Notes under the pieces: model-generated
Seen by the model: only the letters and a program-made list of their open reading frames with translations
Database searches by the model: none
Told to the model about the DNA's origin: nothing
In this document: positions 1-64,000 of the stretch, one piece after another
How positions within the stretch are numbered: the stretch's first letter is position 1
Layout of the letters: each line of letters begins with the position of its first letter
Position numbers and translations under genes: made by a program
Assembly (NCBI GenBank): GCA_037349105.1
Contig: JAYJMM010000086.1
Coordinates: forward strand, 682,001 to 746,000
Length of the DNA stretch: 64,000 nt
Direction: 5' to 3'
Source: Limnomonas spitsbergensis
Lineage: Eukaryota; Chlorophyta; Chlorophyceae; Chlamydomonadales

Positions 1-3000
1 CTTGGGGTTGAGGGTGAGATGAAGGGGTTGGGGATAGGGCTTGGGGTTGAGGGTGAGATGAAGGGGTTGGGGATAGGGCTTGGGGTTGAGGGTGAGATGA
101 AGGAGTTAGGGATAGGGCTTGGGGTTGAGGGTGAGATGAAGGGACTTGAGATAGGGCTTGGGGTTGAAGGTGATATAAGGGGGTTTGGGATAGGGCTTGG
201 GGTTGAGGGTGAGATTAGGGGGTTTGGGATAGGACTTGGGGTTGAGGGTGAGATTAGGGGATTTGGGATAGGGCCTGGGGTTGAGGGTGAGATGAAGGGA
301 TTAGGGATAGGGCCTAGGGTTGAGGGTGAGATGGAAGGGTTTAGGATAGGGCTTGGGGTTGAGGGTGAGATTAGGGGATTTGGGATAGGGCTTGGGGTTG
401 AGGGTGAGATGAAGGGGTTAGGGATAGGGCCTGGGGTTGAGGGTGAGATGCAGGGGTTAGGGATAGGGCTTGGGGTTGAGGGTGAGATGAAGGGGTTAGG
501 GATAGGGCCTGGGGTTGAGGGTGAGATGGAGGGGTTAGGGATAGGGCTTGGGGTTGAGGGTAAGATTAGGGGATTTGGGATAGGCCCTGGGGTTGAGGGT
601 GAGATGGAGGGGTTAGGGATAGGGCTTGGGGTTGAGGGTGATATAAGGGGGCTTGGGATAGGGCTTGGGGTTGAGGGTGAGATTAGGGGGCTCATGATAG
701 GGCTTGGGGTTGAGGGTGAGATTAGGGGGCTTGGGATAGGGCTTGGGGTTGAGGGTGAGATTAGGGGGCTTATGATAGGGCTTGGGGTTGAGGGTGAGAT
801 TAGGGGGCTTGGGATAGGACTTGGGTTTGAGGGTGAGATTAGGGGGTTTGGGATAGGACTTGGGGTTGAGGGTGAGATTAGGGGGCATGGGATAGGGCTT
901 GGGGTTGAGGGTGAGATTAGGGGGCTTGGGATAGGGCTTGGGGCTGAGGGTGAGAATAGGGGGCTCATGATAGGGCTTGGGGTTGAGGGTGAGATTAGGG
1001 GGCTTGGGATAGGACTTGGGTTTGAGGGTGAGATGAAGGGGTTAGGGATAGGGCTTGGGGTTGAGGGTGCGATGAAGGGGTTAGGGCTTGGGGTTGAGGG
1101 TGAGATTAAAGGGTTTGGGATAGGGCTTGGGGTTGAGGGTGAGATAAGGGGACTTGAGATAGGGCTTGGGGTTGAGGATGAGATAAGGGGGTTTGGGATA
1201 GGGCTTGGGGTTGAGGGTGCGATGAAGGGGTTTGGGATAGGGCTTGGGGTTGAGGGTGCGATGAAGGGGTTAGGGATAGGGCTTGGGGTTGAGGGTGCGA
1301 TGAAGGGGTTAGGGATAGGGCTTGGGGTTGAGGGTGAGATGAAGGGGTTGGGGATAGGGCTTGGGGTTGAGGGTGAGATGAAGGGGTTGGGGATAGGGCT
1401 TGGGGTTGAGGGTGAGATGAAGGGGTTAGGGATAGGGCTTGGTGTTGAGGGTGAGATGAAGGGACTTGAGATAGGGCTTGGGGTTGAAGGTGATATAAGG
1501 GGGTTTGGGATAGGGCATGGGGTTGAGGGTGAGATAGGAAGGTTGGGGATAGGGCTTGGTGTTGAGGGTGAGGTGAAGGGGTTAGGGATAGGGCTTGGGG
1601 TTGAGGGTGAGATAAAGGGGTTTGGGATAGGGCTTGGGGTTGAGGGTGAGATGCAGGGGTTAGGGATAGGGCTTGGGGTTGAGGGTGCGATGAAGGGGTT
1701 AGGGATAGGGCTTGGGGTTGAGGGTGAGATGAAGGGGTTAGGGATAGGGCTTGGGGTTGAGGGTGAGATGAAGGGGTTAGGGATAGGGCTTGGGGTTGAC
1801 GGTGCAATGAAGGGGTTTGGGATAGGGCTTGGGGTTGAGGGTGAGATTATGGGGCTTGGGATAGGGCTTGGGGTTGAGGGGTGAGATTCAGGGGTTAGGG
1901 ATAGGGCTTGGGGCTGAGGGTGAGATGAAGGGGTTAGGGATAGGGCCAGGGTTTGAGGGTGCGATGAAGGGGTTAGGGATAGGGCTTGGGGTTGAGGGTG
2001 AGATGAAGGGGTTAGGGATAGGGCTTTGGGTTGAGGGTGAGATGAAGGGGTTAGGGATAGGGCTTGGGGTGGAGGGTGAGATGAAGGGGTTAGGGATAGG
2101 GCTTGGGTTTGAGGGTGAGATGAAGGGGTTAGGGATAGGGCTTGGGGTTGAGGGTGAGATGAAGGGGTTGGGGATAGGGCTTGGGGTTGAGGGTGAGATG
2201 AAGGGGGCTTGGGATAGGGCTTGGGGTTGAGGGTGAGATTAGGGGGCTTGGGATAGGGCTTGGGGTTGAGGGTGAGATTAGGGGGCTCATGATAGGGCTT
2301 GGGGTTGAGGGTGAGATTAGGGGGCTTGGGATAGGGCTTGGGGTTGAGGGTGAGATTAGGGGGCTTATGATAGGGCTTGGGGTTGAGGGTGAGATTAGGG
2401 GGCTTGGGATAGGACTTGGGTTTGAGGGTGAGATTAGGGGGTTTGGGATAGGACTTGGGGTTGAGGGTGAGATTAGGGGGCATGGGATAGGGCTTGGGGT
2501 TGAGGGTGAGATTAGGGGGCTTGGGATAGGGCTTGGGGCTGAGGGTGAGAATAGGGGGCTCATGATAGGGCTTGGGGTTGAGGGTGAGATTAGGGGGCTT
2601 GGGATAGGACTTGGGTTTGAGGGTGAGATGAAGGGGTTAGGGATAGGGCTTGGGGTTGAGGGTGCGATGAAGGGGTTAGGGCTTGGGGTTGAGGGTGAGA
2701 TTAAAGGGTTTGGGATAGGGCTTGGGGTTGAGGGTGAGATAAGGGGGCTTGAGATAGGGCTTGGGGTTGAGGATGAGATAAGGGGGTTTGGGATAGGGCT
2801 TGGGGTTGAGGGTGCGATAAAGGGGTTTGGGATAGGGCTTGGGGTTTAGGGTGCGATGAAGGGGTTAGGGATAGGGGTTGGGGTTGAGGGTGCGATGAAG
2901 GGGTTAGGGATAGGGCTTGGGGTTGAGGGTGAGATGAAGGGGTTGGGGATAGGGCTTGGGGTTGAGGGTGAGATGAAGGGGTTGGGGATAGGGCTTGGGG

Positions 3001-5842
3001 TTGAGGGTGCGATGAAGGGGTTAGGGCTTGGGGTTGAGGGTGAGATTAAAGGGTTTGGGATAGGGCTTGGGGTTGAGGGTGAGATAAGGGGACTTGAGAT
3101 AGGGCTTGGGGTTGAGGATGAGATAAGGGGGTTTGGGATAGGGCTTGGGGTTGAGGGTGCGATGAAGGGGTTTGGGATAGGGCTTGGGGTTGAGGGTGCG
3201 ATGAAGGGGTTAGGGATAGGGCTTGGGGTTGAGGGTGCGATGAAGGGGTTAGGGATAGGGCTTGGGGTTGAGGGTGAGATGAAGGGGTTGGGGATAGGGC
3301 TTGGGGTTGAGGGTGAGATGAAGGGGTTGGGGATAGGGCTTGGGGTTGAGGGTGAGATGAAGGGGTTAGGGATAGGGCTTGGTGTTGAGGGTGAGATGAA
3401 GGGACTTGAGATAGGGCTTGGGGTTGAAGGTGATATAAGGGGGTTTGGGATAGGGCATGGGGTTGAGGGTGAGATAGGAAGGTTGGGGATAGGGCTTGGT
3501 GTTGAGGGTGAGGTGAAGGGGTTAGGGATAGGGCTTGGGGTTGAGGGTCAGATAAAGGGGTTTGGGATAGGGCTTGGGGTTGAGGGTGAGATGCAGGGGT
3601 TAGGGATAGGGCTTGGGGTTGAGGGTGCGATGAAGGGGTTAGGGATAGGGCTTGGGGTTGAGGGTGAGATGAAGGGGTTAGGGATAGGGCTTGGGGTTGA
3701 GGGTGAGATGAAGGGGTTAGGGATAGGGCTTGGGGTTGACGGTGCAATGAAGGGGTTTGGGATAGGGCTTGGGGTTGAGGGTGAGATTATGGGGCTTGGG
3801 ATAGGGCTTGGGGTTGAGGGGTGAGATTCAGGGGTTAGGGATAGGGCTTGGGGCTGAGGGTGAGATGAAGGGGTTAGGGATAGGGCCAGGGTTTGAGGGT
3901 GCGATGAAGGGGTTAGGGATAGGGCTTGGGGTTGAGGGTGAGATTAGGGGGCTTGGGATAGGGCTTGGGGTTGAGGGTGAGATTAGGGGGCTTATGATAG
4001 GGCTTGGGGTGGAGGGTGAGATGAAGGGGTTAGGGATAGGGCTTGGGTTTGAGGGTGAGATGAAGGGGTTAGGGATAGGGCTTGGGGTTGAGGGTGAGAT
4101 GAAGGGGTTGGGGATAGGGCTTGGGGTTGAGGGTGAGATGAAGGGGTTAGGGATAGGGCTTGGGGTTGAGGGTGAGATGAAGGGGCTTGGGATAGGGCTT
4201 GGGGTTGAGGGTGAGATGAAGGGGTTAGGGATAGGGCTTGGGGTTGAGGGTGAGATGAAGGGACTTGAGATAGGGCTTGGGGTTGAAGGTGATATAAGGG
4301 GGTTTGGGATAGGGCTTGGGGTTGAGGGTGAGATAGGAAGGTTGGGGATAGGGCTTGGTGTTGAGGGTGAGGTGAAGGGGTTAGGGATAGGGCTTGGGGT
4401 TGAGGGTGAGATAAAGGGGTTTGGGATAGGGCTTGGGGTTGAGGGTGAGATAGGAAGGTTGGGGATAGGGCTTGGTGTTGAGGGTGAGGTGAAGGGGTTA
4501 GGGATAGGGCTTGGGGTTGAGGGTGAGGTGAAGGGGTTTGGGATAGGGCTTGGGGTTGAGGGTGAGATAAAGGGGTTTGGGATAGGGCTTGGGGTTGAGG
4601 GTGAGATGCAGGGGTTAGGGATAGGGCTTGGGGTTGAGGTGAGATGAAGGGGTTAGGGATAGGGCTTGGGGTTGAGGGTGAGATGAAGGGGTTAGGGATA
4701 GGGCTTGGGGTTGAGGGTGAGATGAAGGGGTTAGGGATAGGGCTTGGGGTTGACGGTGCAATGAAGGGGTTTGGGATAGGGCTTGGGGTTGAGGGTGAGA
4801 TTATGGGGCTTGGGATAGGGCTTGTGGTTGAGGGTGAGATTCAGGGGTTAGGGATAGGGCTTGGGGCTGAGGGTGAGATGAAGGGGTTAGGGATAGGGCC
4901 AGGGGTTGAGGGTGCGATGAAGGGGTTAGGGATAGGGCTTGGGGTTGAGGGTGAGATGAAGGGGTTAGGGATAGGGCTTTGGGTTGAGGGTGAGATGAAG
5001 GGGTTAGGGATAGGGCTTGGGGTGGAGGGTGAGATGAAGGGGTTAGGGATAGGGCTTGGGGTTGAGGGTGAGATGAAGGGGTTAGGGATAGGGCTTGGGG
5101 TTGAGGGTGAGATGAAGGGGTTAGGGATAGGGCTTGGGGTTGAGGGTGAGATGAAGGGGTTAGGGATAGGGCTTGGGGTTGAGGGTGCGATGAAGGGGTT
5201 AGGGATAGGGCTTGGGGTTGAGGGTGAGATGAAGGGGTTAGGGATAGGGCTTGGGGTTGAGGGTGAGATGATGGGGTTAGGGATAGGGCTTGGGGTTATG
5301 GGTGCGATGAAGGGGTTAGGGGTAGGGCTTGGTGTTGAGGGTGAGATGAAGGGGTTAGGGATAGGGCTTTGGGTTGAGGGTGAGATGAAGGGGTTAGGGA
5401 TAGGGCTTGGGGTTGAGGGTGAGATGAAGGGGTTAGGGATAGGGCTTGGGTTTGAGGGTGCGATGAAGGGGTTAGGGATAGGGCTTGGGGTTGAGGGTGA
5501 GATGAAGGGGTTAGGGATAGGGCTTGGGGTTGAGGGTGAGATGAAGGGGTTAGGGATAGGGCTTGGGGTTGAGGGTGAGATGAAGGGGTTAGGGATAGGG
5601 CTTGGGGTTGAGGGTGAGATAAGAGGGTTTGGGATAGGGCTTGGGGTTGAGGGTGAGATGAAGGGGTTAGGGATAGGGCTTGGGGTTGAGGGTGCAATGA
5701 AGGGGTTAGGGATAGGGCTTGGGGTTGAGGGTGAGATGAAGGGGTTAGGGATAGAGCTTGGTGTTGAGGGTGAGATGAAGGAGTTAGGGATAGGGCTTGG
5801 GGTTGAGGGTGAGATGAAGGGGTTAGGGACAGAGTTTAGGCC
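1..5842. repeat. 39-bp G-rich minisatellite with higher-order repeats
   Basis: About 149 head-to-tail units of 39 bp, built around gggcttggggttgagggt followed by variants of gagatgaaggggttaggg. All G is on the + strand and all C on the - strand. Because 39 is a multiple of three, long frames stay open on both strands; a 13-residue Gly-rich unit appears in the + frame. This is a consequence of the unit length and is not taken as evidence of protein. Larger duplications are visible: about 650-2830 repeats at an offset of 1595 bp, and about 1060-3960 repeats at an offset of 1940 bp. The same one-base insertion that breaks the frame near 1880 reappears near 3820. The left end lies outside the window; the right end decays at about 5842. 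Each unit holds an AGG|GTGAGA donor-like string. Confidence 0.93.
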
Positions 5843-6125
5843 AGGGGGGATGCACAATGCACACGTGGACCAACTCAATGAAAACATGCAGGATCTCATC
5901 CTGGAGGAGGAGATAGAAGGGGAGGGGGGAGGAGGAGAACGAAGAGATGAGAGCAACATCAAGGTTAAGAGAGGTAGGGAGGGGCCGCAGCGCCGAGCAG
6001 GGGGGGGATGCACAGCAGCAGCTCAATATACACATGTAGGAGATCACCCTGGTGAAGGAGACAGAAGGGTAGGGGTGGTAGGGTAGGATCTGGGGGCAGG
6101 AAGGAGATCAGATAGAGGCGGTGGA
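5843..6125. repeat. Degenerate tandem pair, about 165 bp apart
   Basis: A segment beginning gggggatgcacaatgcac at about 5846 recurs in diverged form at about 6002, with matching blocks (aggatctcatcctgg against aggagatcaccctgg, then gagatagaagggg against gagacagaagggt). The first copy reads as an acidic, coding-like stretch (motif QLNENMQDL) on the + strand, but there is no convincing start or splice context. It could be a decayed exon edge like those described elsewhere in the window. Confidence 0.4.
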
Positions 6126-7080
6126 CTATTGCACTTAAATACACAACACAATCGGACTGTTAGACAGCCGAGGGGATATCAGGATATTGGTCGTGCTTGA
6201 CCCAACACTAGATGCCAGGGTTGAGATTTTAGGGTGAGGGTAGAGTATAGGGTTGAGCTTTCAGAGTTTAGGGGGGGGTGAGGTAAAGGGTTTGGGGGTG
6301 ACAGTTAATCGTAAGAATGGGAACACTCTGCCACAATCCCGCTCCCCGTACTGCCCTATCTTCGTATCGTCTTTCCCTGTACTGCCTATCCGCGTACCGC
6401 CTCACTCCATGCCGCATATCCCAGTACAGCCTCTTCTCCTTGCACTGCCTCATCCATCTCCTACCTCACCCCGAGCCACTTATGTCCCCCCTACTGCCTC
6501 ACTCTGAAGCACCTGCAAGATTTCAGTACATCCTTTGTGAAGCCGCGGCATGCTTCACAGCAGGCCTCCTAGCCTGAACAGCTGATACCTCATCGTCACT
6601 TGTAGCACCAGCAGCTCCGGATACAGCGCTATTGCGCAGGGCGCGAAGAGCGCTGGGCCTGCCACCGGGCGTGCCATGGGAAGCAGCACCTCAAGGAATA
6701 TGGTTTGGTAGCCGAATGCCTAGCAAGAGGAGGGTCGGGCATTTGGGGTAAGGGTTAAGGAATTACCGGTAGGGTTAAAGGGATGTTGTCAGGTTGTGGC
6801 GACAAACCTTAGGAGTGATTACTCCTTTCCTTAGAGGCCGAGGCTTTGGCTGTCGAGCGTCGTCGCTTCATCTATCCCTGACTGTGTATCCCATCTCGTA
6901 CTGGGCGATTCTCGGGGCGATCTCGTCGTCATACCTTGACAATCGACAAACTATTTCGGTGTCGTCATTTATTGGGGTACCGTGACACATGTCAGCATAA
7001 CTCGGGGTATCTAGAGATATCTCGACTTGAAAGGGTACGTTCTCATTGATCAGATGACGGGTGCATCAACAATTTGTTAG
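6126..7080. other. Gene-poor stretch with one possible minus-strand exon
   Basis: No convincing gene. 6340-6500 holds an irregular pyrimidine-rich repeat around tactgcct. On the minus strand, about 6550-6690 reads as an Ala/Ser/Arg-rich open stretch (motif GGRPSALRALRNSAVSG) preceded by an acceptor-like ccttgag. That composition is typical of algal low-complexity exons, but no partner exon was found, so it is not called as a CDS. 6800-7060 is less G-rich and shows nothing recognisable. Confidence 0.25.
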
Positions 7081-7084
7081 GATA

Positions 7085-7315
7085 GGGTTAAGGGTGAAGC
7101 CACACCTTGTCCAGGTAAAGTTCAGGGTCTATGGTGTAGTCACACCTTGTCCATGTAGGGTCCATGGTGTAGTCTCACCTTGGCCAGGTATAATTCAGGG
7201 TATAGGGTGTAGTCGTGCCTTTGTCCAGGTAGGGTGCATGGACTAGGGTGAACTCACACTTTTCCAGGAAGGGTTCAGGGTCTAGGGTGTAGTCACACCT
7301 TGTCTAGGTAGTGCC
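7085..7315. repeat. Degenerate minisatellite, about 45-60 bp unit
   Basis: Five imperfect copies of a unit containing ttcagggtctagggtgtag followed by tcacaccttgtccaggta. No coding potential was seen. Confidence 0.7.
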
Positions 7316-7481
7316 AGGGTTAGAACGGTGCATATCCGCTGGGGGCTGAACGCTCGGCCGCGTGGGGCCGGTAGGGAATGACTAGGCTCAATTCCAGCTG
7401 CCATGCACTGCGAGGACCATGGTGCAGCCATGCCACCCTCGAATGTGAGGGGGCAGGACCATGGAACCCGGCGATCTAGGC

Positions 7482-7572
7482 AGGGGGAGAGAGAAGATCG
7501 TGTGGCGGGTCCGATCCCTCAACCTTATGATGTGGATGCCACCAGCGTTATACCACTGGACCATTTCCCCCA
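7482..7572 (-). other. tRNA-like sequence (possible SINE head or tRNA pseudogene)
   Basis: Read on the minus strand from 7572, the sequence starts GGGGGAAATGG and carries TGGTCCAGTGG, which fits the RNA polymerase III A-box consensus TRGYNNANNNG exactly. About 35 nt further on is GATCGGACC, one mismatch from the B box GWTCRANNC. GGGGGA at the start can pair with TCCCCC about 83 nt downstream. The anticodon and T arms do not fold into canonical 5-bp stems, so a functional tRNA is not claimed; a tRNA-derived repeat is more likely. Confidence 0.35.
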
Positions 7573-8128
7573 GTGTCAGGGTGCAGACCGCTCTGCATGA
7601 TGACGATACCCCAGGCATGTATAGGCATACCACATACAAACTTAACCTACACCTATGTGGGCACACAACGAGATGCAACATCTCATAATGCATTCAGTCT
7701 TTCTTGCACGCACCCAGGTCAATGTTTTAAACAGCTGAAACCTCATGGATTCGCAGATGCAAGCGGCTTTAGGTTTTGAACTGGTACATTTTATGGACAC
7801 ATAGACGCACCCAGCAGAGTTTATTTGCGAGTATTCCCTATTCGATACAAACGTACCATTGAATTGAATTTGATCAATCATTAATTAAATCAGGGGGGCT
7901 GGGCTGTAGCCTCCGGTACTTACATGTGCAAGGTCTAGCACGGAATGTTTTTGAAAAGCACCCAATTTACTGAAACTGAATAGGGTGCGAACCCGTTGGA
8001 TCAATGTTTCACCAAGCCAAGCCAGAGACATGCGTTGTGTTTTTTGCTGCATTTAGGTTTTGTATGCAGGTTGTATACCTTGTGTAATATACAGGTTCTC
8101 CAGCCAGTGCAAAATGACGGCAGTTTTG

Positions 8129-8184
8129 TCAATAACGTTACACCTCTGGGCCCGCTCAAAGCTCGGCCGCCTGGGCGCCCAACT
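8129..8184 (-). mobile_element. Short (about 56 bp) insertion element with target-site duplication
   Basis: The core contains aacgttacacctctgggcc and ctcaaagctcggccgc. It is flanked by imperfect 13-bp direct repeats, gacggcagttttg (8116-8128) and gaaggcagttatt (8185-8197). Related cores occur at 24551-24600, 24622-24684, 25500-25530, 25895-25995 and 51714-51765. It is too short to encode anything. Read on the minus strand, GGCCCAGAGGTGTAACG resembles a tRNA A-box region. Confidence 0.55.
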
Positions 8185-8546
8185 GAAGGCAGTTATTTGC
8201 TAGTAGGTATTAGCCCGGTCAAAATCAGTCAATTACTAAAACTTGTACAAGTATGACTTGATTTACGATTTCACCTCCTTACAAGAGTTATGGGAGATGC
8301 CAAACACGAAACAACAACGCCCAAACCTGCGTCATGCGACAAAGCATTTCTGAGATGAAGGAACATGAACTCTCTTGCACTGTCTGTACAAAAACAATTC
8401 TCCCATCGAGACCCCCCTTTGGGGGGTATGCCAACACGACATGTAGTAGGTTCCCAAAACCTGTAACAAACTAGGGCACCACTCAGTCAAGAGGTGCCGG
8501 CCTTTTAGCCAGCTACAAACATCTGACTGCATAACCAACTGCCTGT
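8185..8546. other. Downstream flank of the SNW/SKIP gene
   Basis: No gene was seen. A TGTAA motif on the minus strand at 8279-8283 lies about 265 nt past the SNW stop codon and is a candidate polyadenylation signal, since chlorophyte genes commonly use TGTAA. Confidence 0.35.
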
Positions 8547-11500
8547 CTATTTGCCACCTCCTGAGGTGAACTGCATCCGCCTGCCCGAGCCGCCTGAGGC
8601 AAGGTCGTCGTAGGTACTGCCCCCGCCGCCTGCAGCCCGCATGCCCCCGCTGGAACCGATATTCCCGAGCGCGTCCTTGCCGCCCTTGCGTTTGTCTGCC
8701 TTGACCTCTGACAGGAACTGATCCAACCCAAAAGGGTCCGCCTCCTCTGCCGGTTGCCGCTCAAACTCCACAGGCTTGCCTCGGGGACCGGCGCTGACCT
8801 GAAACAAGCAAACAGAGGCCGCAGCGAGTCACAGTACTTCACAAGACTACCTTATTGTGTGCGACAGGCATAGCTACGCAAACAGTCAGGGTCGGCACAA
8901 AATAAGGACTTCCTCAGCCTCATTCTTGTTGCAAGAATATTGACATGCCGGCCATGCTCCTAGGTTGTGCATCAGTAGACGACGGGAGGTGTCGGTGTGC
9001 AATACAAGCAGGTACGAAAGATTGTTTATATTGTACGCACCTTCAGCCTGCTGCAATGAACAAGCCAAAAGGGTATGAACCTTGACAGGCCTACAACCAG
9101 TGCGCCATGCAACAGGGTTTGCTGCGCAAGGCCCCCCTGGCCTTCAACTGTGATGAAGCGAGGTTTTAGCTGTAAGGCCCTTTACTAAAGTGCGAGCGCC
9201 GCTGGAGAGAGGGGATAGTGCAGAGACTGGATGTGAAGCCTGGCAGCTACACCAGCTGTCCCTCCTGCAACCATCATGCCCATCCCTCCCCCTTTTCCAA
9301 AGCAAAATCCACGGCCACAGCACCTTACCCAGGGTGAGAAACTTCATTACCAGAATTATTCAAAAGAATCTGACATAGAAAGCTACGCACCCTGCTTCCC
9401 CCTGTACTCACATCAGCTCCCTTGAAGCCCTTGTCGGGTTTGAACTTCTCCGTGCGCACGCCATCTTCAGGAACGCTATCGTCCTCTGCATTCTTGGGCC
9501 TGCATCAAAACGGCATGATGAGAAATTAACAACTGATTCAGGAACGCTATCGTCCTCTGCATTCTTGGGCCTGCATCAAAACGGCATGATGAGAAATTAA
9601 CAACTGATTCAGGAACGCTATCGTCCTCTGCATTCTTGGGCCTGCATCAAAACGGCATGATGAGGAATTAACAACTGATTCAGGAACGCTATCCTCCTCA
9701 GCATCATTGGGCCTGAGTTAACACGGCATGATGAGGAATTATCAAGTGATTCAGACACGCTGTTGTCCTCTGCGTTCTGGGGACAGCATCAACAGGGCAT
9801 ACTGAGGGGAAAACACAAAGCTCTCTTGTAGCATCGTCCTCTACAATGTTTGCCTGGATCACGCTTCAGTAGCATACTCCTTGACATTTTTCTGCCTGTA
9901 TGAACATCGCGTGATGTCACAAGTTAGCGAGTCTCAACCTAAAACAGGCCAGGGCTCCCAGGCTTCCAACAAACAAAAAAAACGGCGTGGTCCACAGTCT
10001 AATTACTAGTACCTGTACTCAATGACCAACAAACAGCACATCCACAAGCACGAGCCCAAGCCAGCTAGACGCTTCTGTGCCCCATTGTAATTCAGCTCAC
10101 TGCACGCCTCACCTGTACAGCCCGCCTGCAGCCGACCTGTCAGCGAACAACGCTTTGTCGTACACGCCATACGAGTCCTCGTTTCCGAATCCCGTGCCCA
10201 TGCCCTGGTCCTGATTGAATAGGCGCTGGTCGTACATAACTTCTCCCCCTGAGACCTTGGCCATACCCAGGGCCACCTGCAAAGGCGCAAAAAAAACACC
10301 ATCAGGGCCAAGAGGCATCTTTTCGCATCCAGCCCGAGCAGGTTGCAATGAGCCTGTCATGATAAAACAGTCAGGGCTAAGAGGAATGTTTTAGCATCCA
10401 CTCCATCCAGCCAGAGCAGGTTGCAAGGAATCTGTGCATTCACAATCGAACTTGTCAGCCAGGTCTTAGAAAGAAAGAAAGATATACACTCTGAAGCGTG
10501 GATTAAGGAAGGCACCCGTTTGGCCGTAGCACAGAGTAACCTGCCATCTAACAACATCTAACCGGCACCCGGGAATACCAGAGGTTTGCCATCCCCGATC
10601 CATTATCTCCAGAGAAGGTTACATTTCGTGGGGCCAGAGTAACCCTTCTCGACCCGCCCATGCTGACATCGTGGCTGCTGTGCCTACCCCCCGGTCCCTC
10701 TCCGGCATGGCATCCTGGAACTGGGTTCGGGGTTTTCTTGCGCAGCCCAGATCGTATGCAATACTATGCGCTGCAGCCACTGCAGTTCCAACCGAAAATT
10801 TGCAGCCTGCCAGGTCAAGCAGCTTCACGTCAACATCCCGGTCGGACATTCATACTTGTACAACCGTGAAGGTGAGAACGCAACATGCATGTACCTCGGC
10901 TGTTGTGCCTGTCCGTAACGACGCGCCTCAAAAGCACAACCCTCAACCCTCAAAAGCCACACCTTTTCGCCAATGTCCCGATCCCTGTCGCGGGTGAGCT
11001 TGCTCTTCTTGGTGCCGTGGGCATCCTTCGCCTCAAGCCGACGCTCCCGCTCCCGCTCCCGCCGCCGCTCCTCGCGGACCTGTCACACGGTGTGCAGGGG
11101 CAGGACAGCAATATATGATGGGCCAACTCAACTGCCACCAAGCATACGGCCTAACAGATGATGCTCCGAACTGGGACAGACGACTAGACCGCATGACCAA
11201 AAGCAATGGACTGTGCACGATGTGCATGGGATGCATCGCCACCCCTGTCTATCATGTTAGGGTGCTCAAGCTACAATTCAAAGACATAACCATCTACAGC
11301 TGTAAGGACCAATCTCAGCAAGGTGCCTGCAAGCTGCTGGCCGGTCAACCCGTCGCTACATTTTCAGCATATATTTTCCGCTACAAGGCCATCTTCGGCG
11401 GGCCACATCACAGCTGCGCAAAGCCCGGGCATGACCAATCCTGGGCTAGCCCATGGCTGACAGCCCAAGCAGCATGGCAGGCCATGCGTGAGATATCCGG

Positions 11501-13595
11501 CGGGACACCGGCCGGGGGGAAATGCAGCTGATTGGTCACTGAGCCACGGAAAGTGAACACTGACCTCATCTCTCTTACGCCTGGCCTCCCGCTCTTCCCT
11601 TGACTCATCCGGGTGCCCGCCTGCCCCCATCGTTGCATGTTCTCCATGGCCGCGAGGGCCAGGCTCATCCTCATCGCTGTATCCCTCGTCCATGGCCATG
11701 CGGTCACCGTCTGCAGCAGCCGGCTCTGGAGAGGAGGAACAGGTGCAACAAGAACAGGGAATGAGGAGAGCACATACCTTCCAGTGTTTATCTGAGGGTG
11801 CTTAAGATATTTCCAAGCTATATCACTGCTTGTGGCCAGGGGGCACTGGTGCAGCAAGCCCTGCTGCTTGAATTAGCAGCGAAAGGCCCGTCATGATTTG
11901 GTCCCCATGGGCCCAGCCCAACGGCCTGCTAAGTTTGTCGGTGCCTGCTTGAGACAAATCCTGTGCCATCCCGAGCACTTTCAAACAAACTCGCAGAATC
12001 AATAGCTGTCCATTGCAACAGCCGTGTGCTATGTAAGCTTCTGTCAGGCAGAAGGTTGCCATACCGTAGATCCAAAGTCGGCGCTCTGCAGACTAAAGCG
12101 TACTACCAGTGGCGCATGGCAAATTACCAGCCTTGTGCTTATTTAACAGGTTCATGAGAGGTGGGACAGCTAATGCAAGACCTAATGGCCGGGAGACCTG
12201 TGATGTGAAACAACTTTGCGCCATGCGTCTGACATACCTGCCGCATCCATGCGTGATGCCATGCCGACAGCCCCCGATTTTTCCATGCGTGCCTTCATTG
12301 CCAGCTCCCTGAGCTCGGCCTCCTTCTTGGCCTTCTCTTTGTACAGCAGCTCCTTCTGCATGGCTGCGCGCAGCGTGATCGCCTCGCGCGCCTTGGCCTC
12401 CGCTGAGTGCAAAGCCTCGCTCATGGAAGCAAACTTGTCATTAATGACAGTCGTCTGCAGGCCGCGGCCGTCGGCGGCCAGGCGCTTGTCCAGCGGAATA
12501 GTGTAACCCTGCGGTCACATTGGCGCGCAACCGAACGCGTCACATGGGCGCACAGAAAGGATCTGGTGAGCCAATTAACGGGCTAGCTTTCATGGCCAAT
12601 TATGCCAGAGGTTGAGGGACAGGTGGCCTTCCAACTGCCGATGGGCCGGTAAAGGAAGTTCATCCATGAGGCATGCAGAAGAGCCATGCGTGGGTGGCAT
12701 AGAATGGCATGTCGGATGATTGCTAGTCTCCCGTACCTTTGCATTCTTCCAGTTGGAGATGCATGGAGGGATCTTCCAGTTCTGCTGGTCCTGGACGGTG
12801 ACTTTGCGCGGGGGTGAGTGCAGCACTGGGACGGGCGGGGAGCCTGGCCCGCGCGGCACCTTGGTGTGCCTGAACTTGGGAGGCTCCAGAGGGTCGACAG
12901 GCAGATTCTGCATCTTGATAATGCGCTGTTGCGCCCCTGAGGCGAATTCTGAGCCCTGCTGTGAGGGTGTGTACTTGATGAGCACAGATGCCCCGGGCTG
13001 GGCTGGCAGCGTTGACGGGTTCGTGATGGCGACCTTGTTGGTGACCATGAGTTGCAGTGCTTGCGCGGTCTTCTTGGTCGCCTCGGCGATGGCCTCCTCG
13101 TCAGGGCGTGCGAGAGCCTAGAGGAGAAGGGCATCAAAGAGGATGAGGAAAATAAACAGAATCAGGTCATGGTACAACGTCAGGGAGACGGAGGCGACCG
13201 TTCTTAAAGTTAACGTCACTCACCTCTTTACTCATCCGCTCAACTTTGGGAACCAGCGCCATGTGGCCTGTGTGTACAATCCTCCCTTTATTGCCCCCCT
13301 GCTGCACAATGGCGTCATAGCTGGCGTTCCCGTCAGATCCCACAGACACGGCCAGAGTTCGCTGTCCTCGGTTTTGGTCAGCCCTGCCCATCTCGAGAGG
13401 GTATTGGGCGACATGAATCTCAGGGAATGCCCCGCCATCGCCAAAGTCGTCAGCTTTCCGAGGCACGAAATTCTTACGCCTAAGATACGGAGGGGCTTGT
13501 TTATTACTCGAAACTAGATCAGAAGAGATGACCGGTTCATCACTCAAGAACGTCGGTAAAGCTTTACTGGGTGGAAGGGCGTCAAGTAAAGACAT
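8547..13595 (-). CDS. SNW1: SNW/SKIP (SNW1/Prp45) splicing and transcription coregulator, 8 exons
   Basis: Exons on the minus strand are 13224-13595, 12737-13117, 12238-12508, 11565-11725, 10963-11079, 10113-10276, 9412-9499 and 8547-8798. All junctions are GT-AG with consistent phase, giving 601 residues, close to plant SKIP length. Diagnostic segments are DFGDGGAFPEIHVAQYPLE near residue 50, YTPSQQG, the proline-rich PRGPGSPPVPVLHSPPRK, and the family signature SNWKN at 245-249. These are followed by a Lys/Glu-rich helix, an Arg-rich tract (exon 5), YDQRLFNQ (exon 6) and the C-terminal DPFGLDQFL. SNW proteins are nuclear, bind the catalytic spliceosome (Prp19 complex) and act as transcription coregulators. 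The start is the only ATG opening the conserved N-terminus. The gene is divergent from the ABC1 kinase gene. The 5' end of exon 7 is tandemly repeated in the preceding intron. Confidence 0.93.
9467..9821 (-). repeat. 71-bp array copying the SNW exon 7 acceptor and exon start
   Basis: Five copies begin at 9467, 9538, 9609, 9680 and 9751 with exact 71-bp spacing; the last two are diverged. Each contains, on the minus strand, a TTGATGCAG acceptor followed by about 33 nt of exon 7 coding sequence (GCCCAAGAATGCAGAGGACG). Only the copy nearest the rest of exon 7 joins in frame to the body of the exon. Confidence 0.9.
10296..10432. repeat. Imperfect direct duplication in a SNW intron
   Basis: Two copies of a segment of about 67 bp, agggccaagaggcatctttt (from 10296) and agggctaagaggaatgtttt (from 10373), each followed by a catcca...gagcaggttgcaa block. 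They lie just upstream, in gene orientation, of exon 6. Confidence 0.55.
11782..11963. mobile_element. MITE-like element, family A
   Basis: Begins cagtgtttatctgagggtgc and ends with an imperfect inverted match (cttgagacaaatcctg). The interior carries the family hallmark ctggtgcagcaagccctgct followed by tttggtccccatgggccca. It sits in the SNW intron between exons 3 and 4 and has no coding capacity. Confidence 0.45.
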
Positions 13596-14118
13596 GATTA
13601 CACCGAAAGAACGAAGGAAAGAACCCGCCGAAGCGTAGACAAAGGAGCATGGAAAGAATTGCCCATAGTAGCCCAGGAGTTCACACTTCCTTCTAGAATT
13701 CAGCTACTTTCGGCCACGGATTTGGCCGGATATTCGGGCACATCGTCTAATAGAACGCTGCAGGGCAGCGGCCTTTATGACATTGAAGTCATTTGTGTCA
13801 TCCCCATCTGTCTAGCCCTAGAACGTCGACACCAACTTCATCACGCCTTTGTCCTGTGTTTAAAGCAAATGGCCATAATTGCATATGCGCATCGTTTCTG
13901 ATCATCTGCGGCGGGACTTGAGGATTGGGTTGGTCGGTTGTGGGAACATCGTCGTAAGAGGACACATCCTCGGCACGGAATTCAGTCCAACAGCAGAATC
14001 AAGGGGCCCACGCCCCGTTGAATCTCGTCGGCATGTCCGTTTTCATCCCAGCGAATAGGCAAGCTTGTCGCCTTTGATCCCTGCCTGCGGGCGTCCTCAA
14101 GGCGGGCTCACTCCAGCC
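13596..14118. promoter_or_regulatory. Divergent promoter region between SNW and ABC1 kinase
   Basis: These 523 bp separate the ATG of the minus-strand SNW gene from the ATG of the plus-strand ABC1 kinase gene. No other supported gene lies here, so it must contain both 5' UTRs and both core promoters. No clear TATA box was seen. Confidence 0.5.
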
Positions 14119-17100
14119 ATGTGGGCTTGCCCTTCCCATGTCTTGTGTCACCGCAGGACTTTGGGCCAACTTTTCAAGCTCCACCTATCATTAAGCATCA
14201 GCAGGTTCAGCACAACGTCATGCATTGCTAAGCTTGGCAAGGCTGCCGCCCGAGGCCCAGCAGGCAGCCTTTGGACCCGTCCCATATTTCCCAGCCTCCT
14301 GGGGCTACCTGCCGAGTCAGCAGGCATAGCAAGACGATCCTTGGCATCACTAGCAGCACAGCATGCGTCAGCAGCACTTTTCACTAGCCAAGCCTCGCTA
14401 TCTGCTGTGCGGGGGCAGCTCTACCGCCAGCTAAAGTGGCACGAGCCCTCACAACAGTACTTTCAGTATGTCAATGCCTGTGTGTCTTATACTATGTCAC
14501 CGTACCTCCGGGCACTGCTGCCGTGGTTCAAATGGCAGGCCCTGAGGGACCGAGCTGGGGCATGGCTGCCCTCCTTGCCGGGCGTTGGTCAGTTCCACGT
14601 GCCGGTCCTGTCCGCGCTTAACCTGGTCGGGGCAGGACTGCCGCGGACACTCGCCTTCGTCATGTTCGAGCTGCTGCGCTCAGGGCGAGAAGCTCGGGCA
14701 CAGCCGTTTGATCGGTATGCCGCCGACGAAGCCACCGAGGCAGAAGCGCGGGCCGAGGCGCTGGCAGCTGCTGCACGGCCATGGTGGCGGACTGTCGCCG
14801 GTCAATATGCCACGACAGCATGGCACTTGACACGCCTGACGTGGTTGCTTCTCATCTTCTCGCCGGTGTTCCTGAGCGCCCCGCTGGCGCTGTCGTGGAA
14901 CCTGTACCGCCCAGAGTGGATGGAGCTGCTGCGGAAGACGCTGGAGGCCGCAGGGGCGGTGAGTCGCAGCACTCCCTTGGGGAGGAGGGGGAGGTATGCT
15001 CTGTTGCATGCGCTTGAATCATCAGCTCGTTATGTCATATTTTCTGTCAGGATGTGTTGTGGTCTGTCACTCAGGGTTGATGTGCTTGGTCTGACGCATG
15101 GTCGCATGCCGCATCTCAGCAGGTGCAGCTGGGGCAACAGGGACAAGATTACTTGCATCTCAGCATGGCATCTCAGCATGGTCATGGCAGGAAATATGCC
15201 TCCCCCCGGCAGGTCCCAGTTTTTCTTACAGCACTACGCCATCGCTCGCCCTCTTGTTTCTCCCCTCTGTCCTCCTCAATTCTTCATTGAGTGGGACCTG
15301 TGAATCGTTGCTCGTCAGTTCTTCATTACATGTGGCCGGTGATTCATTGCTGGTCAGCTCTTCATGAGATGGGACTATTGCACCATCTCCCGTCCTCTTG
15401 TTTGTCCACTGTCCCCCATGACTTCATGAGCTCTTTATTATTTTGGAGCCGTGTATCATTGCTGGTCCTCCCTGCTGATCCCCCCTTCCCCCCCCTCCCG
15501 CAGTTCTTCATCAAGTGGGGCCAGTGGGCTGCGACGCGGCATGATATCTTCCCCCCGGACATGTGCAAGGAGCTGTCCCTGCTGCAAACGCAGGTACAGG
15601 CGGGACTGGGGTGGGGGAGGGGCCAGCAGGGGCACTGAGGGGCTCATGTTGAGATGGGGAGGGCCAGAGGGGGGGAGCGACAGGGGCGTTACGGGACACA
15701 GGCTGATGTGGGGAGGGGGGAGGGGGAGGGGGAAACAGGGGCGCTAAGGGGCACACATTGAGGGAGGGAGGGGGGAGGGGGCAACAGGGGCTTGATGGTG
15801 CACTGGTTGGGGTGGGGCAGGAAGGAGGCGACAGGGGAGTGAAGTTGCACAATTAGGGGTGTGGGGAAGGGGGAGGGGGCAACAGGGGAACGAAGGTCCA
15901 CTAGGGGGCACCGACGCGGGATCATACGAGGTTGTGGTGTTGGAGTTTGCATGTTGGAAGCTGTATTGGGTGGTAGGTGTGAGAGCTCGCCGCAGTATGT
16001 CATGGATACGCGGCCAAGTGGTCCGCGCCACTCTCTCACTTGAGGCTCATCAGTACCGCTCCGCCCTGGGCCCTGTGCGGAACAGAAGTAATATTTATGG
16101 TATGTCAGATCATTGTGGGTAGGTACCGGGTAGGCACCTGTGGGCCAGTGTGGATCAATCCATGAACGGCCGACAGGCGGTGTCCCAAGCGACAGGGCAT
16201 GCTGCACCAGGATTTATCGATGGAAACTAGGAGGAAGCTGCTGTGCACTGAAAGTAACACTGGGACTGCGCAGGCACCCGCGCACCGATTCCAACACACC
16301 CGTCTGGCTGTGGAGCGCGCGTTCGGCATGAAACTGGAGGAGGTGTTTGACTCTATAGAGCTGGCGCCGGTTGCGAGTGGGAGCATTGGGCAGATCCACA
16401 GGGCCACGCTCAGCGGCAAGGGCGCAGCAATGACTGGGTGCCATGCGGGGCAGGTGGTGGCCATCAAGGTGCGAGAACTTTGTGGACACCAACCAAAGTG
16501 TGGAACGCGCAGCCGCCTTACGGGGGTACACGAAAGAAAGAAAGCTACGCCCTATAAGGGTGTGGAGGTTAAGGGAATAACGCAGCTTGGGGCCGTCGCC
16601 ACTTCTGCGCCGTTACCATCTACCCACGAGGTTACAGTGTTGTTTTGGTCATTGCACCCCTGACCGCCGTTGGCTATCCCTGGGCTGATGGGGATGGAAC
16701 TGTGACCAGCATATGGCTCGTGGGCCAAGCAACAGGGCTGGCTGCATCCAGCACCCTTGACTGTAGACCTGGGTGCAGCTCAAGTGCAGCTGAAGTGAAG
16801 CTGAAGTGTAGCTGAAATGCGCCAATGGACTGCGTCGGAAGTGTGGATTGAGGGCCCCTGTGCGTCAGCTATGTCTCACAGCATGCCGACCTGCAAACCT
16901 CTCCACCTTCCTTTTGTTTCGTTTTTTCTTTTTGCCCCTCCGCTCTCAGCCGTGCTTCCGCCTGGCCGTCCCCTTGGGACTGGTTGCCATGAGCCGCTTG
17001 TGGTATCTTGGTATGTTTTTGCTTGGGTGACTTGATCATGAATGGGATTGAAGCATGGCTCTGTGAGCCCCTGCAAAACCCTGTGTTACTCTTCCACCAT

Positions 17101-20100
17101 GTGACAACACATCTTCAGGCCCCTCAGCGAGGCTAGAATTTAGATATGACGAAGCACAGCTGTTTCCTTTGGCCGACCCTGCTTTGTTTCCTCCCGTTGC
17201 ACAGTCCAGCCGCCTGCTGAACACCAAACATTATTATTTTCAGCCGCAGCTCGCTAGCGGCATCCAACCGTGTCCTGACCACCTACCATTATTGTTTTCA
17301 GCTGCAGCTCTCTGACGCCACCCAACCGTCTCCTGACCACCTACCATTATTATTTCCAGGTGCGTCACCCAGGCACCGCTGACACCATTCTGCATGACTT
17401 TGAGACGATGCTGTGGGTGGCCAAGGTGGCCAGCGGCTCGCCGGCACTACAGGACCTGAGGCTGGAGGAGACACTCAACCAGTTTGCGTCGCCACTCAAG
17501 GAGCAGGTGTGGACTGGAAACATGAGGGGGGCTGGGCTGGCAGCAGAAGGAGGGGGGGGGGGGAGACACTCAGCCAGTTTGTGTTGTCACTCAAGGAGCA
17601 GGTGTGGACTGGAAACTTGAGGGGGCCGGGAGGAGGCAGGGTTGGCAGTGGAGTGAGAGGGCGTGGAGCCAGGGAGGAGGAGGAGGTGGAGGAGGAGGCG
17701 GAGGTAAAGGAGGGGGCAGGGAGGTCAGCTGGAGGGTAGGGAGGGGGCAGGGAGGTCAGCTGGAGGGTAGGGAGGGGGCAGGGCTGGCAGTGGAGTGAGG
17801 GGGCAGGAGGTCAGCGGAGGGCAGGGAGAAGATGGTCAGGGAAATAGGGAGGAGGGAGTGCTGGTGAGGTCGAAAGCAGTGGGAGAGACGGATGGCAGGT
17901 GGGGAGCGGTTGGGCACGAGGTCAGATAGGCAGGGGGGAGGGTTGGCAGTGTAGGGGAGTTGTGTGTGCGTGCTGATGCAGGTGGGGAGCAGGAAGGCAG
18001 GGGCTAAGGAGGGCAGGGGGGAAGGAGGGCAGGGAGGCAGGGGCAAAGGAGGCCAGGGAGGCAGGGGCAAAGGAGGGTAGGGAGGAAGGGAGGAAGGTTT
18101 GGCAGTGTAGAGGCGACGTTTGTGCGTGCTGATGCAGGTGGGGACGAGAGCCAGAGCATAGAAGGCAGGGAAGGGACAGGGACGTGGGCTGGAGGGAGGG
18201 GAGGGAGAGGGGGGGGGGGGGGGGGCAACATAGGAGTGGTCTGTGAGGATGCTGTCCTGCTCGCTTGCTCTGCCCAGTTGGAGCTGAAGATGTGGGCAGG
18301 GTCACTTCAGGATAAGGGACGCAAGTCAGGGGGCAGGGCAGGGGCGTGGAGGGGTGGATGGGGTAGCCGAGGCTCCTTTGGTGTTCGTCTGGGTAGATGG
18401 GGCAGGTGCGTAACTTTTTTATTACATTATTGGATGTTGTTGATCGCCTTGCAGATTGATCTGGCACGAGAGGCCTCCAACCTGCAGCGCTTCAACTACA
18501 ACTTCAGGCGGACGGACCATGTGCGGTTCCCGGTTCCGCTGTACCCCCTGGTGTCAGCAGACGTACTGGTGAGAGGAACAGGAGTCTGCCTGGAAAGTCT
18601 GGTAGATCCTGTAGAAATTGGTAGATCTAAAAGATCCTGTAGGGACCGGTAGATCTGGTAGGTCCTGTGGAGACCGGTAGATCTGGTCTATCCTGTAGAT
18701 ACTGGTAGATCTGTGGCCTCTGTATTCCTAGGTGTCGGCAGCATTGCTGCTGAGAGGAAAGCTCCAATTACAATTTGCCAATCATGTCCATCAATGATTG
18801 GTCGTCCCCCCTTTTTAGTTTTGCTTTCTGCGATAATACATTACCATATGGTGTTGGCAGGAAGGCAAGTGAGAGGAGAGTAAGCTTATTAAGGATGGAT
18901 TTTGATGTCAACAAGTCCTTGATGACTTCATGACATCAAGGACTGCTGGAGTAAAGACCCTTTGTGGGAGGGTGTGTCCTTTTGTGTCGCTGATTCCATT
19001 GCCATTCTTCGCAAGAAGGCTGCAGCCAGAAAGAACTTGTTGAAGCGTTGGAGGCAAGCAGCAGCCTGCCACCTAGAAGCCTATCGGTCCCCTTTTTCAT
19101 TCTTACTGTTTAGCTTTCCGTCAGGCTGGGTTTATTTCTTGCTGGTGGCACCTCTTGAGCGCGGATCAGCCCTCCCTGTCCTTTAAAAAAAAGAAAGAAA
19201 GAAAGACTCCTCCTCCGCCGAAGCAGGAAGCGTGAGGTACCGCTCGACCCACAGCAAATCTATCCTTAGTAGGATAGCCTGCTCACGCCATTCTGTCCTC
19301 TGAACAACAGCACTCTTTTGTATTCACTGTGATTCCGGAACACGTATGCAACATTCCAGCCTGCAGCCTGCCGTTCAGTGAAGGTTTGTCCCACTTGGCC
19401 CAGTAGTTGCTGCCCAGCAGCCCCGCAAAGGTGGCCCCACGCGCGCTAAAATAAGCACAGGATGACGCAGAGCAAATATCTGTCCACTTCCATTACATGG
19501 CCCAGTGGTTGCCACTTGCTGCCCAGCAGCCCCCCCCTCTAAGTGGCACGATGCGCTCTTGACACAGCACCATGGTGGTGTGCAGATTAAATTGTTTGTG
19601 TTAAGGGTTGAGGTTATACCCTGAACCTACTATAATAAACCCTGATGTGTAGGTTGCATTGTTTGGGTTGAGATTTTAGCTTATACCCTGAACCTACGGT
19701 AACAAACCCTGATGTGCAGGTTGCATTGTTTGGGTTGAGGTTTTAGCTTATACCCTGAACCTACGGTAACAAACCCTGATGTGCAGGTTGCATTGTTTGG
19801 GTTGAGGTTTTAGGTTACACCTTGAACCCACTGTGATCAATACTGATGTGTAGGTTGAATCGTTTGAGGAGGGGGACCACATCACGAGCTACATTGAGTC
19901 AGTCAATAACCCGCACAACCACCGGCTGTCACAGCTGGGCTCAGGCCTCATGCTGCAGGTGGGACCAGGGATGGGGGAGGGCAGGGGGCTGGGCTCAGGC
20001 CTTATGATGCAGGTGGGACCAGGGATGGGGGAGGGCAGGGGGCTGGGCTCAGGCCTCATGCTGCAGGTGGGACCAGGGATGGGGGAGGGCAGGGGGCTGG

Positions 20101-23100
20101 GCTCAGGCCTCATGCTGCAGGTGGGACCAGGGATGGGGGAGGGCTGGGGGCTGGGCTCAGGCCTCATGCTGCAGGTGGGACCAGGGATGGGGGAGGGCAG
20201 GGGGCTGGGCTCGGGCCTTATACTGCAGGTGGGACCAGGGATGGGGGAGGGCAGGGGGCTGGGCTCGGGCTTCATGCTGCAGGTGGGACCAGGGATGGGG
20301 GAGGGCAGGGGGCTGGGCTCAGGCCTCATGCTGCAGGTGGGACCAGGGATGGGGGAGGGCAGGGGGCTGGGCTCGGGCCTTATACTGCAGGTGGGACCAG
20401 GGATGGGGGAGGGCAGGGGCCTGGACTCGGGCTCTATGCTGCAGGTGGGACCAGGGATGGGGGAGGGCAGGGGGCTGGGCTCAGGCCTCATGCTGCAGGT
20501 GGGACCAGGGATGGGGGAGGGCTGGGGGCTGGGCTCAGGCCTCATGCTGCAGGTGGGACCAGGGATGGGGGAGGGCAGGGGGCTGGGCTCGGGCCTTATA
20601 CTGCAGGTGGGACCAGGGATGGGGGAGGGCAGGGGGCTGGGCTCGGGCTTCATGCTGCAGGTGGGACCAGGGATGGGGGAGGGCAGGGGGCTGGGCTCAG
20701 GCCTCATGCTGAAGGTGGGACCAGGGATGGGGGAGGGCAGGGGGCTGGGCTCAAGCCTCATGCTGCAGGTGGGACCAGGGATGGGGGAGGGCAGGGGCTA
20801 TGGGGGGGTCCAAGGCTTTTCTACAATTGTTCTATGATCGGGGAAACTATGAATGGGGAGGCTTTAGCTGTGGCCGTTGCCGGACGTCATCCGAGCAGGT
20901 TTATGACTTCACGGCTATACGTCAGGTTCGGAATTTAGGGGAGGAGGGGGCACATTCCATCTCGTCTGCCCCTCTCGCAGTTTCCCTGCCCCCCCCCCCC
21001 CCTCCGGCAGTCTCTCAGTACTCTCGCAGGCTCCCGCCCCCCTCCGAAGCCTCCCCAGCTAGATATGCCTTGCTCATTGCTTGCAGGCAATGCTAACGTT
21101 ATTAGACCCTTCAGGCCGAAAACCTCAACCCTTGCTCTATGCTTGTCCCATGATGTTTCTGGTTTAAAGTTTACCATGGTTCAGTTTAAACCCTTAACCC
21201 TGGCTCTTGCTCGCAGATGATGCTCGTGGACAACTTGATCCACTCCGATCTGCACCCAGGGAACATCCTGGTCCGCCTCAACCCCCCCAAGGGTCTCATT
21301 GGGTTCATGTACAAGATGATGGGCAGGGTCAAGGACAGCACACAGGCAAGTTAAGGGGCACAGGCAAGAGGGCACACGCAAGCAAAGGGGCACAGGCAAA
21401 CGCAGGCCCTGCCTAGGGCTACTGGCTAACAGAAACTCGAAAGGGGCACCGGCAAGAGGGCGCATTCAAGGTCAGGCCCAGCATGTGGTAACTGGCTAAC
21501 AAGAGTCTGAAGGCAAAACGCCACATGCAAGCTCAGGCCCTGCCTGTGGCTACTGACATGCAAAAGTTCTGAGGCCAAAAGGCACGGGCATTTGTTGTCC
21601 CTGCCTGTGTCTTCTGCCAAGCAGTGAGGTCGAAGGCAGTATGGCACATGCAAACGCAATCCTCACCAGCGGCTACTGGCAAACTAAGGGGTCCACAGTA
21701 GAAAGGCACGAGCGAGCGTTGCTCCTGCATGTCCTGCGACAAACAAGGTGTGCTGGATTGACTGAATTGCATGCTTCGTTTTCTTTTGCTACCCCAGGTC
21801 AGCAGCAGCACTCGCGCCCGCCTGCACAACATGCAGCAGCGCTGGCTGCAGCCTCAGATTGTGTTGCTGGATGTGGGCATGGCCACAGAGCTTGCCGGGA
21901 ATGACCAGGAGAACATGATCGGGCTCTTCCGCTCCTTTGCCAAGATGGATGGCAGGACGTGTGGGGAATGGACGCTGCGCTTCTCAGGTGGGGAGGGGGT
22001 GGGCAGGTGGGGACCGATGCAGGTCTAATGGGGAAGGGGAGCGTGGGTGATTGGGGAGAACAGCTGGTGAGGGGGAGGGCAGCTTTGGAGAGGGGGAGGG
22101 CAGGTGTGGGGAGGGGGGTGGCAGGTCGGGAGGGGGTTGCAGGTGGGGAAGGTGAGGCAGGTGGGGTGGGGGAGACAGGTGGGGAGGGGGAGGCAGGTGG
22201 GAGGGGGAGGACAGCTGGGGAGGGGGGGGGGGGTAGCTGAGGAGAGGGGAGGGAGCTGGGGAGGGGGAGGAAGCTGGGGAGAGGGAAGGGAGCTGGGGAG
22301 GGGGAGCACAGCTGGGGAGTGGATGTTAGGCTTCTTAGGTGAAGGGGGCAGGGGTAGGGCAGGTTGGGAAGGGGAGCACATGTGGTGAGGGGGAGCGCAG
22401 CTGGGGAGTGATGCAGGGGGGGGGGGGTCAGTGTTGCACATTTCATATTTTGGTATTAATTGAAATTGGGGGTTGTGTAAGGGGGGAAGGAGAAGCAGTG
22501 GAGGGTGGGTAAAGAACTTCGGTGATTCCTGTGATTGAGCCAGCACTGCATTTACACATGGTTTGCAGGCTCTGAGCAGGCCTGCCCCGACCCCGAGGCC
22601 TTCAAGATCGGCATGCAATGCGCGTTCGACGACATCCGCATCGCCGGTGAGCTGGACGGAAGCGGCCTCAAGAACAGCGCAGAGGCCCTGGCCAACGTGC
22701 TGGAGCTCATCAGGCAGTACAAGGTGGGATCAGGCAGTACAGGTTGGGTCTAGCGGTGTGCAATGTGCGATGAGGTGGGATTGTGCAGTACAAGGTGCAA
22801 AAAGGTGGGATTGGGCAGTACAAGGTGCAACAAGGTGGGATTGGGCAGTAACAGGGGGACGAGTGAGGCATACTGTGCCTCATAGTTTATGCTCTGAGGC
22901 GGGATGCTTACCTGACTACCCTCGCGGGCCATGCGGGATGTACCGCCCATGATGCAGACTGTCCCGCTGCATGTTATGTACAGCAGCCAAGTGTCTGCTT
23001 GGGTACTGAATTGATTGCATGCATGGCCGTAACGTGAATATACATGATGCGACACCGTGTCAAGATTTTCGAGGCAGCCGGCCCTTACGCATGGTTTTGT

Positions 23101-24540
23101 TGCTTCTTGCACCGTTAGAATGGACTTGGTGTTATGCTTCCGGCCATGCGTCAATTGCCTTGCTTGAGCCTGTGTTTGTGCTCATGGTAGTTGTTTCAAG
23201 GGTGCTGCAGCTGTGCCATTGCCGAAGCCGCGGTCAGCAGGTCCCAGGGTAGCCCTCCTCAAAACACGCATGCAGGAGGTGACGCATGTTCGCCTTGGCT
23301 ACCTCTATGCCCCTTCGCACTCCGTGCCCTCGCTGCCTCTATTATGCCCCTTTGCCCTCTGTGCCCTCGCTGCCTCCTTGCTCTCGCTGCCTCTATTATG
23401 CCCCTTCACCCTCTATGCCCTCGCTGCCTCTTTGCTCTCGCTGCCTCTATTATGCCCCTTTGCCCTCTGTGCCCTCGCGGCCTCTTGCTCTCGCCGCCTC
23501 TATGCCCCTTTGCCCTCTGTGCCCTCGCTGCCTCTTTGCTCTCGCCGCCTTAATGCCCCTTCGCCCTCTGTGCCCTCGCTGCCTCCATGCCTCTTTGCAC
23601 TGGCTGCCTCTTCGCTTGCTATTGGCTCCCCCGCTGACGCCCACTTGCTGCCATGCAGGTCAACCTGCCCGGCCACATTTGCGCGGTAGTGGTGACGACC
23701 TTGGTGCTGGAGGGGTGGAGCAACAAACTTGACCCGGACCACAGTGTGCTGACACAGGTGTGCAAGGGTGGGGGTGGGGCGGGCACTAAGCAGGGCCTCA
23801 CGCGACCAAAGGTGAAGCAGGGCCCCGCTGGTATGCACTATCCTAAGCAGGTGTGTGTGTGTGTGTGCCGAGGGGGGTCTAATGAATATGGCACAAGGGA
23901 CGGTGAGGTGTTAAGGGATACCTCGTTCGTGACGAACGTCAGGTCCTTGTTGGAGGTTTTATTTCAACACTTTACCGTGGCTGCGCAACGTTCCTCGATC
24001 CTGAACCTGAGTTGTCCAGGCAGCTTTGTGGTTCGTAAAAGAACGAAATCTGGTAAATCTTAACTTGAAGCTTGGAAAAACCACGGATGAGATGTTGGAT
24101 GGCACTAGGGGCTGACTGTGAATGACCGCACTTTGCATTTGGCCTCCATTTGTTTTTGTGAGCGCTTCAGCTACTGTTCAGCTACATCATGGCCTATGGC
24201 CAAGGGAGCCATTGATTTTGGGCCACCGGCGGTAGGCCTGTCTTGGTTTGGTCCCCAGCGGCCCAGCGGTGGCCGCCTGGCGGCCCAGCAGAGGTGGCCT
24301 GGCGCGCACTGAAATAAGTGCTGCTGTTAACCCACCCTGTCCCGTGCGTTTGTTTGACCTGGGCGCTGGATGTGAACGGTCACATCGGGCTGCAGGCTGA
24401 CTGTGTCTGGTGCGTGCGTTTGACCTGGCCCGCAGGTGAAGGAGATGTTTGAAGCCTCCAACGTGCCCTGGAGAGAGCGGATCAACAACGTCGTGGATTA
24501 TGTCATGGAAGATGGGGAGCAGCAGTCCGCTTTAGCATAG
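14119..24540 (+). CDS. ABC1/ADCK2-type atypical kinase (UbiB/COQ8 superfamily), 11 exons
   Basis: Exons are 14119-14958, 15504-15593, 16274-16468, 17360-17506, 18455-18568, 19854-19958, 21217-21345, 21798-21987, 22569-22723, 23659-23757 and 24436-24540. Every phase matches, giving 722 residues. ABC1 motifs appear in order: KWGQ of the KxGQ region (284-287), the Ala-loop equivalent ASGSIGQIHRA (about 344), VVAIK (K375), the catalytic loop HSDLHPGN (506-513) and DVG (565-567) in place of DFG. A hydrophobic span at about 230-252 precedes the kinase fold. The Arg/Ser-rich N-terminus suggests organelle import, probably mitochondrial as in animal ADCK2, whose SGPTYIKLGQWASTR region this resembles most. 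Family members support ubiquinone or lipid homeostasis; the substrate is unknown. Intron 7 starts with GC (CAG|GCAAGT). An upstream in-frame TTG at 14065 is not used as the start. Several exons seed repeat arrays. Confidence 0.9.
15594..15915. repeat. Degenerate G-rich repeat of about 63 bp in ABC1 intron 2
   Basis: Begins directly after the exon 2 donor. Units share a gggggagggggcaacagggg core followed by a variable gcac segment, repeated about five times. Confidence 0.6.
16634..16823 (-). mobile_element. MITE-like element, family A, inverted copy
   Basis: Reads in the opposite orientation to most copies. The hallmark appears as gggccaagcaacagggctgg near 16713, with cagtgttgttttggtcattg at the left end and tgtagctgaaatgcgcc at the right end. 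It lies in ABC1 intron 3. Confidence 0.35.
17220..17390 (+). repeat. 67-bp acceptor-side array at ABC1 exon 4
   Basis: Three units end attattttcag (about 17243), attgttttcag (about 17301) and attatttccag (17359). Each is followed by a diverged copy of the exon 4 start (for example cagctctctgacgccaccca against the real gtgcgtcacccaggcaccgc). Confidence 0.7.
17471..17625 (+). repeat. 92-bp duplication of ABC1 exon 4 end plus donor
   Basis: The exon 4 end and donor at 17471-17520 (acactcaaccagtttgcgtc, then aaggagcaggtgtggactgg) recur at 17563-17612 with few changes, so the intron contains a second, near-perfect GAGCAG|GTGTGG donor. Confidence 0.88.
17626..18240. repeat. Purine-rich low-complexity tract with a homopolymeric G run
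   Basis: Dense gggaggcaggg repeats in ABC1 intron 4, including a G run of about 18 bases near 18211 and a block repeated about 163 bp apart (gtgcgtgctgatgcaggtgg at about 17966 and 18122). No coding sequence was seen. Confidence 0.75.
18598..18715. repeat. Short tandem repeat tggtagatc(t/c) in ABC1 intron 5
   Basis: Five to six units of about 24 bp built on ctggtagatctggtagatcc variants immediately after exon 5. Confidence 0.7.
19385..19580. mobile_element. Two MITE-like fragments, family A
   Basis: Two adjacent diverged copies of the 3' half of family A: ttggcccagtagttgctgcc then gcgcgctaaaataagcacag (ends about 19460), and atggcccagtggttgccact (from about 19498). They lie within ABC1 intron 5. 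Confidence 0.4.
19577..19870 (+). repeat. About 68-bp acceptor-side array at ABC1 exon 6
   Basis: Four to five units, each containing ccctgatgtg(c/t)aggttg followed by cattgtttgggttgagg. The last unit is the real acceptor TGATGTGTAG|GTTGAATCG of exon 6, so intronic units repeat both the 3' splice site and the first coding bases. Confidence 0.82.
19935..20806 (+). repeat. 54-bp donor-side array at ABC1 exon 6, in frame, 16 copies
   Basis: The unit contains the last coding bases of exon 6 and the donor (ctcatgctgcag|gtggga), followed by ccagggatgggggagggcag. Because 54 is 18 codons and no unit holds a stop in this phase, the frame stays open from exon 6 into the intron to 20837. Variant units show a larger duplication, with copies 4-8 resembling copies 11-15. 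Any of the 16 donors would keep frame with exon 7 if used. Confidence 0.92.
21335..21680 (+). repeat. Repeat seeded on the GC donor of ABC1 exon 7
   Basis: After the exon 7 end CACACAG|GCAAGT, the string cacaggcaag or caccggcaag recurs at about 21361, 21385 and 21447, within looser 70-90 bp units ending in ggctactggc(t/a)aac. Copies are diverged. Confidence 0.55.
21995..22430. repeat. Low-complexity ggggagggggaggcaggtgg tract
   Basis: Fills most of ABC1 intron 8 with short degenerate purine-rich repeats. Nothing else was recognised. Confidence 0.75.
22711..22855 (+). repeat. Repeat of ABC1 exon 9 end plus donor
   Basis: The exon 9 end caggcagtacaag|gtggga is followed by four or five copies of ggcagtacaaggtg(g/c) spaced about 20-35 bp apart, several of which keep an AAG|GTGGGA-like donor. 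Confidence 0.78.
23285..23645. repeat. Pyrimidine-rich repeat of about 40-54 bp in ABC1 intron 9
   Basis: About seven units containing ccctctgtgccctcgctgcc and tgctctcgctgcctctatta, ending just before the exon 10 acceptor. It serves as an exaggerated polypyrimidine tract. Confidence 0.75.
24147..24324. mobile_element. MITE-like element, family A
   Basis: Left part gtgagcgcttcagctac; interior tttggtccccagcggcccag; right end gcgcactgaaataagtgctg, an inverted counterpart of the left terminus of other copies (agtgtttatttgagggtgc). It lies in ABC1 intron 10. Confidence 0.45.
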
Positions 24541-24684
24541 GAAGGCAGCCAATGGCATGACACCTCTGGGCCATGCTCAAAAGGCTCGGCCGCTTTAGCG
24601 TAGGAATGCAGTGCGAAAGGCTGTCAATGACGATACACCTCTGGGCCATGCTCAAAAGGCTCGGTCGCGCGGGCGCTGAACTGT
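24526..24684. repeat. 63-bp duplication carrying the ABC1 stop codon and a short element core
   Basis: The CDS end ccgctttagcataggaaggc (24527) recurs as ccgctttagcgtaggaatgc (24590), and each copy is followed by the short-element core cacctctgggccatgctcaa. Either a target-site duplication around a 56-bp-type element or a tandem duplication of the gene end would explain it. Confidence 0.65.
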
Positions 24685-25336
24685 CTGGTTGGGAGGAAAA
24701 GAAGCTTGAGTGCGATAGGGGCAGCTGATGGAGTCATCAATGCAAGGCAGAAGATATTATGGAAACGTGTCAGAGTCTCAGGATAAAACTATTCGAGAAT
24801 TTCCGCATAGCCGGATGACATTGCTGATTTATTTGAGACCCAGCGTTACCCTAAACCTAATCAAACAGGGCATGTGCCCATTTGGTAGAGCATGCCATGG
24901 GCCCAATTAAACAATTGACACTGCCGTGCTGGTAGGCAATCCCAACGGCCACTTTATGAGTGAATTGCATGTGGCCTTTTGCTGCACTTAATAAGACTAC
25001 AAACACGAGCCATAATCCAGTCAATCACCAGCCTCCTTCCATCTCTTTCTCCCAAGGACATGATTCCCCTCCTCGATACAGGTACATGTTTTGGGATGTG
25101 AGATGTATGTCCCTGACTGTCCGAAGTTGGAGTGCTAGTAACCCTTTGCATGGGATTACCAACAATGCAGGAGAGATCAATGATAGGCAATGAGTTTATC
25201 CGCGGGGCAGTTCGCCAATCAGTCACACGAGCCTGAGAGGCGGCGACCCAAGGGAACGAAGGGATCTTGACCCCCCTGGCCAGGTCCGAATGATCACAAA
25301 GACATACCCCCTGCAGCTGTTAATAAACAATAACGA

Positions 25337-25818
25337 AGACCAAGTCTGACACCTGAGTTCCACTAGAGACTAGCCCTCAACACAGCCTCTAAAGAAAAAG
25401 GAAATTTCCACAAAAGCAAGCGTATCCCACCCTTGCTTGGCCGCGAGGGCGCCCCACTGATCAGAAGGGAGAAGAGAAGAACCTGCTGTTAAGGGAGCAA
25501 TGACGTTACACCACTGGGCCATGCTGCTTTTGTGGACTGTGCTGTGGGCATTATTGAGGGTTAGTCTCCGGGGTTTCTGAGGCCGATGTTGTTGGCCTTT
25601 CCGGCCTTCTCTTTTGGCCTTTTTATTGTTGTTGTTGTTGTTGTTGTTGTTTGCCCCCTTTTTAGTTTCTTCTCTTCACCCTTCTGATCAGTGGAGCGCC
25701 CTCGCGGCCAAGCAGGGGTGGGATACGCTTGCTTTCCTGGACTTTCCTTTTCTTAGAGGCTTTGTTGAGGGCTTTGTTTGTTTAGTCTCTAGTGGAACTC
25801 AGGTGTTGGACTTGGTCT
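25337..25818. repeat. Large inverted repeat (arms about 145 bp, loop about 190 bp)
   Basis: The left arm, 25337-25479, and the right arm, 25669-25818, are imperfect reverse complements. Examples: left ccttgcttggccgcgagggc pairs with right gccctcgcggccaagcaggg, and left cctgagttccactagagact pairs with right agtctctagtggaactcagg. The loop contains a (gtt)n run near 25626. It lies between the ABC1 gene and PSB33 and is followed at 25895-25995 by two oppositely oriented copies of the short element core. A foldback element or a hairpin-RNA locus are both possible. Confidence 0.85.
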
Positions 25819-26531
25819 GCTTAGCCTTCCCGGCCTCTCCTTTTGTTCCTTTCCCCCTCTCTTCCTTTTAGTGCAGCCTTAACTCCCTTCTGAACAGTTG
25901 GGCGCCCACGCGGCCGAGCTTAGAGCGGGCCCAGAGGTGTAACGTTATTGACTGGGCCATGCTGCAAAGCTCGGCCGCGTCGGCGTCCAACAGCAAGGTT
26001 GGAAACTAAAGAGAGAGAGGAGAAAGACCCCTCAAAAACAAAACAAAAAGTCCTAATCCCCAATCCAACTACCGGAAGCTAAAGACGGGCTGTTAAGGGG
26101 TGCACCGGTATTTGGGTACACTGAGGTAGAAATGTGTGACGTTTTTTATCCTCAAAACATTTGAGGCGACAACTTGATACTCTGCTGATTCTTGCGAAAT
26201 TCCACCACACCGACATGCCTGGTTTTGTATAAGTCACCGTGAGTCAGTGGATCACCCTGGTGGATCACAGTGTTTACGAGCTGCAAGATGACTAGATGAG
26301 CCAACTGTCAATTTGCTGAAGACTCCAAGTGTGAGATGAGCATTCATACTCTGAGAAGGCCAGGCTGTCAGTGGCGTGAGTGCCCGACCAGCGTGCACGC
26401 CGGTTGGCTCCGGAGTCCGGAGGCTTTTCGTGGCCTTGATTTTGCCATATTTTCAACACATACATAGCCCTCACACGCAGATTCTCCCCGCAAAAAAGTC
26501 CGTTACCCCGGTATCTCCAATTCGAAGCAAA

Positions 26532-29500
26532 ATGTCCATCGCAGCACATCAAGCTCAGCATGTCTCTCAGCGCAAAATATCCGGGAGGAGCCTGACGGGA
26601 TCGAATATCTTAGTGCCTCGCGTCACCCCTCGAGCCTTAGCTGCGCGTCTGCCCAGTGCTCAAGGCACATCGAAAGAGCGATTCGTCTCCCCGTTCATCG
26701 CTAGATCGACCAAGGATCAAGGTGGGTTGGTGATGACCAGTTGGCCACGTAGACAGCGTGCCACTTTCCGCTGAATCCCGCACACCCTCCCTGGTCGACC
26801 ACTCACTCGTCCCTCAGCTTGCACCCCTCCCTCCCTGAACTCGGCGAAGGCGAACCAGCATCTAGCCCCCAAGGTCAGGCCGATTCCGATTCCGATGTCT
26901 GGGTCCCCGTATGCCTACCCGAAGAGCTACCCAAGGGTAAGTTCCGACAGGCCCGCACTGCAAATTAACGGCACGTATGTTCTGTTTCTCCCATTACTCT
27001 TATGCCGCCATGCAGGCCACCCCATGCAGAACAATAAACACAATATAATAACTTCCTTTGCTAATAAAACTGGAACAGAAATTAGAAATCCAAATTAACA
27101 GGACAACCTACACACATGCATGAGGAGGGAGGTTGAGGTTGATGGGCAGCAAGTGCTGCTTCTGTCATGGTACTGCAGTCAGATGCTGCCACCTGATGAC
27201 CCCACGCATGCGATCACCTGGCCCTCGTCGACATCCCTCTTGCAGGCACACGGAAGGAAGTTGAGGTGGATGGGCGGCAGGTGCTGCTGTTCTGGTACCG
27301 CAACCAGATCTATGCCATCGAGGGGCGTGCCCCATCCGAGGGCGCGTACAGTGAGGGCTTCATATCGGCCAAGTTCACACAGGTGACGTTTTTGGAGTTT
27401 TTTCAGTCCATCAGAGCATCACATTTGATGCAACGGACGTGTGCCCGTAAACCGGTACAGGCACTTGATACACTAGGACAAAAAGAAAAAAATGTTGACC
27501 CCCCTGGGCAAGCAACTAGCACACAACCACATCAGTGGCGTGAGAATCAATCCCATAGTGCAAAAGATAAGCCCCAGCCATAAAACATGACGTGGGTGCA
27601 AAAGAGTTGCGCGGATGTGGCGAATGGGTACAACATAACATGGCAGTCCATGGCAGTACGGGACACAGGGGTACAAGCCTGCGTTTAGCCACGACATGAC
27701 ATGGCAGTACACATTAGTACCTGGCACAGGTGCCTGGGCGGGCGCATGTGTACGACATTGGATGGCAATACATGACGGTACATCGCACATGTGTACGGGA
27801 GGGCTTATATGTACAACATGGCATGGCAGTACATGGCAGTACATGACACGGGCGCGCAAGCGGGCACAACATAACTTGGCAGTATAGGATAGTAAATGAC
27901 ACAGGTGCGTGTGCAGGCGCATGTGCACAACATTACATGGCAGTACATGACGGTACATGAGACAGTTGCGCCAGCTGTTGCATGGGTACAACAGTACATG
28001 ACAGGACATGACACAGGTGCACAAAGTGGGGCTCACTTCTGCATCGGCCATCCCGCTGTACACGCCAGTCGACCAAAACCTCGCCTGTCTTTTCCTCGTT
28101 CCCCAACCGCGCAGGACTTCTGTATTGAATGTCCCGCAACGGGTACGCTCTTCTCCCTCAAGGACGGCTCCATCCAGTCCTGGTACCCCAAGAACCCTGT
28201 GTTACGCGCCCTGACACCGCAGGATACCTGCAGGAAGATGGAGGTGCGTGATGCCGGAATTGAAGCCAAAGCACCTCTGACTGTCAGAATGAAATCCCAA
28301 ACCCTTAGCCCACCCTTAGCCCGCTGCTGCTGCTGCTGCACACCAGTATACCTGCAGGAAGATGGAGGTGCATGATGCCGGAATGAAAGCCAAAGCACCT
28401 TCGACTGTCAGAATGAAACTTGGAACCCTTCAGACTGCCGGAATGAAATCCCAAACCCCTAGCCCAGTGCTGCGTGCCCTGGCACTCCAGGACACCGGCA
28501 GGAGGATGGAGGTGCGTGCAGCAAGAAAAAAGTCTGGAACATTTCAGGCTGCCGGAACGGAAGCGGAAGACCTTAGCCCAGTAGCCTATTGCTTCGCGCT
28601 CTGACACCGCAGGACACCTGCAGAAAGATGGCATGCAGGAACTCAGTCCTGCACACCAACAAGCCCTAGAGGCCTAGACCTTACACCCTAGGCTCCAACG
28701 GCCTTACCTACAAGAATGACTCATCGTTCTCTGATCGGAAAATCGAAGAAGTAGCTAGCGTGTAAACTGTTAAACTTGGCATGGTGTGTGTATTGAAAAC
28801 CCTGCGCTACGCACCCTCTCTTTCCCGGAACAAATTCGAGGAGCAGGGAGGTGAGGGCGAGCATGAAAATCTTGACCTGGTGTCGTGTGAAATCTAAACA
28901 TGTTTGAGCATTTAAACTGTTATCAATTGTCCTGATCCACATTTTTAACCCAGTGTTGAGCCATTGTTAAGGGTGCTGCGCGCCCTCACACCTCCGGGCA
29001 CCTGTAGAAAAATGGAGGTGAGGGCGAGCATGAACCCCTGACCTGGTTTGCATCTTCAACCCATTTTTGGTTGGCCTAGTTTATATTTCAGCCCAGTTTT
29101 AAGGGTTTTGTGCGCATAACTCCTTCAGGTGCCCCCAGCACCTTGGCGCACTTGCAGGAATATGGATGTCAGGGTTTGCAATTAAGCATGAAACCCTGAC
29201 CTAGTAATTGGTATGTTTACAATGCTTACCTGGTTATATCCAGTGCTGCATGTCGTCACAGGTTAGAACACTTGTAGGAACACGGATGGGAGGGCCTGCG
29301 TGAAAGCCTGATCTAGGACCCTCCGAGATTGGGCAATTTAACCGTACCTGTCAAGGCGCAAGTTGTCCTGACAAGGTCTGGAATGTGGTCTTCCCTCGGT
29401 GGTCTTCTTGCCCGACATACCGTATCAGTGTTTATTTGAGGGTGCTTCAGTCACAGCTTTATATCGGCCGAAGGCCGGCGTGGCTTGGTGCAGCTGGCCC

Positions 29501-30799
29501 TGTTGCCTGTGCCACTGGTCGTAGGTCGGTCAAGGTTGCGGGTCAGCACTAGCTCAGTGGTGGCCGCCCCTTAACGATGGTCTGGCACGCACTGAGGTAA
29601 ACCCTGGGGTACGACCTGTTTGCCCTTCACATCACTCTGATTATTCAAGGGTGCTCCCGCTGCAATTCAGCTCCCGGAACAAACACTGGATGCGTCGTGC
29701 TTTTTATATTTTGCATTGATGATATGTTGCAACTGAAGCAAACTACCGGAAAAGAGAAACTGCCCAGTCAAGCAGCAGGGCTTGCTGCCTCAGGCCCCCT
29801 CGGCTGTAGACCCTGATGATGTAGCACAGGTGCTGCACACTAAACTAAGCAGTGCTCCTGTAGTCATGTGCTCCCCCTCCAGATGACTGTTGATTTCAGT
29901 GTGCTTCAGCTACAATCCAGCTGCCATAATTAACTCGCATGCGTGCCCGGTAGATCTACCCGGTGAAGCTGACTCAGCAGGCTATCTGTGTCGACATTAC
30001 GAAGTCCTCTGCTACCGCCAAGCGAGCGGATCGGGGCGGGGCCGGCACCTCCTTGGAGAACAACAATGTGTTCACCGTGCAGGTGCGCGGCGGGCGGGGG
30101 GGGGGAGGGGAGGCAACATCGATATCTTTCGTCGCAACTGAGGGGCAGGACCTCCTTGGCGATCCACAACGTGTTTACGATGCTGGTGGGGTTAAGGGTT
30201 TACGGTGAGGGCTGAGGGCTTATTTTCAGGTCCAGGTTACAATGTTCATGGTGCAGGTGAGGACTTAGGTTCAGGCTCAGTGTGTAGGGTTCAGTGCTCA
30301 TGGTGCAGGTGAGGGTTTTAAGTCAGGTTTAGGTGTAAGCGAGGGCTTAGGGTCAGGTTCAGGTGTAAGTGTTCACGGTGTATGCGAGGGCTTAGGGTCA
30401 GGTTCAGGCTTTAGGGTTAAGTGCAAATTATGCATGTGGGGTGACCGCAAAAATTGTCAATTCAAGTGTGAACGGTGCAGATGAGGGACTGTCCTTCGGG
30501 TTGAGGGCTTGAGGGGCCGTCCTTCGGATTGAGGGTCAGGGTTTGGTGTGCACAGGGCCGGGCCGGTGACGGCACACAGACTCCCCTGTCATCAGCATGC
30601 CCTGCTCCTCATGCCCTCCGCTCCCATCTCGTAGCCCAACGTCTATTTCGAGGGCATGAACCCCGTGGAAGAGCAGGCCAGCGTCTTCCAGGATGGGCCC
30701 AAGGAGTTCAACCCTGCGATCCTGGCTACAACGTTCGTGGGCGCCGTGTCGTTTGTGGGTGTGAGCATCGCGGTCTTCCTGTACGTGACGGGGAAGTGA
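26532..30799 (+). CDS. PSB33: PSB33/TEF5, plastid Rieske-fold photosystem II protein, 6 exons
   Basis: Exons are 26532-26721, 26874-26936, 27246-27382, 28115-28243, 29954-30082 and 30635-30799 (270 residues). The exon 1/2 junction is the least certain (acceptor CCCCCAAG). The first 60 residues are Ser/Arg/Ala-rich like a chloroplast transit peptide. A Rieske-like fold spans about 70-175, with SDVWVPVCLPEELPKG, VLLFWYRNQIYAIE and the PSB33 hallmarks EGAYSEGFI and WYPKNPVLRALTP. The usual cluster ligands are missing: no CxH follows YAIE, and the second motif is CIECPATG (133-140) without His, as in plant PSB33, so no 2Fe-2S centre is expected. One membrane span lies at about 244-266, near the C-terminus. 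In plants and Chlamydomonas the family is a thylakoid protein that stabilises PSII-LHCII. A TGTAA lies at 30979-30983. Confidence 0.88.
27112..27190 (+). pseudogene. Partial exon 3 copy of PSB33
   Basis: gaggttgaggttgatgggca, then caagtgctgctt...tggtactgcagtcagatg, mirrors real exon 3 (gttgaggtggatgggcggca, caggtgctgctgttctggtaccgcaaccagatc) about 130 bp upstream of it. It lacks the downstream half and a clean acceptor, so it is an intronic exon relic. Confidence 0.8.
27403..27600. repeat. Dispersed repeat of about 200 bp, copy 1
   Basis: Shares ordered blocks with 47668-47872: cagagcatc, then aaaccggtacaggcac, gacccccctggg, cccatagtg, and ccagccat followed by aacatgacgtgggt. No coding sequence was seen. 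It sits in PSB33 intron 3 right after exon 3. Confidence 0.7.
27625..28025. repeat. Tandem repeat of about 65 bp built on catggcagtacatgac
   Basis: Six irregular units with tacaacat...catggcagtacatgacacaggtg, rich in short palindrome-like gtac strings. They fill the rest of PSB33 intron 3. Confidence 0.75.
28205..29300 (+). repeat. Donor-side array at PSB33 exon 4, about 8 diverged copies
   Basis: The exon 4 end ctgacaccgcaggatacctg, then caggaagatggag|gtgcgtg, recurs at about 28343, 28478, 28598, 28978, 29133 and 29249, with a weaker match near 28804. Spacing is about 110-160 bp, and most copies retain atggag|gtg. Divergence grows with distance from the exon. Confidence 0.85.
29426..29604. 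mobile_element. MITE-like element, family A, best-preserved copy
   Basis: The left terminus agtgtttatttgagggtgct and the reverse complement of the right terminus (agggtttacctcagtgcgtg) match at about three quarters of positions. The interior has cttggtgcagctggccctgt, ggtcggtcaaggttgcggg and gtggccgcc. Length is about 178 bp. Confidence 0.5.
29638..29856. mobile_element. MITE-like element, family A (composite)
   Basis: Left gattattcaagggtgctccc, interior agcagcagggcttgctgcct, right gcacactaaactaagcagtg. A further left-end fragment (tttcagtgtgcttcagctac) begins near 29895, just before PSB33 exon 5. Confidence 0.35.
30060..30385 (+). repeat. Donor-side repeat at PSB33 exon 5
   Basis: The exon end aacaatgtgttcaccgtgcag|gtgcg is followed by diverged copies: cacaacgtgtttacgatgct (30165), tacaatgttcatggtgcagg (30239), cagtgctcatggtgcaggtg (30291) and gtgttcacggtgtatgcgag (30368). 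Confidence 0.72.
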
Positions 30800-31455
30800 G
30801 GCAGGAGGCTTGTCTGTGGTGAGGAGAGGACGGTGGCGCGGTCTTCCTGTACGTGACGGGGAAGTGAGGCAGGAGGCTTGTGTGTGGTGAGGAGAGGACG
30901 GAGGCGCGGTCTTCCTGTACGTGACGGGGAAGTGGGGAAGGAGGCAGGAGGCTCCAGTGTGATGAGGAGAGGCCAACGTGTAAGAAACAGCAGGCAGGAG
31001 GCTTGTGTGTGGTGAGGATAGGACAGGAAGGGCGCGGTCATCATGTACGTTACAGGGAAATGAGGCAAGAGTCAGGAGGCTTGTGTGTGGTGAGGATAGG
31101 ACAGGGAGGGCGCGGTCATCATGTACGTTACAGGGAAGTGGGGCAAGAGTCAGGAGGCTTGTGTGTGGTGAGGAGAGGACAGGGAGGGCGCGGTCATCAT
31201 GTGCGTTACAGGGAAGTGGGGCAAGAGTGCGGAGGCTTGTGTGTGGTGAGGAGAGGATAGGGAGGGCGCGGTCATCATGTACGTTACAGGGAAGTGGGGC
31301 AAGAGGGAGGAGGCTTGTGTGTGGTGAGGAGAGGACAGGGAGGGCGCGGTCATCATGTACGTTACAGGGAAGTGGGGCAAGAGGGAGGAGGCTTGTGTGT
31401 GGTGAGGAGAGGACAGGGAGGGCGCGGTCATCATGTACGTTACAGGGAATATTAG
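30768..31455 (+). repeat. Array copying the PSB33 C-terminus and stop codon, about 9 copies
   Basis: Units of 66-79 bp contain gcggtcttcctgtacgtgac then ggggaagtgaggcaggaggc. The first is the real gene end (AVFLYVTGK plus TGA). Later units change to gcggtcatcatgtacgttac but keep the aag-tga or equivalent. Units start at about 30768, 30837, 30905, 31035, 31111, 31189, 31268, 31345 and 31423. Confidence 0.9.
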
Positions 31456-32366
31456 GGTTAAGGCAGTGAAACTATGGTGAAGTGAGGCAGGAGCGACGGG
31501 GAATGACTCTGGAGGGAGGAGGCATGCATCTGGTGAGGAGAGGCCACCTGGCGACAAGGGGGCTCGTCAGGGGTGTCACTCTTCCTCACTCTTCTGTGAG
31601 GTGTGTGTGTGTGGGGGGGGGGGGCTGTGAGGTGGGGCAGGAGGCTTGTGTCTGGTGACCAGAAGAGGACCGGGAGGCGCTGGATTCCAATCCAGCAGGA
31701 ACTGTTGGATGGCGCTAGACGGCGGGATGGCGCAAGGAAGTATAGCGTTTAGGTGTTTGATCGCTTATAAATTGGGAATCTTGTACAGGAGATTGAATTC
31801 TTGAAGATTTGTGTCGTTTTGCGTAGCATTCATGTGTGGTGGATGCGAGTGCAAGTGGGGAATAGGACAGTGAAGTCTGTCTTTTAAGGTTGCTTTATCG
31901 TTGTTTTAGGTGGTCACTTCTGTGGGAACTCCACATTCTGGCATCCCAAAAGATTTCACCTGATCATGTCTAGGTCGGCTGTTCAAGAGCCTAACTCCAC
32001 AGTACAGTGCATGGGAATGCTCGTAACTCTTCAAGTGATGTCCCTGTGTCCCCACCATTATGGCCTCCCGGCCTTCACCATCAATATTTGAATATTTTCC
32101 AGGGATTTGAATTTTTATCACTATTGAGTATTTTGAGGTATCAGTTGAACCAGTACCGTATTGATGTGAATACCGGTAATACGACTTAAACGGATCTCTG
32201 AAGCTAACCAAACGTTGCGGACACTTTGTTCTTCTTGAACCTACATTGGTATGGAGTAATAGTAGTGCTTGAATAGCAGCAGTACCGTACTACGGTAATT
32301 ATAAGTGTGGCAGCAATGGTCACTATAAATCAACAAGCAGGCTTCTTGTGACAACCCTCATGGCCA
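31456..32366. other. Intergenic region between PSB33 and DHAR 3' ends
   Basis: No gene was recognised. It contains a (gt)n/(g)n tract at about 31600-31625 and otherwise unique, moderately AT-rich sequence. Confidence 0.4.
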
Positions 32367-32371
32367 TTACA
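32367..32371 (-). terminator. TGTAA polyadenylation motif for DHAR
   Basis: TTACA on the plus strand, that is TGTAA on the coding strand, 68 nt after the DHAR stop codon. This is the position expected for a chlorophyte polyadenylation signal. Confidence 0.5.
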
Positions 32372-32438
32372 GTAATTTTTGTGTCAAACGTGCATATGAT
32401 GCGGCTCCCGCAGTACACGTCCTGCCAGGCTGATGGAT

Positions 32439-35400
32439 CTAAACAAAATACTTTTTTAACCCCTCGAGGATGATCTTGCTCCCGTAGTCCACATCCTGCC
32501 AGGCTGACAGCGCCTGGACGTAGGCCATGTAGCGCCATAGGCCAGACATCTCCAGGGGGATCTCGAATGCCTGGCAGGGTCGATGGATCAGGGGGCTTAG
32601 TGAGGCAGGTGCTGGATGCCATGTAGCATAACAAAACCAGACATCGGCCGGGGGGATTTGAACAGCCTGGTCGTGACGCAGGATCAGTGTAGTTCGTAAC
32701 CACACACTGAGGGTACCTACTTACAGGCTTGGCCGCGTGGACAGGGATGTAAATATATAATGGCTTCATGTGACAGGTGCCTCGCACCAGGGGTCCCTGG
32801 CGGGGGAGGGGCCCTGTGCCTATAGGCCAAATGTCAGCCATCTGCAGGGGAAGCTCAAAGTCCTGACAGACACCCTGTTGTGACCTGGTGGGATCGCACA
32901 AAAGTGTCCATTGTGGATGATTTGTAAGACCAACCAGACATGGAATTTAAAAATGCATGACACAGGTGCCCCACAGCCCATAAACAGGCTGGAGCTCTGA
33001 AATAAACCAGGACAGAGCCACACTGGATATGGCAAAACAGTGTCCCCCTGGGCATCATACCGGCGAATCACCAGGATACAGGTATAGAGCCGCAGTGGAC
33101 AGGGCAGTTGTAATTGCGATGAATGAGGCAGTTACATGACACCAGAGCCATGCGTGAGCGGGCCTCTGCTTATGGGCCACATGTGGGCGGGCCTCTGCTT
33201 ATGGGTACACGAGTCAACCATACAGGCCCTTCTGGATAAGGCACATTGTTTATCTAAAACAATGCCAAGAAATGCGGGCAAAAGCTGATGGAACGGCAAT
33301 GTCCCTTGAAATATGCTAAAATGTGAGGACACTTCTGGAAAAGCCATTGACAGCGAAACTCGTGTCCCTTCTGTTCCAGGGAATTCCAGGGACACCAGAC
33401 ACGACTACGTTTCAGGGTTGACAGGCCAGAGCTTGGGCGTCCCGTTCACCCTGCACTTGCCTAGCTAAGAAGTGGGTATGCTTTAAAAGTGCTCTGTTTC
33501 TTTCTGTTTCCCAATCAGGGGATGCAGGGAAATTTGGGATCAATAGGGCCACTGGGTTGACAGGGCTAGGCACAAATAGACACCCTTCAATAACAGCAAT
33601 GCAGAGACAAGGAAAAACGCCTTGGCATGGCTCGAGGAACACAGAACGGTGAGGATATCGCAAACCACGAGACGGACACAAATCAAACGCTAAATGGCAT
33701 GAGGATGGCGTTTGGCATGAGGCATACGACACTGGTGGTCCCTAGAGCCATCAGAGGTTGCCCGGCTATATTTTCCGACCAGAAACGCTCTGCGCACCTT
33801 ATAGTGGGCCAGCCCCACACTCAAGTGGTACAGCTTGGGAGCAAAAGCGGCGTCCAAATCATTCAGAGTCTTGCCACCGAAGAGAGGGCCCTGTCGTGCA
33901 GTCACGCAGCATGCAGCTCAAGCGTGTCAGAAATCAGTTTCGTTCTCAGCGCGCATTAGCGACAATTCAGCTACGTCCCATGTTGCAGCTGAGAGCGTCC
34001 TGGTGCAGCGTGCTGTGCCTTTTGCTTGGGGCGCTGGTCATAGTTTGGTCCCAACGGGCCACCAGTGGTGGATGCCCTGCTGCTACTCAAAGTTGATCTG
34101 GTTTGCACTCAAAACAGCAGTGATGTACCGTATCAAGGCATATTGCGTGAGCGCGATCCGTCAAGCAATCGAGACCTGCACATCTGGCCACTGCCAAGCA
34201 ATTTAAAAGATGCCACTAGAAACTGCCAGGAAAGGAAGCGTGGCTGAGCCCACCAGCTTAACCCCAAAGGAGCTTGCAAACTTATAGTGCTTGCAACTGC
34301 AACTTCCGAGCAGGCAAGCAGCGGCATCAACCAATGCGATTTTTTTTCAATTGCGGCACCAGCCAAAGATTCTACCTTGCCGGGTGATGCTAGATACGCA
34401 TCCAAGCCACGGAGTACGGCCGCGAGTGCCTCCCTCGTGCCATACCCACCTTTTCATGCACCTTCTCATGTTGCTTCCCTACACAAAATTTCCCACCTTG
34501 CCAGGGTTTAAGGGTTTAGGGATAAGGGTTTTATGGTCTAGGTGTTACCAGACTCGCATTGACGCGTCCGAGGCCCTGTAGGGGCGCATTGCTAGGAGAT
34601 ACTGGTTAATAAATGCACACATGCAGCTGCGACTGCAGCACTGAACAGATCCCGGTATCCCACCACGCTGGGAGGTGCTGGTCACGCGTTGATGCTGCGA
34701 GGTTGACCGTTTACCTTTTCATGCACCCTCTAAGAGCACCTTTCATGCAGCCTTGGACATGATGTTCACATGACGTTCACATGACGTACTGGCATGCCTT
34801 TTCATGCCCCTTTTAGTTTCCCCCTTAGAATGATACTGTAATACTGTAATGCTGTAGATATGCTATGCCTTCCCTCATAATTAACATTGTTTTGGGGGAG
34901 ACATTAAAATGATATTAACGCATCATTGAAACCAGTTACCAGGCAGAACTGATGGATTTGGTCGAAATTGTGGCCTGAGGGCAGCATGCAAATAATTATT
35001 AATTCAAACCTGAGGGAAGGCAAATCAAATCGACGGTACATCTTTTCATGCACCTTTTAACATAACTTTCCATTCAGCTTATCATGCAGCTTTTGGATAG
35101 GCCCCAATACTCACGTTCCCGGGTGTTGCCAAGTACGCGTTGACACCCTTGAGATCAGCTAGGAGCGCCTCCCTCGTGGCATCCGCGTCCGCTGGCGTGC
35201 TGCGGAGGTATGCGCGAAAGCTGGAGTAGACTGTGGCCAGTATCTTGGTACTGAAAGGGGAAAACGCAGGGAAAACAGGATGGACATCATGATCTGTTGA
35301 TTTGCTTGGTGCGCATAGCAGACCCATTTGGCAGGTGGGGCTGTGCAGGGAGACACACAAGCACTGGTAGCATGGAAAAGATATTGTGTATATTTCTGTA

Positions 35401-36302
35401 CGCAGCACATAAGGCAGGCCTCTGGACAGCCCCCCCCCGGCCGATTGGGACCAAGACTTGACTGGCCTATGGCCTGTGGCGTAAGCAACAGGGCTTGCAA
35501 CCGACCCCCACAGCTGCAGGCCGTGCTGTAGCCGCAGTCTCCCCTCCCCCCTGCCCCCTGCGACCTGCCCCTCTTGCTGAGCAGCCTTAAATAAAACGAT
35601 GCATCTCCAGGTGGGGCCTCACATGCTCTCTGGCACGCTGCTCTTCATGCTGGGGCTGGGGTACTTTGTTTCCAGGTACACGGCGATCTTGTCCGAGTCG
35701 GGGAGGAGCAGGTTTCCATCTGAGGGGACCTTCAGCACAGGCACCTGCAAGACAGGGACTGTGTTACCCAAAAGCACACCAGGCCATCGTTGGGGGTCTG
35801 GCTCTGATTGGGAAGACAGGGCAGGTGATATCGACTTGGAAGCAATCATGGCTTAGCACGGAAGGGCGAAGGGAGCTCGTCATGCGCCTCTCTAAAAGTA
35901 CAGAACATGGACTGTTGTACCTCTTGCAAGCTTTTTGGAATACTTTGCTCGCCATACAGCTATACTAGACATACGCATACTAGTCTTTTGCATGATAGCC
36001 ACATGCAGCCACAAGGATGGGCATTCGGCATGGTCAAACCTTGCCATCCGAGGCATCTAGTAGCCATTGTGGCCTGGGAGCTGTCTCAGACATGTCGATA
36101 TGTTCCGTCGTGAAGGGAATTCCCTGCAATGAGCAAATGGGCAATTAGTTGGACGGAGGCTGCCTGCGTTTTTCGGGAGGAGTGTATACGCTACCTTGGA
36201 TGCCAGTGTGAGCATGATTCTATGGCAGAAGGGGCAATCGCCTGGAGCGTCCTTCTTTGGATATTTTCTCACGACCAGAGTCACAGCTGGAGGAGCGGCC
36301 AT
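32439..36302 (-). CDS. DHAR: Glutathione-dependent dehydroascorbate reductase (DHAR-class GST), 6 exons
   Basis: Exons on the minus strand are 36195-36302, 36040-36123, 35623-35744, 35115-35250, 33798-33890 and 32439-32570; phases agree and give 224 residues. The thioredoxin-fold N-domain has GDCPFCHR with Cys23 as the presumed glutathione-linked catalytic residue; plant DHARs have CPFS, so a second Cys at 26 is notable. VPVLKVPSDG with the cis-Pro and PDSDKIAVYLE form the GSH-binding part. The helical C-domain carries LNDLDAAFAPKLYHL. The enzyme reduces dehydroascorbate to ascorbate with glutathione. The first ATG is at 36302, but 36303-36398 is open in the same frame and reads like a Ser/Leu/Arg-rich transit peptide without its own ATG, so an upstream exon could add a targeting sequence. 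Exons 4 and 6 have relic copies in introns. Confidence 0.88.
32478..32890 (-). repeat. Relic copies of the DHAR exon 6 start
   Basis: The exon 6 start (CAG|GCATTCGAGATCCCCCTGG) has diverged intronic copies whose minus-strand reading is caggctgttcaaatcccccc (near 32670) and caggactttgagcttcccct (near 32860), each followed by gatgtctgg or gatggctga. The exon end is also partly repeated past the stop: ctcccgtagtccacatcctg (32480) against ctcccgcagtacacgtcctg (32405). Confidence 0.75.
33943..34124. mobile_element. MITE-like element, family A
   Basis: Left cagcgcgcattagcgacaat, interior cctggtgcagcgtgctgtgc and agtttggtcccaacgggcca, right tttgcactcaaaacagcagt. It lies in DHAR intron 4. Confidence 0.42.
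34375..34720 (-). pseudogene. Relic copies of DHAR exon 4 3' half plus donor
   Basis: Read on the minus strand, 34436-34375 gives acgagggaggcactcgcggc ... gatgcgtatctagcatcacccggcaag|gta, a close match to real exon 4 (acgagggaggcgctcctagc ... aacgcgtacttggcaacacccgggaac|gtgagt). Shorter relics lie near 34550 (ctcggacgcgtcaatgcgag) and 34690 (cgcagcatcaacgcgtgacc). Each is flanked by a cttttcatgcaccttct-like block, showing that the duplicated unit includes intron sequence. Confidence 0.8.
35370..35600 (-). mobile_element. MITE-like element, family A, inverted copy
   Basis: Interior gattgggaccaagacttgac and gcgtaagcaacagggcttgc are the reverse complement of the family hallmarks; the right end cagccttaaataaaacgatg resembles the terminus. 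It lies between DHAR exons 3 and 4. Confidence 0.38.
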
Positions 36303-36779
36303 GTCGATGGAGGAGCTAGATAACAGGCGGGTAGAGCTCCAAGGAAGGAACTTCGGCAAAAAAGAAACGCCTGCACGCCTGATTGCGGAATAAGACACCT
36401 TGGGCGTATATCAGGAGGAGAAGAACAGAGGGCACAGATATCTGGGTAACTGTGGATCTTTAGGACGGAAAATCTTGCTCCGAATCCGGTTGTCATACAA
36501 CCGCTAAAGCCAGGGAGGGCCATCACTGCCCACCCACCTTCAGGTTTTCAAATGCCTCGTCTCTGGTCATCATCTTGGGTTTTAGAGACACAGCCTTAAT
36601 CCTCCTGATACGATCCAGGCGCTACTCTGAGCGGCAGCATTCTCGCAGCTGCTTACAGCTGCTGCAGCAGGAGCGAGCCATGCAGTCAAACAGGATGGGG
36701 CATTGCGAGTAGCGCCAGAGATACAGGCTCCCATCTCCTGGCAGCCTGATCTGCTGAGCTCCTGTGGCCAGGTTGCGAG

Positions 36780-37816
36780 CCTACATGGCATCGAGCCTAC
36801 TCCCGTGACCTGCATGGGACACACAGGAGCACGGCCTGCATGCACCCAGCTTAGACAGCAAGGATGCAAGCTCTTTAAGGCTGTCCACACAATGTTTGGC
36901 CAGCAAAGGTGCTATTTCATTGACTACGCGCACCTCAGCAGGCGTGGAGCTGTCGGGAAACAAGGTAACAGTGAGGCTCATGTCCTGATGGAGATCAAGC
37001 TTGCACAGAAAATCCAGCCTGCGATCTTGGCCATCTCCTATCACGGCAGGTAACCAGCCATTGCTGCATTCATCAGACAGAGCCCCATGGTCAGCCCCAC
37101 GGCCGACAAGCAGGCAAGGAATACTCAAGCGTTAACAATAGGTTCATCATCGTAATGCCCAAGCATGTCCTGAATGGCTGCTAGACTGACCTCGGCCGTT
37201 GTGGCCGTGCTGGACTGCATACTAGACAAGACGGCGACAGCTGCCTGCATGTCAGCGAGATCTTGTCCGCTCAGGCCCAAGGTGACCAAGGCTGCCAAGA
37301 GCGCCTTTTCCACGGCATCCATCACCGTCTCGTTCATGGCCACAGCAGACAGCAACTGGTGTGCTCTGCCCAGTGCCATCTGTCCTTGCGCTGATGAGGC
37401 CACTGGGCAGAATGCCGCTTGTCTGTGATAATGAGGTGATATCTCTTGCAATCCTGTCCTGTTGAGCTGGTGCCTTTTACTGCATTGAAGATGGTTGAGC
37501 AGGCATCCCAGAATGCTGCCATCCTATCTGCCTTGGTCCCCGTCAGATCTTGACGGAAGCTTGGAACAAGATCTGCTTTGCGGACGAGCTCATGGAGGCA
37601 ACAAATTAGCAGGCCATACCAGAGCAGCTCCCCATCCCCATCGAGCGCATACTTGCTGGTCCATGTGTGGTGGAAGAGTGGAAGCTGGGGCTGCTGCTGA
37701 TGATGACGATGATCAAGCTCAGAATCAGACCCAGGCCCAAGGTCAGGCTCAGGCTCAAGCTCGAACTCCGGCGCAGGCGCAGGCTCAGGCTTAGGCCCAA
37801 GTCTTCCTCTTGTCAC
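36780..37816 (-). pseudogene. Unrecognised coding-like region split over three frames
   Basis: Three consecutive minus-strand open stretches, 37816-37334, 37451-37125 and 37128-36781, read in different frames but have coding-like composition: a Pro/Glu-rich low-complexity start (PEPAPAPEFELEPEPD), then motifs such as LWYGLLICCLHELV, AVEKALLAALVTLGLSGQDL and LTVTLFPDSSTPAEV. No GT-AG introns rejoin the frames and no ATG opens the first one. The simplest reading is a frameshifted pseudogene or a decayed transposon gene; an intron-containing gene with unusual junctions cannot be excluded. The family is not recognised. Confidence 0.35.
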
Positions 37817-37820
37817 GTTG

Positions 37821-39144
37821 TCTCTTGTTATACTCCTTCCTGTCTGCTTTCTTCCTTTCTAATTGGGCTGCCGCAGTGGCCTCTTTCTGGATGGCGCCTC
37901 GAATTGCAGTAATAGACAGCAATCAGTATATTGGCTTCAAGCTACACATTAAGTGTGCCAAGATGTACTGAGAGCAAAAGCAGTTGCCAATTATATAACA
38001 TATATTATTTCCGCATTATTTTGCAGTTGTGGTCAGAGGGCTATGGAGATTTTGAGTCTATCTGCCTTGATTTTGATGTACTAGGGGACATGAAAATTCA
38101 AATTTTCATACATGAGGAGCCAATGGAATGCCAAGGGTTTGAAATAGGGGTACCACTCCCTGGTACCACTGGATCAAATCTCTGGATCAAGTGTTCCATG
38201 TCCCACAAGTATCCTACAGAAAACCTGTTCATTCACCACACACCGTACCTGGTATACCTGCGTGTCACAGCAAGGCCCAGCGGGTATGCACTGTTCTAAA
38301 CCTGCCTGTCATTACCACAAAAATATGGCAAACCTTAAATTGGCGAAGGAGCCAGGGTCCCGGATGTGGTTCTTTACTTCTTTGGCAAGCAGGAAAATGA
38401 CAGGTTTGGATCAAACGCTGTGTTACGAGAAAAAGAGATTGGGAGCAGCCAGGGCCCCCAAGATGACCAGTATAATCGCTCTCGCATCAGGTGTTACAAA
38501 TACGATGATCTAAGCCAGTTGAACCTTTGCAAATTGTACGTTCATTTCCGTAATATTAGTGCCAGGACTGACAGTGTTCAAGGCTATGGTAGTACAGGCT
38601 CACTATCAGGCGCTGACAATTTTTACACTCCCGGACGGGGTTGTGAAACTGAAAAAATCGATCAATTACAGCCATATCGGTGCGCTCTTGACACCTTTTT
38701 CATTAACTAAGTAATTATGGGTCTCAGCTCGGGTTTTAAATGAAAAATACATCATTCTAAGATGCTGTCGGCAAGGTAGATTTACTAGTAAATCCCATGG
38801 GACAAACATCGTACATTCATACTGGAGCTGAAGCGCAAGATGTGCATCTTGCTACTGCTGTCTGGAGCGCCTGGTAAAATGCCAGTAAATGCCCATGGAC
38901 TCCTAAACTGTCATGCCTGGTAAAATGCCGGTAAAATGCCCATGGACTTCTGAACTGTAAATGACAAAAGTATTGCCCAATAATTCCTGCTAGAGACAAA
39001 ACAAAGCTTAGGGAGACACAAGGACAAAAGTAAGAAAAAACATGACCACAGGAATGAAAGAAAACACATCAGATCTTCGTGGCGATAATCATACCGAGGG
39101 AGCTGCTGGTGTGGCAGGGTCCGCCAAATGGGCCCACACAACGC
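37821..39144. other. Intergenic region with no supported gene
   Basis: Moderately AT-rich sequence. Short open stretches on the plus strand (for example 37931-38299) lack starts, splice context or family resemblance. Confidence 0.4.
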
Positions 39145-42100
39145 TTATGCCGCGCGAGGCAGAGCACCATCCTCGGCCGCCAGCTTGCTCCACAGCCAGT
39201 GGTTGTTCACAAGATCGTCGACCTCCTCGACCGGGACACCCTTGGTCTCCGGAACGCACAAGATGACGAAAATCGTCATCAGGATCACAAAGCCGGCGAA
39301 GAAGAGGAAGACGCCCCAGGTCATCGCGCAGAGCATGGGCAGGAAGGTCTGACCGATCAGGAAGGTGAATCTGCGCATGGAGGGCAGGGCAAGGAAAGCT
39401 ACATCACGGCTACATCACGGCCAAAGTCCGTTGGGGGGTGATGCAGCAAGCCCTGCTGCTTAGTCCACTGGCCCTAGGAAACTGGTAGTGAAGTTTTAAT
39501 CCCCATCGGCCTAATGGTAGGTGCATAGACTCTACCAACCGAAGGTGGTCGAGTGCACACTACAAAAGCACTGGAGGCAAAAGGTGGGATCCATTGATCC
39601 AACTGAGATTGTATCCAGGGATGGAGAGAAATGGGGCAGTGCTCAACCACGCCCATGTAAGAAAGGAAGAAGCAAAATTAGCCCCACAGGTAACAAGGCG
39701 AGGGTTTAGTCAGTGAGGCTTGGGCAAAGGCTGCTCAAGCGCCACAACTAGTGTCCACATAAATAAAATACTGTTGTCCCTGGCAAGGCCTTGCTTACAG
39801 CCACGTGGGGTCATGCACCGTAGAAAGGAGGAGAAGGAGGAGGCGGAGAAGGAGAAGGATAGACGGATCACTCACAGGAAATTGCTCGCTGTCGCAATGC
39901 CCATGCCAGCTGCTCGCGTCTCCTCGATCGCGATCTCTGACGGCACGAGCCATCCGAGCGGCCCCCAGGACCAAGCGTACCCAGACACGAACAGGCAAGT
40001 GAAAGCCACCAGGGCCGCGCCGAGGTGCAGGTTGGCGCCGGGCGCCTCTGCGTTATAGCTCATGAGGGCCGCGATGATGCCCAGGCAGGTCAGCATCTGA
40101 AGCCCGCCTTCAATGAACAGGGCACGGCGTCCGACCCTGTAAGGGGATGCAGGAGGAGGTGAGGTGTTTTACAGGGGAATTGTGTTAGGGGCAGTGCAAT
40201 TCATCAGCTGTCCAGGGCAGGACAGTTCTTTGACTGGCAGGGGTAGTACAGTTAATCTACTGTCAGGGGCAGTACAGTTTATCAGCTGCCAGGGGCAGTA
40301 CAGTTCGTTGACTGTCAGGGGCAGTACTATTAATCGGCTGTCAGGGGAAGTACAGATCATCAGCTTTCAGGGACAGCACAGTTCATCGTCTATCAGGGGC
40401 AGTCAGTTTATCGGTTGTCTGGGGCAGTACAGTGCATTGGCTGTCGGGGGCAGTACAGTCCATCAGCTTTCAGGGGCAGTGTAATTAACCAACTGAAAGG
40501 GCAGTACAATTGATCGACTGTTAGGGGCAGTACAGTGCATTGGCTGTCACGGGTAGTACAATTCATCAGCTTTCAGGGGCAGGACAGTGCATTATCTGTC
40601 AAAACAGAGCATTTCATCGGCTGTCAGGGGTAGAGCAGCTCAACGGCACCTTCCTCTTGTTTTCAAAGGAGTGTGAGGACTATAAATCCAGGGGTGAGAC
40701 ACACTTTTCACAACAGTGTTCACACTATGCGGCACAGTACGGGGAACAGAAATAGCTGAACAAGGTTCATGCAGGAGGGGAGAGTTGGAGCCCTGCATGT
40801 GCTGCCCTGCAGCCTGGATTTGCCGTTTAATCTACCGATACCCAAAATAATAAAATACAGCGATGTGCACCACTTAGATGGAGCCTTCCACACTGCTTTT
40901 CCCATCCACTGGCAAGAAGTAGGGAACATACAACTTGCCTGTCAACTAGCAGTAAGGCTGTGAAAGTGGACGCAACATTGACTGAGCCCAGGATGACTGT
41001 GGACAACAGCGCTTTGCTGCCTTCCTGTCCTGCAGCCTCGAACATCTGGGGAGAGAAAAAGATCTGTGCGCGACAGAAGGAGGAGGGATCAGACTTGTTA
41101 ATAATTTTCAGACAGAAGAAGATCTGTGCGCAACAGAAGGAGCAGAAATCGGATATGTTTATCATTTCAGACAGAGGAAGATCTGCAATGGACAGAGTAA
41201 CAGGATTTCTTGCTAGGGGAGGAATCAAGATCTGTACATGACCAAGCAGAAACATTCTTTGGGAGTGGAGAACAGAAGATACGTGTATGGCAAAGGAGTT
41301 GAATTGCTTGCAAGGTCAGGAATAAGGTGACAAAACACGAGGCATCAGGATTCATCGTTGCAACATGATCAGAATTAGCTTGCTCCCACTCTCCCAGTCA
41401 ACCGGGCACTAAGAAGGTGCATGTGATGGGACTCGCACCTGTAAACCACTCAGGGCATTACCGGTAACAGTAGTGGAATGCATGTGACAAAAACAGCCAG
41501 GTCCTGAAACCACTGCAAGGAAGCTAAAATTGCAGTACTGCTGCACAGAACTCTGCTGTGCTGTCACTGGGGACCGCTATCTTGCCCTCACCACATTCTT
41601 CTTAAAGCCAAGGCTGGGTACAGCAGTATGAACTGCTGTTTATTGTAGGCTGCTTCAGCTGCACCTCGGCTTCTACCTGGCCTGTGGCCGACCGGTTTTG
41701 GTGCCTCAGGCCATGCTGCTTAAGCATCCGGCTGTAGGCTGACCTAGGTTTGATCCCTGTAGCATGGAATGATGGCAGCCAAACGACCCCCAAATACAGT
41801 GTGCTGGACATTGAAATATACAAAGTTTTGAACTCACAATTGCATTGATGCCTGTGAATTGCTGGAAGAAGGGAACGACGAGGCAAATCACGAGCTGTGG
41901 CCAGCTGCGCCTCCGCATGCACATGATGACGTAGGGGCTCTGTTCACTCTGGTTCTTCTCCACAGCCAAGGCAATCTCGTCAAACTCTGCATCGATCTCT
42001 TGAGTGCCTCGGATCCGCTTCAGGACGGTCCTGGCTTGATCCGGCATGCCTCGGAGGACGAGGGAGTTGGGCGTGTCAGGCAGGAAGATGCTGCCGAGGA

Positions 42101-43600
42101 GCATCATGAGGGCAGGGATGCCGCCCAGGGCAAAGCTGACGCGCCAGCCGTAGATTGGGATGTTCAGGGTGCCAAAGTTGGCGGCCTGGGCAGCGAAGAT
42201 GCCGATGGTAATGAAGAGCTGGAACATAATGTTCAGTGCGCCGCGGATGCTGGGGGGTGCCATTTCGGTGAGGTAGAGAGGGGTGGCTTGGGTAGCGAGG
42301 CCAACGCCGACACCCAGCACGAGGCGTCCAGCGATGAGCATGCCGACGTGGACGGCGCAGGCGACCAGCGCAGTTCCAAGGCCGAAGGAGAGGGCTGCAG
42401 CCAGCATCGTCACCTTACGTCCGAACTTGTTGCAGGTCCAGCCTCCGAAGATCGCGGAGAGGGCGGCTGGAAGGAGCAGGGTAAGGGGAATGTTCAGCAA
42501 CAGGCTGAAGGCAAGGACAAGGAACATTCATCAACATCAAATTTGTGTGGAGGTGAAAGAACCCAAATAATATTGAGGAGGCTGGTAAGTAGGCTGATTC
42601 CCTAGCGGTAAATTCAAATAGTTGTATGATCTGCTGACGTGGCGAACATGAAGTCACCTGAGAGGAAGAGGCAGGAAGTCACCAGGGACAAGACGTGATC
42701 GTCATACCTGCATTTTAGGCAAAAGGGAAAGATTGGGATGCGTGGCATTCTGGAATCATGAGAACCATACTGGTTTGTGGGAAAGGTCTATGAATGCTAG
42801 ACGCAGCAGGTCATCGAAATTCAGTCGTAACGCCGAGACCGCTATTGAGGTCATGCAACTACATATTCTTGCCTGTCATCAGCACTGGTAAATTCAAATT
42901 CACCAAGATCATCATGGTAAAAATGTTATCAACTGTCAGAGTTTAGACCTGTCCGTACATGCTGGCTTATCTTTGATCAGTACTTGGATTCGCTTATACA
43001 GCATGCCAAAAAAACATCTGACCTGCAGAACATGCTTCCAGTGCCTTTCTTGTGCTCCAGAACGGCTGGGAAGAAGAGGGCCTGGTAGTCAGGGTTGGCT
43101 GTGACTCCACCCATGATCCCATTATCAAATCCAAGGAGAAGCCCTCCGCAGGCAGCCACGATGGCAAACATGATAACAGCAAATGTGACCTTTGCCTTGA
43201 AGCCTTTGGGCTCATCGTAGGCAAGGGTCCCCTCCGCAATTGGGGATCCTACATGAGTTCTGCCATCTGGTTCTAGCCTATTAGGCCAGTCCAGGTAGCC
43301 AAGCAGAAATCCAAATGTTAGAGAGCAAGTTTAACAATATTTTTTTCAAATTCATGATGGGATCAAGTTTTCTGGTCATGATTATGATGTTTTCGCCACA
43401 CAAGGAAAGCCAAGGGAAGAAGCTTGGTATGACATTCTGGCAGGTTTAGTGCTCTGCTCTAGTGCCACAAACAGCTATTGAGGTCAGGAAATCTTCGCAC
43501 ATGGTGGCCTGACGAGTCCAAGGGTGGTGTGAAAAGGATCCAGTCCTACCAGGCAAATTCGCAGGCGCGCTCACCTCGCTTGGTCCGTCGTTTGCGACAT
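39145..43600 (-). CDS. HUP/STP-type monosaccharide:H+ symporter (MFS), 7 exons
   Basis: Exons on the minus strand are 43575-43600, 43023-43259, 42658-42707, 41838-42466, 40939-41063, 39876-40136 and 39145-39370; phases agree and give 517 residues, close to Chlorella HUP1. Sugar-porter hallmarks are GGLLLGFDNGIMGGV in TM1, FGRKVTM after TM2, GRLVLGVGVGLATQ, the mid-loop FLPDTPNSLVLRG, QQFTGINAI (306-314) in TM7, the second-half loop VGRRALFIEGG, WSWGPLGWLVPSE and the C-terminal PETKGVPVEE (483-492). Twelve membrane segments are expected. The protein probably imports hexoses with protons at the plasma membrane. Intron 5 uses a GC donor (AG|GCAAGT). The very short exons 1 (26 nt) and 3 (50 nt) were placed by phase and alignment and are less certain than the rest. 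Confidence 0.9.
39400..39572. mobile_element. MITE-like element, family A
   Basis: The interior gatgcagcaagccctgctgc then gttttaatccccatcggcct matches the family; right end gtgcacactacaaaagcact. It sits in HUP intron 6. Confidence 0.4.
40175..40650. repeat. 27-bp minisatellite in HUP intron 5
   Basis: About 17 units of aggggcagtacagttcatcag then ctgtc, with point variants and one or two short units. No coding potential was seen. Confidence 0.9.
41045..41250 (-). repeat. Acceptor-side repeat at HUP exon 5
   Basis: Read on the minus strand, the real acceptor region tccttctgtcgcgcacag|atctttttct has upstream copies tccttctgttgcgcacag|atcttcttct (about 66 bp away) and a further diverged cag|atcttcctctg near 41176. 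A fourth relic (agatcttgattcctcc) is near 41225. The intron therefore offers several near-identical 3' splice sites with matching exon starts. Confidence 0.82.
41632..41808. mobile_element. MITE-like element, family A
   Basis: Left ctgtttattgtaggctgctt, interior aggccatgctgcttaagcat and taggtttgatccctgtagca, right caaatacagtgtgctgg. It is in HUP intron 4. The ggtttgatccc string resembles a polymerase III B box. Confidence 0.42.
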
Positions 43601-44150
43601 TTCTGGCCGAGCAAGATGGAATGCTACGTAAGTTGAACTTAATGACGGCAGGGATCGGGCAACAGACGATGGCAAAATACGCTATGGAAGAAGTTCTGGC
43701 TGCCTGCGTTCACTGCTACCTGTTAATATGGGTCGGCGGCGTGCTGGTCGTGTTTTACGGGTTCACTACGGAGCGCAGAATTCGCTGTGTCAAGCGCGGA
43801 GAAAAACAATTCACTACGTATCCATGCAGGCCTTTCTAACATAAACTATGGAAATGTTTTGAAAGGTTTCTTGATTTGAAAGACTGATAGGACGTATACC
43901 TCTAAGAAAGTTCGTTGTGACAAGTGCCAGCGCAGCTTCCGGTAGTTGGTTGAAGCTGGCGGGGTAGTCACCAGGGTAGTTACCCTCCCGGTAGGTACCA
44001 GGGTAGTTACCAGAGTAGTTACCTTCGTCAGTTCGTTGGGACAGGTTCCGACGCAGCCTCCGGTAGTTAGCGGTGGATACCGATGGTTAGGTTTGTTTCC
44101 ATCAAGGAATATCACCCAAGTAGGCCAGCGTTTTCAGGAACCAACTACTC
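43601..44150. other. Intergenic region with a direct repeat pair
   Basis: Upstream of the HUP start. gttcgttgtgacaagtgcca...ccggtagtt (43909-43947) recurs as gttcgttgggacaggttccg...ccggtagtt (44032-44070), enclosing several gggtagttacc units. No gene was recognised. Confidence 0.5.
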
Positions 44151-44159
44151 GACCATATC

Positions 44160-45133
44160 AAACATATAAACTAGCGGCGAACGTAGGCTACGCCCGTGTT
44201 CTTGTTGAGCACCCCGAAGTTGCGGTGCACGGTTGCGCTTTGGCTGCTGGTCTGTGCGTGGGCTAACGCTCGCACCCTTTCATATAACGGCCGGACGCGA
44301 TGCCCTATATGCATCAATCAACGGGCGTCACGTCAAGGCGCGGAGTTCGGCAGGACGCACAGTTTTTGGCCACCAGCGATTTTCAACGCGGTCGACCCTG
44401 CTTTCGCCAACTGAAACCCCCTGCGCCAGACCCCGAAAACCCCCTTCAACCAAACCCCGAAAACCCCCTCCATACGGCGGTGCAAAAGCCTTACTGGCGA
44501 CGTTCGTTAATACAAGGACCGCAGTCATCGCACTCTCGTTCCGTGTTGAAGGGCTGAAGATTGATGACGACGACAAGGCGAGGATGCTGCCGCCACTGCT
44601 GGAGCCAGGCTCAGGTGGTGTGCTAGCAGCCAGGCCTTCAAGATAGCCAGATGGTATTTGCAGCACCTCGCAATTCCGCCCCTTCTAATGCAGCCGCGGC
44701 CAGCATGTCCTCCACTCCTCCAGGTTGTGGAGCAGGGCCTGAGGGAGATGCACCAAGCGAGCGCCGTGCTTGGGTTCCTCATTCCTGTCAGTCGATGCAG
44801 AGTAAATCGAGGCTGTGCCACTGTGTGCCGCGTGTTGTCGTATGGGCTGTTGGATGGAGGCCCTGCCATGCAGCAGAAACCGCAACGGTAGCATGCTGCT
44901 GCGGTCATAACGGGGGGTCAGGTGCAGTCATCAGCAGGTTAGAGCGCCAGCCTTTGACGCCATTTTGTGCAGGTGAGACGATGACCGTGTTGGGGCGGTT
45001 GTACCAGAAGCTTGGATCAGTTCATCGGTCGCGACAGGTGAAGAGCTTGAAGGGATGATGGGTGAGCCTGCTGGCTTGTTTGCACCCAGCTGTAACGATA
45101 TGCCACTACGAGGGGCATTGATCGTGATGTAAA
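44160..45133 (+). CDS. Unrecognised small multi-exon gene (model incomplete)
   Basis: TATA-like strings (catataaac at 44163, catataacg at 44281) and a TGTAA at 45129-45133 frame a region with three coding-like islands: 44500-44615 (motifs ALSFRVEGLKIDDDDKARM and LPPLLEPGSG), 44698-44786 (motif VVEQGLREMHQASAVLGFLI) ending at a GTCAGT donor, and 44973-45058 (motif ETMTVLGRLYQKLGSVHRS) after a TTTTGTGCAG acceptor and ending in TGA. Phases of the last two islands do not join directly, so an exon or an alternative site is missing. An ATG at 44300 opens a different frame. The family is not recognised; the third island is short and ends 71 nt before the TGTAA, which supports a real 3' end. Confidence 0.4.
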
Positions 45134-45847
45134 AGGATCTAAATATTTGGGGCGACGGACTCTTAGGGGTATATATACCCCAGATCGATACACCAGCGTT
45201 GCCAAAGGAGCTATGCCCTTGGGGGGGCCGTTTGGCTCCAATTAGCAGGCTTTAAGTGCCATGGGTCAATGACATAGGGAGCCGGAGGCACAACATTGGA
45301 AGGGGAAGAGCAGGAGACAGATTTCATAATGCGAACTCGATACTCAATCCTTATGATGTTACATATATACACAACATAATAACTGAACATTTGAAGCAGT
45401 AATTGAACGAAAAGACGAGCAAATGAAATATTAAATTTACTGAGTACTCCATGCAGTACCAGCACACCAGTGCAGGCAGGTCATATCCTGGCTGCATTTC
45501 TCAGCACCCATACAACTTCAGCACCTCTTCAGCGATTTCCTGAAGCGGTTGTCGTTAATGAACATAAAATGACGTAATATCTTCACCAGCATGACCTAAC
45601 ACGATAAATTGGCAAAAATTGGCAAAAAATTGGTAAGAAAGAAGAACATGATGGCTTGATTCCCACTGCCGTATCATATGAGGCAACGGCTGCACTTCCA
45701 ACAAGTCACATCTATCTGACAGCATCGGCACGCATTATTTCTTAACGCTATGCAGGAGTGGCAACGCTTTCTACCACAGCTGCATGACGAATGATGACAG
45801 GACATTCTGAGCAAACCCTCTGACTGACCTTCACCAACCCAGGGTTT

Positions 45848-47013
45848 TCAAACCACGCCCTCCACCAATACCCGGCCACCACCACCACCACGCCCTCCAC
45901 CACCTCCACCACCTCCAGTAGCAGGGGCAGGACCATTACCACCACCTCCGTTGCCACCAGCACCAGCACCAGGAGCAAGACCACCACCACCTCCGCCAGT
46001 AGCAGGGGCAGGGCCATTACCGCCGCCATTACCACCACCACCTTCAGTAGCAGGGGCAGGGCCATTACCACCATCGCCATTACCACCACCACCGCTTGTA
46101 GCAGGAGCAGGGCCAATACCACCACCGCCATTACCACCACCACCGCCAGTATCAGGAACGGCCATTACCGCCGCCACCATTACCGCCGCCGCCATTACCA
46201 CCACCACCGCCAATACCAGGAGCAGGGCCATTACCGCCGCCGCCATTACCACCACCGCCAGTACGACCAACACCGCGAGGACCAGGAGCAGGACCATTGC
46301 CACTACCGCCAGTGCCATTGCCGCCTCTATTACCACCATTGCCACCGTCAGCCAGCCAGCATGGTTTGCCACCCCCATTTGGCACCAGCCCATCAGAGAT
46401 GGTGCACAAGCAAGCCAGTGTCCACGCCTAGCACTGACATCTCCTTGTAGATAGGGCACCAGGCGCTCAAGAAGGCACTGTGAGTGTTGGCGTACCTCTG
46501 TAAAATCAATGGAAGACAAGGGACCAAAGTGCCAGAGCTCAATGTAACGCTTTGCATGGTACATAATTATCTGATATATGTCTTCCAATTTAAATTCACA
46601 GCCGACCATTGCGCCGCCTTCAAGCATGCAACCATGTGGTGCTGTGATAAGGAAGTCTGACAAGTGTGGCCTGGTTTTGAAGTTGTTTCCAATTAAATGA
46701 TATGCATGGTACAAACAATTATGAGCAATGTGTTCCCGCTTGAATTCACAGCTGACCGTGTCTACCTTGAAGAACGCAATGTCGCAATCACATGGTTGCA
46801 ATGCAAAAGCAAGAGATGAGTGCCCTGGTGTTGAAGCCATGCCAACGTCTACAGGAAGGTAGCCGGACCCTGAGCCCTCTCTTACCCTCATTATGAATGC
46901 GGTCAGCTCCCCATCAGCGAGATTTCGTTCAGTGTCCATGCGGCCCCTCTGGCCCGTCTTAGTCACAACCTCGGTGTAGAAGTGCCCATCAAACGAAGTG
47001 GGGGCATCGGACT
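45848..47013 (-). CDS. Unrecognised protein with Gly-rich low-complexity tail
   Basis: An open frame runs on the minus strand from an acceptor-like GGCCCTTAG at 47014 (first ATG 46939) to a stop at 45848. The first 200 residues look like a genuine domain, with motifs HFYTEVVTKTGQRGRMDTE, GELTAFIMRVREGSGSG, HLIGNNFKTRPHLSDFL and IIMYHAKRYIELWHFGPL. The remainder (45870-46390) is a GGGNGPAPAT-type repeat caused by a cca-rich minisatellite, where the true frame may leave through an intron. Two copies of a cysteine motif (VSCEFKREHI, VGCEFKLEDI) suggest an internal repeat. No family was recognised; a transposon-encoded or host hypothetical protein are both possible. Confidence 0.42.
45870..46350. 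repeat. ccaccattacc-rich minisatellite
   Basis: Irregular units of 36-45 bp containing gtagcaggggcagggccatt followed by accaccacc runs. It encodes the Gly/Asn/Pro/Ala-rich stretch of the minus-strand frame. Confidence 0.8.
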
Positions 47014-47667
47014 AAGGGCCCTGAAGGTGGGAGGGACCGCTAGAGTGAGCCACGTGAAAACACCATGCGTGTACACTCGCTGCCATGTTGGACCATCATC
47101 ATAAACATGCAGGGCCATGCAGCATAATTAGAGAACTCTTGAGCTGCCAGCGCATGGCCTAAAAAAAATTAGGGACCCCATCCCCCCTAAATCTCCAAAA
47201 CGCATCCGTTTGACATGGGAGTTGCACCTAAGGATTTTTGGGAGGGCATCTCGGCTTCAAGAAAAAATAGAAAACGATTTTTTAGGGGCTTGGACCACCC
47301 CCCCCTCCTAGTTTGACATGCGTTGACCGGGAACTTAACGCTGCCCGTTGACCATGCATAGGGGGTCGTTGGAAAGCCCTTTCCCTACCCTATGCAGTGA
47401 GATCTTCATATTATGCAGTTTCCTCGGGACTGAGATGTTATTCGCAAAATAAGCTGTTGTGAAATCTGCGAAATCCTCATTGTTTGGCTCTCTGTACCTC
47501 AGTCACCGTTGGGCCAAAAGGCATTTTAAGACCAGATATGGTAAGCTCTCGTCAAGATCTATACTTTTCGAGGATGGGGTGTTTTTCTTTGATTTTTGCC
47601 CCCCTCCCCTCGTGCACCTGTGCACATTTCCTTACCTTTCTGTGAGGTTTTGTGAAATTGTTGCAGT
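47014..47667. other. No supported gene
   Basis: Contains homopolymeric C and A tracts. The plus-strand frame 47459-47710 has no supporting context. Confidence 0.35.
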
Positions 47668-47872
47668 CCAACAGAGCATCTTATATGATGCATGGGACAT
47701 GTGCCTATAAACCGGTACAGGCACTGAATACGCTAGGACAGCGAGCGGAAACACATGACCCCCCTGGGCTAGTCACCAACTCACAAACACCGAGCAGTAG
47801 CATGGGAATGTACCCCATAGTGGCATAGTGCAGACGACAAGCTCCAGCCATATAACATGACGTGGGTTCTAA
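47668..47872. repeat. Dispersed repeat of about 200 bp, copy 2
   Basis: Matches 27403-27600 in ordered blocks, including aaaccggtacaggcac, acccccctgggc, ccccatagtg and aacatgacgtgggt. Confidence 0.7.
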
Positions 47873-50487
47873 GAATTTGGTTGAACACCGCCTAGGAACA
47901 AAAGTGATTGCGTGAAGCCTGGTAATTCTATGTGAAACTGTGTCATGTGTAACTTCTGTGGGTAATGTGTTTTTAAAGTGTGAGCTGTGTGTAGAAAATC
48001 ATTGAGATGAGTACCGCATGTGAAACTTCCTCCGGCCCTCGCGTTGCTGTCCATTGGGCTCAAAGTCGTTTGCATGTTTGTACGCAATGTATGTGCTCGT
48101 AGTGGGGCAGCCACGTCCTCGGCCAAGTTGATTTCGGACTGACCACACACCACATACTGCACAGTACGTGTCATGCACTCGCGTTGCGCTGCTTTAAGCG
48201 CAAACTCGTTGAACAGGTAAGGCATGGTTGCCTGGGTGCTCGCGTTGATCTGCAGCGCTGCAGCCAGCACTTGACCAGGTTTCGACCTTGAAGGATGACA
48301 GTTGACACTGCAGAACATGTGAAAGACGATCGTAGGGACTATCGTGCAGCTTTGTTCCAGGCGCAAACTCGTTGTCTAAGCAAGGGTTGGCAGTGTCGGT
48401 AGATTTGCTTGCCTCCTTCAGTTTCCCGTGAATGAAGTGCGACGACCTTTCGACAGAGCGTCCAGTGCCATGCATGCACGAACAATGTCATCCAAGCACA
48501 ACACAACTGCAGCAGTTGAAAAGAAAACATATATGCGCACTCACAGGTCAACATATAAGAACCTTTGTCTGTTCTGATTGAGGCTTGGGGACCTGCTGCT
48601 CAGGTTTGGCCACCTGCTGCGTTCGGTGTGCAAACAGGCTGTTGCTGTGTGCACAGTATCACCCACGGCATGAACCCTATTATTGACAGTTCACGCTGAA
48701 GATAATGGTACGGAACATGTGAGTATGACCAGCTGCTACGCAATAAGTCTTCGCACAGGAAAGCGTCCCACTTCATTTTCTGTTCCTACATGTTCAAATG
48801 CACATGCCCTGCAATAAATATGATGCCGCGCTGGACTGTAAAAACAAGTGCTAGGCTCACATGGTGGCACAGCTGCTGACATTTAAAGCCCAGAAGCAAC
48901 TAGACACACGCACAAGGACGACAGTTGACACTAGGTACTGAAACTGCAGAACATACGCATGCGTATGACCTTTATTTGCTGTAGGTGCTACGTTAGATGG
49001 CAGGCGTTGAGATGCTCCACAAGTGCAGAATTGCGGCGTGGCAGTGTGCCAACGAAGGGGCAAGTTTGGGATGGTTAGGGACAGATGCCCGGCACATGTG
49101 CATGTGGCCTGTCAGGACTGGGAGCTAGGGAGGGCGACAGCCATGTACATTCAGTGTCCAGCATGCACAGTTGACCGAGTCACACATACATTAGATTGGT
49201 GGACATGAATCATAAAGCCAGCTGCAAACACAAAACTATATCCGAAACAGCTACCGGTGTACCGGTAGACCACCTGCCGTACGTGGAAGATTGAGCGTGA
49301 AGCAATAAGGCGCGCGCCTTTTCGTTTTGTGTCTTGACTTCAATTCAACAAAAAGTTGTCCTTCTGTCTGTGTAACTACTGACCGCAATCCGAAGATATA
49401 CGCTTTCTGAACACATCTGAACACTTGAGCCTTCGGGCTCAGATTCCAGCGCCCCAAACATTCCGGTGATGAGGAACCGAGGTCGTACCGAAACTGCGAC
49501 ACAGCGCCAACGAAGAACTGATAGGGAACGTCAGGGTAGACAGATGTAGGTTGCTGCAACTCCGGTTCTGTTTGTTCACCCGATCTCAGGGCCATCGATC
49601 GTGTCTTTACACCTCTACCATAAGTGTGCCTGTTGTCCTATGCGGCGTCCAACTTTGCGTTTCTTTGACTAACAAATGCATATTATGCTCGTGGCAGAAG
49701 TCGTGTCGCCTTGCGTCGTACCGGCGCACAACAACGCGGCTCTGCACTTGCTGCAATTCTTCGCAATCGGTGAGATTTCGACTTAACAAGCTGCCCAAGT
49801 GTGATACGGTTATGTTGTATAGGTCCTAGACTATCTGTACAACCTTGTTCCGTGACATCAGAGGTCTATGCAAGTATATGGTATTATGCGGTATTATCTC
49901 ACATTCTACGATGCTGATTGCAGTTGTTTCTAAAGGGCTTATGCAATCCTTTGCACGGAACATGCTGGTGCCTGCGCACCTTTGCTTTACCAGTGTAACA
50001 AATTTGTTGAGAGTGCTGCGCATGTTTAGAGACTGCTGCATATGTTTTCAGCGTGCTCTGTCTGTTTTCAACATACTTACCTGCCTTGCAGGACTCATGA
50101 TGCAATACTGCACGCACACGCTGTGGCCCAGAAGCGCAATGTACGGCGTCAACGGTAAGACTATTATGACATTTGTGTATGCAATGCAGCACCTTGCTTG
50201 CAGCTGTGACATGTAGCATGTCCCATGCAATGGCATGTCAGGTGCACCGGATTTCCTGTTTATTTCTTGTGTTCATGACGCAATCCTGACTTGCTTGCTA
50301 CAGGCTGATCACTGCTGCCACTACGTATCGCCGACAGCAAAGAAAGTTGCGGTGCGTGGCATCAAGAACTGCATGGTTAGGGTCCCCCGTATGTGTTGGT
50401 AACTAGCTTGTTCCTTCTTTGGCCGCCCTTTCCTCTATGAAGTAGACTCCTGCATTATAAGCGGACCTTACTATAGGTGAACACATC
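47873..50487. other. Gene-poor region
   Basis: The longest frame is a minus-strand stretch of 166 codons (48366-47869) with mixed composition and no recognisable motif. A block (gacagttgacact...aactgcagaacat) occurs at 48296 and again, diverged, at 48920, and cgcaaactcgttg occurs at 48198 and 48361, so some of this is internally repeated. No RNA gene was recognised. Confidence 0.35.
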
Positions 50488-50742
50488 ATGGCTGCTTACC
50501 TACCATTCGCTGAATCACTGAACATGTTGACATCAGCATATACCGCTGTGAAAGCTATTTCCTTACCTCGGAGGAGGAGGGCTGCGTCATCACTAACCAC
50601 CAGTATATTTTCCTGTGGGCGTAGGAAGACGGATCCCGAAGCGTGCGAGCTGATAGACGGTATCATTGCCAAGCTCCTGGCTTTTGCTCATGTGGACCTG
50701 CTGGAGGACAACCAGCTGGACCCCCCCCTGCCCGCCCCCTGA
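50488..50742 (+). CDS. Hypothetical 84-residue open frame
   Basis: Opens with ATG in a TATAGGTGAACACATC context and ends in TGA. The protein has a Lys/Arg-rich middle (SLPRRRRAASSL) and an acidic, helix-prone end (ACELIDGIIAKLLAFAHVDL). No family was recognised. It may be the first exon of a longer gene or a chance frame. Confidence 0.25.
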   Translation: MAAYLPFAESLNMLTSAYTAVKAISLPRRRRAASSLTTSIFSCGRRKTDPEACELIDGIIAKLLAFAHVDLLEDNQLDPPLPAP

Positions 50743-51524
50743 TAGTCGACCTCAGCACTGCTCGCGAGTTCCGTGCTAACCAACGTAACGTTGTCCCACC
50801 AGAACCAAAGAGGAAACACTGGGCTAATCGCCCTAAACCTCTCAAAACTCAACACACCCCCGCGTCCAGGCCAGTCTAGTTCAGCCAAACTCGAGACTCC
50901 CTCAGTCTATAACGTCATCACCCTAGACCAACCTCAATCACGAAAACACTCCCCTATTCGACAGTCAGCCAACAAACGACATTGGACAAACGGCCTTTAC
51001 ACAACCGTATTTCCGGACACAAACCCTATCCTTTCTGGCTTCACAGCCCATCATGGACTGCACAAGTCATGCAACCCAGTTTGGGGTTCAGTGTTCAATG
51101 CACACACGCTAACGCATTAGAACCCTACGTACATAATACCGACAGCCCCGCCGCACAGGCAACACACGCATCACCCCATCAGCACATTCCACCAAAACAG
51201 TACCACCATTGCACCAGATGTTCAGCACGTACACAGAGGCAACAGGGAAAACTCAGCAAGTACTGCTACACCATCAAACAGCCTAGCACACCGCAGCAGA
51301 TTTCAGGGCAGCCACGTCACTCGGGGGCTGCGCCAAAGGCACAGCTTTTACAAATATTCATCCCATCAAGGGCTTGTAATTTGTTCAAAGCTCCCCCTTA
51401 ACCTGGCAAATAAAAGCAAAAACTCATGCAGCTGACACCTCCAGCCCATCGACAAAGAGCTGAGCATGCGTGAAAAAACGCCCTCAACTTCATCTCCTTG
51501 GCAAACAGGACCTTGGGCCACAGC
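50743..51524. other. No supported gene
   Basis: AC-rich sequence on the plus strand without splice-supported coding islands. Confidence 0.35.
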
Positions 51525-51915
51525 TCATGCCGTGCCGTCAGCTCCGCAGATGGTGACACCCTTGCCTGCAAACTGATTCCTCCTGTCCACTATGCTCTCA
51601 ACCTCGCTGCGATTGTCCCCGCAGATCTTGATCTTCCGCATTAATTTGCCCTCGGGGTCCGGCTTGCCCATGCGAAAGGCGCTACTGACATTGGTAGTGA
51701 TACTCATCAGCTTGCGCCCACGCGGCCGAGCTTTGAGCGGACCCAGAGGTGTAACGTTATTGACCCATGAGCTTGCACACTGTCTCACAGACCAGAGCCG
51801 CACATTCCCTCCCCAAACTACCTTCTGACATGCTGGATATCACGAAACTGGAATCCCTGCTGTCCTGCATGGCGAGCAGCGCAGTGCTGCTGGCACCCAT
51901 GCTGGTTTCTAGAGC
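51525..51915 (-). pseudogene. 3' end of an unknown gene, interrupted by a short element
   Basis: On the minus strand an exon-like island from an acceptor near 51916 (ALETSMGASSTALLAMQD, ending SSMSE with donor GAAG|GTAGTT near 51823) is followed by an acceptor GTGAGACAG near 51781. The next island would read CKLMSITTNVSSAFRMGK and continue through KIKICGDNRSEVESIVD to a TGA at 51525, in the correct phase, if the insertion at 51711-51765 were absent. With it present, a stop falls inside the element and the frame shifts (61 bp added). Upstream exons were not identified and the family is not recognised. Alternative splicing across the insert could rescue part of the gene. Confidence 0.45.
51714..51765 (+). 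mobile_element. Short (about 52-56 bp) insertion element in an exon
   Basis: The core cgcggccgagctttgagcgg followed by acccagaggtgtaacgttat is the reverse complement of the 8129-8184 element. It is flanked by catcagcttg (51705-51714) and catgagcttg (51766-51775), a 10-bp imperfect target-site duplication. Confidence 0.65.
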
Positions 51916-51929
51916 CTGACAAGAAAAAA

Positions 51930-53559
51930 CGCAAGCGAAGCTGAAAAAAAATAGGGCTCATTAGTCCGCCTAAAAACTAGGGGTTGAGTTTTACTGTTTG
52001 CCCGAATAAACCATGAACATGCCCCGATGGCAGGCGCATACCATAAAAGTACTGTTTTCTTAAGCCCCATGGAGGCATGGAAGACTAACAGTGTGTGCAC
52101 CGCAAGCCACTTTTATTTGATGCTTCCCGGGGATGCCTCTATACCTTTGAAGGTCAATTTTGAGGTTCTTCGCTTTGGGGGTTCACAGAGCATGCAATTA
52201 ATACACTCCGGTGATACAAGTGAACAACTTTGGGGGTTGATTTTCACGAATAACCGCTATGTCCTCTGTTTCTTCAGGCCGTTGGCTGTTATTGCTGTAA
52301 CGAAATTCATTGGTGGCTGTGCAGGAGAGAAATTGCTCGAGTTCAGTCCGATCTTATACGGTACCACAGGAATGCTGAGACGTGCAGCGGCCTCAACGTC
52401 AGTGATCAGGAAGCGGTTGGAACCTAAGTCAAGCATAGCCTTACTTGCGCTGCAACACCTTTTCATCGTGAATAAGGTGCCCCACGCACTTACATGGATC
52501 GTCAACGAGGTGGCATAAATATAATAGCCGACATGGAAGGTGGCTGAAATAGTCAATAGCAATGCCAAGGACCAATGCCATTAGGGCAGAAATGATTACT
52601 GGGTCCGGGACAGGCAGCGGACTTAATGTGAATGACTCAGGAAGGATTCTTATACTTGATTAAGAAAAGAAAGAATGCCTGTAGTGAGCAAGGTTTTTCT
52701 TTGGTTCCAAAATCGAAGTAGTGGGATCAGAAACCGAAAACTGACAAAGCAGTACAAGCCACCCATACGTGCGGTGCACCCATACGTCGTGACAGCAGCA
52801 GCGGCGTCCCCAAGCGTAGAACCTAACAATGAGGTGCTGCGTACCAGAAGCACAGACCGACCGAGGACCATCCCAGCTTACAGACTCCTAAATCCTGACA
52901 TCTGAGTGTAGGGCCTGATGTATGCAGGGTGTGGATCCTAGAACCCCGGTTTTGAACCTAAGTTTCGCGGGGGTTCTTGTGCCTCCCATGCCAGGTGAAA
53001 TCTGACCCGAATATCCGATCCAATCCACCTCATTCGTTTTCTGTCCTGGGATGCCATCACGCCACGTATCCAAATCCCTGCTTCGGTTGCTTGGCCCAGA
53101 TGCCGTACGAGGGATACTACAGCACGACGCAGCGCTGTCGCGACACCTGCTTCCGACACCCTTCTCCAGGTGCCCGTAGTGTAATATTGCCCCTAGGTGT
53201 GATGCTGCATGCTGTCAGACCGGGTCGCGCTGCGCTGCTGCATGTTGGCCTTCCTAAAAAGGGATACAGCAGACCACTGGCGCTTCGTGAGGCCGGATTA
53301 AACTGTTGCCCATAATTTGTTTTCTCAACCCCTACCACCCGCTCACAGGAAGGCCAGCTGCAGCGCACAGGGTCTAGATCAAGACGAGGGCACAAGCTGC
53401 AACCCGGAGTTGCAGCTCTGCAAGGGCCGCTCAAGCGGCGCGCCAGCTGCATGGCGCCCTGCCATCCGCGCATGGCTGCCCCAAGGGCCACACAGTCGCT
53501 GCCTTGCGGGCGGGCTTCTCCAGCGCGGATGCCTGCCCAGTTCAGCGCTGCCACCATCT
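51930..53559. other. No supported gene
   Basis: Several short open frames on both strands (for example plus 52675-52905) lack context. 53350-53559 is open in the same frame as the downstream RAP-like exon and follows a GCTCACAG acceptor-like string, so that exon may begin earlier. Confidence 0.3.
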
Positions 53560-56500
53560 ATGTCGTGCAGAACTTATCCCCGGTCCAGCTCCACCCAGAG
53601 GGGCCCCCCCAGCCTCAAACCGAGGGGCGTTTCGAGCCTCCCCCAGTGGAGCCTTCCCATACCATTCCAGAGGGGCTTATCCAGCGTCCCCAGCATCATG
53701 GACACTGCTGAGCGCGCCCCAGACCTCCTTGCCTACATGATGCAGCCGGACTCCCACACCCAGCTGTGGCAGCATCTGCAGGAGCTGGCGGGGCGCAGCG
53801 GGGCCACGGGGGCTACTGGCGGGGGCGGGCAGGGCGCCTCGGACGCGCTCGTTGAGGCCGTGAAAGGGCTTATTATGGCCCGCTTACGCGGGATGACGGG
53901 TGCGTGGGCCAATGTACTCTCTAGTTGAGGGCAGGGAGGAGCATGCTAGGTAGCAGGTATGTGGGCTTAGGGAGGTGACAGATGTGTCGGCCTAGGTGCT
54001 CTTTAGTTTAAGGCAGGGAGGAGCATGCTAGATAGCAGGTATGTGGGCTTAGGGAGTGGACAGCTGTGCGGGCCCAGATTCTCTCTAGAAAAGGGCAGAG
54101 GGGGTGACCTGCAAGATGGCAGCTGCGGGCCTAAGGGGATGACAGGAGCGTGGGTTTAGGCGGTCCTTAGGGCAGGGGGAGGGGGTGGCAGGAGCGGGTG
54201 CGGCCCGCATGCGTGAGATGAGGGGTTCGGGAGTGCTTGCCAGCGCAAGCTGGTGGGTGTCATGGTTGAGAGATTGGCTTCGCAGGCCGATGCACTTGCC
54301 AGCGCAGGGGGAGGAGTTGGACAAGGGGGGATGTGTGTGGGGTGGGGGCATTCGTAAGGGGGGCATGAATAGTTTGTGAGTCTAGGATGCCTGGGGGTGC
54401 AGGACATGTGGGGAGGGGGTGAGGGGAAAGGTTGGGGGGCTCCCTCCGGCACGGCAGGGAAGAGCAGGTGGAAGATAACGGGTGCGGCCTACTTGCGCAA
54501 GATGACGGTTGTGTGGGCCGAGGCGCTCGCATGTGCGGGGCCAGGTGTGTGGGGGGAGCAGGGGCAGGGTTGGGGGGGAGCATGTGTGATGGGGGTAGGG
54601 GCAAGTAGAAATTTCCAGCACTTCAGATCTTTAGACCTTTCCACTTAGATATCCCTTAAATGCAGTATTGCTAGTATGTGACAACTGTTGACAGACCTTG
54701 ACACAACATTCTGTCTCCTCGTGGGGCTTACAAAATTACCAAGCCCTTTTCTTACGGCCTTGTGGCCCATGTGCAGTATTTTGTCGATTTCAAATCTGCC
54801 CGAGCTCATTATTGGACACACACACTGAAAGGGGGCAATGGGAGGGTGATCGAGCTATATGGTTTTGCGTGCTTGATGCCCTATAAGAACCCTCGGAGAA
54901 ACTATGGACAAGTGGCCGAATAGCTTTGGAATATCGATCCAGCTCGCCGTTTCATCTGCCTCGCATGGGCTTGCGAGGGCCAGATTTAAAAAGCCCGACC
55001 ACATACAGCAAACCCAAGTCAAGGAAAATCTCACCCCAACGCCATGTGCTGGCCAGTGACTTGTAGCTAAGATGCTAGGGTAGCATGAATAAAACCTATA
55101 ACTCAGAAAACAGGGTACCCGTACGCATATAAAGCCGACACCCCAACATCACCAGCCACCCACCTCCTCATTCATGCTAGCCCCATTGGCAGTTAGCTGC
55201 TCACCAATCCATACCCATAACATGATATATCTCTAGCATGAAGCTGGACACAAGGGATGTAGACCCATCAGGTCTTAAGACTGCCAGACCAGCCATAAAG
55301 GAATTCTTACTTACTTTGGCACCAGGGCAGGTTGATTCTGCTCTGCCCTAGAGGGAGCAGGGAGAGTGTGGGAAGCATTTCGGAGGGTTGAGTTGCTGGT
55401 ACGTTGGTGGGGGATAAGTTGTTGCTGTATCGCGCAGCGCCTTCGCGCCCTGGGGTGTGGGTGCTGCGGCGCGCAGTGTTGGCGGTGCTGTCTACTAGCA
55501 GCTGCAGGCGCTGGGGCTGCTTCAGGGGAGACATAGTGTGGAATCTCCACACCCTGTTCCCACTGTGTATTTTGCCCATGCCTCTGCCCTTGCTCCTCCC
55601 CCTTACCTCCTGAGGTGACATCATGATCTTTCAGATTCTGGCCTTGATGTGACTGCCAGGCTGACCCTAGATCCTCAGCTACAGACATCAACCTTAAAGG
55701 AAGGCAATTCGAATCTTGGGCATCCCGGCTATTTCATGCTTTCAGTCTCCTGACCCGCGGCTTCCATTGGTTCCAGATTCCAATGGAACTTCCTCGGAAC
55801 AGGTTTTGCCAAAGCGGTCTCAGTATCATTAGGCAGGGGGTCGCGGTATCATTAGGGAGGGGGTCTCAGTATTGATAGGGAGGGGGTCTCAGTATTGATA
55901 GGGAGGGGGTCGCGGTATCAATAGGGAGGGGGTCTCAGTATTGATAGGGAGGGGGTCTCAGTATTGATAGGGAGGGGGTCTCAGTATTGATAGGGAGGGG
56001 GTCTCAGTATTGATTGGGAGGGGGTCTCAGTAATAATAGGGAGGGGGTCTCAGTATTGATAGGGAGGGGGTCTCAGTATTGATAGGGAGGGGGTCTCAGT
56101 ATTGATAGGGAGGGGGTCTCAGTATTGATAGGGAGGGGGTCTCAGTAATGATAGGGAGGGGGTCTCAGTATTGATAGGGAGGGGGTCTCAGTATTGATAG
56201 GGAGGGGGTCTCAGTATTGATAGGGAGGGGGTCTCAGTATTGATAGGGAGGGGGTCTCAGTATTGATAGGGAGGGGGTCTCAGTATTGATAGGGAGGGGG
56301 TCTCAGTATTGATAGGGAGGGGGTCTCAGTATTGATAGGGAGGGGGTCTCAGTATTGATAGGGAGGGGGTCTCAGTATTGATAGGGAGGGGGTCGCGGTA
56401 TTGATAGGGAGGGGGTCGCGGTATTGATAAAGAGGGGGTCTCAGTATTGATAGGGAGGGGGTCTCAGTATTGATAGGGAGGGGGTCTCAGTATAGATAAG

Positions 56501-59500
56501 GAGGGGGTCGCAGTATTGATAGGGAGGGGGTCTCAGTATTGATAGGGAGGGGGTCTCAGTATTGATAGGGAGGGGGTCTCAGTATTGATAGGGAGGGGGT
56601 CGCGGTATTGATAGGGAGGGGGTCTCAGTATTGATAGGGAGGGGGTCTCAGTATTGATAGGGAGGGGGTCTCAGTAATAATAGGGAGGGGGTCTCAGCAT
56701 TGATAGGGAGGGGGTCTCAGTATTGATAGGGAGGGGGTCTCAGTATTGATAGGGAGGGGGTCTCAGTAATGATAGGGAGGGGGTCTCAGTATTGATAGGG
56801 AGGGGGTCGCGGTATTGATAGGGAGGGGGTCTCAGTATTGATAGGGAGGGGGTCTCAGTATTGATAGGGAGGGGGTCTCAGTATTGATAGGGAGGGGGTC
56901 TCAGTATTGATAGGGAGGGGGTCGCGGTATTGAAAGGGAGGGGGTCTCAGTATTGATAGGGAGGGGGTCTCAGTATTGATAGGGAGGGGGTCTCAGTATT
57001 GATAGGGAGGGGGTCTCAGTATTGATAGGGAGGGGGTCTCAGTATTGATAGGGAGGGGGTCTCAGTATTGATAGGGAGGGGGTCTCAGTATTGATAGGGA
57101 GGGGGTCTCAGTATTGATAGGGAGGGGGTCTCAGTATTGATAGGGAGGGGGTCTCAGTATTGATAGGGAGGGGGTCTCAGTATTGATAGGGAGGGGGTCT
57201 CGGTATTGATAGGGAGGGGGTCGCGGTATTGATAGGGAGGGGGTCGCGGTATTGATAAAGAGGGGGTCTCAGTATTGATAGGGAGGGGGTCTCAGTATTG
57301 ATAGGGAGGGGGTCTCAGTATTGATAGGGAGGGGGTCTCAGTATTGATAGGGAGGGGGTCTCAGTATTGATAGGGAGGGGGTCTCAGTATTGATAGGGAG
57401 GGGGTCTCAGTATTGATAGGGAGGGGGTCTCAGTATTGATAGGGAGGGGGTCGCGGTATTGATAGGGAGGGGGTCGCGGTATTGATAAAGAGGGGGTCTC
57501 AGTATTGATAGGGAGGGGGTCTCAGTATTGATAGGGAGGGGGTCTCAGTATAGATAGGGAGGGGGTCGCAGTATTGATAGGGAGGGGGTCTCAGTATTGA
57601 TAGGGAGGGGGTCTCAGTATTGATAGGGAGGGGGTCTCAGTATTGATAGGGAGGGGGTCGCGGTATTGATAGGGAGGGGGTCTCAGTATTGATAGGGAGG
57701 GGGTCTCAGTATTGATAGGGAGGGGGTCTCAGTAATAATAGGGAGGGGGTCTCAGCATTGATAGGGAGGGGGTCTCAGTATTGATAGGGAGGGGGTCTCA
57801 GTATTGATAGGGAGGGGGTCTCAGTAATGATAGGGAGGGGGTCTCAGTATTGATAGGGAGGGGGTCGCGGTATTGATAGGGAGGGGGTCTCAGTATTGAT
57901 AGGGAGGGGGTCTCAGTATTGATAGGGAGGGGGTCTCAGTATTGATAGGGAGGGGGTCTCAGTATTGATAGGGAGGGGGTCGCGGTATTGAAAGGGAGGG
58001 GGTCTCAGTATTGATAGGGAGGGGGTCTCAGTATTGATAGGGAGGGGGTCTCAGTATTGATAGGGAGGGGGTCTCAGTATTGATAGGGAGGGGGTCTCAG
58101 TATTGATAGGGAGGGGGTCTCAGTATTGATAGGGAGGGGGTCTCAGTATTGATAGGGAGGGGGTCTCAGTATTGATAGGGAGGGGGTCTCAGTATTGATA
58201 GGGAGGGGGTCTCAGTATTGATAGGGAGGGGGTCTCAGTATTGATAGGGAGGGGGTCTCAGTATTGATAGGGAGGGGGTCTCGGTATTGATAGGGAGGGG
58301 GTCGCGGTATTGATAGGGAGGGGGTCGCGGTTTTCATAAAGAGGGGGTCTCAGTATTGATAGGGAGGGGGTCTCAGTATTGATAGGGAGGGGGTCTCAGT
58401 ATAGATAAGGAGGGGGTCGCAGTATTGATAGGGAGGGGGTCTCAGTATTGATAGGGAGGGGGTCTCAGTATTGATAGGGAGGGGGTCTCAGTATTGATAG
58501 GGAGGGGGTCGCGGTATTGATAGGGAGGGGGTCTCAGTATTGATAGGGAGGGGGTCTCAGTATTGATAGGGAGGGGGTCTCAGTAATGATAGGGAGGGGG
58601 TCTCAGTAATAATAGGGAGGGGGTCTCAGCATTGATAGGGAGGGGGTCTCAGTATTGATAGGGAGGGGGTCTCAGTATTGATAGGGAGGGGGTCTCAGTA
58701 ATGATAGGGAGGGGGTCTCAGTATTGATAGGGAGGGGGTCGCGGTATTGATAGGGAGGGGGTCTCAGTATTGATAGGGAGGGGGTCTCAGTATTGATAGG
58801 GAGGGGGTCTCAGTATTGATAGGGAGGGGGTCTCAGTATTGATAGGGAGGGGGTCGCGGTATTGAAAGGGAGGGGGTCTCAGTATTGATAGGGAGGGGGT
58901 CTCAGTATTGATAGGGAGGGGGTCTCAGTATTGATAGGGAGGGGGTCTCAGTATTGATAGGGAGGGGGTCTCAGTATTGATAGGGAGGGGGTCTCAGTAT
59001 TGATAGGGAGGGGGTCTCAGTATTGATAGGGAGGGGGTCTCAGTATTGATAGGGAGGGGGTCTCAGTATTGATAGGGAGGGGGTCTCAGTATTGATAGGG
59101 AGGGGGTCTCAGTATTGATAGGGAGGGGGTCTCGGTATTGATAGGGAGGGGGTCGCGGTATTGATAGGGAGGGGGTCGCGGTTTTGATAAAGAGGGGGTC
59201 TCAGTATTGATAGGGAGGGGGTCTCAGTATTGATAGGGAGGGGGTCTCAGTATAGATAAGGAGGGGGTCGCAGTATTGATAGGGAGGGGGTCTCAGTATT
59301 GATAGGGAGGGGGTCTCAGTATTGATAGGGAGGGGGTCTCAGTATTGATAGGGAGGGGGTCGCGGTATTGATAGGGAGGGGGTCTCAGTATTGATAGGGA
59401 GGGGGTCTCAGTATTGATAGGGAGGGGGTCTCAGTAATGATAGGGAGGGGGTCTCAGTAATAATAGGGAGGGGGTCTCAGCATTGATAGGGAGGGGGTCT

Positions 59501-62500
59501 CAGTATTGATAGGGAGGGGGTCTCAGTATTGATAGGGAGGGGGTCTCAGTAATGATAGGGAGGGGGTCTCAGTATTGATAGGGAGGGGGTCGCGGTATTG
59601 ATAGGGAGGGGGTCTCAGTATTGATAGGGAGGGGGTCTCAGTATTGATAGGGAGGGGGTCTCAGTATTGATAGGGAGGGGGTCTCAGTATTGATAGGGAG
59701 GGGGTCTCGGTATTGATAGGGAGGGGGTCTCAGTATTGATAGGGAGGGGGTCTCAGTATTGATAGGGAGGGGGTCTCAGTATTGATAGGGAGGGGGTCTC
59801 AGTATTGATAGGGAGGGGGTCTCAGTATTGATAGGGAGGGGGTCTCAGTATTGATAGGGAGGGGGTCTCAGTAATGATAGGGAGGGGGTCGCGGTATCAA
59901 TAGGGAGGGGGTCTCAGTATTGATAGGGAGGGGGTCTCAGTATTGATAGGGAGGGGGTCTCAGTATTGATAGGGAGGGGGTCTCAGTATTGATAGGGAGG
60001 GGGTCTCAGCATTGATAGGGAGGGGGTCTCAGTATTGATAGGGAGGGGGTCTCAGTATTGATAGGGAGGGGGTCTCAGTATTGATAGGGAGGGGGTGCAT
60101 TCTAGAACCAACCAATGAGGTTTGATGCCTGCGCGGGTTGGGGCACTGACATTGTGTTTTATGTACATGTGCTGTAGGGACACAGATCTCCAACGTGGCC
60201 TGGTCACTGGCCTGCCTAGGCATACAAGACCGACAGCTCGCCGCCAGCCTGGTGGAGGTAGGGAGGTACATGATGCATTCCTGCTGAAGCATGGAACCTG
60301 GAATCCGAATTATGATGTCTGAAACGAGGAGTCTGGGTTTTGAAATCTCGGATTTGAAACCTGGAATCTGGATTCTGGAATTTGGAACCTGGAATCTACA
60401 ATTTGGAACCTGAATTATGGAATGTAAAACCCGGAACATAAAACTGGATACTTGTACCTGAATCCTGAAATATTGAATGTGCTGCTGCATATTGGGTCTT
60501 GACTTCCCTCTGATGCTGCAGCAGCATAGCACCTCTGACCCCCCTGTCGCCGTACAAGGATTTTTCTGTTCCCTAAAGCTATCCAACGAGGATTGATTTT
60601 TAAATCAACGACCTGAGGTTATTGTACCGGTACTTCTCTGGCGCTCTGAGGGAACAAGCACGAAATTGCCTGCAGCATGCAGGTCACTCAGCCTGGCCTC
60701 TATCCGCCATTTGCTCAGGATTTCGAATTCGTGACTGATCGCTGCCCAGCTATTATGCGCACCTCGCACCTGCAGGCGCTGTACATTGTGTTTTATTTGA
60801 GTTTGCCCATATAAGTATGGAAGCACAATCCAGCTGAGCCGATGCCAAGTCTTGCTGTACCGTACTGCCTTGCTGGTACAATCTGTCTTGACCTGTGCCG
60901 TATCGTGCTGACTTGCCCATGATGCTGCCTCGCGTATGCATTCGATGCTACTCTTCAGGTACATCGCAGCCTGCGGTCGAAGGGCCTGGTGCAGCAAGCC
61001 TTGCTGCTAGGTCCACCAGCTGCAGGCCGGTCAAAGTCTTTTCTCCTTGGCCCAGGGATGCCCAGCCCAGCCCAGCGGCATGTAAAAAGTGGAATGGTGT
61101 GCAATCAAATAAAGTTGTGTGCAGCATCATGGTAAAGCACGCTCGATAATTCGCTTCTTAGCATTTTGCGACCACCATTCCTGTGTTTTAGACCGATCGC
61201 ACGTGCAGGCGCTGTACGGCCAGTCAAAACCCAGAACTCCGATATAAACCCTTAACCCTGAACCTTAAACCCTGCAAGCGCTATTTGGTCAGCTGAAACC
61301 CTAGTCTCTCGGCCCTGTATGCGCAGGATGGCCAGCTCACACCTTTGGTTCAGCTGGCTACACTGCAGCATTCTGCTTAAAACCTTCACACGGATTAGAG
61401 TAACGCAGTAGAATGAGCCCCTGCTCGCTCAGTGCTGTCATTGACGTATAGAGAAGTACATTATCAAGATGCGAGACACTTCCCATTACATATTCATATG
61501 CATGTACAGCAATGTGCATATGTACAGCCTGAAACTCAGCGGCACCCAGGGATGCTACATACAAACGCCTGCAGGGCGTGTGTGCAGGGTGCTTAACCCT
61601 TAAGAGTCAAGGGTTTAAGCTGGTTGTACTCACGGTAACGGCGTGGATGTGGCTGCGGCCCAGGCTGTGCTGTTTCCTTAACTCTCACGCCCCCCCCGGG
61701 GTGTAGCTTTCTTTCTTTCTTAGCTGGTTGTACAATACCTGCAGGCTTGAGGCCTGATGGCGTTGTACGACCAGCTGTAACTATAAACCCTAAATCCGTA
61801 TGGCCCTGTATGGCCAGCTGTAACCCTGAACCCTTGACCCTGCTGGTGCTGTAAATTCATCTGTAACCCTACAAATCTGTTACCGCAGTGCGGCCAGCTG
61901 TTACACTGAACCCTGAACCCTGATGGCCCTGTACGGCCAGCTGTAACCCTGAACCCTTAACCTGTATGGCCCTGTAGGCGCTGTACGGCCAGCTGTAACC
62001 CTCAACCCTCAACCCGTATGGCCCTGTAGGCTCTGTACGACCAGCTGTAACCCTGAACCCTAAACCCGTATGGCCCTGTAGGCGCTGTACGGCCAGCTGT
62101 AACCCTGAACCCTAAACCCGTATGGCCCTGTAGGCGCTGTACGGCCAGCTGCTACCCTGAACCCTAAACCCGTATGGCCCTGTAGGCGCTGTACGGCCAG
62201 CTGTTACCCTGAACCCTAAACCCGTATGGCCCTGTAGGCGCTGTACGGCCAGCTGTTAACCTGAACCCTAAACCCGTATGGCCCTGTAGGCGCTGTACGG
62301 CCAGCTGTAACCCTGAACCCTAAACCCGTATGGCCCTGTAGGCGCTGTACGGCCAGCTGTTACCCTGAACCCTAAACCCGTATGGCCCTGTAGGCGCTGT
62401 ACGGCCAGCTGTTAACCTGAACCCTAAACCCGTATGGCCCTGTAGGCGCTGTACGGCCAGCTGTTACACTGAACCCTAAACCCGTATGGCCCTGTAGGCG

Positions 62501-63853
62501 CTGTACGGCCAGCTGTTACCCTGAATCCTAAACCCGTATGGCCCTGTAGGCGCTGTACGGCCAGCTGTAACCCTGAACCCTAACCCGTATGGCCCTGTAG
62601 GCGCTGTACGGCCAGCTGTAACCCTGAACCCTAAACCCGTATGGCCCTGTAGGCGCTGTACGGCCAGCTGTAACCCTGAATCTTAAACCCGTATGGCCCT
62701 GTAGGCGCTGTACGGCCAGCTGTTACACTGAATCCTAAACCCTTATGGCCCTGTAGGCGCTGTACGGCCAGCTGTAACCCTGAACCCTAAACCCGTATGG
62801 CCCTGTAGGCGCTGTACGGCCAGCTGTTACCCTGAATCCTAAACCCGTATGGCCCTGTAGGCGCTGTACGGCCAGCTGTAACCCTGAACCCTAAACCCGT
62901 ATGGCCCTGTAGGCGCTGTACGGCCAGCTGTAACCCTGAACCCTAACCCGTATGGCCCTGTAGGCGCTGTACGGCCAGCTGTAACCCTGAACCCTAAACC
63001 CGTATGGCCCTGTAGGCGCTGTACGGCCAGCTGTTACCCTGAACCCTAAACCCGTATGGCCCTGTAGGCGCTGTACAGCCAGCTGTAACCCTGAACCCTA
63101 AACCCGTATGGCCCTGTAGGCGCTGTACGGCCAGCTGTTACCCTGAATCCTTAACCCGTATGGCCCTGTAGGCGCTGTACGGCCAGCTGTAACCCTAAAC
63201 CCTAAACCCGTATGGCCCTGTAGGCGCTGTACGGCCAGCTGTTACCCTGAACCCTTAACCCGTATGGCCCTGTAGGCGCTGTACGGCCAGCTGTAACCCT
63301 GAACCCTAAACCCGTATGGCCCTGTAGGCGCTGTACGGCCAGCTGTTACCCTGAACCCTGAATCCTAAACCCGTATGGCCCTGTAGGCGCTGTACGGCCA
63401 GCTGTTACCCTGAACCCTAAACCCGTATGGCCCTGTAAGCCCTGTACGGCCAGCTGTTACCCTGAACCCTAAACCCGTATGGCCCTGTAGGCCCTGTATG
63501 GCCAGCTGTTACCCTGAACCCTAAACCCGTATGGCCATGTAGGCGCTGTACGGCCAGCTGAACGGCCTGCCTTGCCAGGACCTGACCAACGCTATGTGGG
63601 CTCTGGCCGTGATGGGGGTATACGAACATGAGGTGAGGGTTCAGGGTTCAGGGTTTAAGGAACACGCGGTGAGGGTTCATGAAAGTGGGGGGAGAGTGAA
63701 GGAGGATGTTCCTAAAGCTGGCCGTCCCTTAGCCGGACTTAAGCCTCCCCACCCCTTTCTTCTCAACAGGCCTACGCTTTGATGACACGGTTTGTGTGGG
63801 GAACTTCCCTGCTCTCAGATACTGATAACCTCTTCCTTCTCCGCATGCTTTGA
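53560..63853 (+). CDS. Helical-repeat protein of RAP/FASTK/OPR style, partial model
   Basis: Exons are 53560-53899, 60178-60257, 63543-63632 and 63770-63853; phases agree at every junction (1, 0, 0). Exon 1 has an Arg/Ser-rich start (MSCRTYPRSSSTQRG), like an organelle presequence, then ALVEAVKGLIMARLRGMTG. Exons 2 and 3 join to give two 37-residue repeats with the cores ISNVAWSLACLG and LTNAMWALAVMG, the NxxWALAxxG pattern typical of the alpha-helical repeats of RAP/FASTK and OPR-like organellar RNA-binding proteins. Exon 4 adds AYALMTR and ends at an in-frame TGA at 63851, which may be the true end, an unrecognised donor upstream, or an intron read-through. The start could lie further upstream. 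Introns 1 and 2 are 6.3 and 3.3 kb and are largely satellite. A role in chloroplast or mitochondrial RNA processing is inferred from the family only. Confidence 0.62.
53885..54600 (+). repeat. Donor-side array at RAP-like exon 1
   Basis: The exon 1 end cgggatgacgg|gtgcgtggg recurs in diverged units of about 60-75 bp: gaggtgacagatgtgtcggc (53973), gagtggacagctgtgcgggc (54055), gggatgacaggagcgtgggt (54136) and caagatgacggttgtgtggg (54498), most followed by ctct.tag..aagggcagggg. The first copies also share gaggagcatgctaggtagca. Confidence 0.78.
54601..55812. other. Unique part of RAP-like intron 1
   Basis: No exon or RNA gene was recognised. Open frames here are short and lack splice support. 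Confidence 0.35.
55813..60096. repeat. 23-bp satellite (about 186 copies) with higher-order structure
   Basis: The unit is ggtctcagtattgatagggag plus gg, head to tail. Variant units (tatagataa, taataatag, gtcgcggtat, cagcattg) recur in the same order. The tatagata variant lies at 56491, 57549, 58400 and 59251, so distances are 1058, 851 and 851 bp, that is 46, 37 and 37 units. The array is inside RAP-like intron 1 and ends 81 bp before exon 2. Each unit contains a TCTCAG string resembling a weak acceptor. Confidence 0.95.
60765..63560 (+). repeat. 52-bp acceptor-side array at RAP-like exon 3, about 30 copies
   Basis: The unit reads cgtatggccctgtag|gcgct then gtacggccagctgttaccct then gaaccctaaacc. 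The last copy is the real 3' splice site and the first 18 coding bases (ALYGQL) of exon 3. Diverged copies begin near 60769 (cctgcag|gcgctgtac) and 61203 (gtgcag|gcgctgtacggccag); the regular array runs from about 61960. Each unit also carries a plant-telomere-like CCCTAAACC. Confidence 0.93.
60950..61122. mobile_element. MITE-like element, family A
   Basis: Interior cctggtgcagcaagccttgc and caggccggtcaaagtctttt match the family; right end tgtgcaatcaaataaagttg. It interrupts the older part of the exon 3 acceptor array. Confidence 0.45.
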
Positions 63854-64000
63854 CTTGTGTTGACTTTTGGTTTGAGTTCCACAAGAATCTTATCTCTTAT
63901 GCGGAACCTAGGTTTTCTCACTTTATTTTCCTGAACTGAAATTGTGATGATCCTTGAGCGGGATACTCCAACCTCGTCCCAGACACGAATGCCCCTCTCT

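Follow-up and report, generated by a model that had tools for sequence, protein, structure and literature searches.

Copies of exon ends beside splice sites of the green alga Limnomonas spitsbergensis: a further example of mirages

Introduction

The earlier original reports of minisatellites at the exon-intron boundaries of amphioxus (lancelets) reportedly concern Adh and troponin. Under the name of "mirages", these boundary repeats are the described system (PMC3087553, PMC3902484) closest to the exon-end copies presented here, which were followed in the window, a stretch of 64,000 nucleotides of Limnomonas spitsbergensis (contig JAYJMM010000086.1, positions 682,001 to 746,000, forward strand), and at 13 other loci. 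As in amphioxus, the algal units run across donor or acceptor boundaries, 5′ and 3′ boundaries alike are involved, unit lengths are similar (10-160 bp in amphioxus), several copies lie in tandem, and many but not all units retain AG or GT. The algal copies are a further example of mirages, and this contradicts the sequence-only reading of the window, which knew of no description of introns that grow from their splice sites. As for the differences, the host is a green alga and not a chordate, the amphioxus cases concern single genes whereas 188 splice sites were counted here, and amphioxus was studied with RT-PCR and haplotypes, whereas the algal copies are known from the sequence of one genome. 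Amphioxus mirages further combine undisturbed regular splicing with lengths that are unstable between haplotypes or somatically; in the alga, one paralog pair differs in copy number.

The Rogers model explains intron gain through the tandem duplication of exon segments bearing AGGT, potato RdRp being a case (PMC4974935); it has in common with the algal copies that exon and splice-site sequence is doubled in tandem, whereas the algal arrays sit, where compared, in introns at positions shared by paralogs. All resolved intron positions are common to both members in 3/3 paralog pairs (9/9, 6/6, and 6/6 introns, searched for near shared peptide breaks), with no new intron seen; this comparison covers gains later than the splits of those pairs, at loci other than the window genes. 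Regarding human duplicated genes, another study (PMC2812944) describes internal tandem repeats at exon-intron boundaries; half of the repeats lie in coding exons, and those at boundaries can form new introns. Like the algal arrays, they are boundary minisatellites, a kind of repeat that can alter splicing, but the exon frame is unchanged in the algal genes studied here. Finally, the accessible text of a 2013 survey of Chlamydomonas and Volvox (PMC3887541) reports tandem repeats with units of 1-50 bp concentrated near intron-exon junctions. Green algal hosts, intronic repeats, and the position of some of them near junctions are common to both data sets, whereas the introns sampled here have no enrichment at their ends, and copied exon ends are not among the features described in that text. 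No description of copied exon ends in algae was found in the open-licence PMC literature searched.

Sample and gene models

The sample comprised 94 introns, and hence 188 splice sites, from five window genes and the 13 other loci; all splice edges were assigned by homology, reading frame, and GT/GC-AG rules, and the gene labels (SNW, ABC1, PSB33, DHAR, HUP, RAP-like) are those of the sequence-only reading. Ten carrier loci were considered, three of which (L021, L028, and L030) were excluded, the exons between anchors being unresolvable; a single intron was counted for L029, and one intron of L035 was dropped for poor splice scores, bringing the total from 95 to 94. PSB33 intron 1, the DHAR introns after exon 5, and the RAP-like gene lie outside the 94.

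As for the models, SNW/SKIP has eight exons with an open frame of 601 aa, and its product aligns over nearly its full length with the solved chain 8xi2_R (E 1.9e-209); the exon models of ABC1, HUP, PSB33, and DHAR each join in frame, and those of CCT-eta can be aligned along solved homologues. Matches to PF00069 also turned up and played no part in the analysis.

Frequency of exon-end copies

With the single best diagonal counted per edge, a copy of the exon end was found in its own intron at 37/188 splice sites, against 0.6 in shuffled introns; a stray copy lies beside about one splice site per 5-6 in the sampled genes. The claim that the repeat units copy predicted splice sites on the intron side is upheld by this count, and it extends beyond the window, with copies at 25/130 splice sites in the loci picked by protein family. 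Copies occur at 14 of the 94 donors and 23 of the 94 acceptors, and the splice dinucleotide is kept in 24/37 best copies (GT 11/14, AG 13/23); decoy sites are therefore plentiful, and their multiplication had been foreseen.

A gapped alignment of 60-mers (score at least 40), restricted to introns no shorter than 200 nt and exons no shorter than 60 nt, detected an intronic copy for 27/160 terminal exon 60-mers (17%) and for 0/162 unrelated exon pieces; at z of at least 5, one of the 162 matched. Among intron 60-mers, 32% of 645 were copied when arrays were counted in, compared with the 27/160 of the exon ends, and 58/475 (12%), fewer than at exon ends, outside the TRF arrays.

An artefact, be it wrong exons, chance similarity, or mis-assembly, would find its opening in the assignment of exons from homology and GT/GC-AG rules alone. 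Such an origin is scarcely credible given the failure of unrelated exon pieces (0/162 and 1/162) and shuffles (0.6 vs 37) to reproduce the copies, the alignment of the SNW and CCT-eta models along solved homologues, the intron positions shared by the paralogs, and the divergence of the copies, which is incompatible with assembly collapse.

Exon-end copies in the window genes

Exon-end copies were recovered at most of the sites named in the sequence-only reading; for some edges, the direct comparison counted up to 3, 5, or 8 matches. On the minus strand, SNW/SKIP exon 7 (9412..9499; 8-exon model, 8xi2_R alignment) is joined by a 71-bp array of 4.8 copies (9466..9807) that comprises the end of intron 6, the acceptor, and the first 34 nt of the exon, just as the sequence-only reading had it. 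ABC1, on the plus strand, carries arrays on both sides of exon 6 (19854..19958), again in agreement with that reading: a 67-bp array with the acceptor and the first 13-21 nt of the exon (19579..19866), and a 54-bp array of 16 copies with its last 25 nt and the donor (19934..20797). The copies claimed for the donor of exon 4, a 95-bp duplication of its last 43-49 nt and the donor (17464..17639), and for that of exon 9, a 30-bp array of the exon end (GGCAGTACAAG) and the donor (22773..22850), were also recovered. Copies had been proposed on both sides of exon 4, but the acceptor side is weak, since the 58-bp array ending there (17206..17363) takes in just 4-11 exonic nt; the exon 7 donor was not borne out, with 11 exonic nt in the cluster scan and nothing above score 30 in the direct comparison. 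Beyond the sites originally listed, a 39-bp degenerate array (15272..15375) holds copies of the start of exon 2 (15504-15593), its acceptor being an additional copy site, and the donors of exons 5 and 8 have weak copies.

In PSB33 (plus strand), the donor end of exon 4 (28115..28243) recurs in decaying copies over about 28.2-29.3 kb (five units, identity 1.00 to 0.66), and the donor end of exon 5 in a copy with 79% identity (30142..30188), both as expected. The 5′ part of exon 3 (27246-27382) has an upstream copy (27124..27191) with 77% identity, and the acceptor is absent from the aligned stretch. At the end of the gene, the predicted array made of the last 31 coding nt of exon 6 and the stop codon runs into the 3′ flank (30769..31449), with at least eight matches, the eighth of which equals the shuffle maximum; here, a coding end without a splice site behaves as the splice sites do.

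Regarding the remaining genes, the acceptor of HUP exon 5 and the beginning of that exon (41063) recur as read in a 60-bp array (41054..41196, minus strand). In DHAR (minus strand), a copy of the 3′ part of exon 4 (exon 35115-35250) is found at 34369..34443, with 68% identity over 75 nt and reaching into the donor; for the last exon (32442-32570, by eye), an inner part is copied downstream of the exon (32396..32433, 84% over 38 nt), and two marginal matches upstream (38 and 35) barely exceed the highest shuffle value, 34. In the RAP-like gene (plus strand), a 52-bp array of 29-31.5 copies (61918..63560) repeats the acceptor and the first 18 nt of the exon at 63543-63632, which was assigned by eye only (some comparisons used start 63541); this acceptor agrees with the earlier claim, whereas the donor of exon 1 is unconfirmed, exon 1 not having been located.

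Copies retained as functional decoys or alternative exons, for splicing regulation or as coding units, would account for the GT or AG kept in 24/37 best copies, for the ABC1 exon 6 array, which is open in frame across its 54-bp units, and for the DHAR exon 4 copy, which translates to a similar peptide. A functional role of this kind is very improbable, as the copies are subject to decay and are not alike in the two CCT-eta paralogs, and the length of many units (e.g. 71, 95, 67, and 52) is not divisible by three.

Placement and divergence of the arrays

TRF arrays occupy 20.6% of intron bases; in eight random 10-kb stretches, TRF coverage had a mean of 20% over six of them, and of 40% with the two wholly satellite ones. 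Telomere-like AACCCT enrichment is also present, and no link was made between it and the exon-end copies.

TRF is blind to diverged exon-derived arrays, and the arrays it detects span an edge in 4/28 cases outside the window against 4.45 expected under uniform placement (P 0.72), in 5/24 against 2.4 in the window, and in 9/52 against 6.85 in the pooled set (P 0.21); here and below, the expected values come from a simple formula in which unit and pre-expansion length are guessed from the present-day array. For arrays with at least 85% match, the corresponding values are 4/18 against 3.72 at the other loci, 4/12 against 1.11 in the window (P 0.014), and 8/30 against 4.83 pooled (P 0.059). Array centres are uniform along introns (KS P 0.56), and TRF coverage is lower at the intron ends (0.155 and 0.163) than mid-intron (0.266), with no rise toward the edge by distance to splice sites; because an edge-seeded array also fills the interior, this coverage profile alone cannot separate seeding from uniform births. 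The TRF arrays thus lend no support to the view of the sequence-only reading that minisatellites are systematically seeded on the edges of exons.

The sensitive cluster scan, which yields 7.3 clusters on shuffled introns, 0.33 of them at an edge, placed 14/25 window clusters at edges against 3.6 expected (P 5e-7; nine of the 14 belong to ABC1), 5/12 against 2.09 with ABC1 removed (P 0.038), 16/46 against 10.0 at the other loci (P 0.013), and 30/71 against 13.6 pooled (P 4e-7). An excess at exon edges is present among the sensitive clusters but not among TRF arrays outside the window. No significant edge excess was detected for clusters of at least 88% identity at all loci (4/11 vs 2.77 expected), and the 12-79 nt units from the other loci showed none either (2/17 vs 2.5 expected). 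Outside the window, duplications of 80-200 nt lie at an edge in 14/27 cases against 7.0 expected, and 23/27 contain exon sequence. Two simulations of persistence under exon constraint fall short of this last value: in the first, the fraction of edge arrays climbed from about 0.23 to no more than 0.28 (0.30 for exon-bearing ones), and the second, with longer units and indels, gave an exon-bearing fraction of 0.40-0.43.

As for divergence, which had been said to rise with distance from the exon, seven arrays were tested with the exon-side unit as reference, so that its value of 1.00 is uninformative. A clear fall in identity beyond that unit was seen in two of the seven, SNW exon 7 and PSB33 exon 4; the ABC1 exon 6 acceptor array stayed level once past the first step (0.81, 0.79, 0.79), and the gradient was absent from the two longest edge arrays (29 and 16 units). 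A rule that acceptor units retain no fewer than 32 intronic nt, drawn from 12 hand-listed arrays, was dropped, as 2/17 acceptor clusters leave 16 and 19 nt.

True seeding, in which exon ends or exon sequence would be duplication hot spots and introns would grow from their splice sites, would explain the edge clusters of the window, with or without ABC1, and of the other loci, the exon-bearing 80-200 nt class, and the outward decay in two arrays. It is nevertheless rather unlikely, since the TRF arrays and the 12-79 nt units outside the window have no excess, the clusters of at least 88% identity have no significant one, TRF coverage drops at the intron ends, and the two longest edge arrays show no gradient. 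Exon constraint accounts for part of the edge or exon excess, and the remainder may come from sequence exchange between exons and copies or from a real exon bias; given the edge-cluster excess of the window and that of the 80-200 nt duplications, a modest edge or exon preference may act alongside ordinary duplication.

Origin of the copies

On balance, the copies are probably for the most part products of frequent tandem duplication, tolerated at exon ends in an algal genome rich in repeats. Duplications of about 12-200 nt may land anywhere; within a coding exon they would normally be removed by selection, and across an exon end they would be tolerable, because the splice site (or stop codon) of the exon-side copy stays complete and the surplus copies would be absorbed into the intron or the 3′ flank. 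Introns would expand away from the exon because growth into the exon is impossible, and the exon half of the unit would be recognisable for longer because selection holds the real exon, with sequence exchange between exon and copies possibly also preserving this half. Compared along one diagonal, exon parts are better preserved than intron parts (0.747 vs 0.573, n = 37, Wilcoxon P 0.0003). Exon-anchored repeats may thus give the impression of seeding, as they stay visible through selection on the exon.

A related proposal treats the exon as a master copy: duplication would be unbiased, gene conversion or repeated re-duplication would keep overwriting the copies in the intron with the sequence of the exon, which is under selection, and exon-bearing repeats would outlast intron-only ones. 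This is possible, if doubtful, and it complements tolerated duplication rather than excluding it. In its favour, the CCT-eta paralogs L033 and L034, which differ in copy number, have exon copies within the best-matching intron stretches of introns 2, 3, and 7; the exon 8 copy has an equal lag (108) and a common acceptor variant in both, and it shares differences with its own exon (3/3 sites in L033, 2/3 in L034). Over the four shared copies, 31/44 informative comparisons agree with the own exon (P 0.0096 relative to one half), although the sites are non-independent and come from one gene pair only. The pattern is heterogeneous: the L033 exon 6 copy matches the other paralog at 3/3 sites, the L033 exon 3 upstream copy has four own and five other matches, and in intron 5 the best match is something other than an exon copy; moreover, independent duplication after the split of the paralogs would produce the same sign. 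The wider form of the proposal, with exons as master copies that rewrite the copies of their ends, much long-surviving intron as exon fossil, and a near-functional decoy at about one-fifth of splice sites, is unlikely.

Conclusions

In conclusion, returning to tolerated duplication, if one splice site per 5-6 in a genome of the plant lineage bears a boundary duplication, mirages would be a general by-product of frequent tandem duplication and not an oddity of amphioxus. The choice by the spliceosome of the exon-side site among near-identical neighbours would become testable, and so would the contribution of duplicated splice sites to intron gain and the misleading of gene finders and alignments by exon-end copies. 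If exons do act as master copies, the decoys would form a lasting reservoir from which alternative splicing and the gain of introns or exons could draw.

Gene models and sample

The window (C86:682001-746000) is part of a 260-Mb genome in 124 contigs. Gene names follow the sequence-only reading. The eight exons of the SNW model form a single 601-aa open frame; its protein has chain 8xi2_R, presumably from Chlamydomonas, as its best solved relative, and the alignment spans nearly the whole length of the homologue, exon 7 included. The exons of ABC1, HUP, PSB33, and DHAR also join in frame, with Pfam matches to Sugar_tr for HUP (1.3e-117), a Rieske-like domain for PSB33 (2e-20), and the GST N-terminal domain for DHAR (3.7e-15), and a weak match to a solved structure for ABC1 (2.8e-13); the RAP-like exon and the last exon of DHAR were assigned by eye. 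As for the extra genes, mitochondrial carriers and CCT chaperonins, they were picked by family alone; usable exon edges came from 13 loci with 65 introns, once three of the carrier loci and a single poor intron were set aside. The CCT-eta model of locus L034 follows a solved CCT-eta chain along its length with no large gaps.

Copies of exon ends

The sequence-only reading held that repeat units copy splice sites in all six recognisable genes of the window, and most of the sites that it named were borne out. Units carry an exon end with its splice site at SNW exon 7, ABC1 exons 2, 4 (donor), 6 (both sides), and 9, PSB33 exons 4 and 5, HUP exon 5, DHAR exon 4, and a RAP-like exon, and the coding end with its stop codon at PSB33 exon 6. 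The remaining sites fell short to different degrees: at the ABC1 exon 7 donor, the direct copy search returned no significant exon copy and the cluster self-comparison 11 nt; RAP-like exon 1, with its claimed donor copy, was not found; the unit at the ABC1 exon 4 acceptor has an exonic part of 4-11 nt; and for exon 3 of PSB33 and the last exon of DHAR, exon sequence is copied with the aligned portion stopping short of the edge.

Two of these copies have coding features of their own. Owing to its 54-bp unit, the ABC1 exon 6 array (window 19854-20837) keeps an open reading frame for 327 codons, and it would encode an 18-residue repeat if intron 6 were retained. The copy of DHAR exon 4 (window 34369-34453, minus strand) reads as a similar peptide, ATREALAAVLRGLDAYLASPGK, or TREALAAVLRGLDAYLASPGK with one more upstream residue, and terminates at GT; it is possibly a duplicate exon.

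Across 94 introns, the exon end recurred within the adjoining intron at 37 of 188 splice sites (12/58 in the window, 25/130 at the other loci), against 0.6 in shuffled introns, and GT or AG was retained in 24 of the 37 best copies. The gapped test at score 40 found copies for 9/81 donor-side and 18/79 acceptor-side exon ends, and outside the window for 21/110; unrelated exon pieces, used as a control, gave 0/162 at score 40 and 1/162 at z of 5 or more. Exon-end copies are not restricted to the window, being present there and in both sampled gene families. Acceptor-side copies outnumber donor-side ones in both tests (23 vs 14 in the 94 introns), mainly outside the window (18 vs 7).

Placement of arrays relative to exon edges

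Regarding the arrays detected by TRF, 9/52 contained 8 nt or more of exon sequence, where uniform placement of units expects 6.85 (pooled P 0.21); the counts were 5/24 in the window (2.40 expected, P 0.076) and 4/28 elsewhere (4.45 expected, P 0.72). With a match of at least 85%, the window had 4/12 (1.11 expected, P 0.014) and the other loci 4/18 (3.72 expected; P 0.059 pooled with the window). Array centres were uniform along introns (P 0.56), coverage was higher in the middle of introns than at their ends, and TRF arrays covered 20.6% of intron bases, compared with a mean of about 20% in six random 10-kb stretches. Copies were found for 32% of 645 intron 60-mers and for 12% of 475 outside TRF arrays, and the 17% of copied exon ends lies between these rates. 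TRF-detected arrays are hardly seeded at exon edges.

TRF is blind to diverged arrays with exon-derived units, which self-comparison detects. By this method, 14/25 clusters in the window lay at an edge (3.6 expected, P 5e-7), nine of them in ABC1, without which 5/12 remained (2.09 expected, P 0.038); the other loci had 16/46 (10.0 expected, P 0.013), and shuffled introns gave 7.3 clusters, 0.33 of them at an edge. By identity, edge clusters over all loci were 4/11 at 88% or more (2.77 expected), 10/14 at 80-88% (3.63 expected), and 16/46 below 80% (7.17 expected). Units of 12-79 nt were at an edge in 10/18 cases in the window and 2/17 outside it (2.5 expected in each), while units of 80-200 nt outside the window were at an edge in 14/27 (7.0 expected), and 23/27, from six loci, held exon sequence. 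The proposal that minisatellites are seeded on exon edges has no support outside the window from TRF arrays or from the shorter units; in the window, and for the 80-200 nt units, exon edges may act as seeds.

Very long arrays occupy window positions 1-5829 (39 bp x150) and 55816-60096 (23 bp x186), and two further random 10-kb stretches, adjacent to each other (L015-L016, C75:500001-520000), are one array from end to end, with a 28-bp satellite unit in L015, the one examined. Telomere-like AACCCT/AGGGTT hexamers occur at 2-5 times the level of dinucleotide shuffles in 5/11 stretches (window 6000-55800, L009, L013, L017, and L020), and also within some minisatellite units.

Preservation of the copies and the CCT-eta paralogs

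In the copies, the exon half has been conserved better than the intron half (0.747 vs 0.573), the outcome that selection on the real exon would produce. Simulating exon selection alone gave an exon-bearing share of only 0.40-0.43 in the 80-200 nt class, so that such selection is insufficient by itself.

The CCT-eta paralogs L033 and L034 point to a possible second cause for the excess of older exon-bearing copies. Intron alignment between the two is poor overall; the best-matching stretches contain exon copies in introns 2, 3, and 7, lack one in intron 5, and are weak in introns 1, 6, 8, and 9. The two exon 8 copies have an equal lag of 108 and a common acceptor variant absent from the true acceptors, which argues for a single origin before the paralogs split. 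These copies also match the base differences of their own exon at 3/3 and 2/3 sites, and over the four shared copies 31/44 informative comparisons agree with the own exon (P 0.0096), with one copy matching the other paralog at 3/3 sites; exchange or repeated re-duplication of exon copies is therefore likely in part, although not proven.

L033/L034 is one of four old paralog pairs of conserved genes (with L022/L023, L025/L026, and L027/L029) that have identical intron positions where both are resolved. Exon similarity within the pairs is about 78-94%, and most introns cannot be aligned, the exceptions being intron 1 in L022/L023 and in L027/L029, inside 70-75% alignments; the pattern is as after an old large-scale duplication. 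The carrier paralog L029 (C104) has in-frame stops in several exon-like stretches and is probably a pseudogene.

Proposed mechanism and relation to known systems

On the most probable account, duplications of about 12-200 nt would occur along the genome, and those within exons would be lost, while those across an exon end can persist, because the exon-side copy keeps the whole splice site; splicing would then use this exon-side site. The PSB33 array, in which the final codons and the stop recur into the 3' flank, fits this rule too, with no splice site involved.

A survey of Chlamydomonas and Volvox, in the parts available, described tandem repeats as enriched near intron ends (PMC3887541), whereas the introns sampled here have no enrichment at their ends. 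In amphioxus, minisatellites spanning exon-intron boundaries, termed mirages, leave regular splicing undisturbed and have been proposed as a source of intron gain, according to the available portions of the two reports (PMC3087553, PMC3902484). Given this description, and since no algal case was among the papers listed by literature searches, the exon-end copies of Limnomonas spitsbergensis are filed, from their sequence, as mirages in a green alga.
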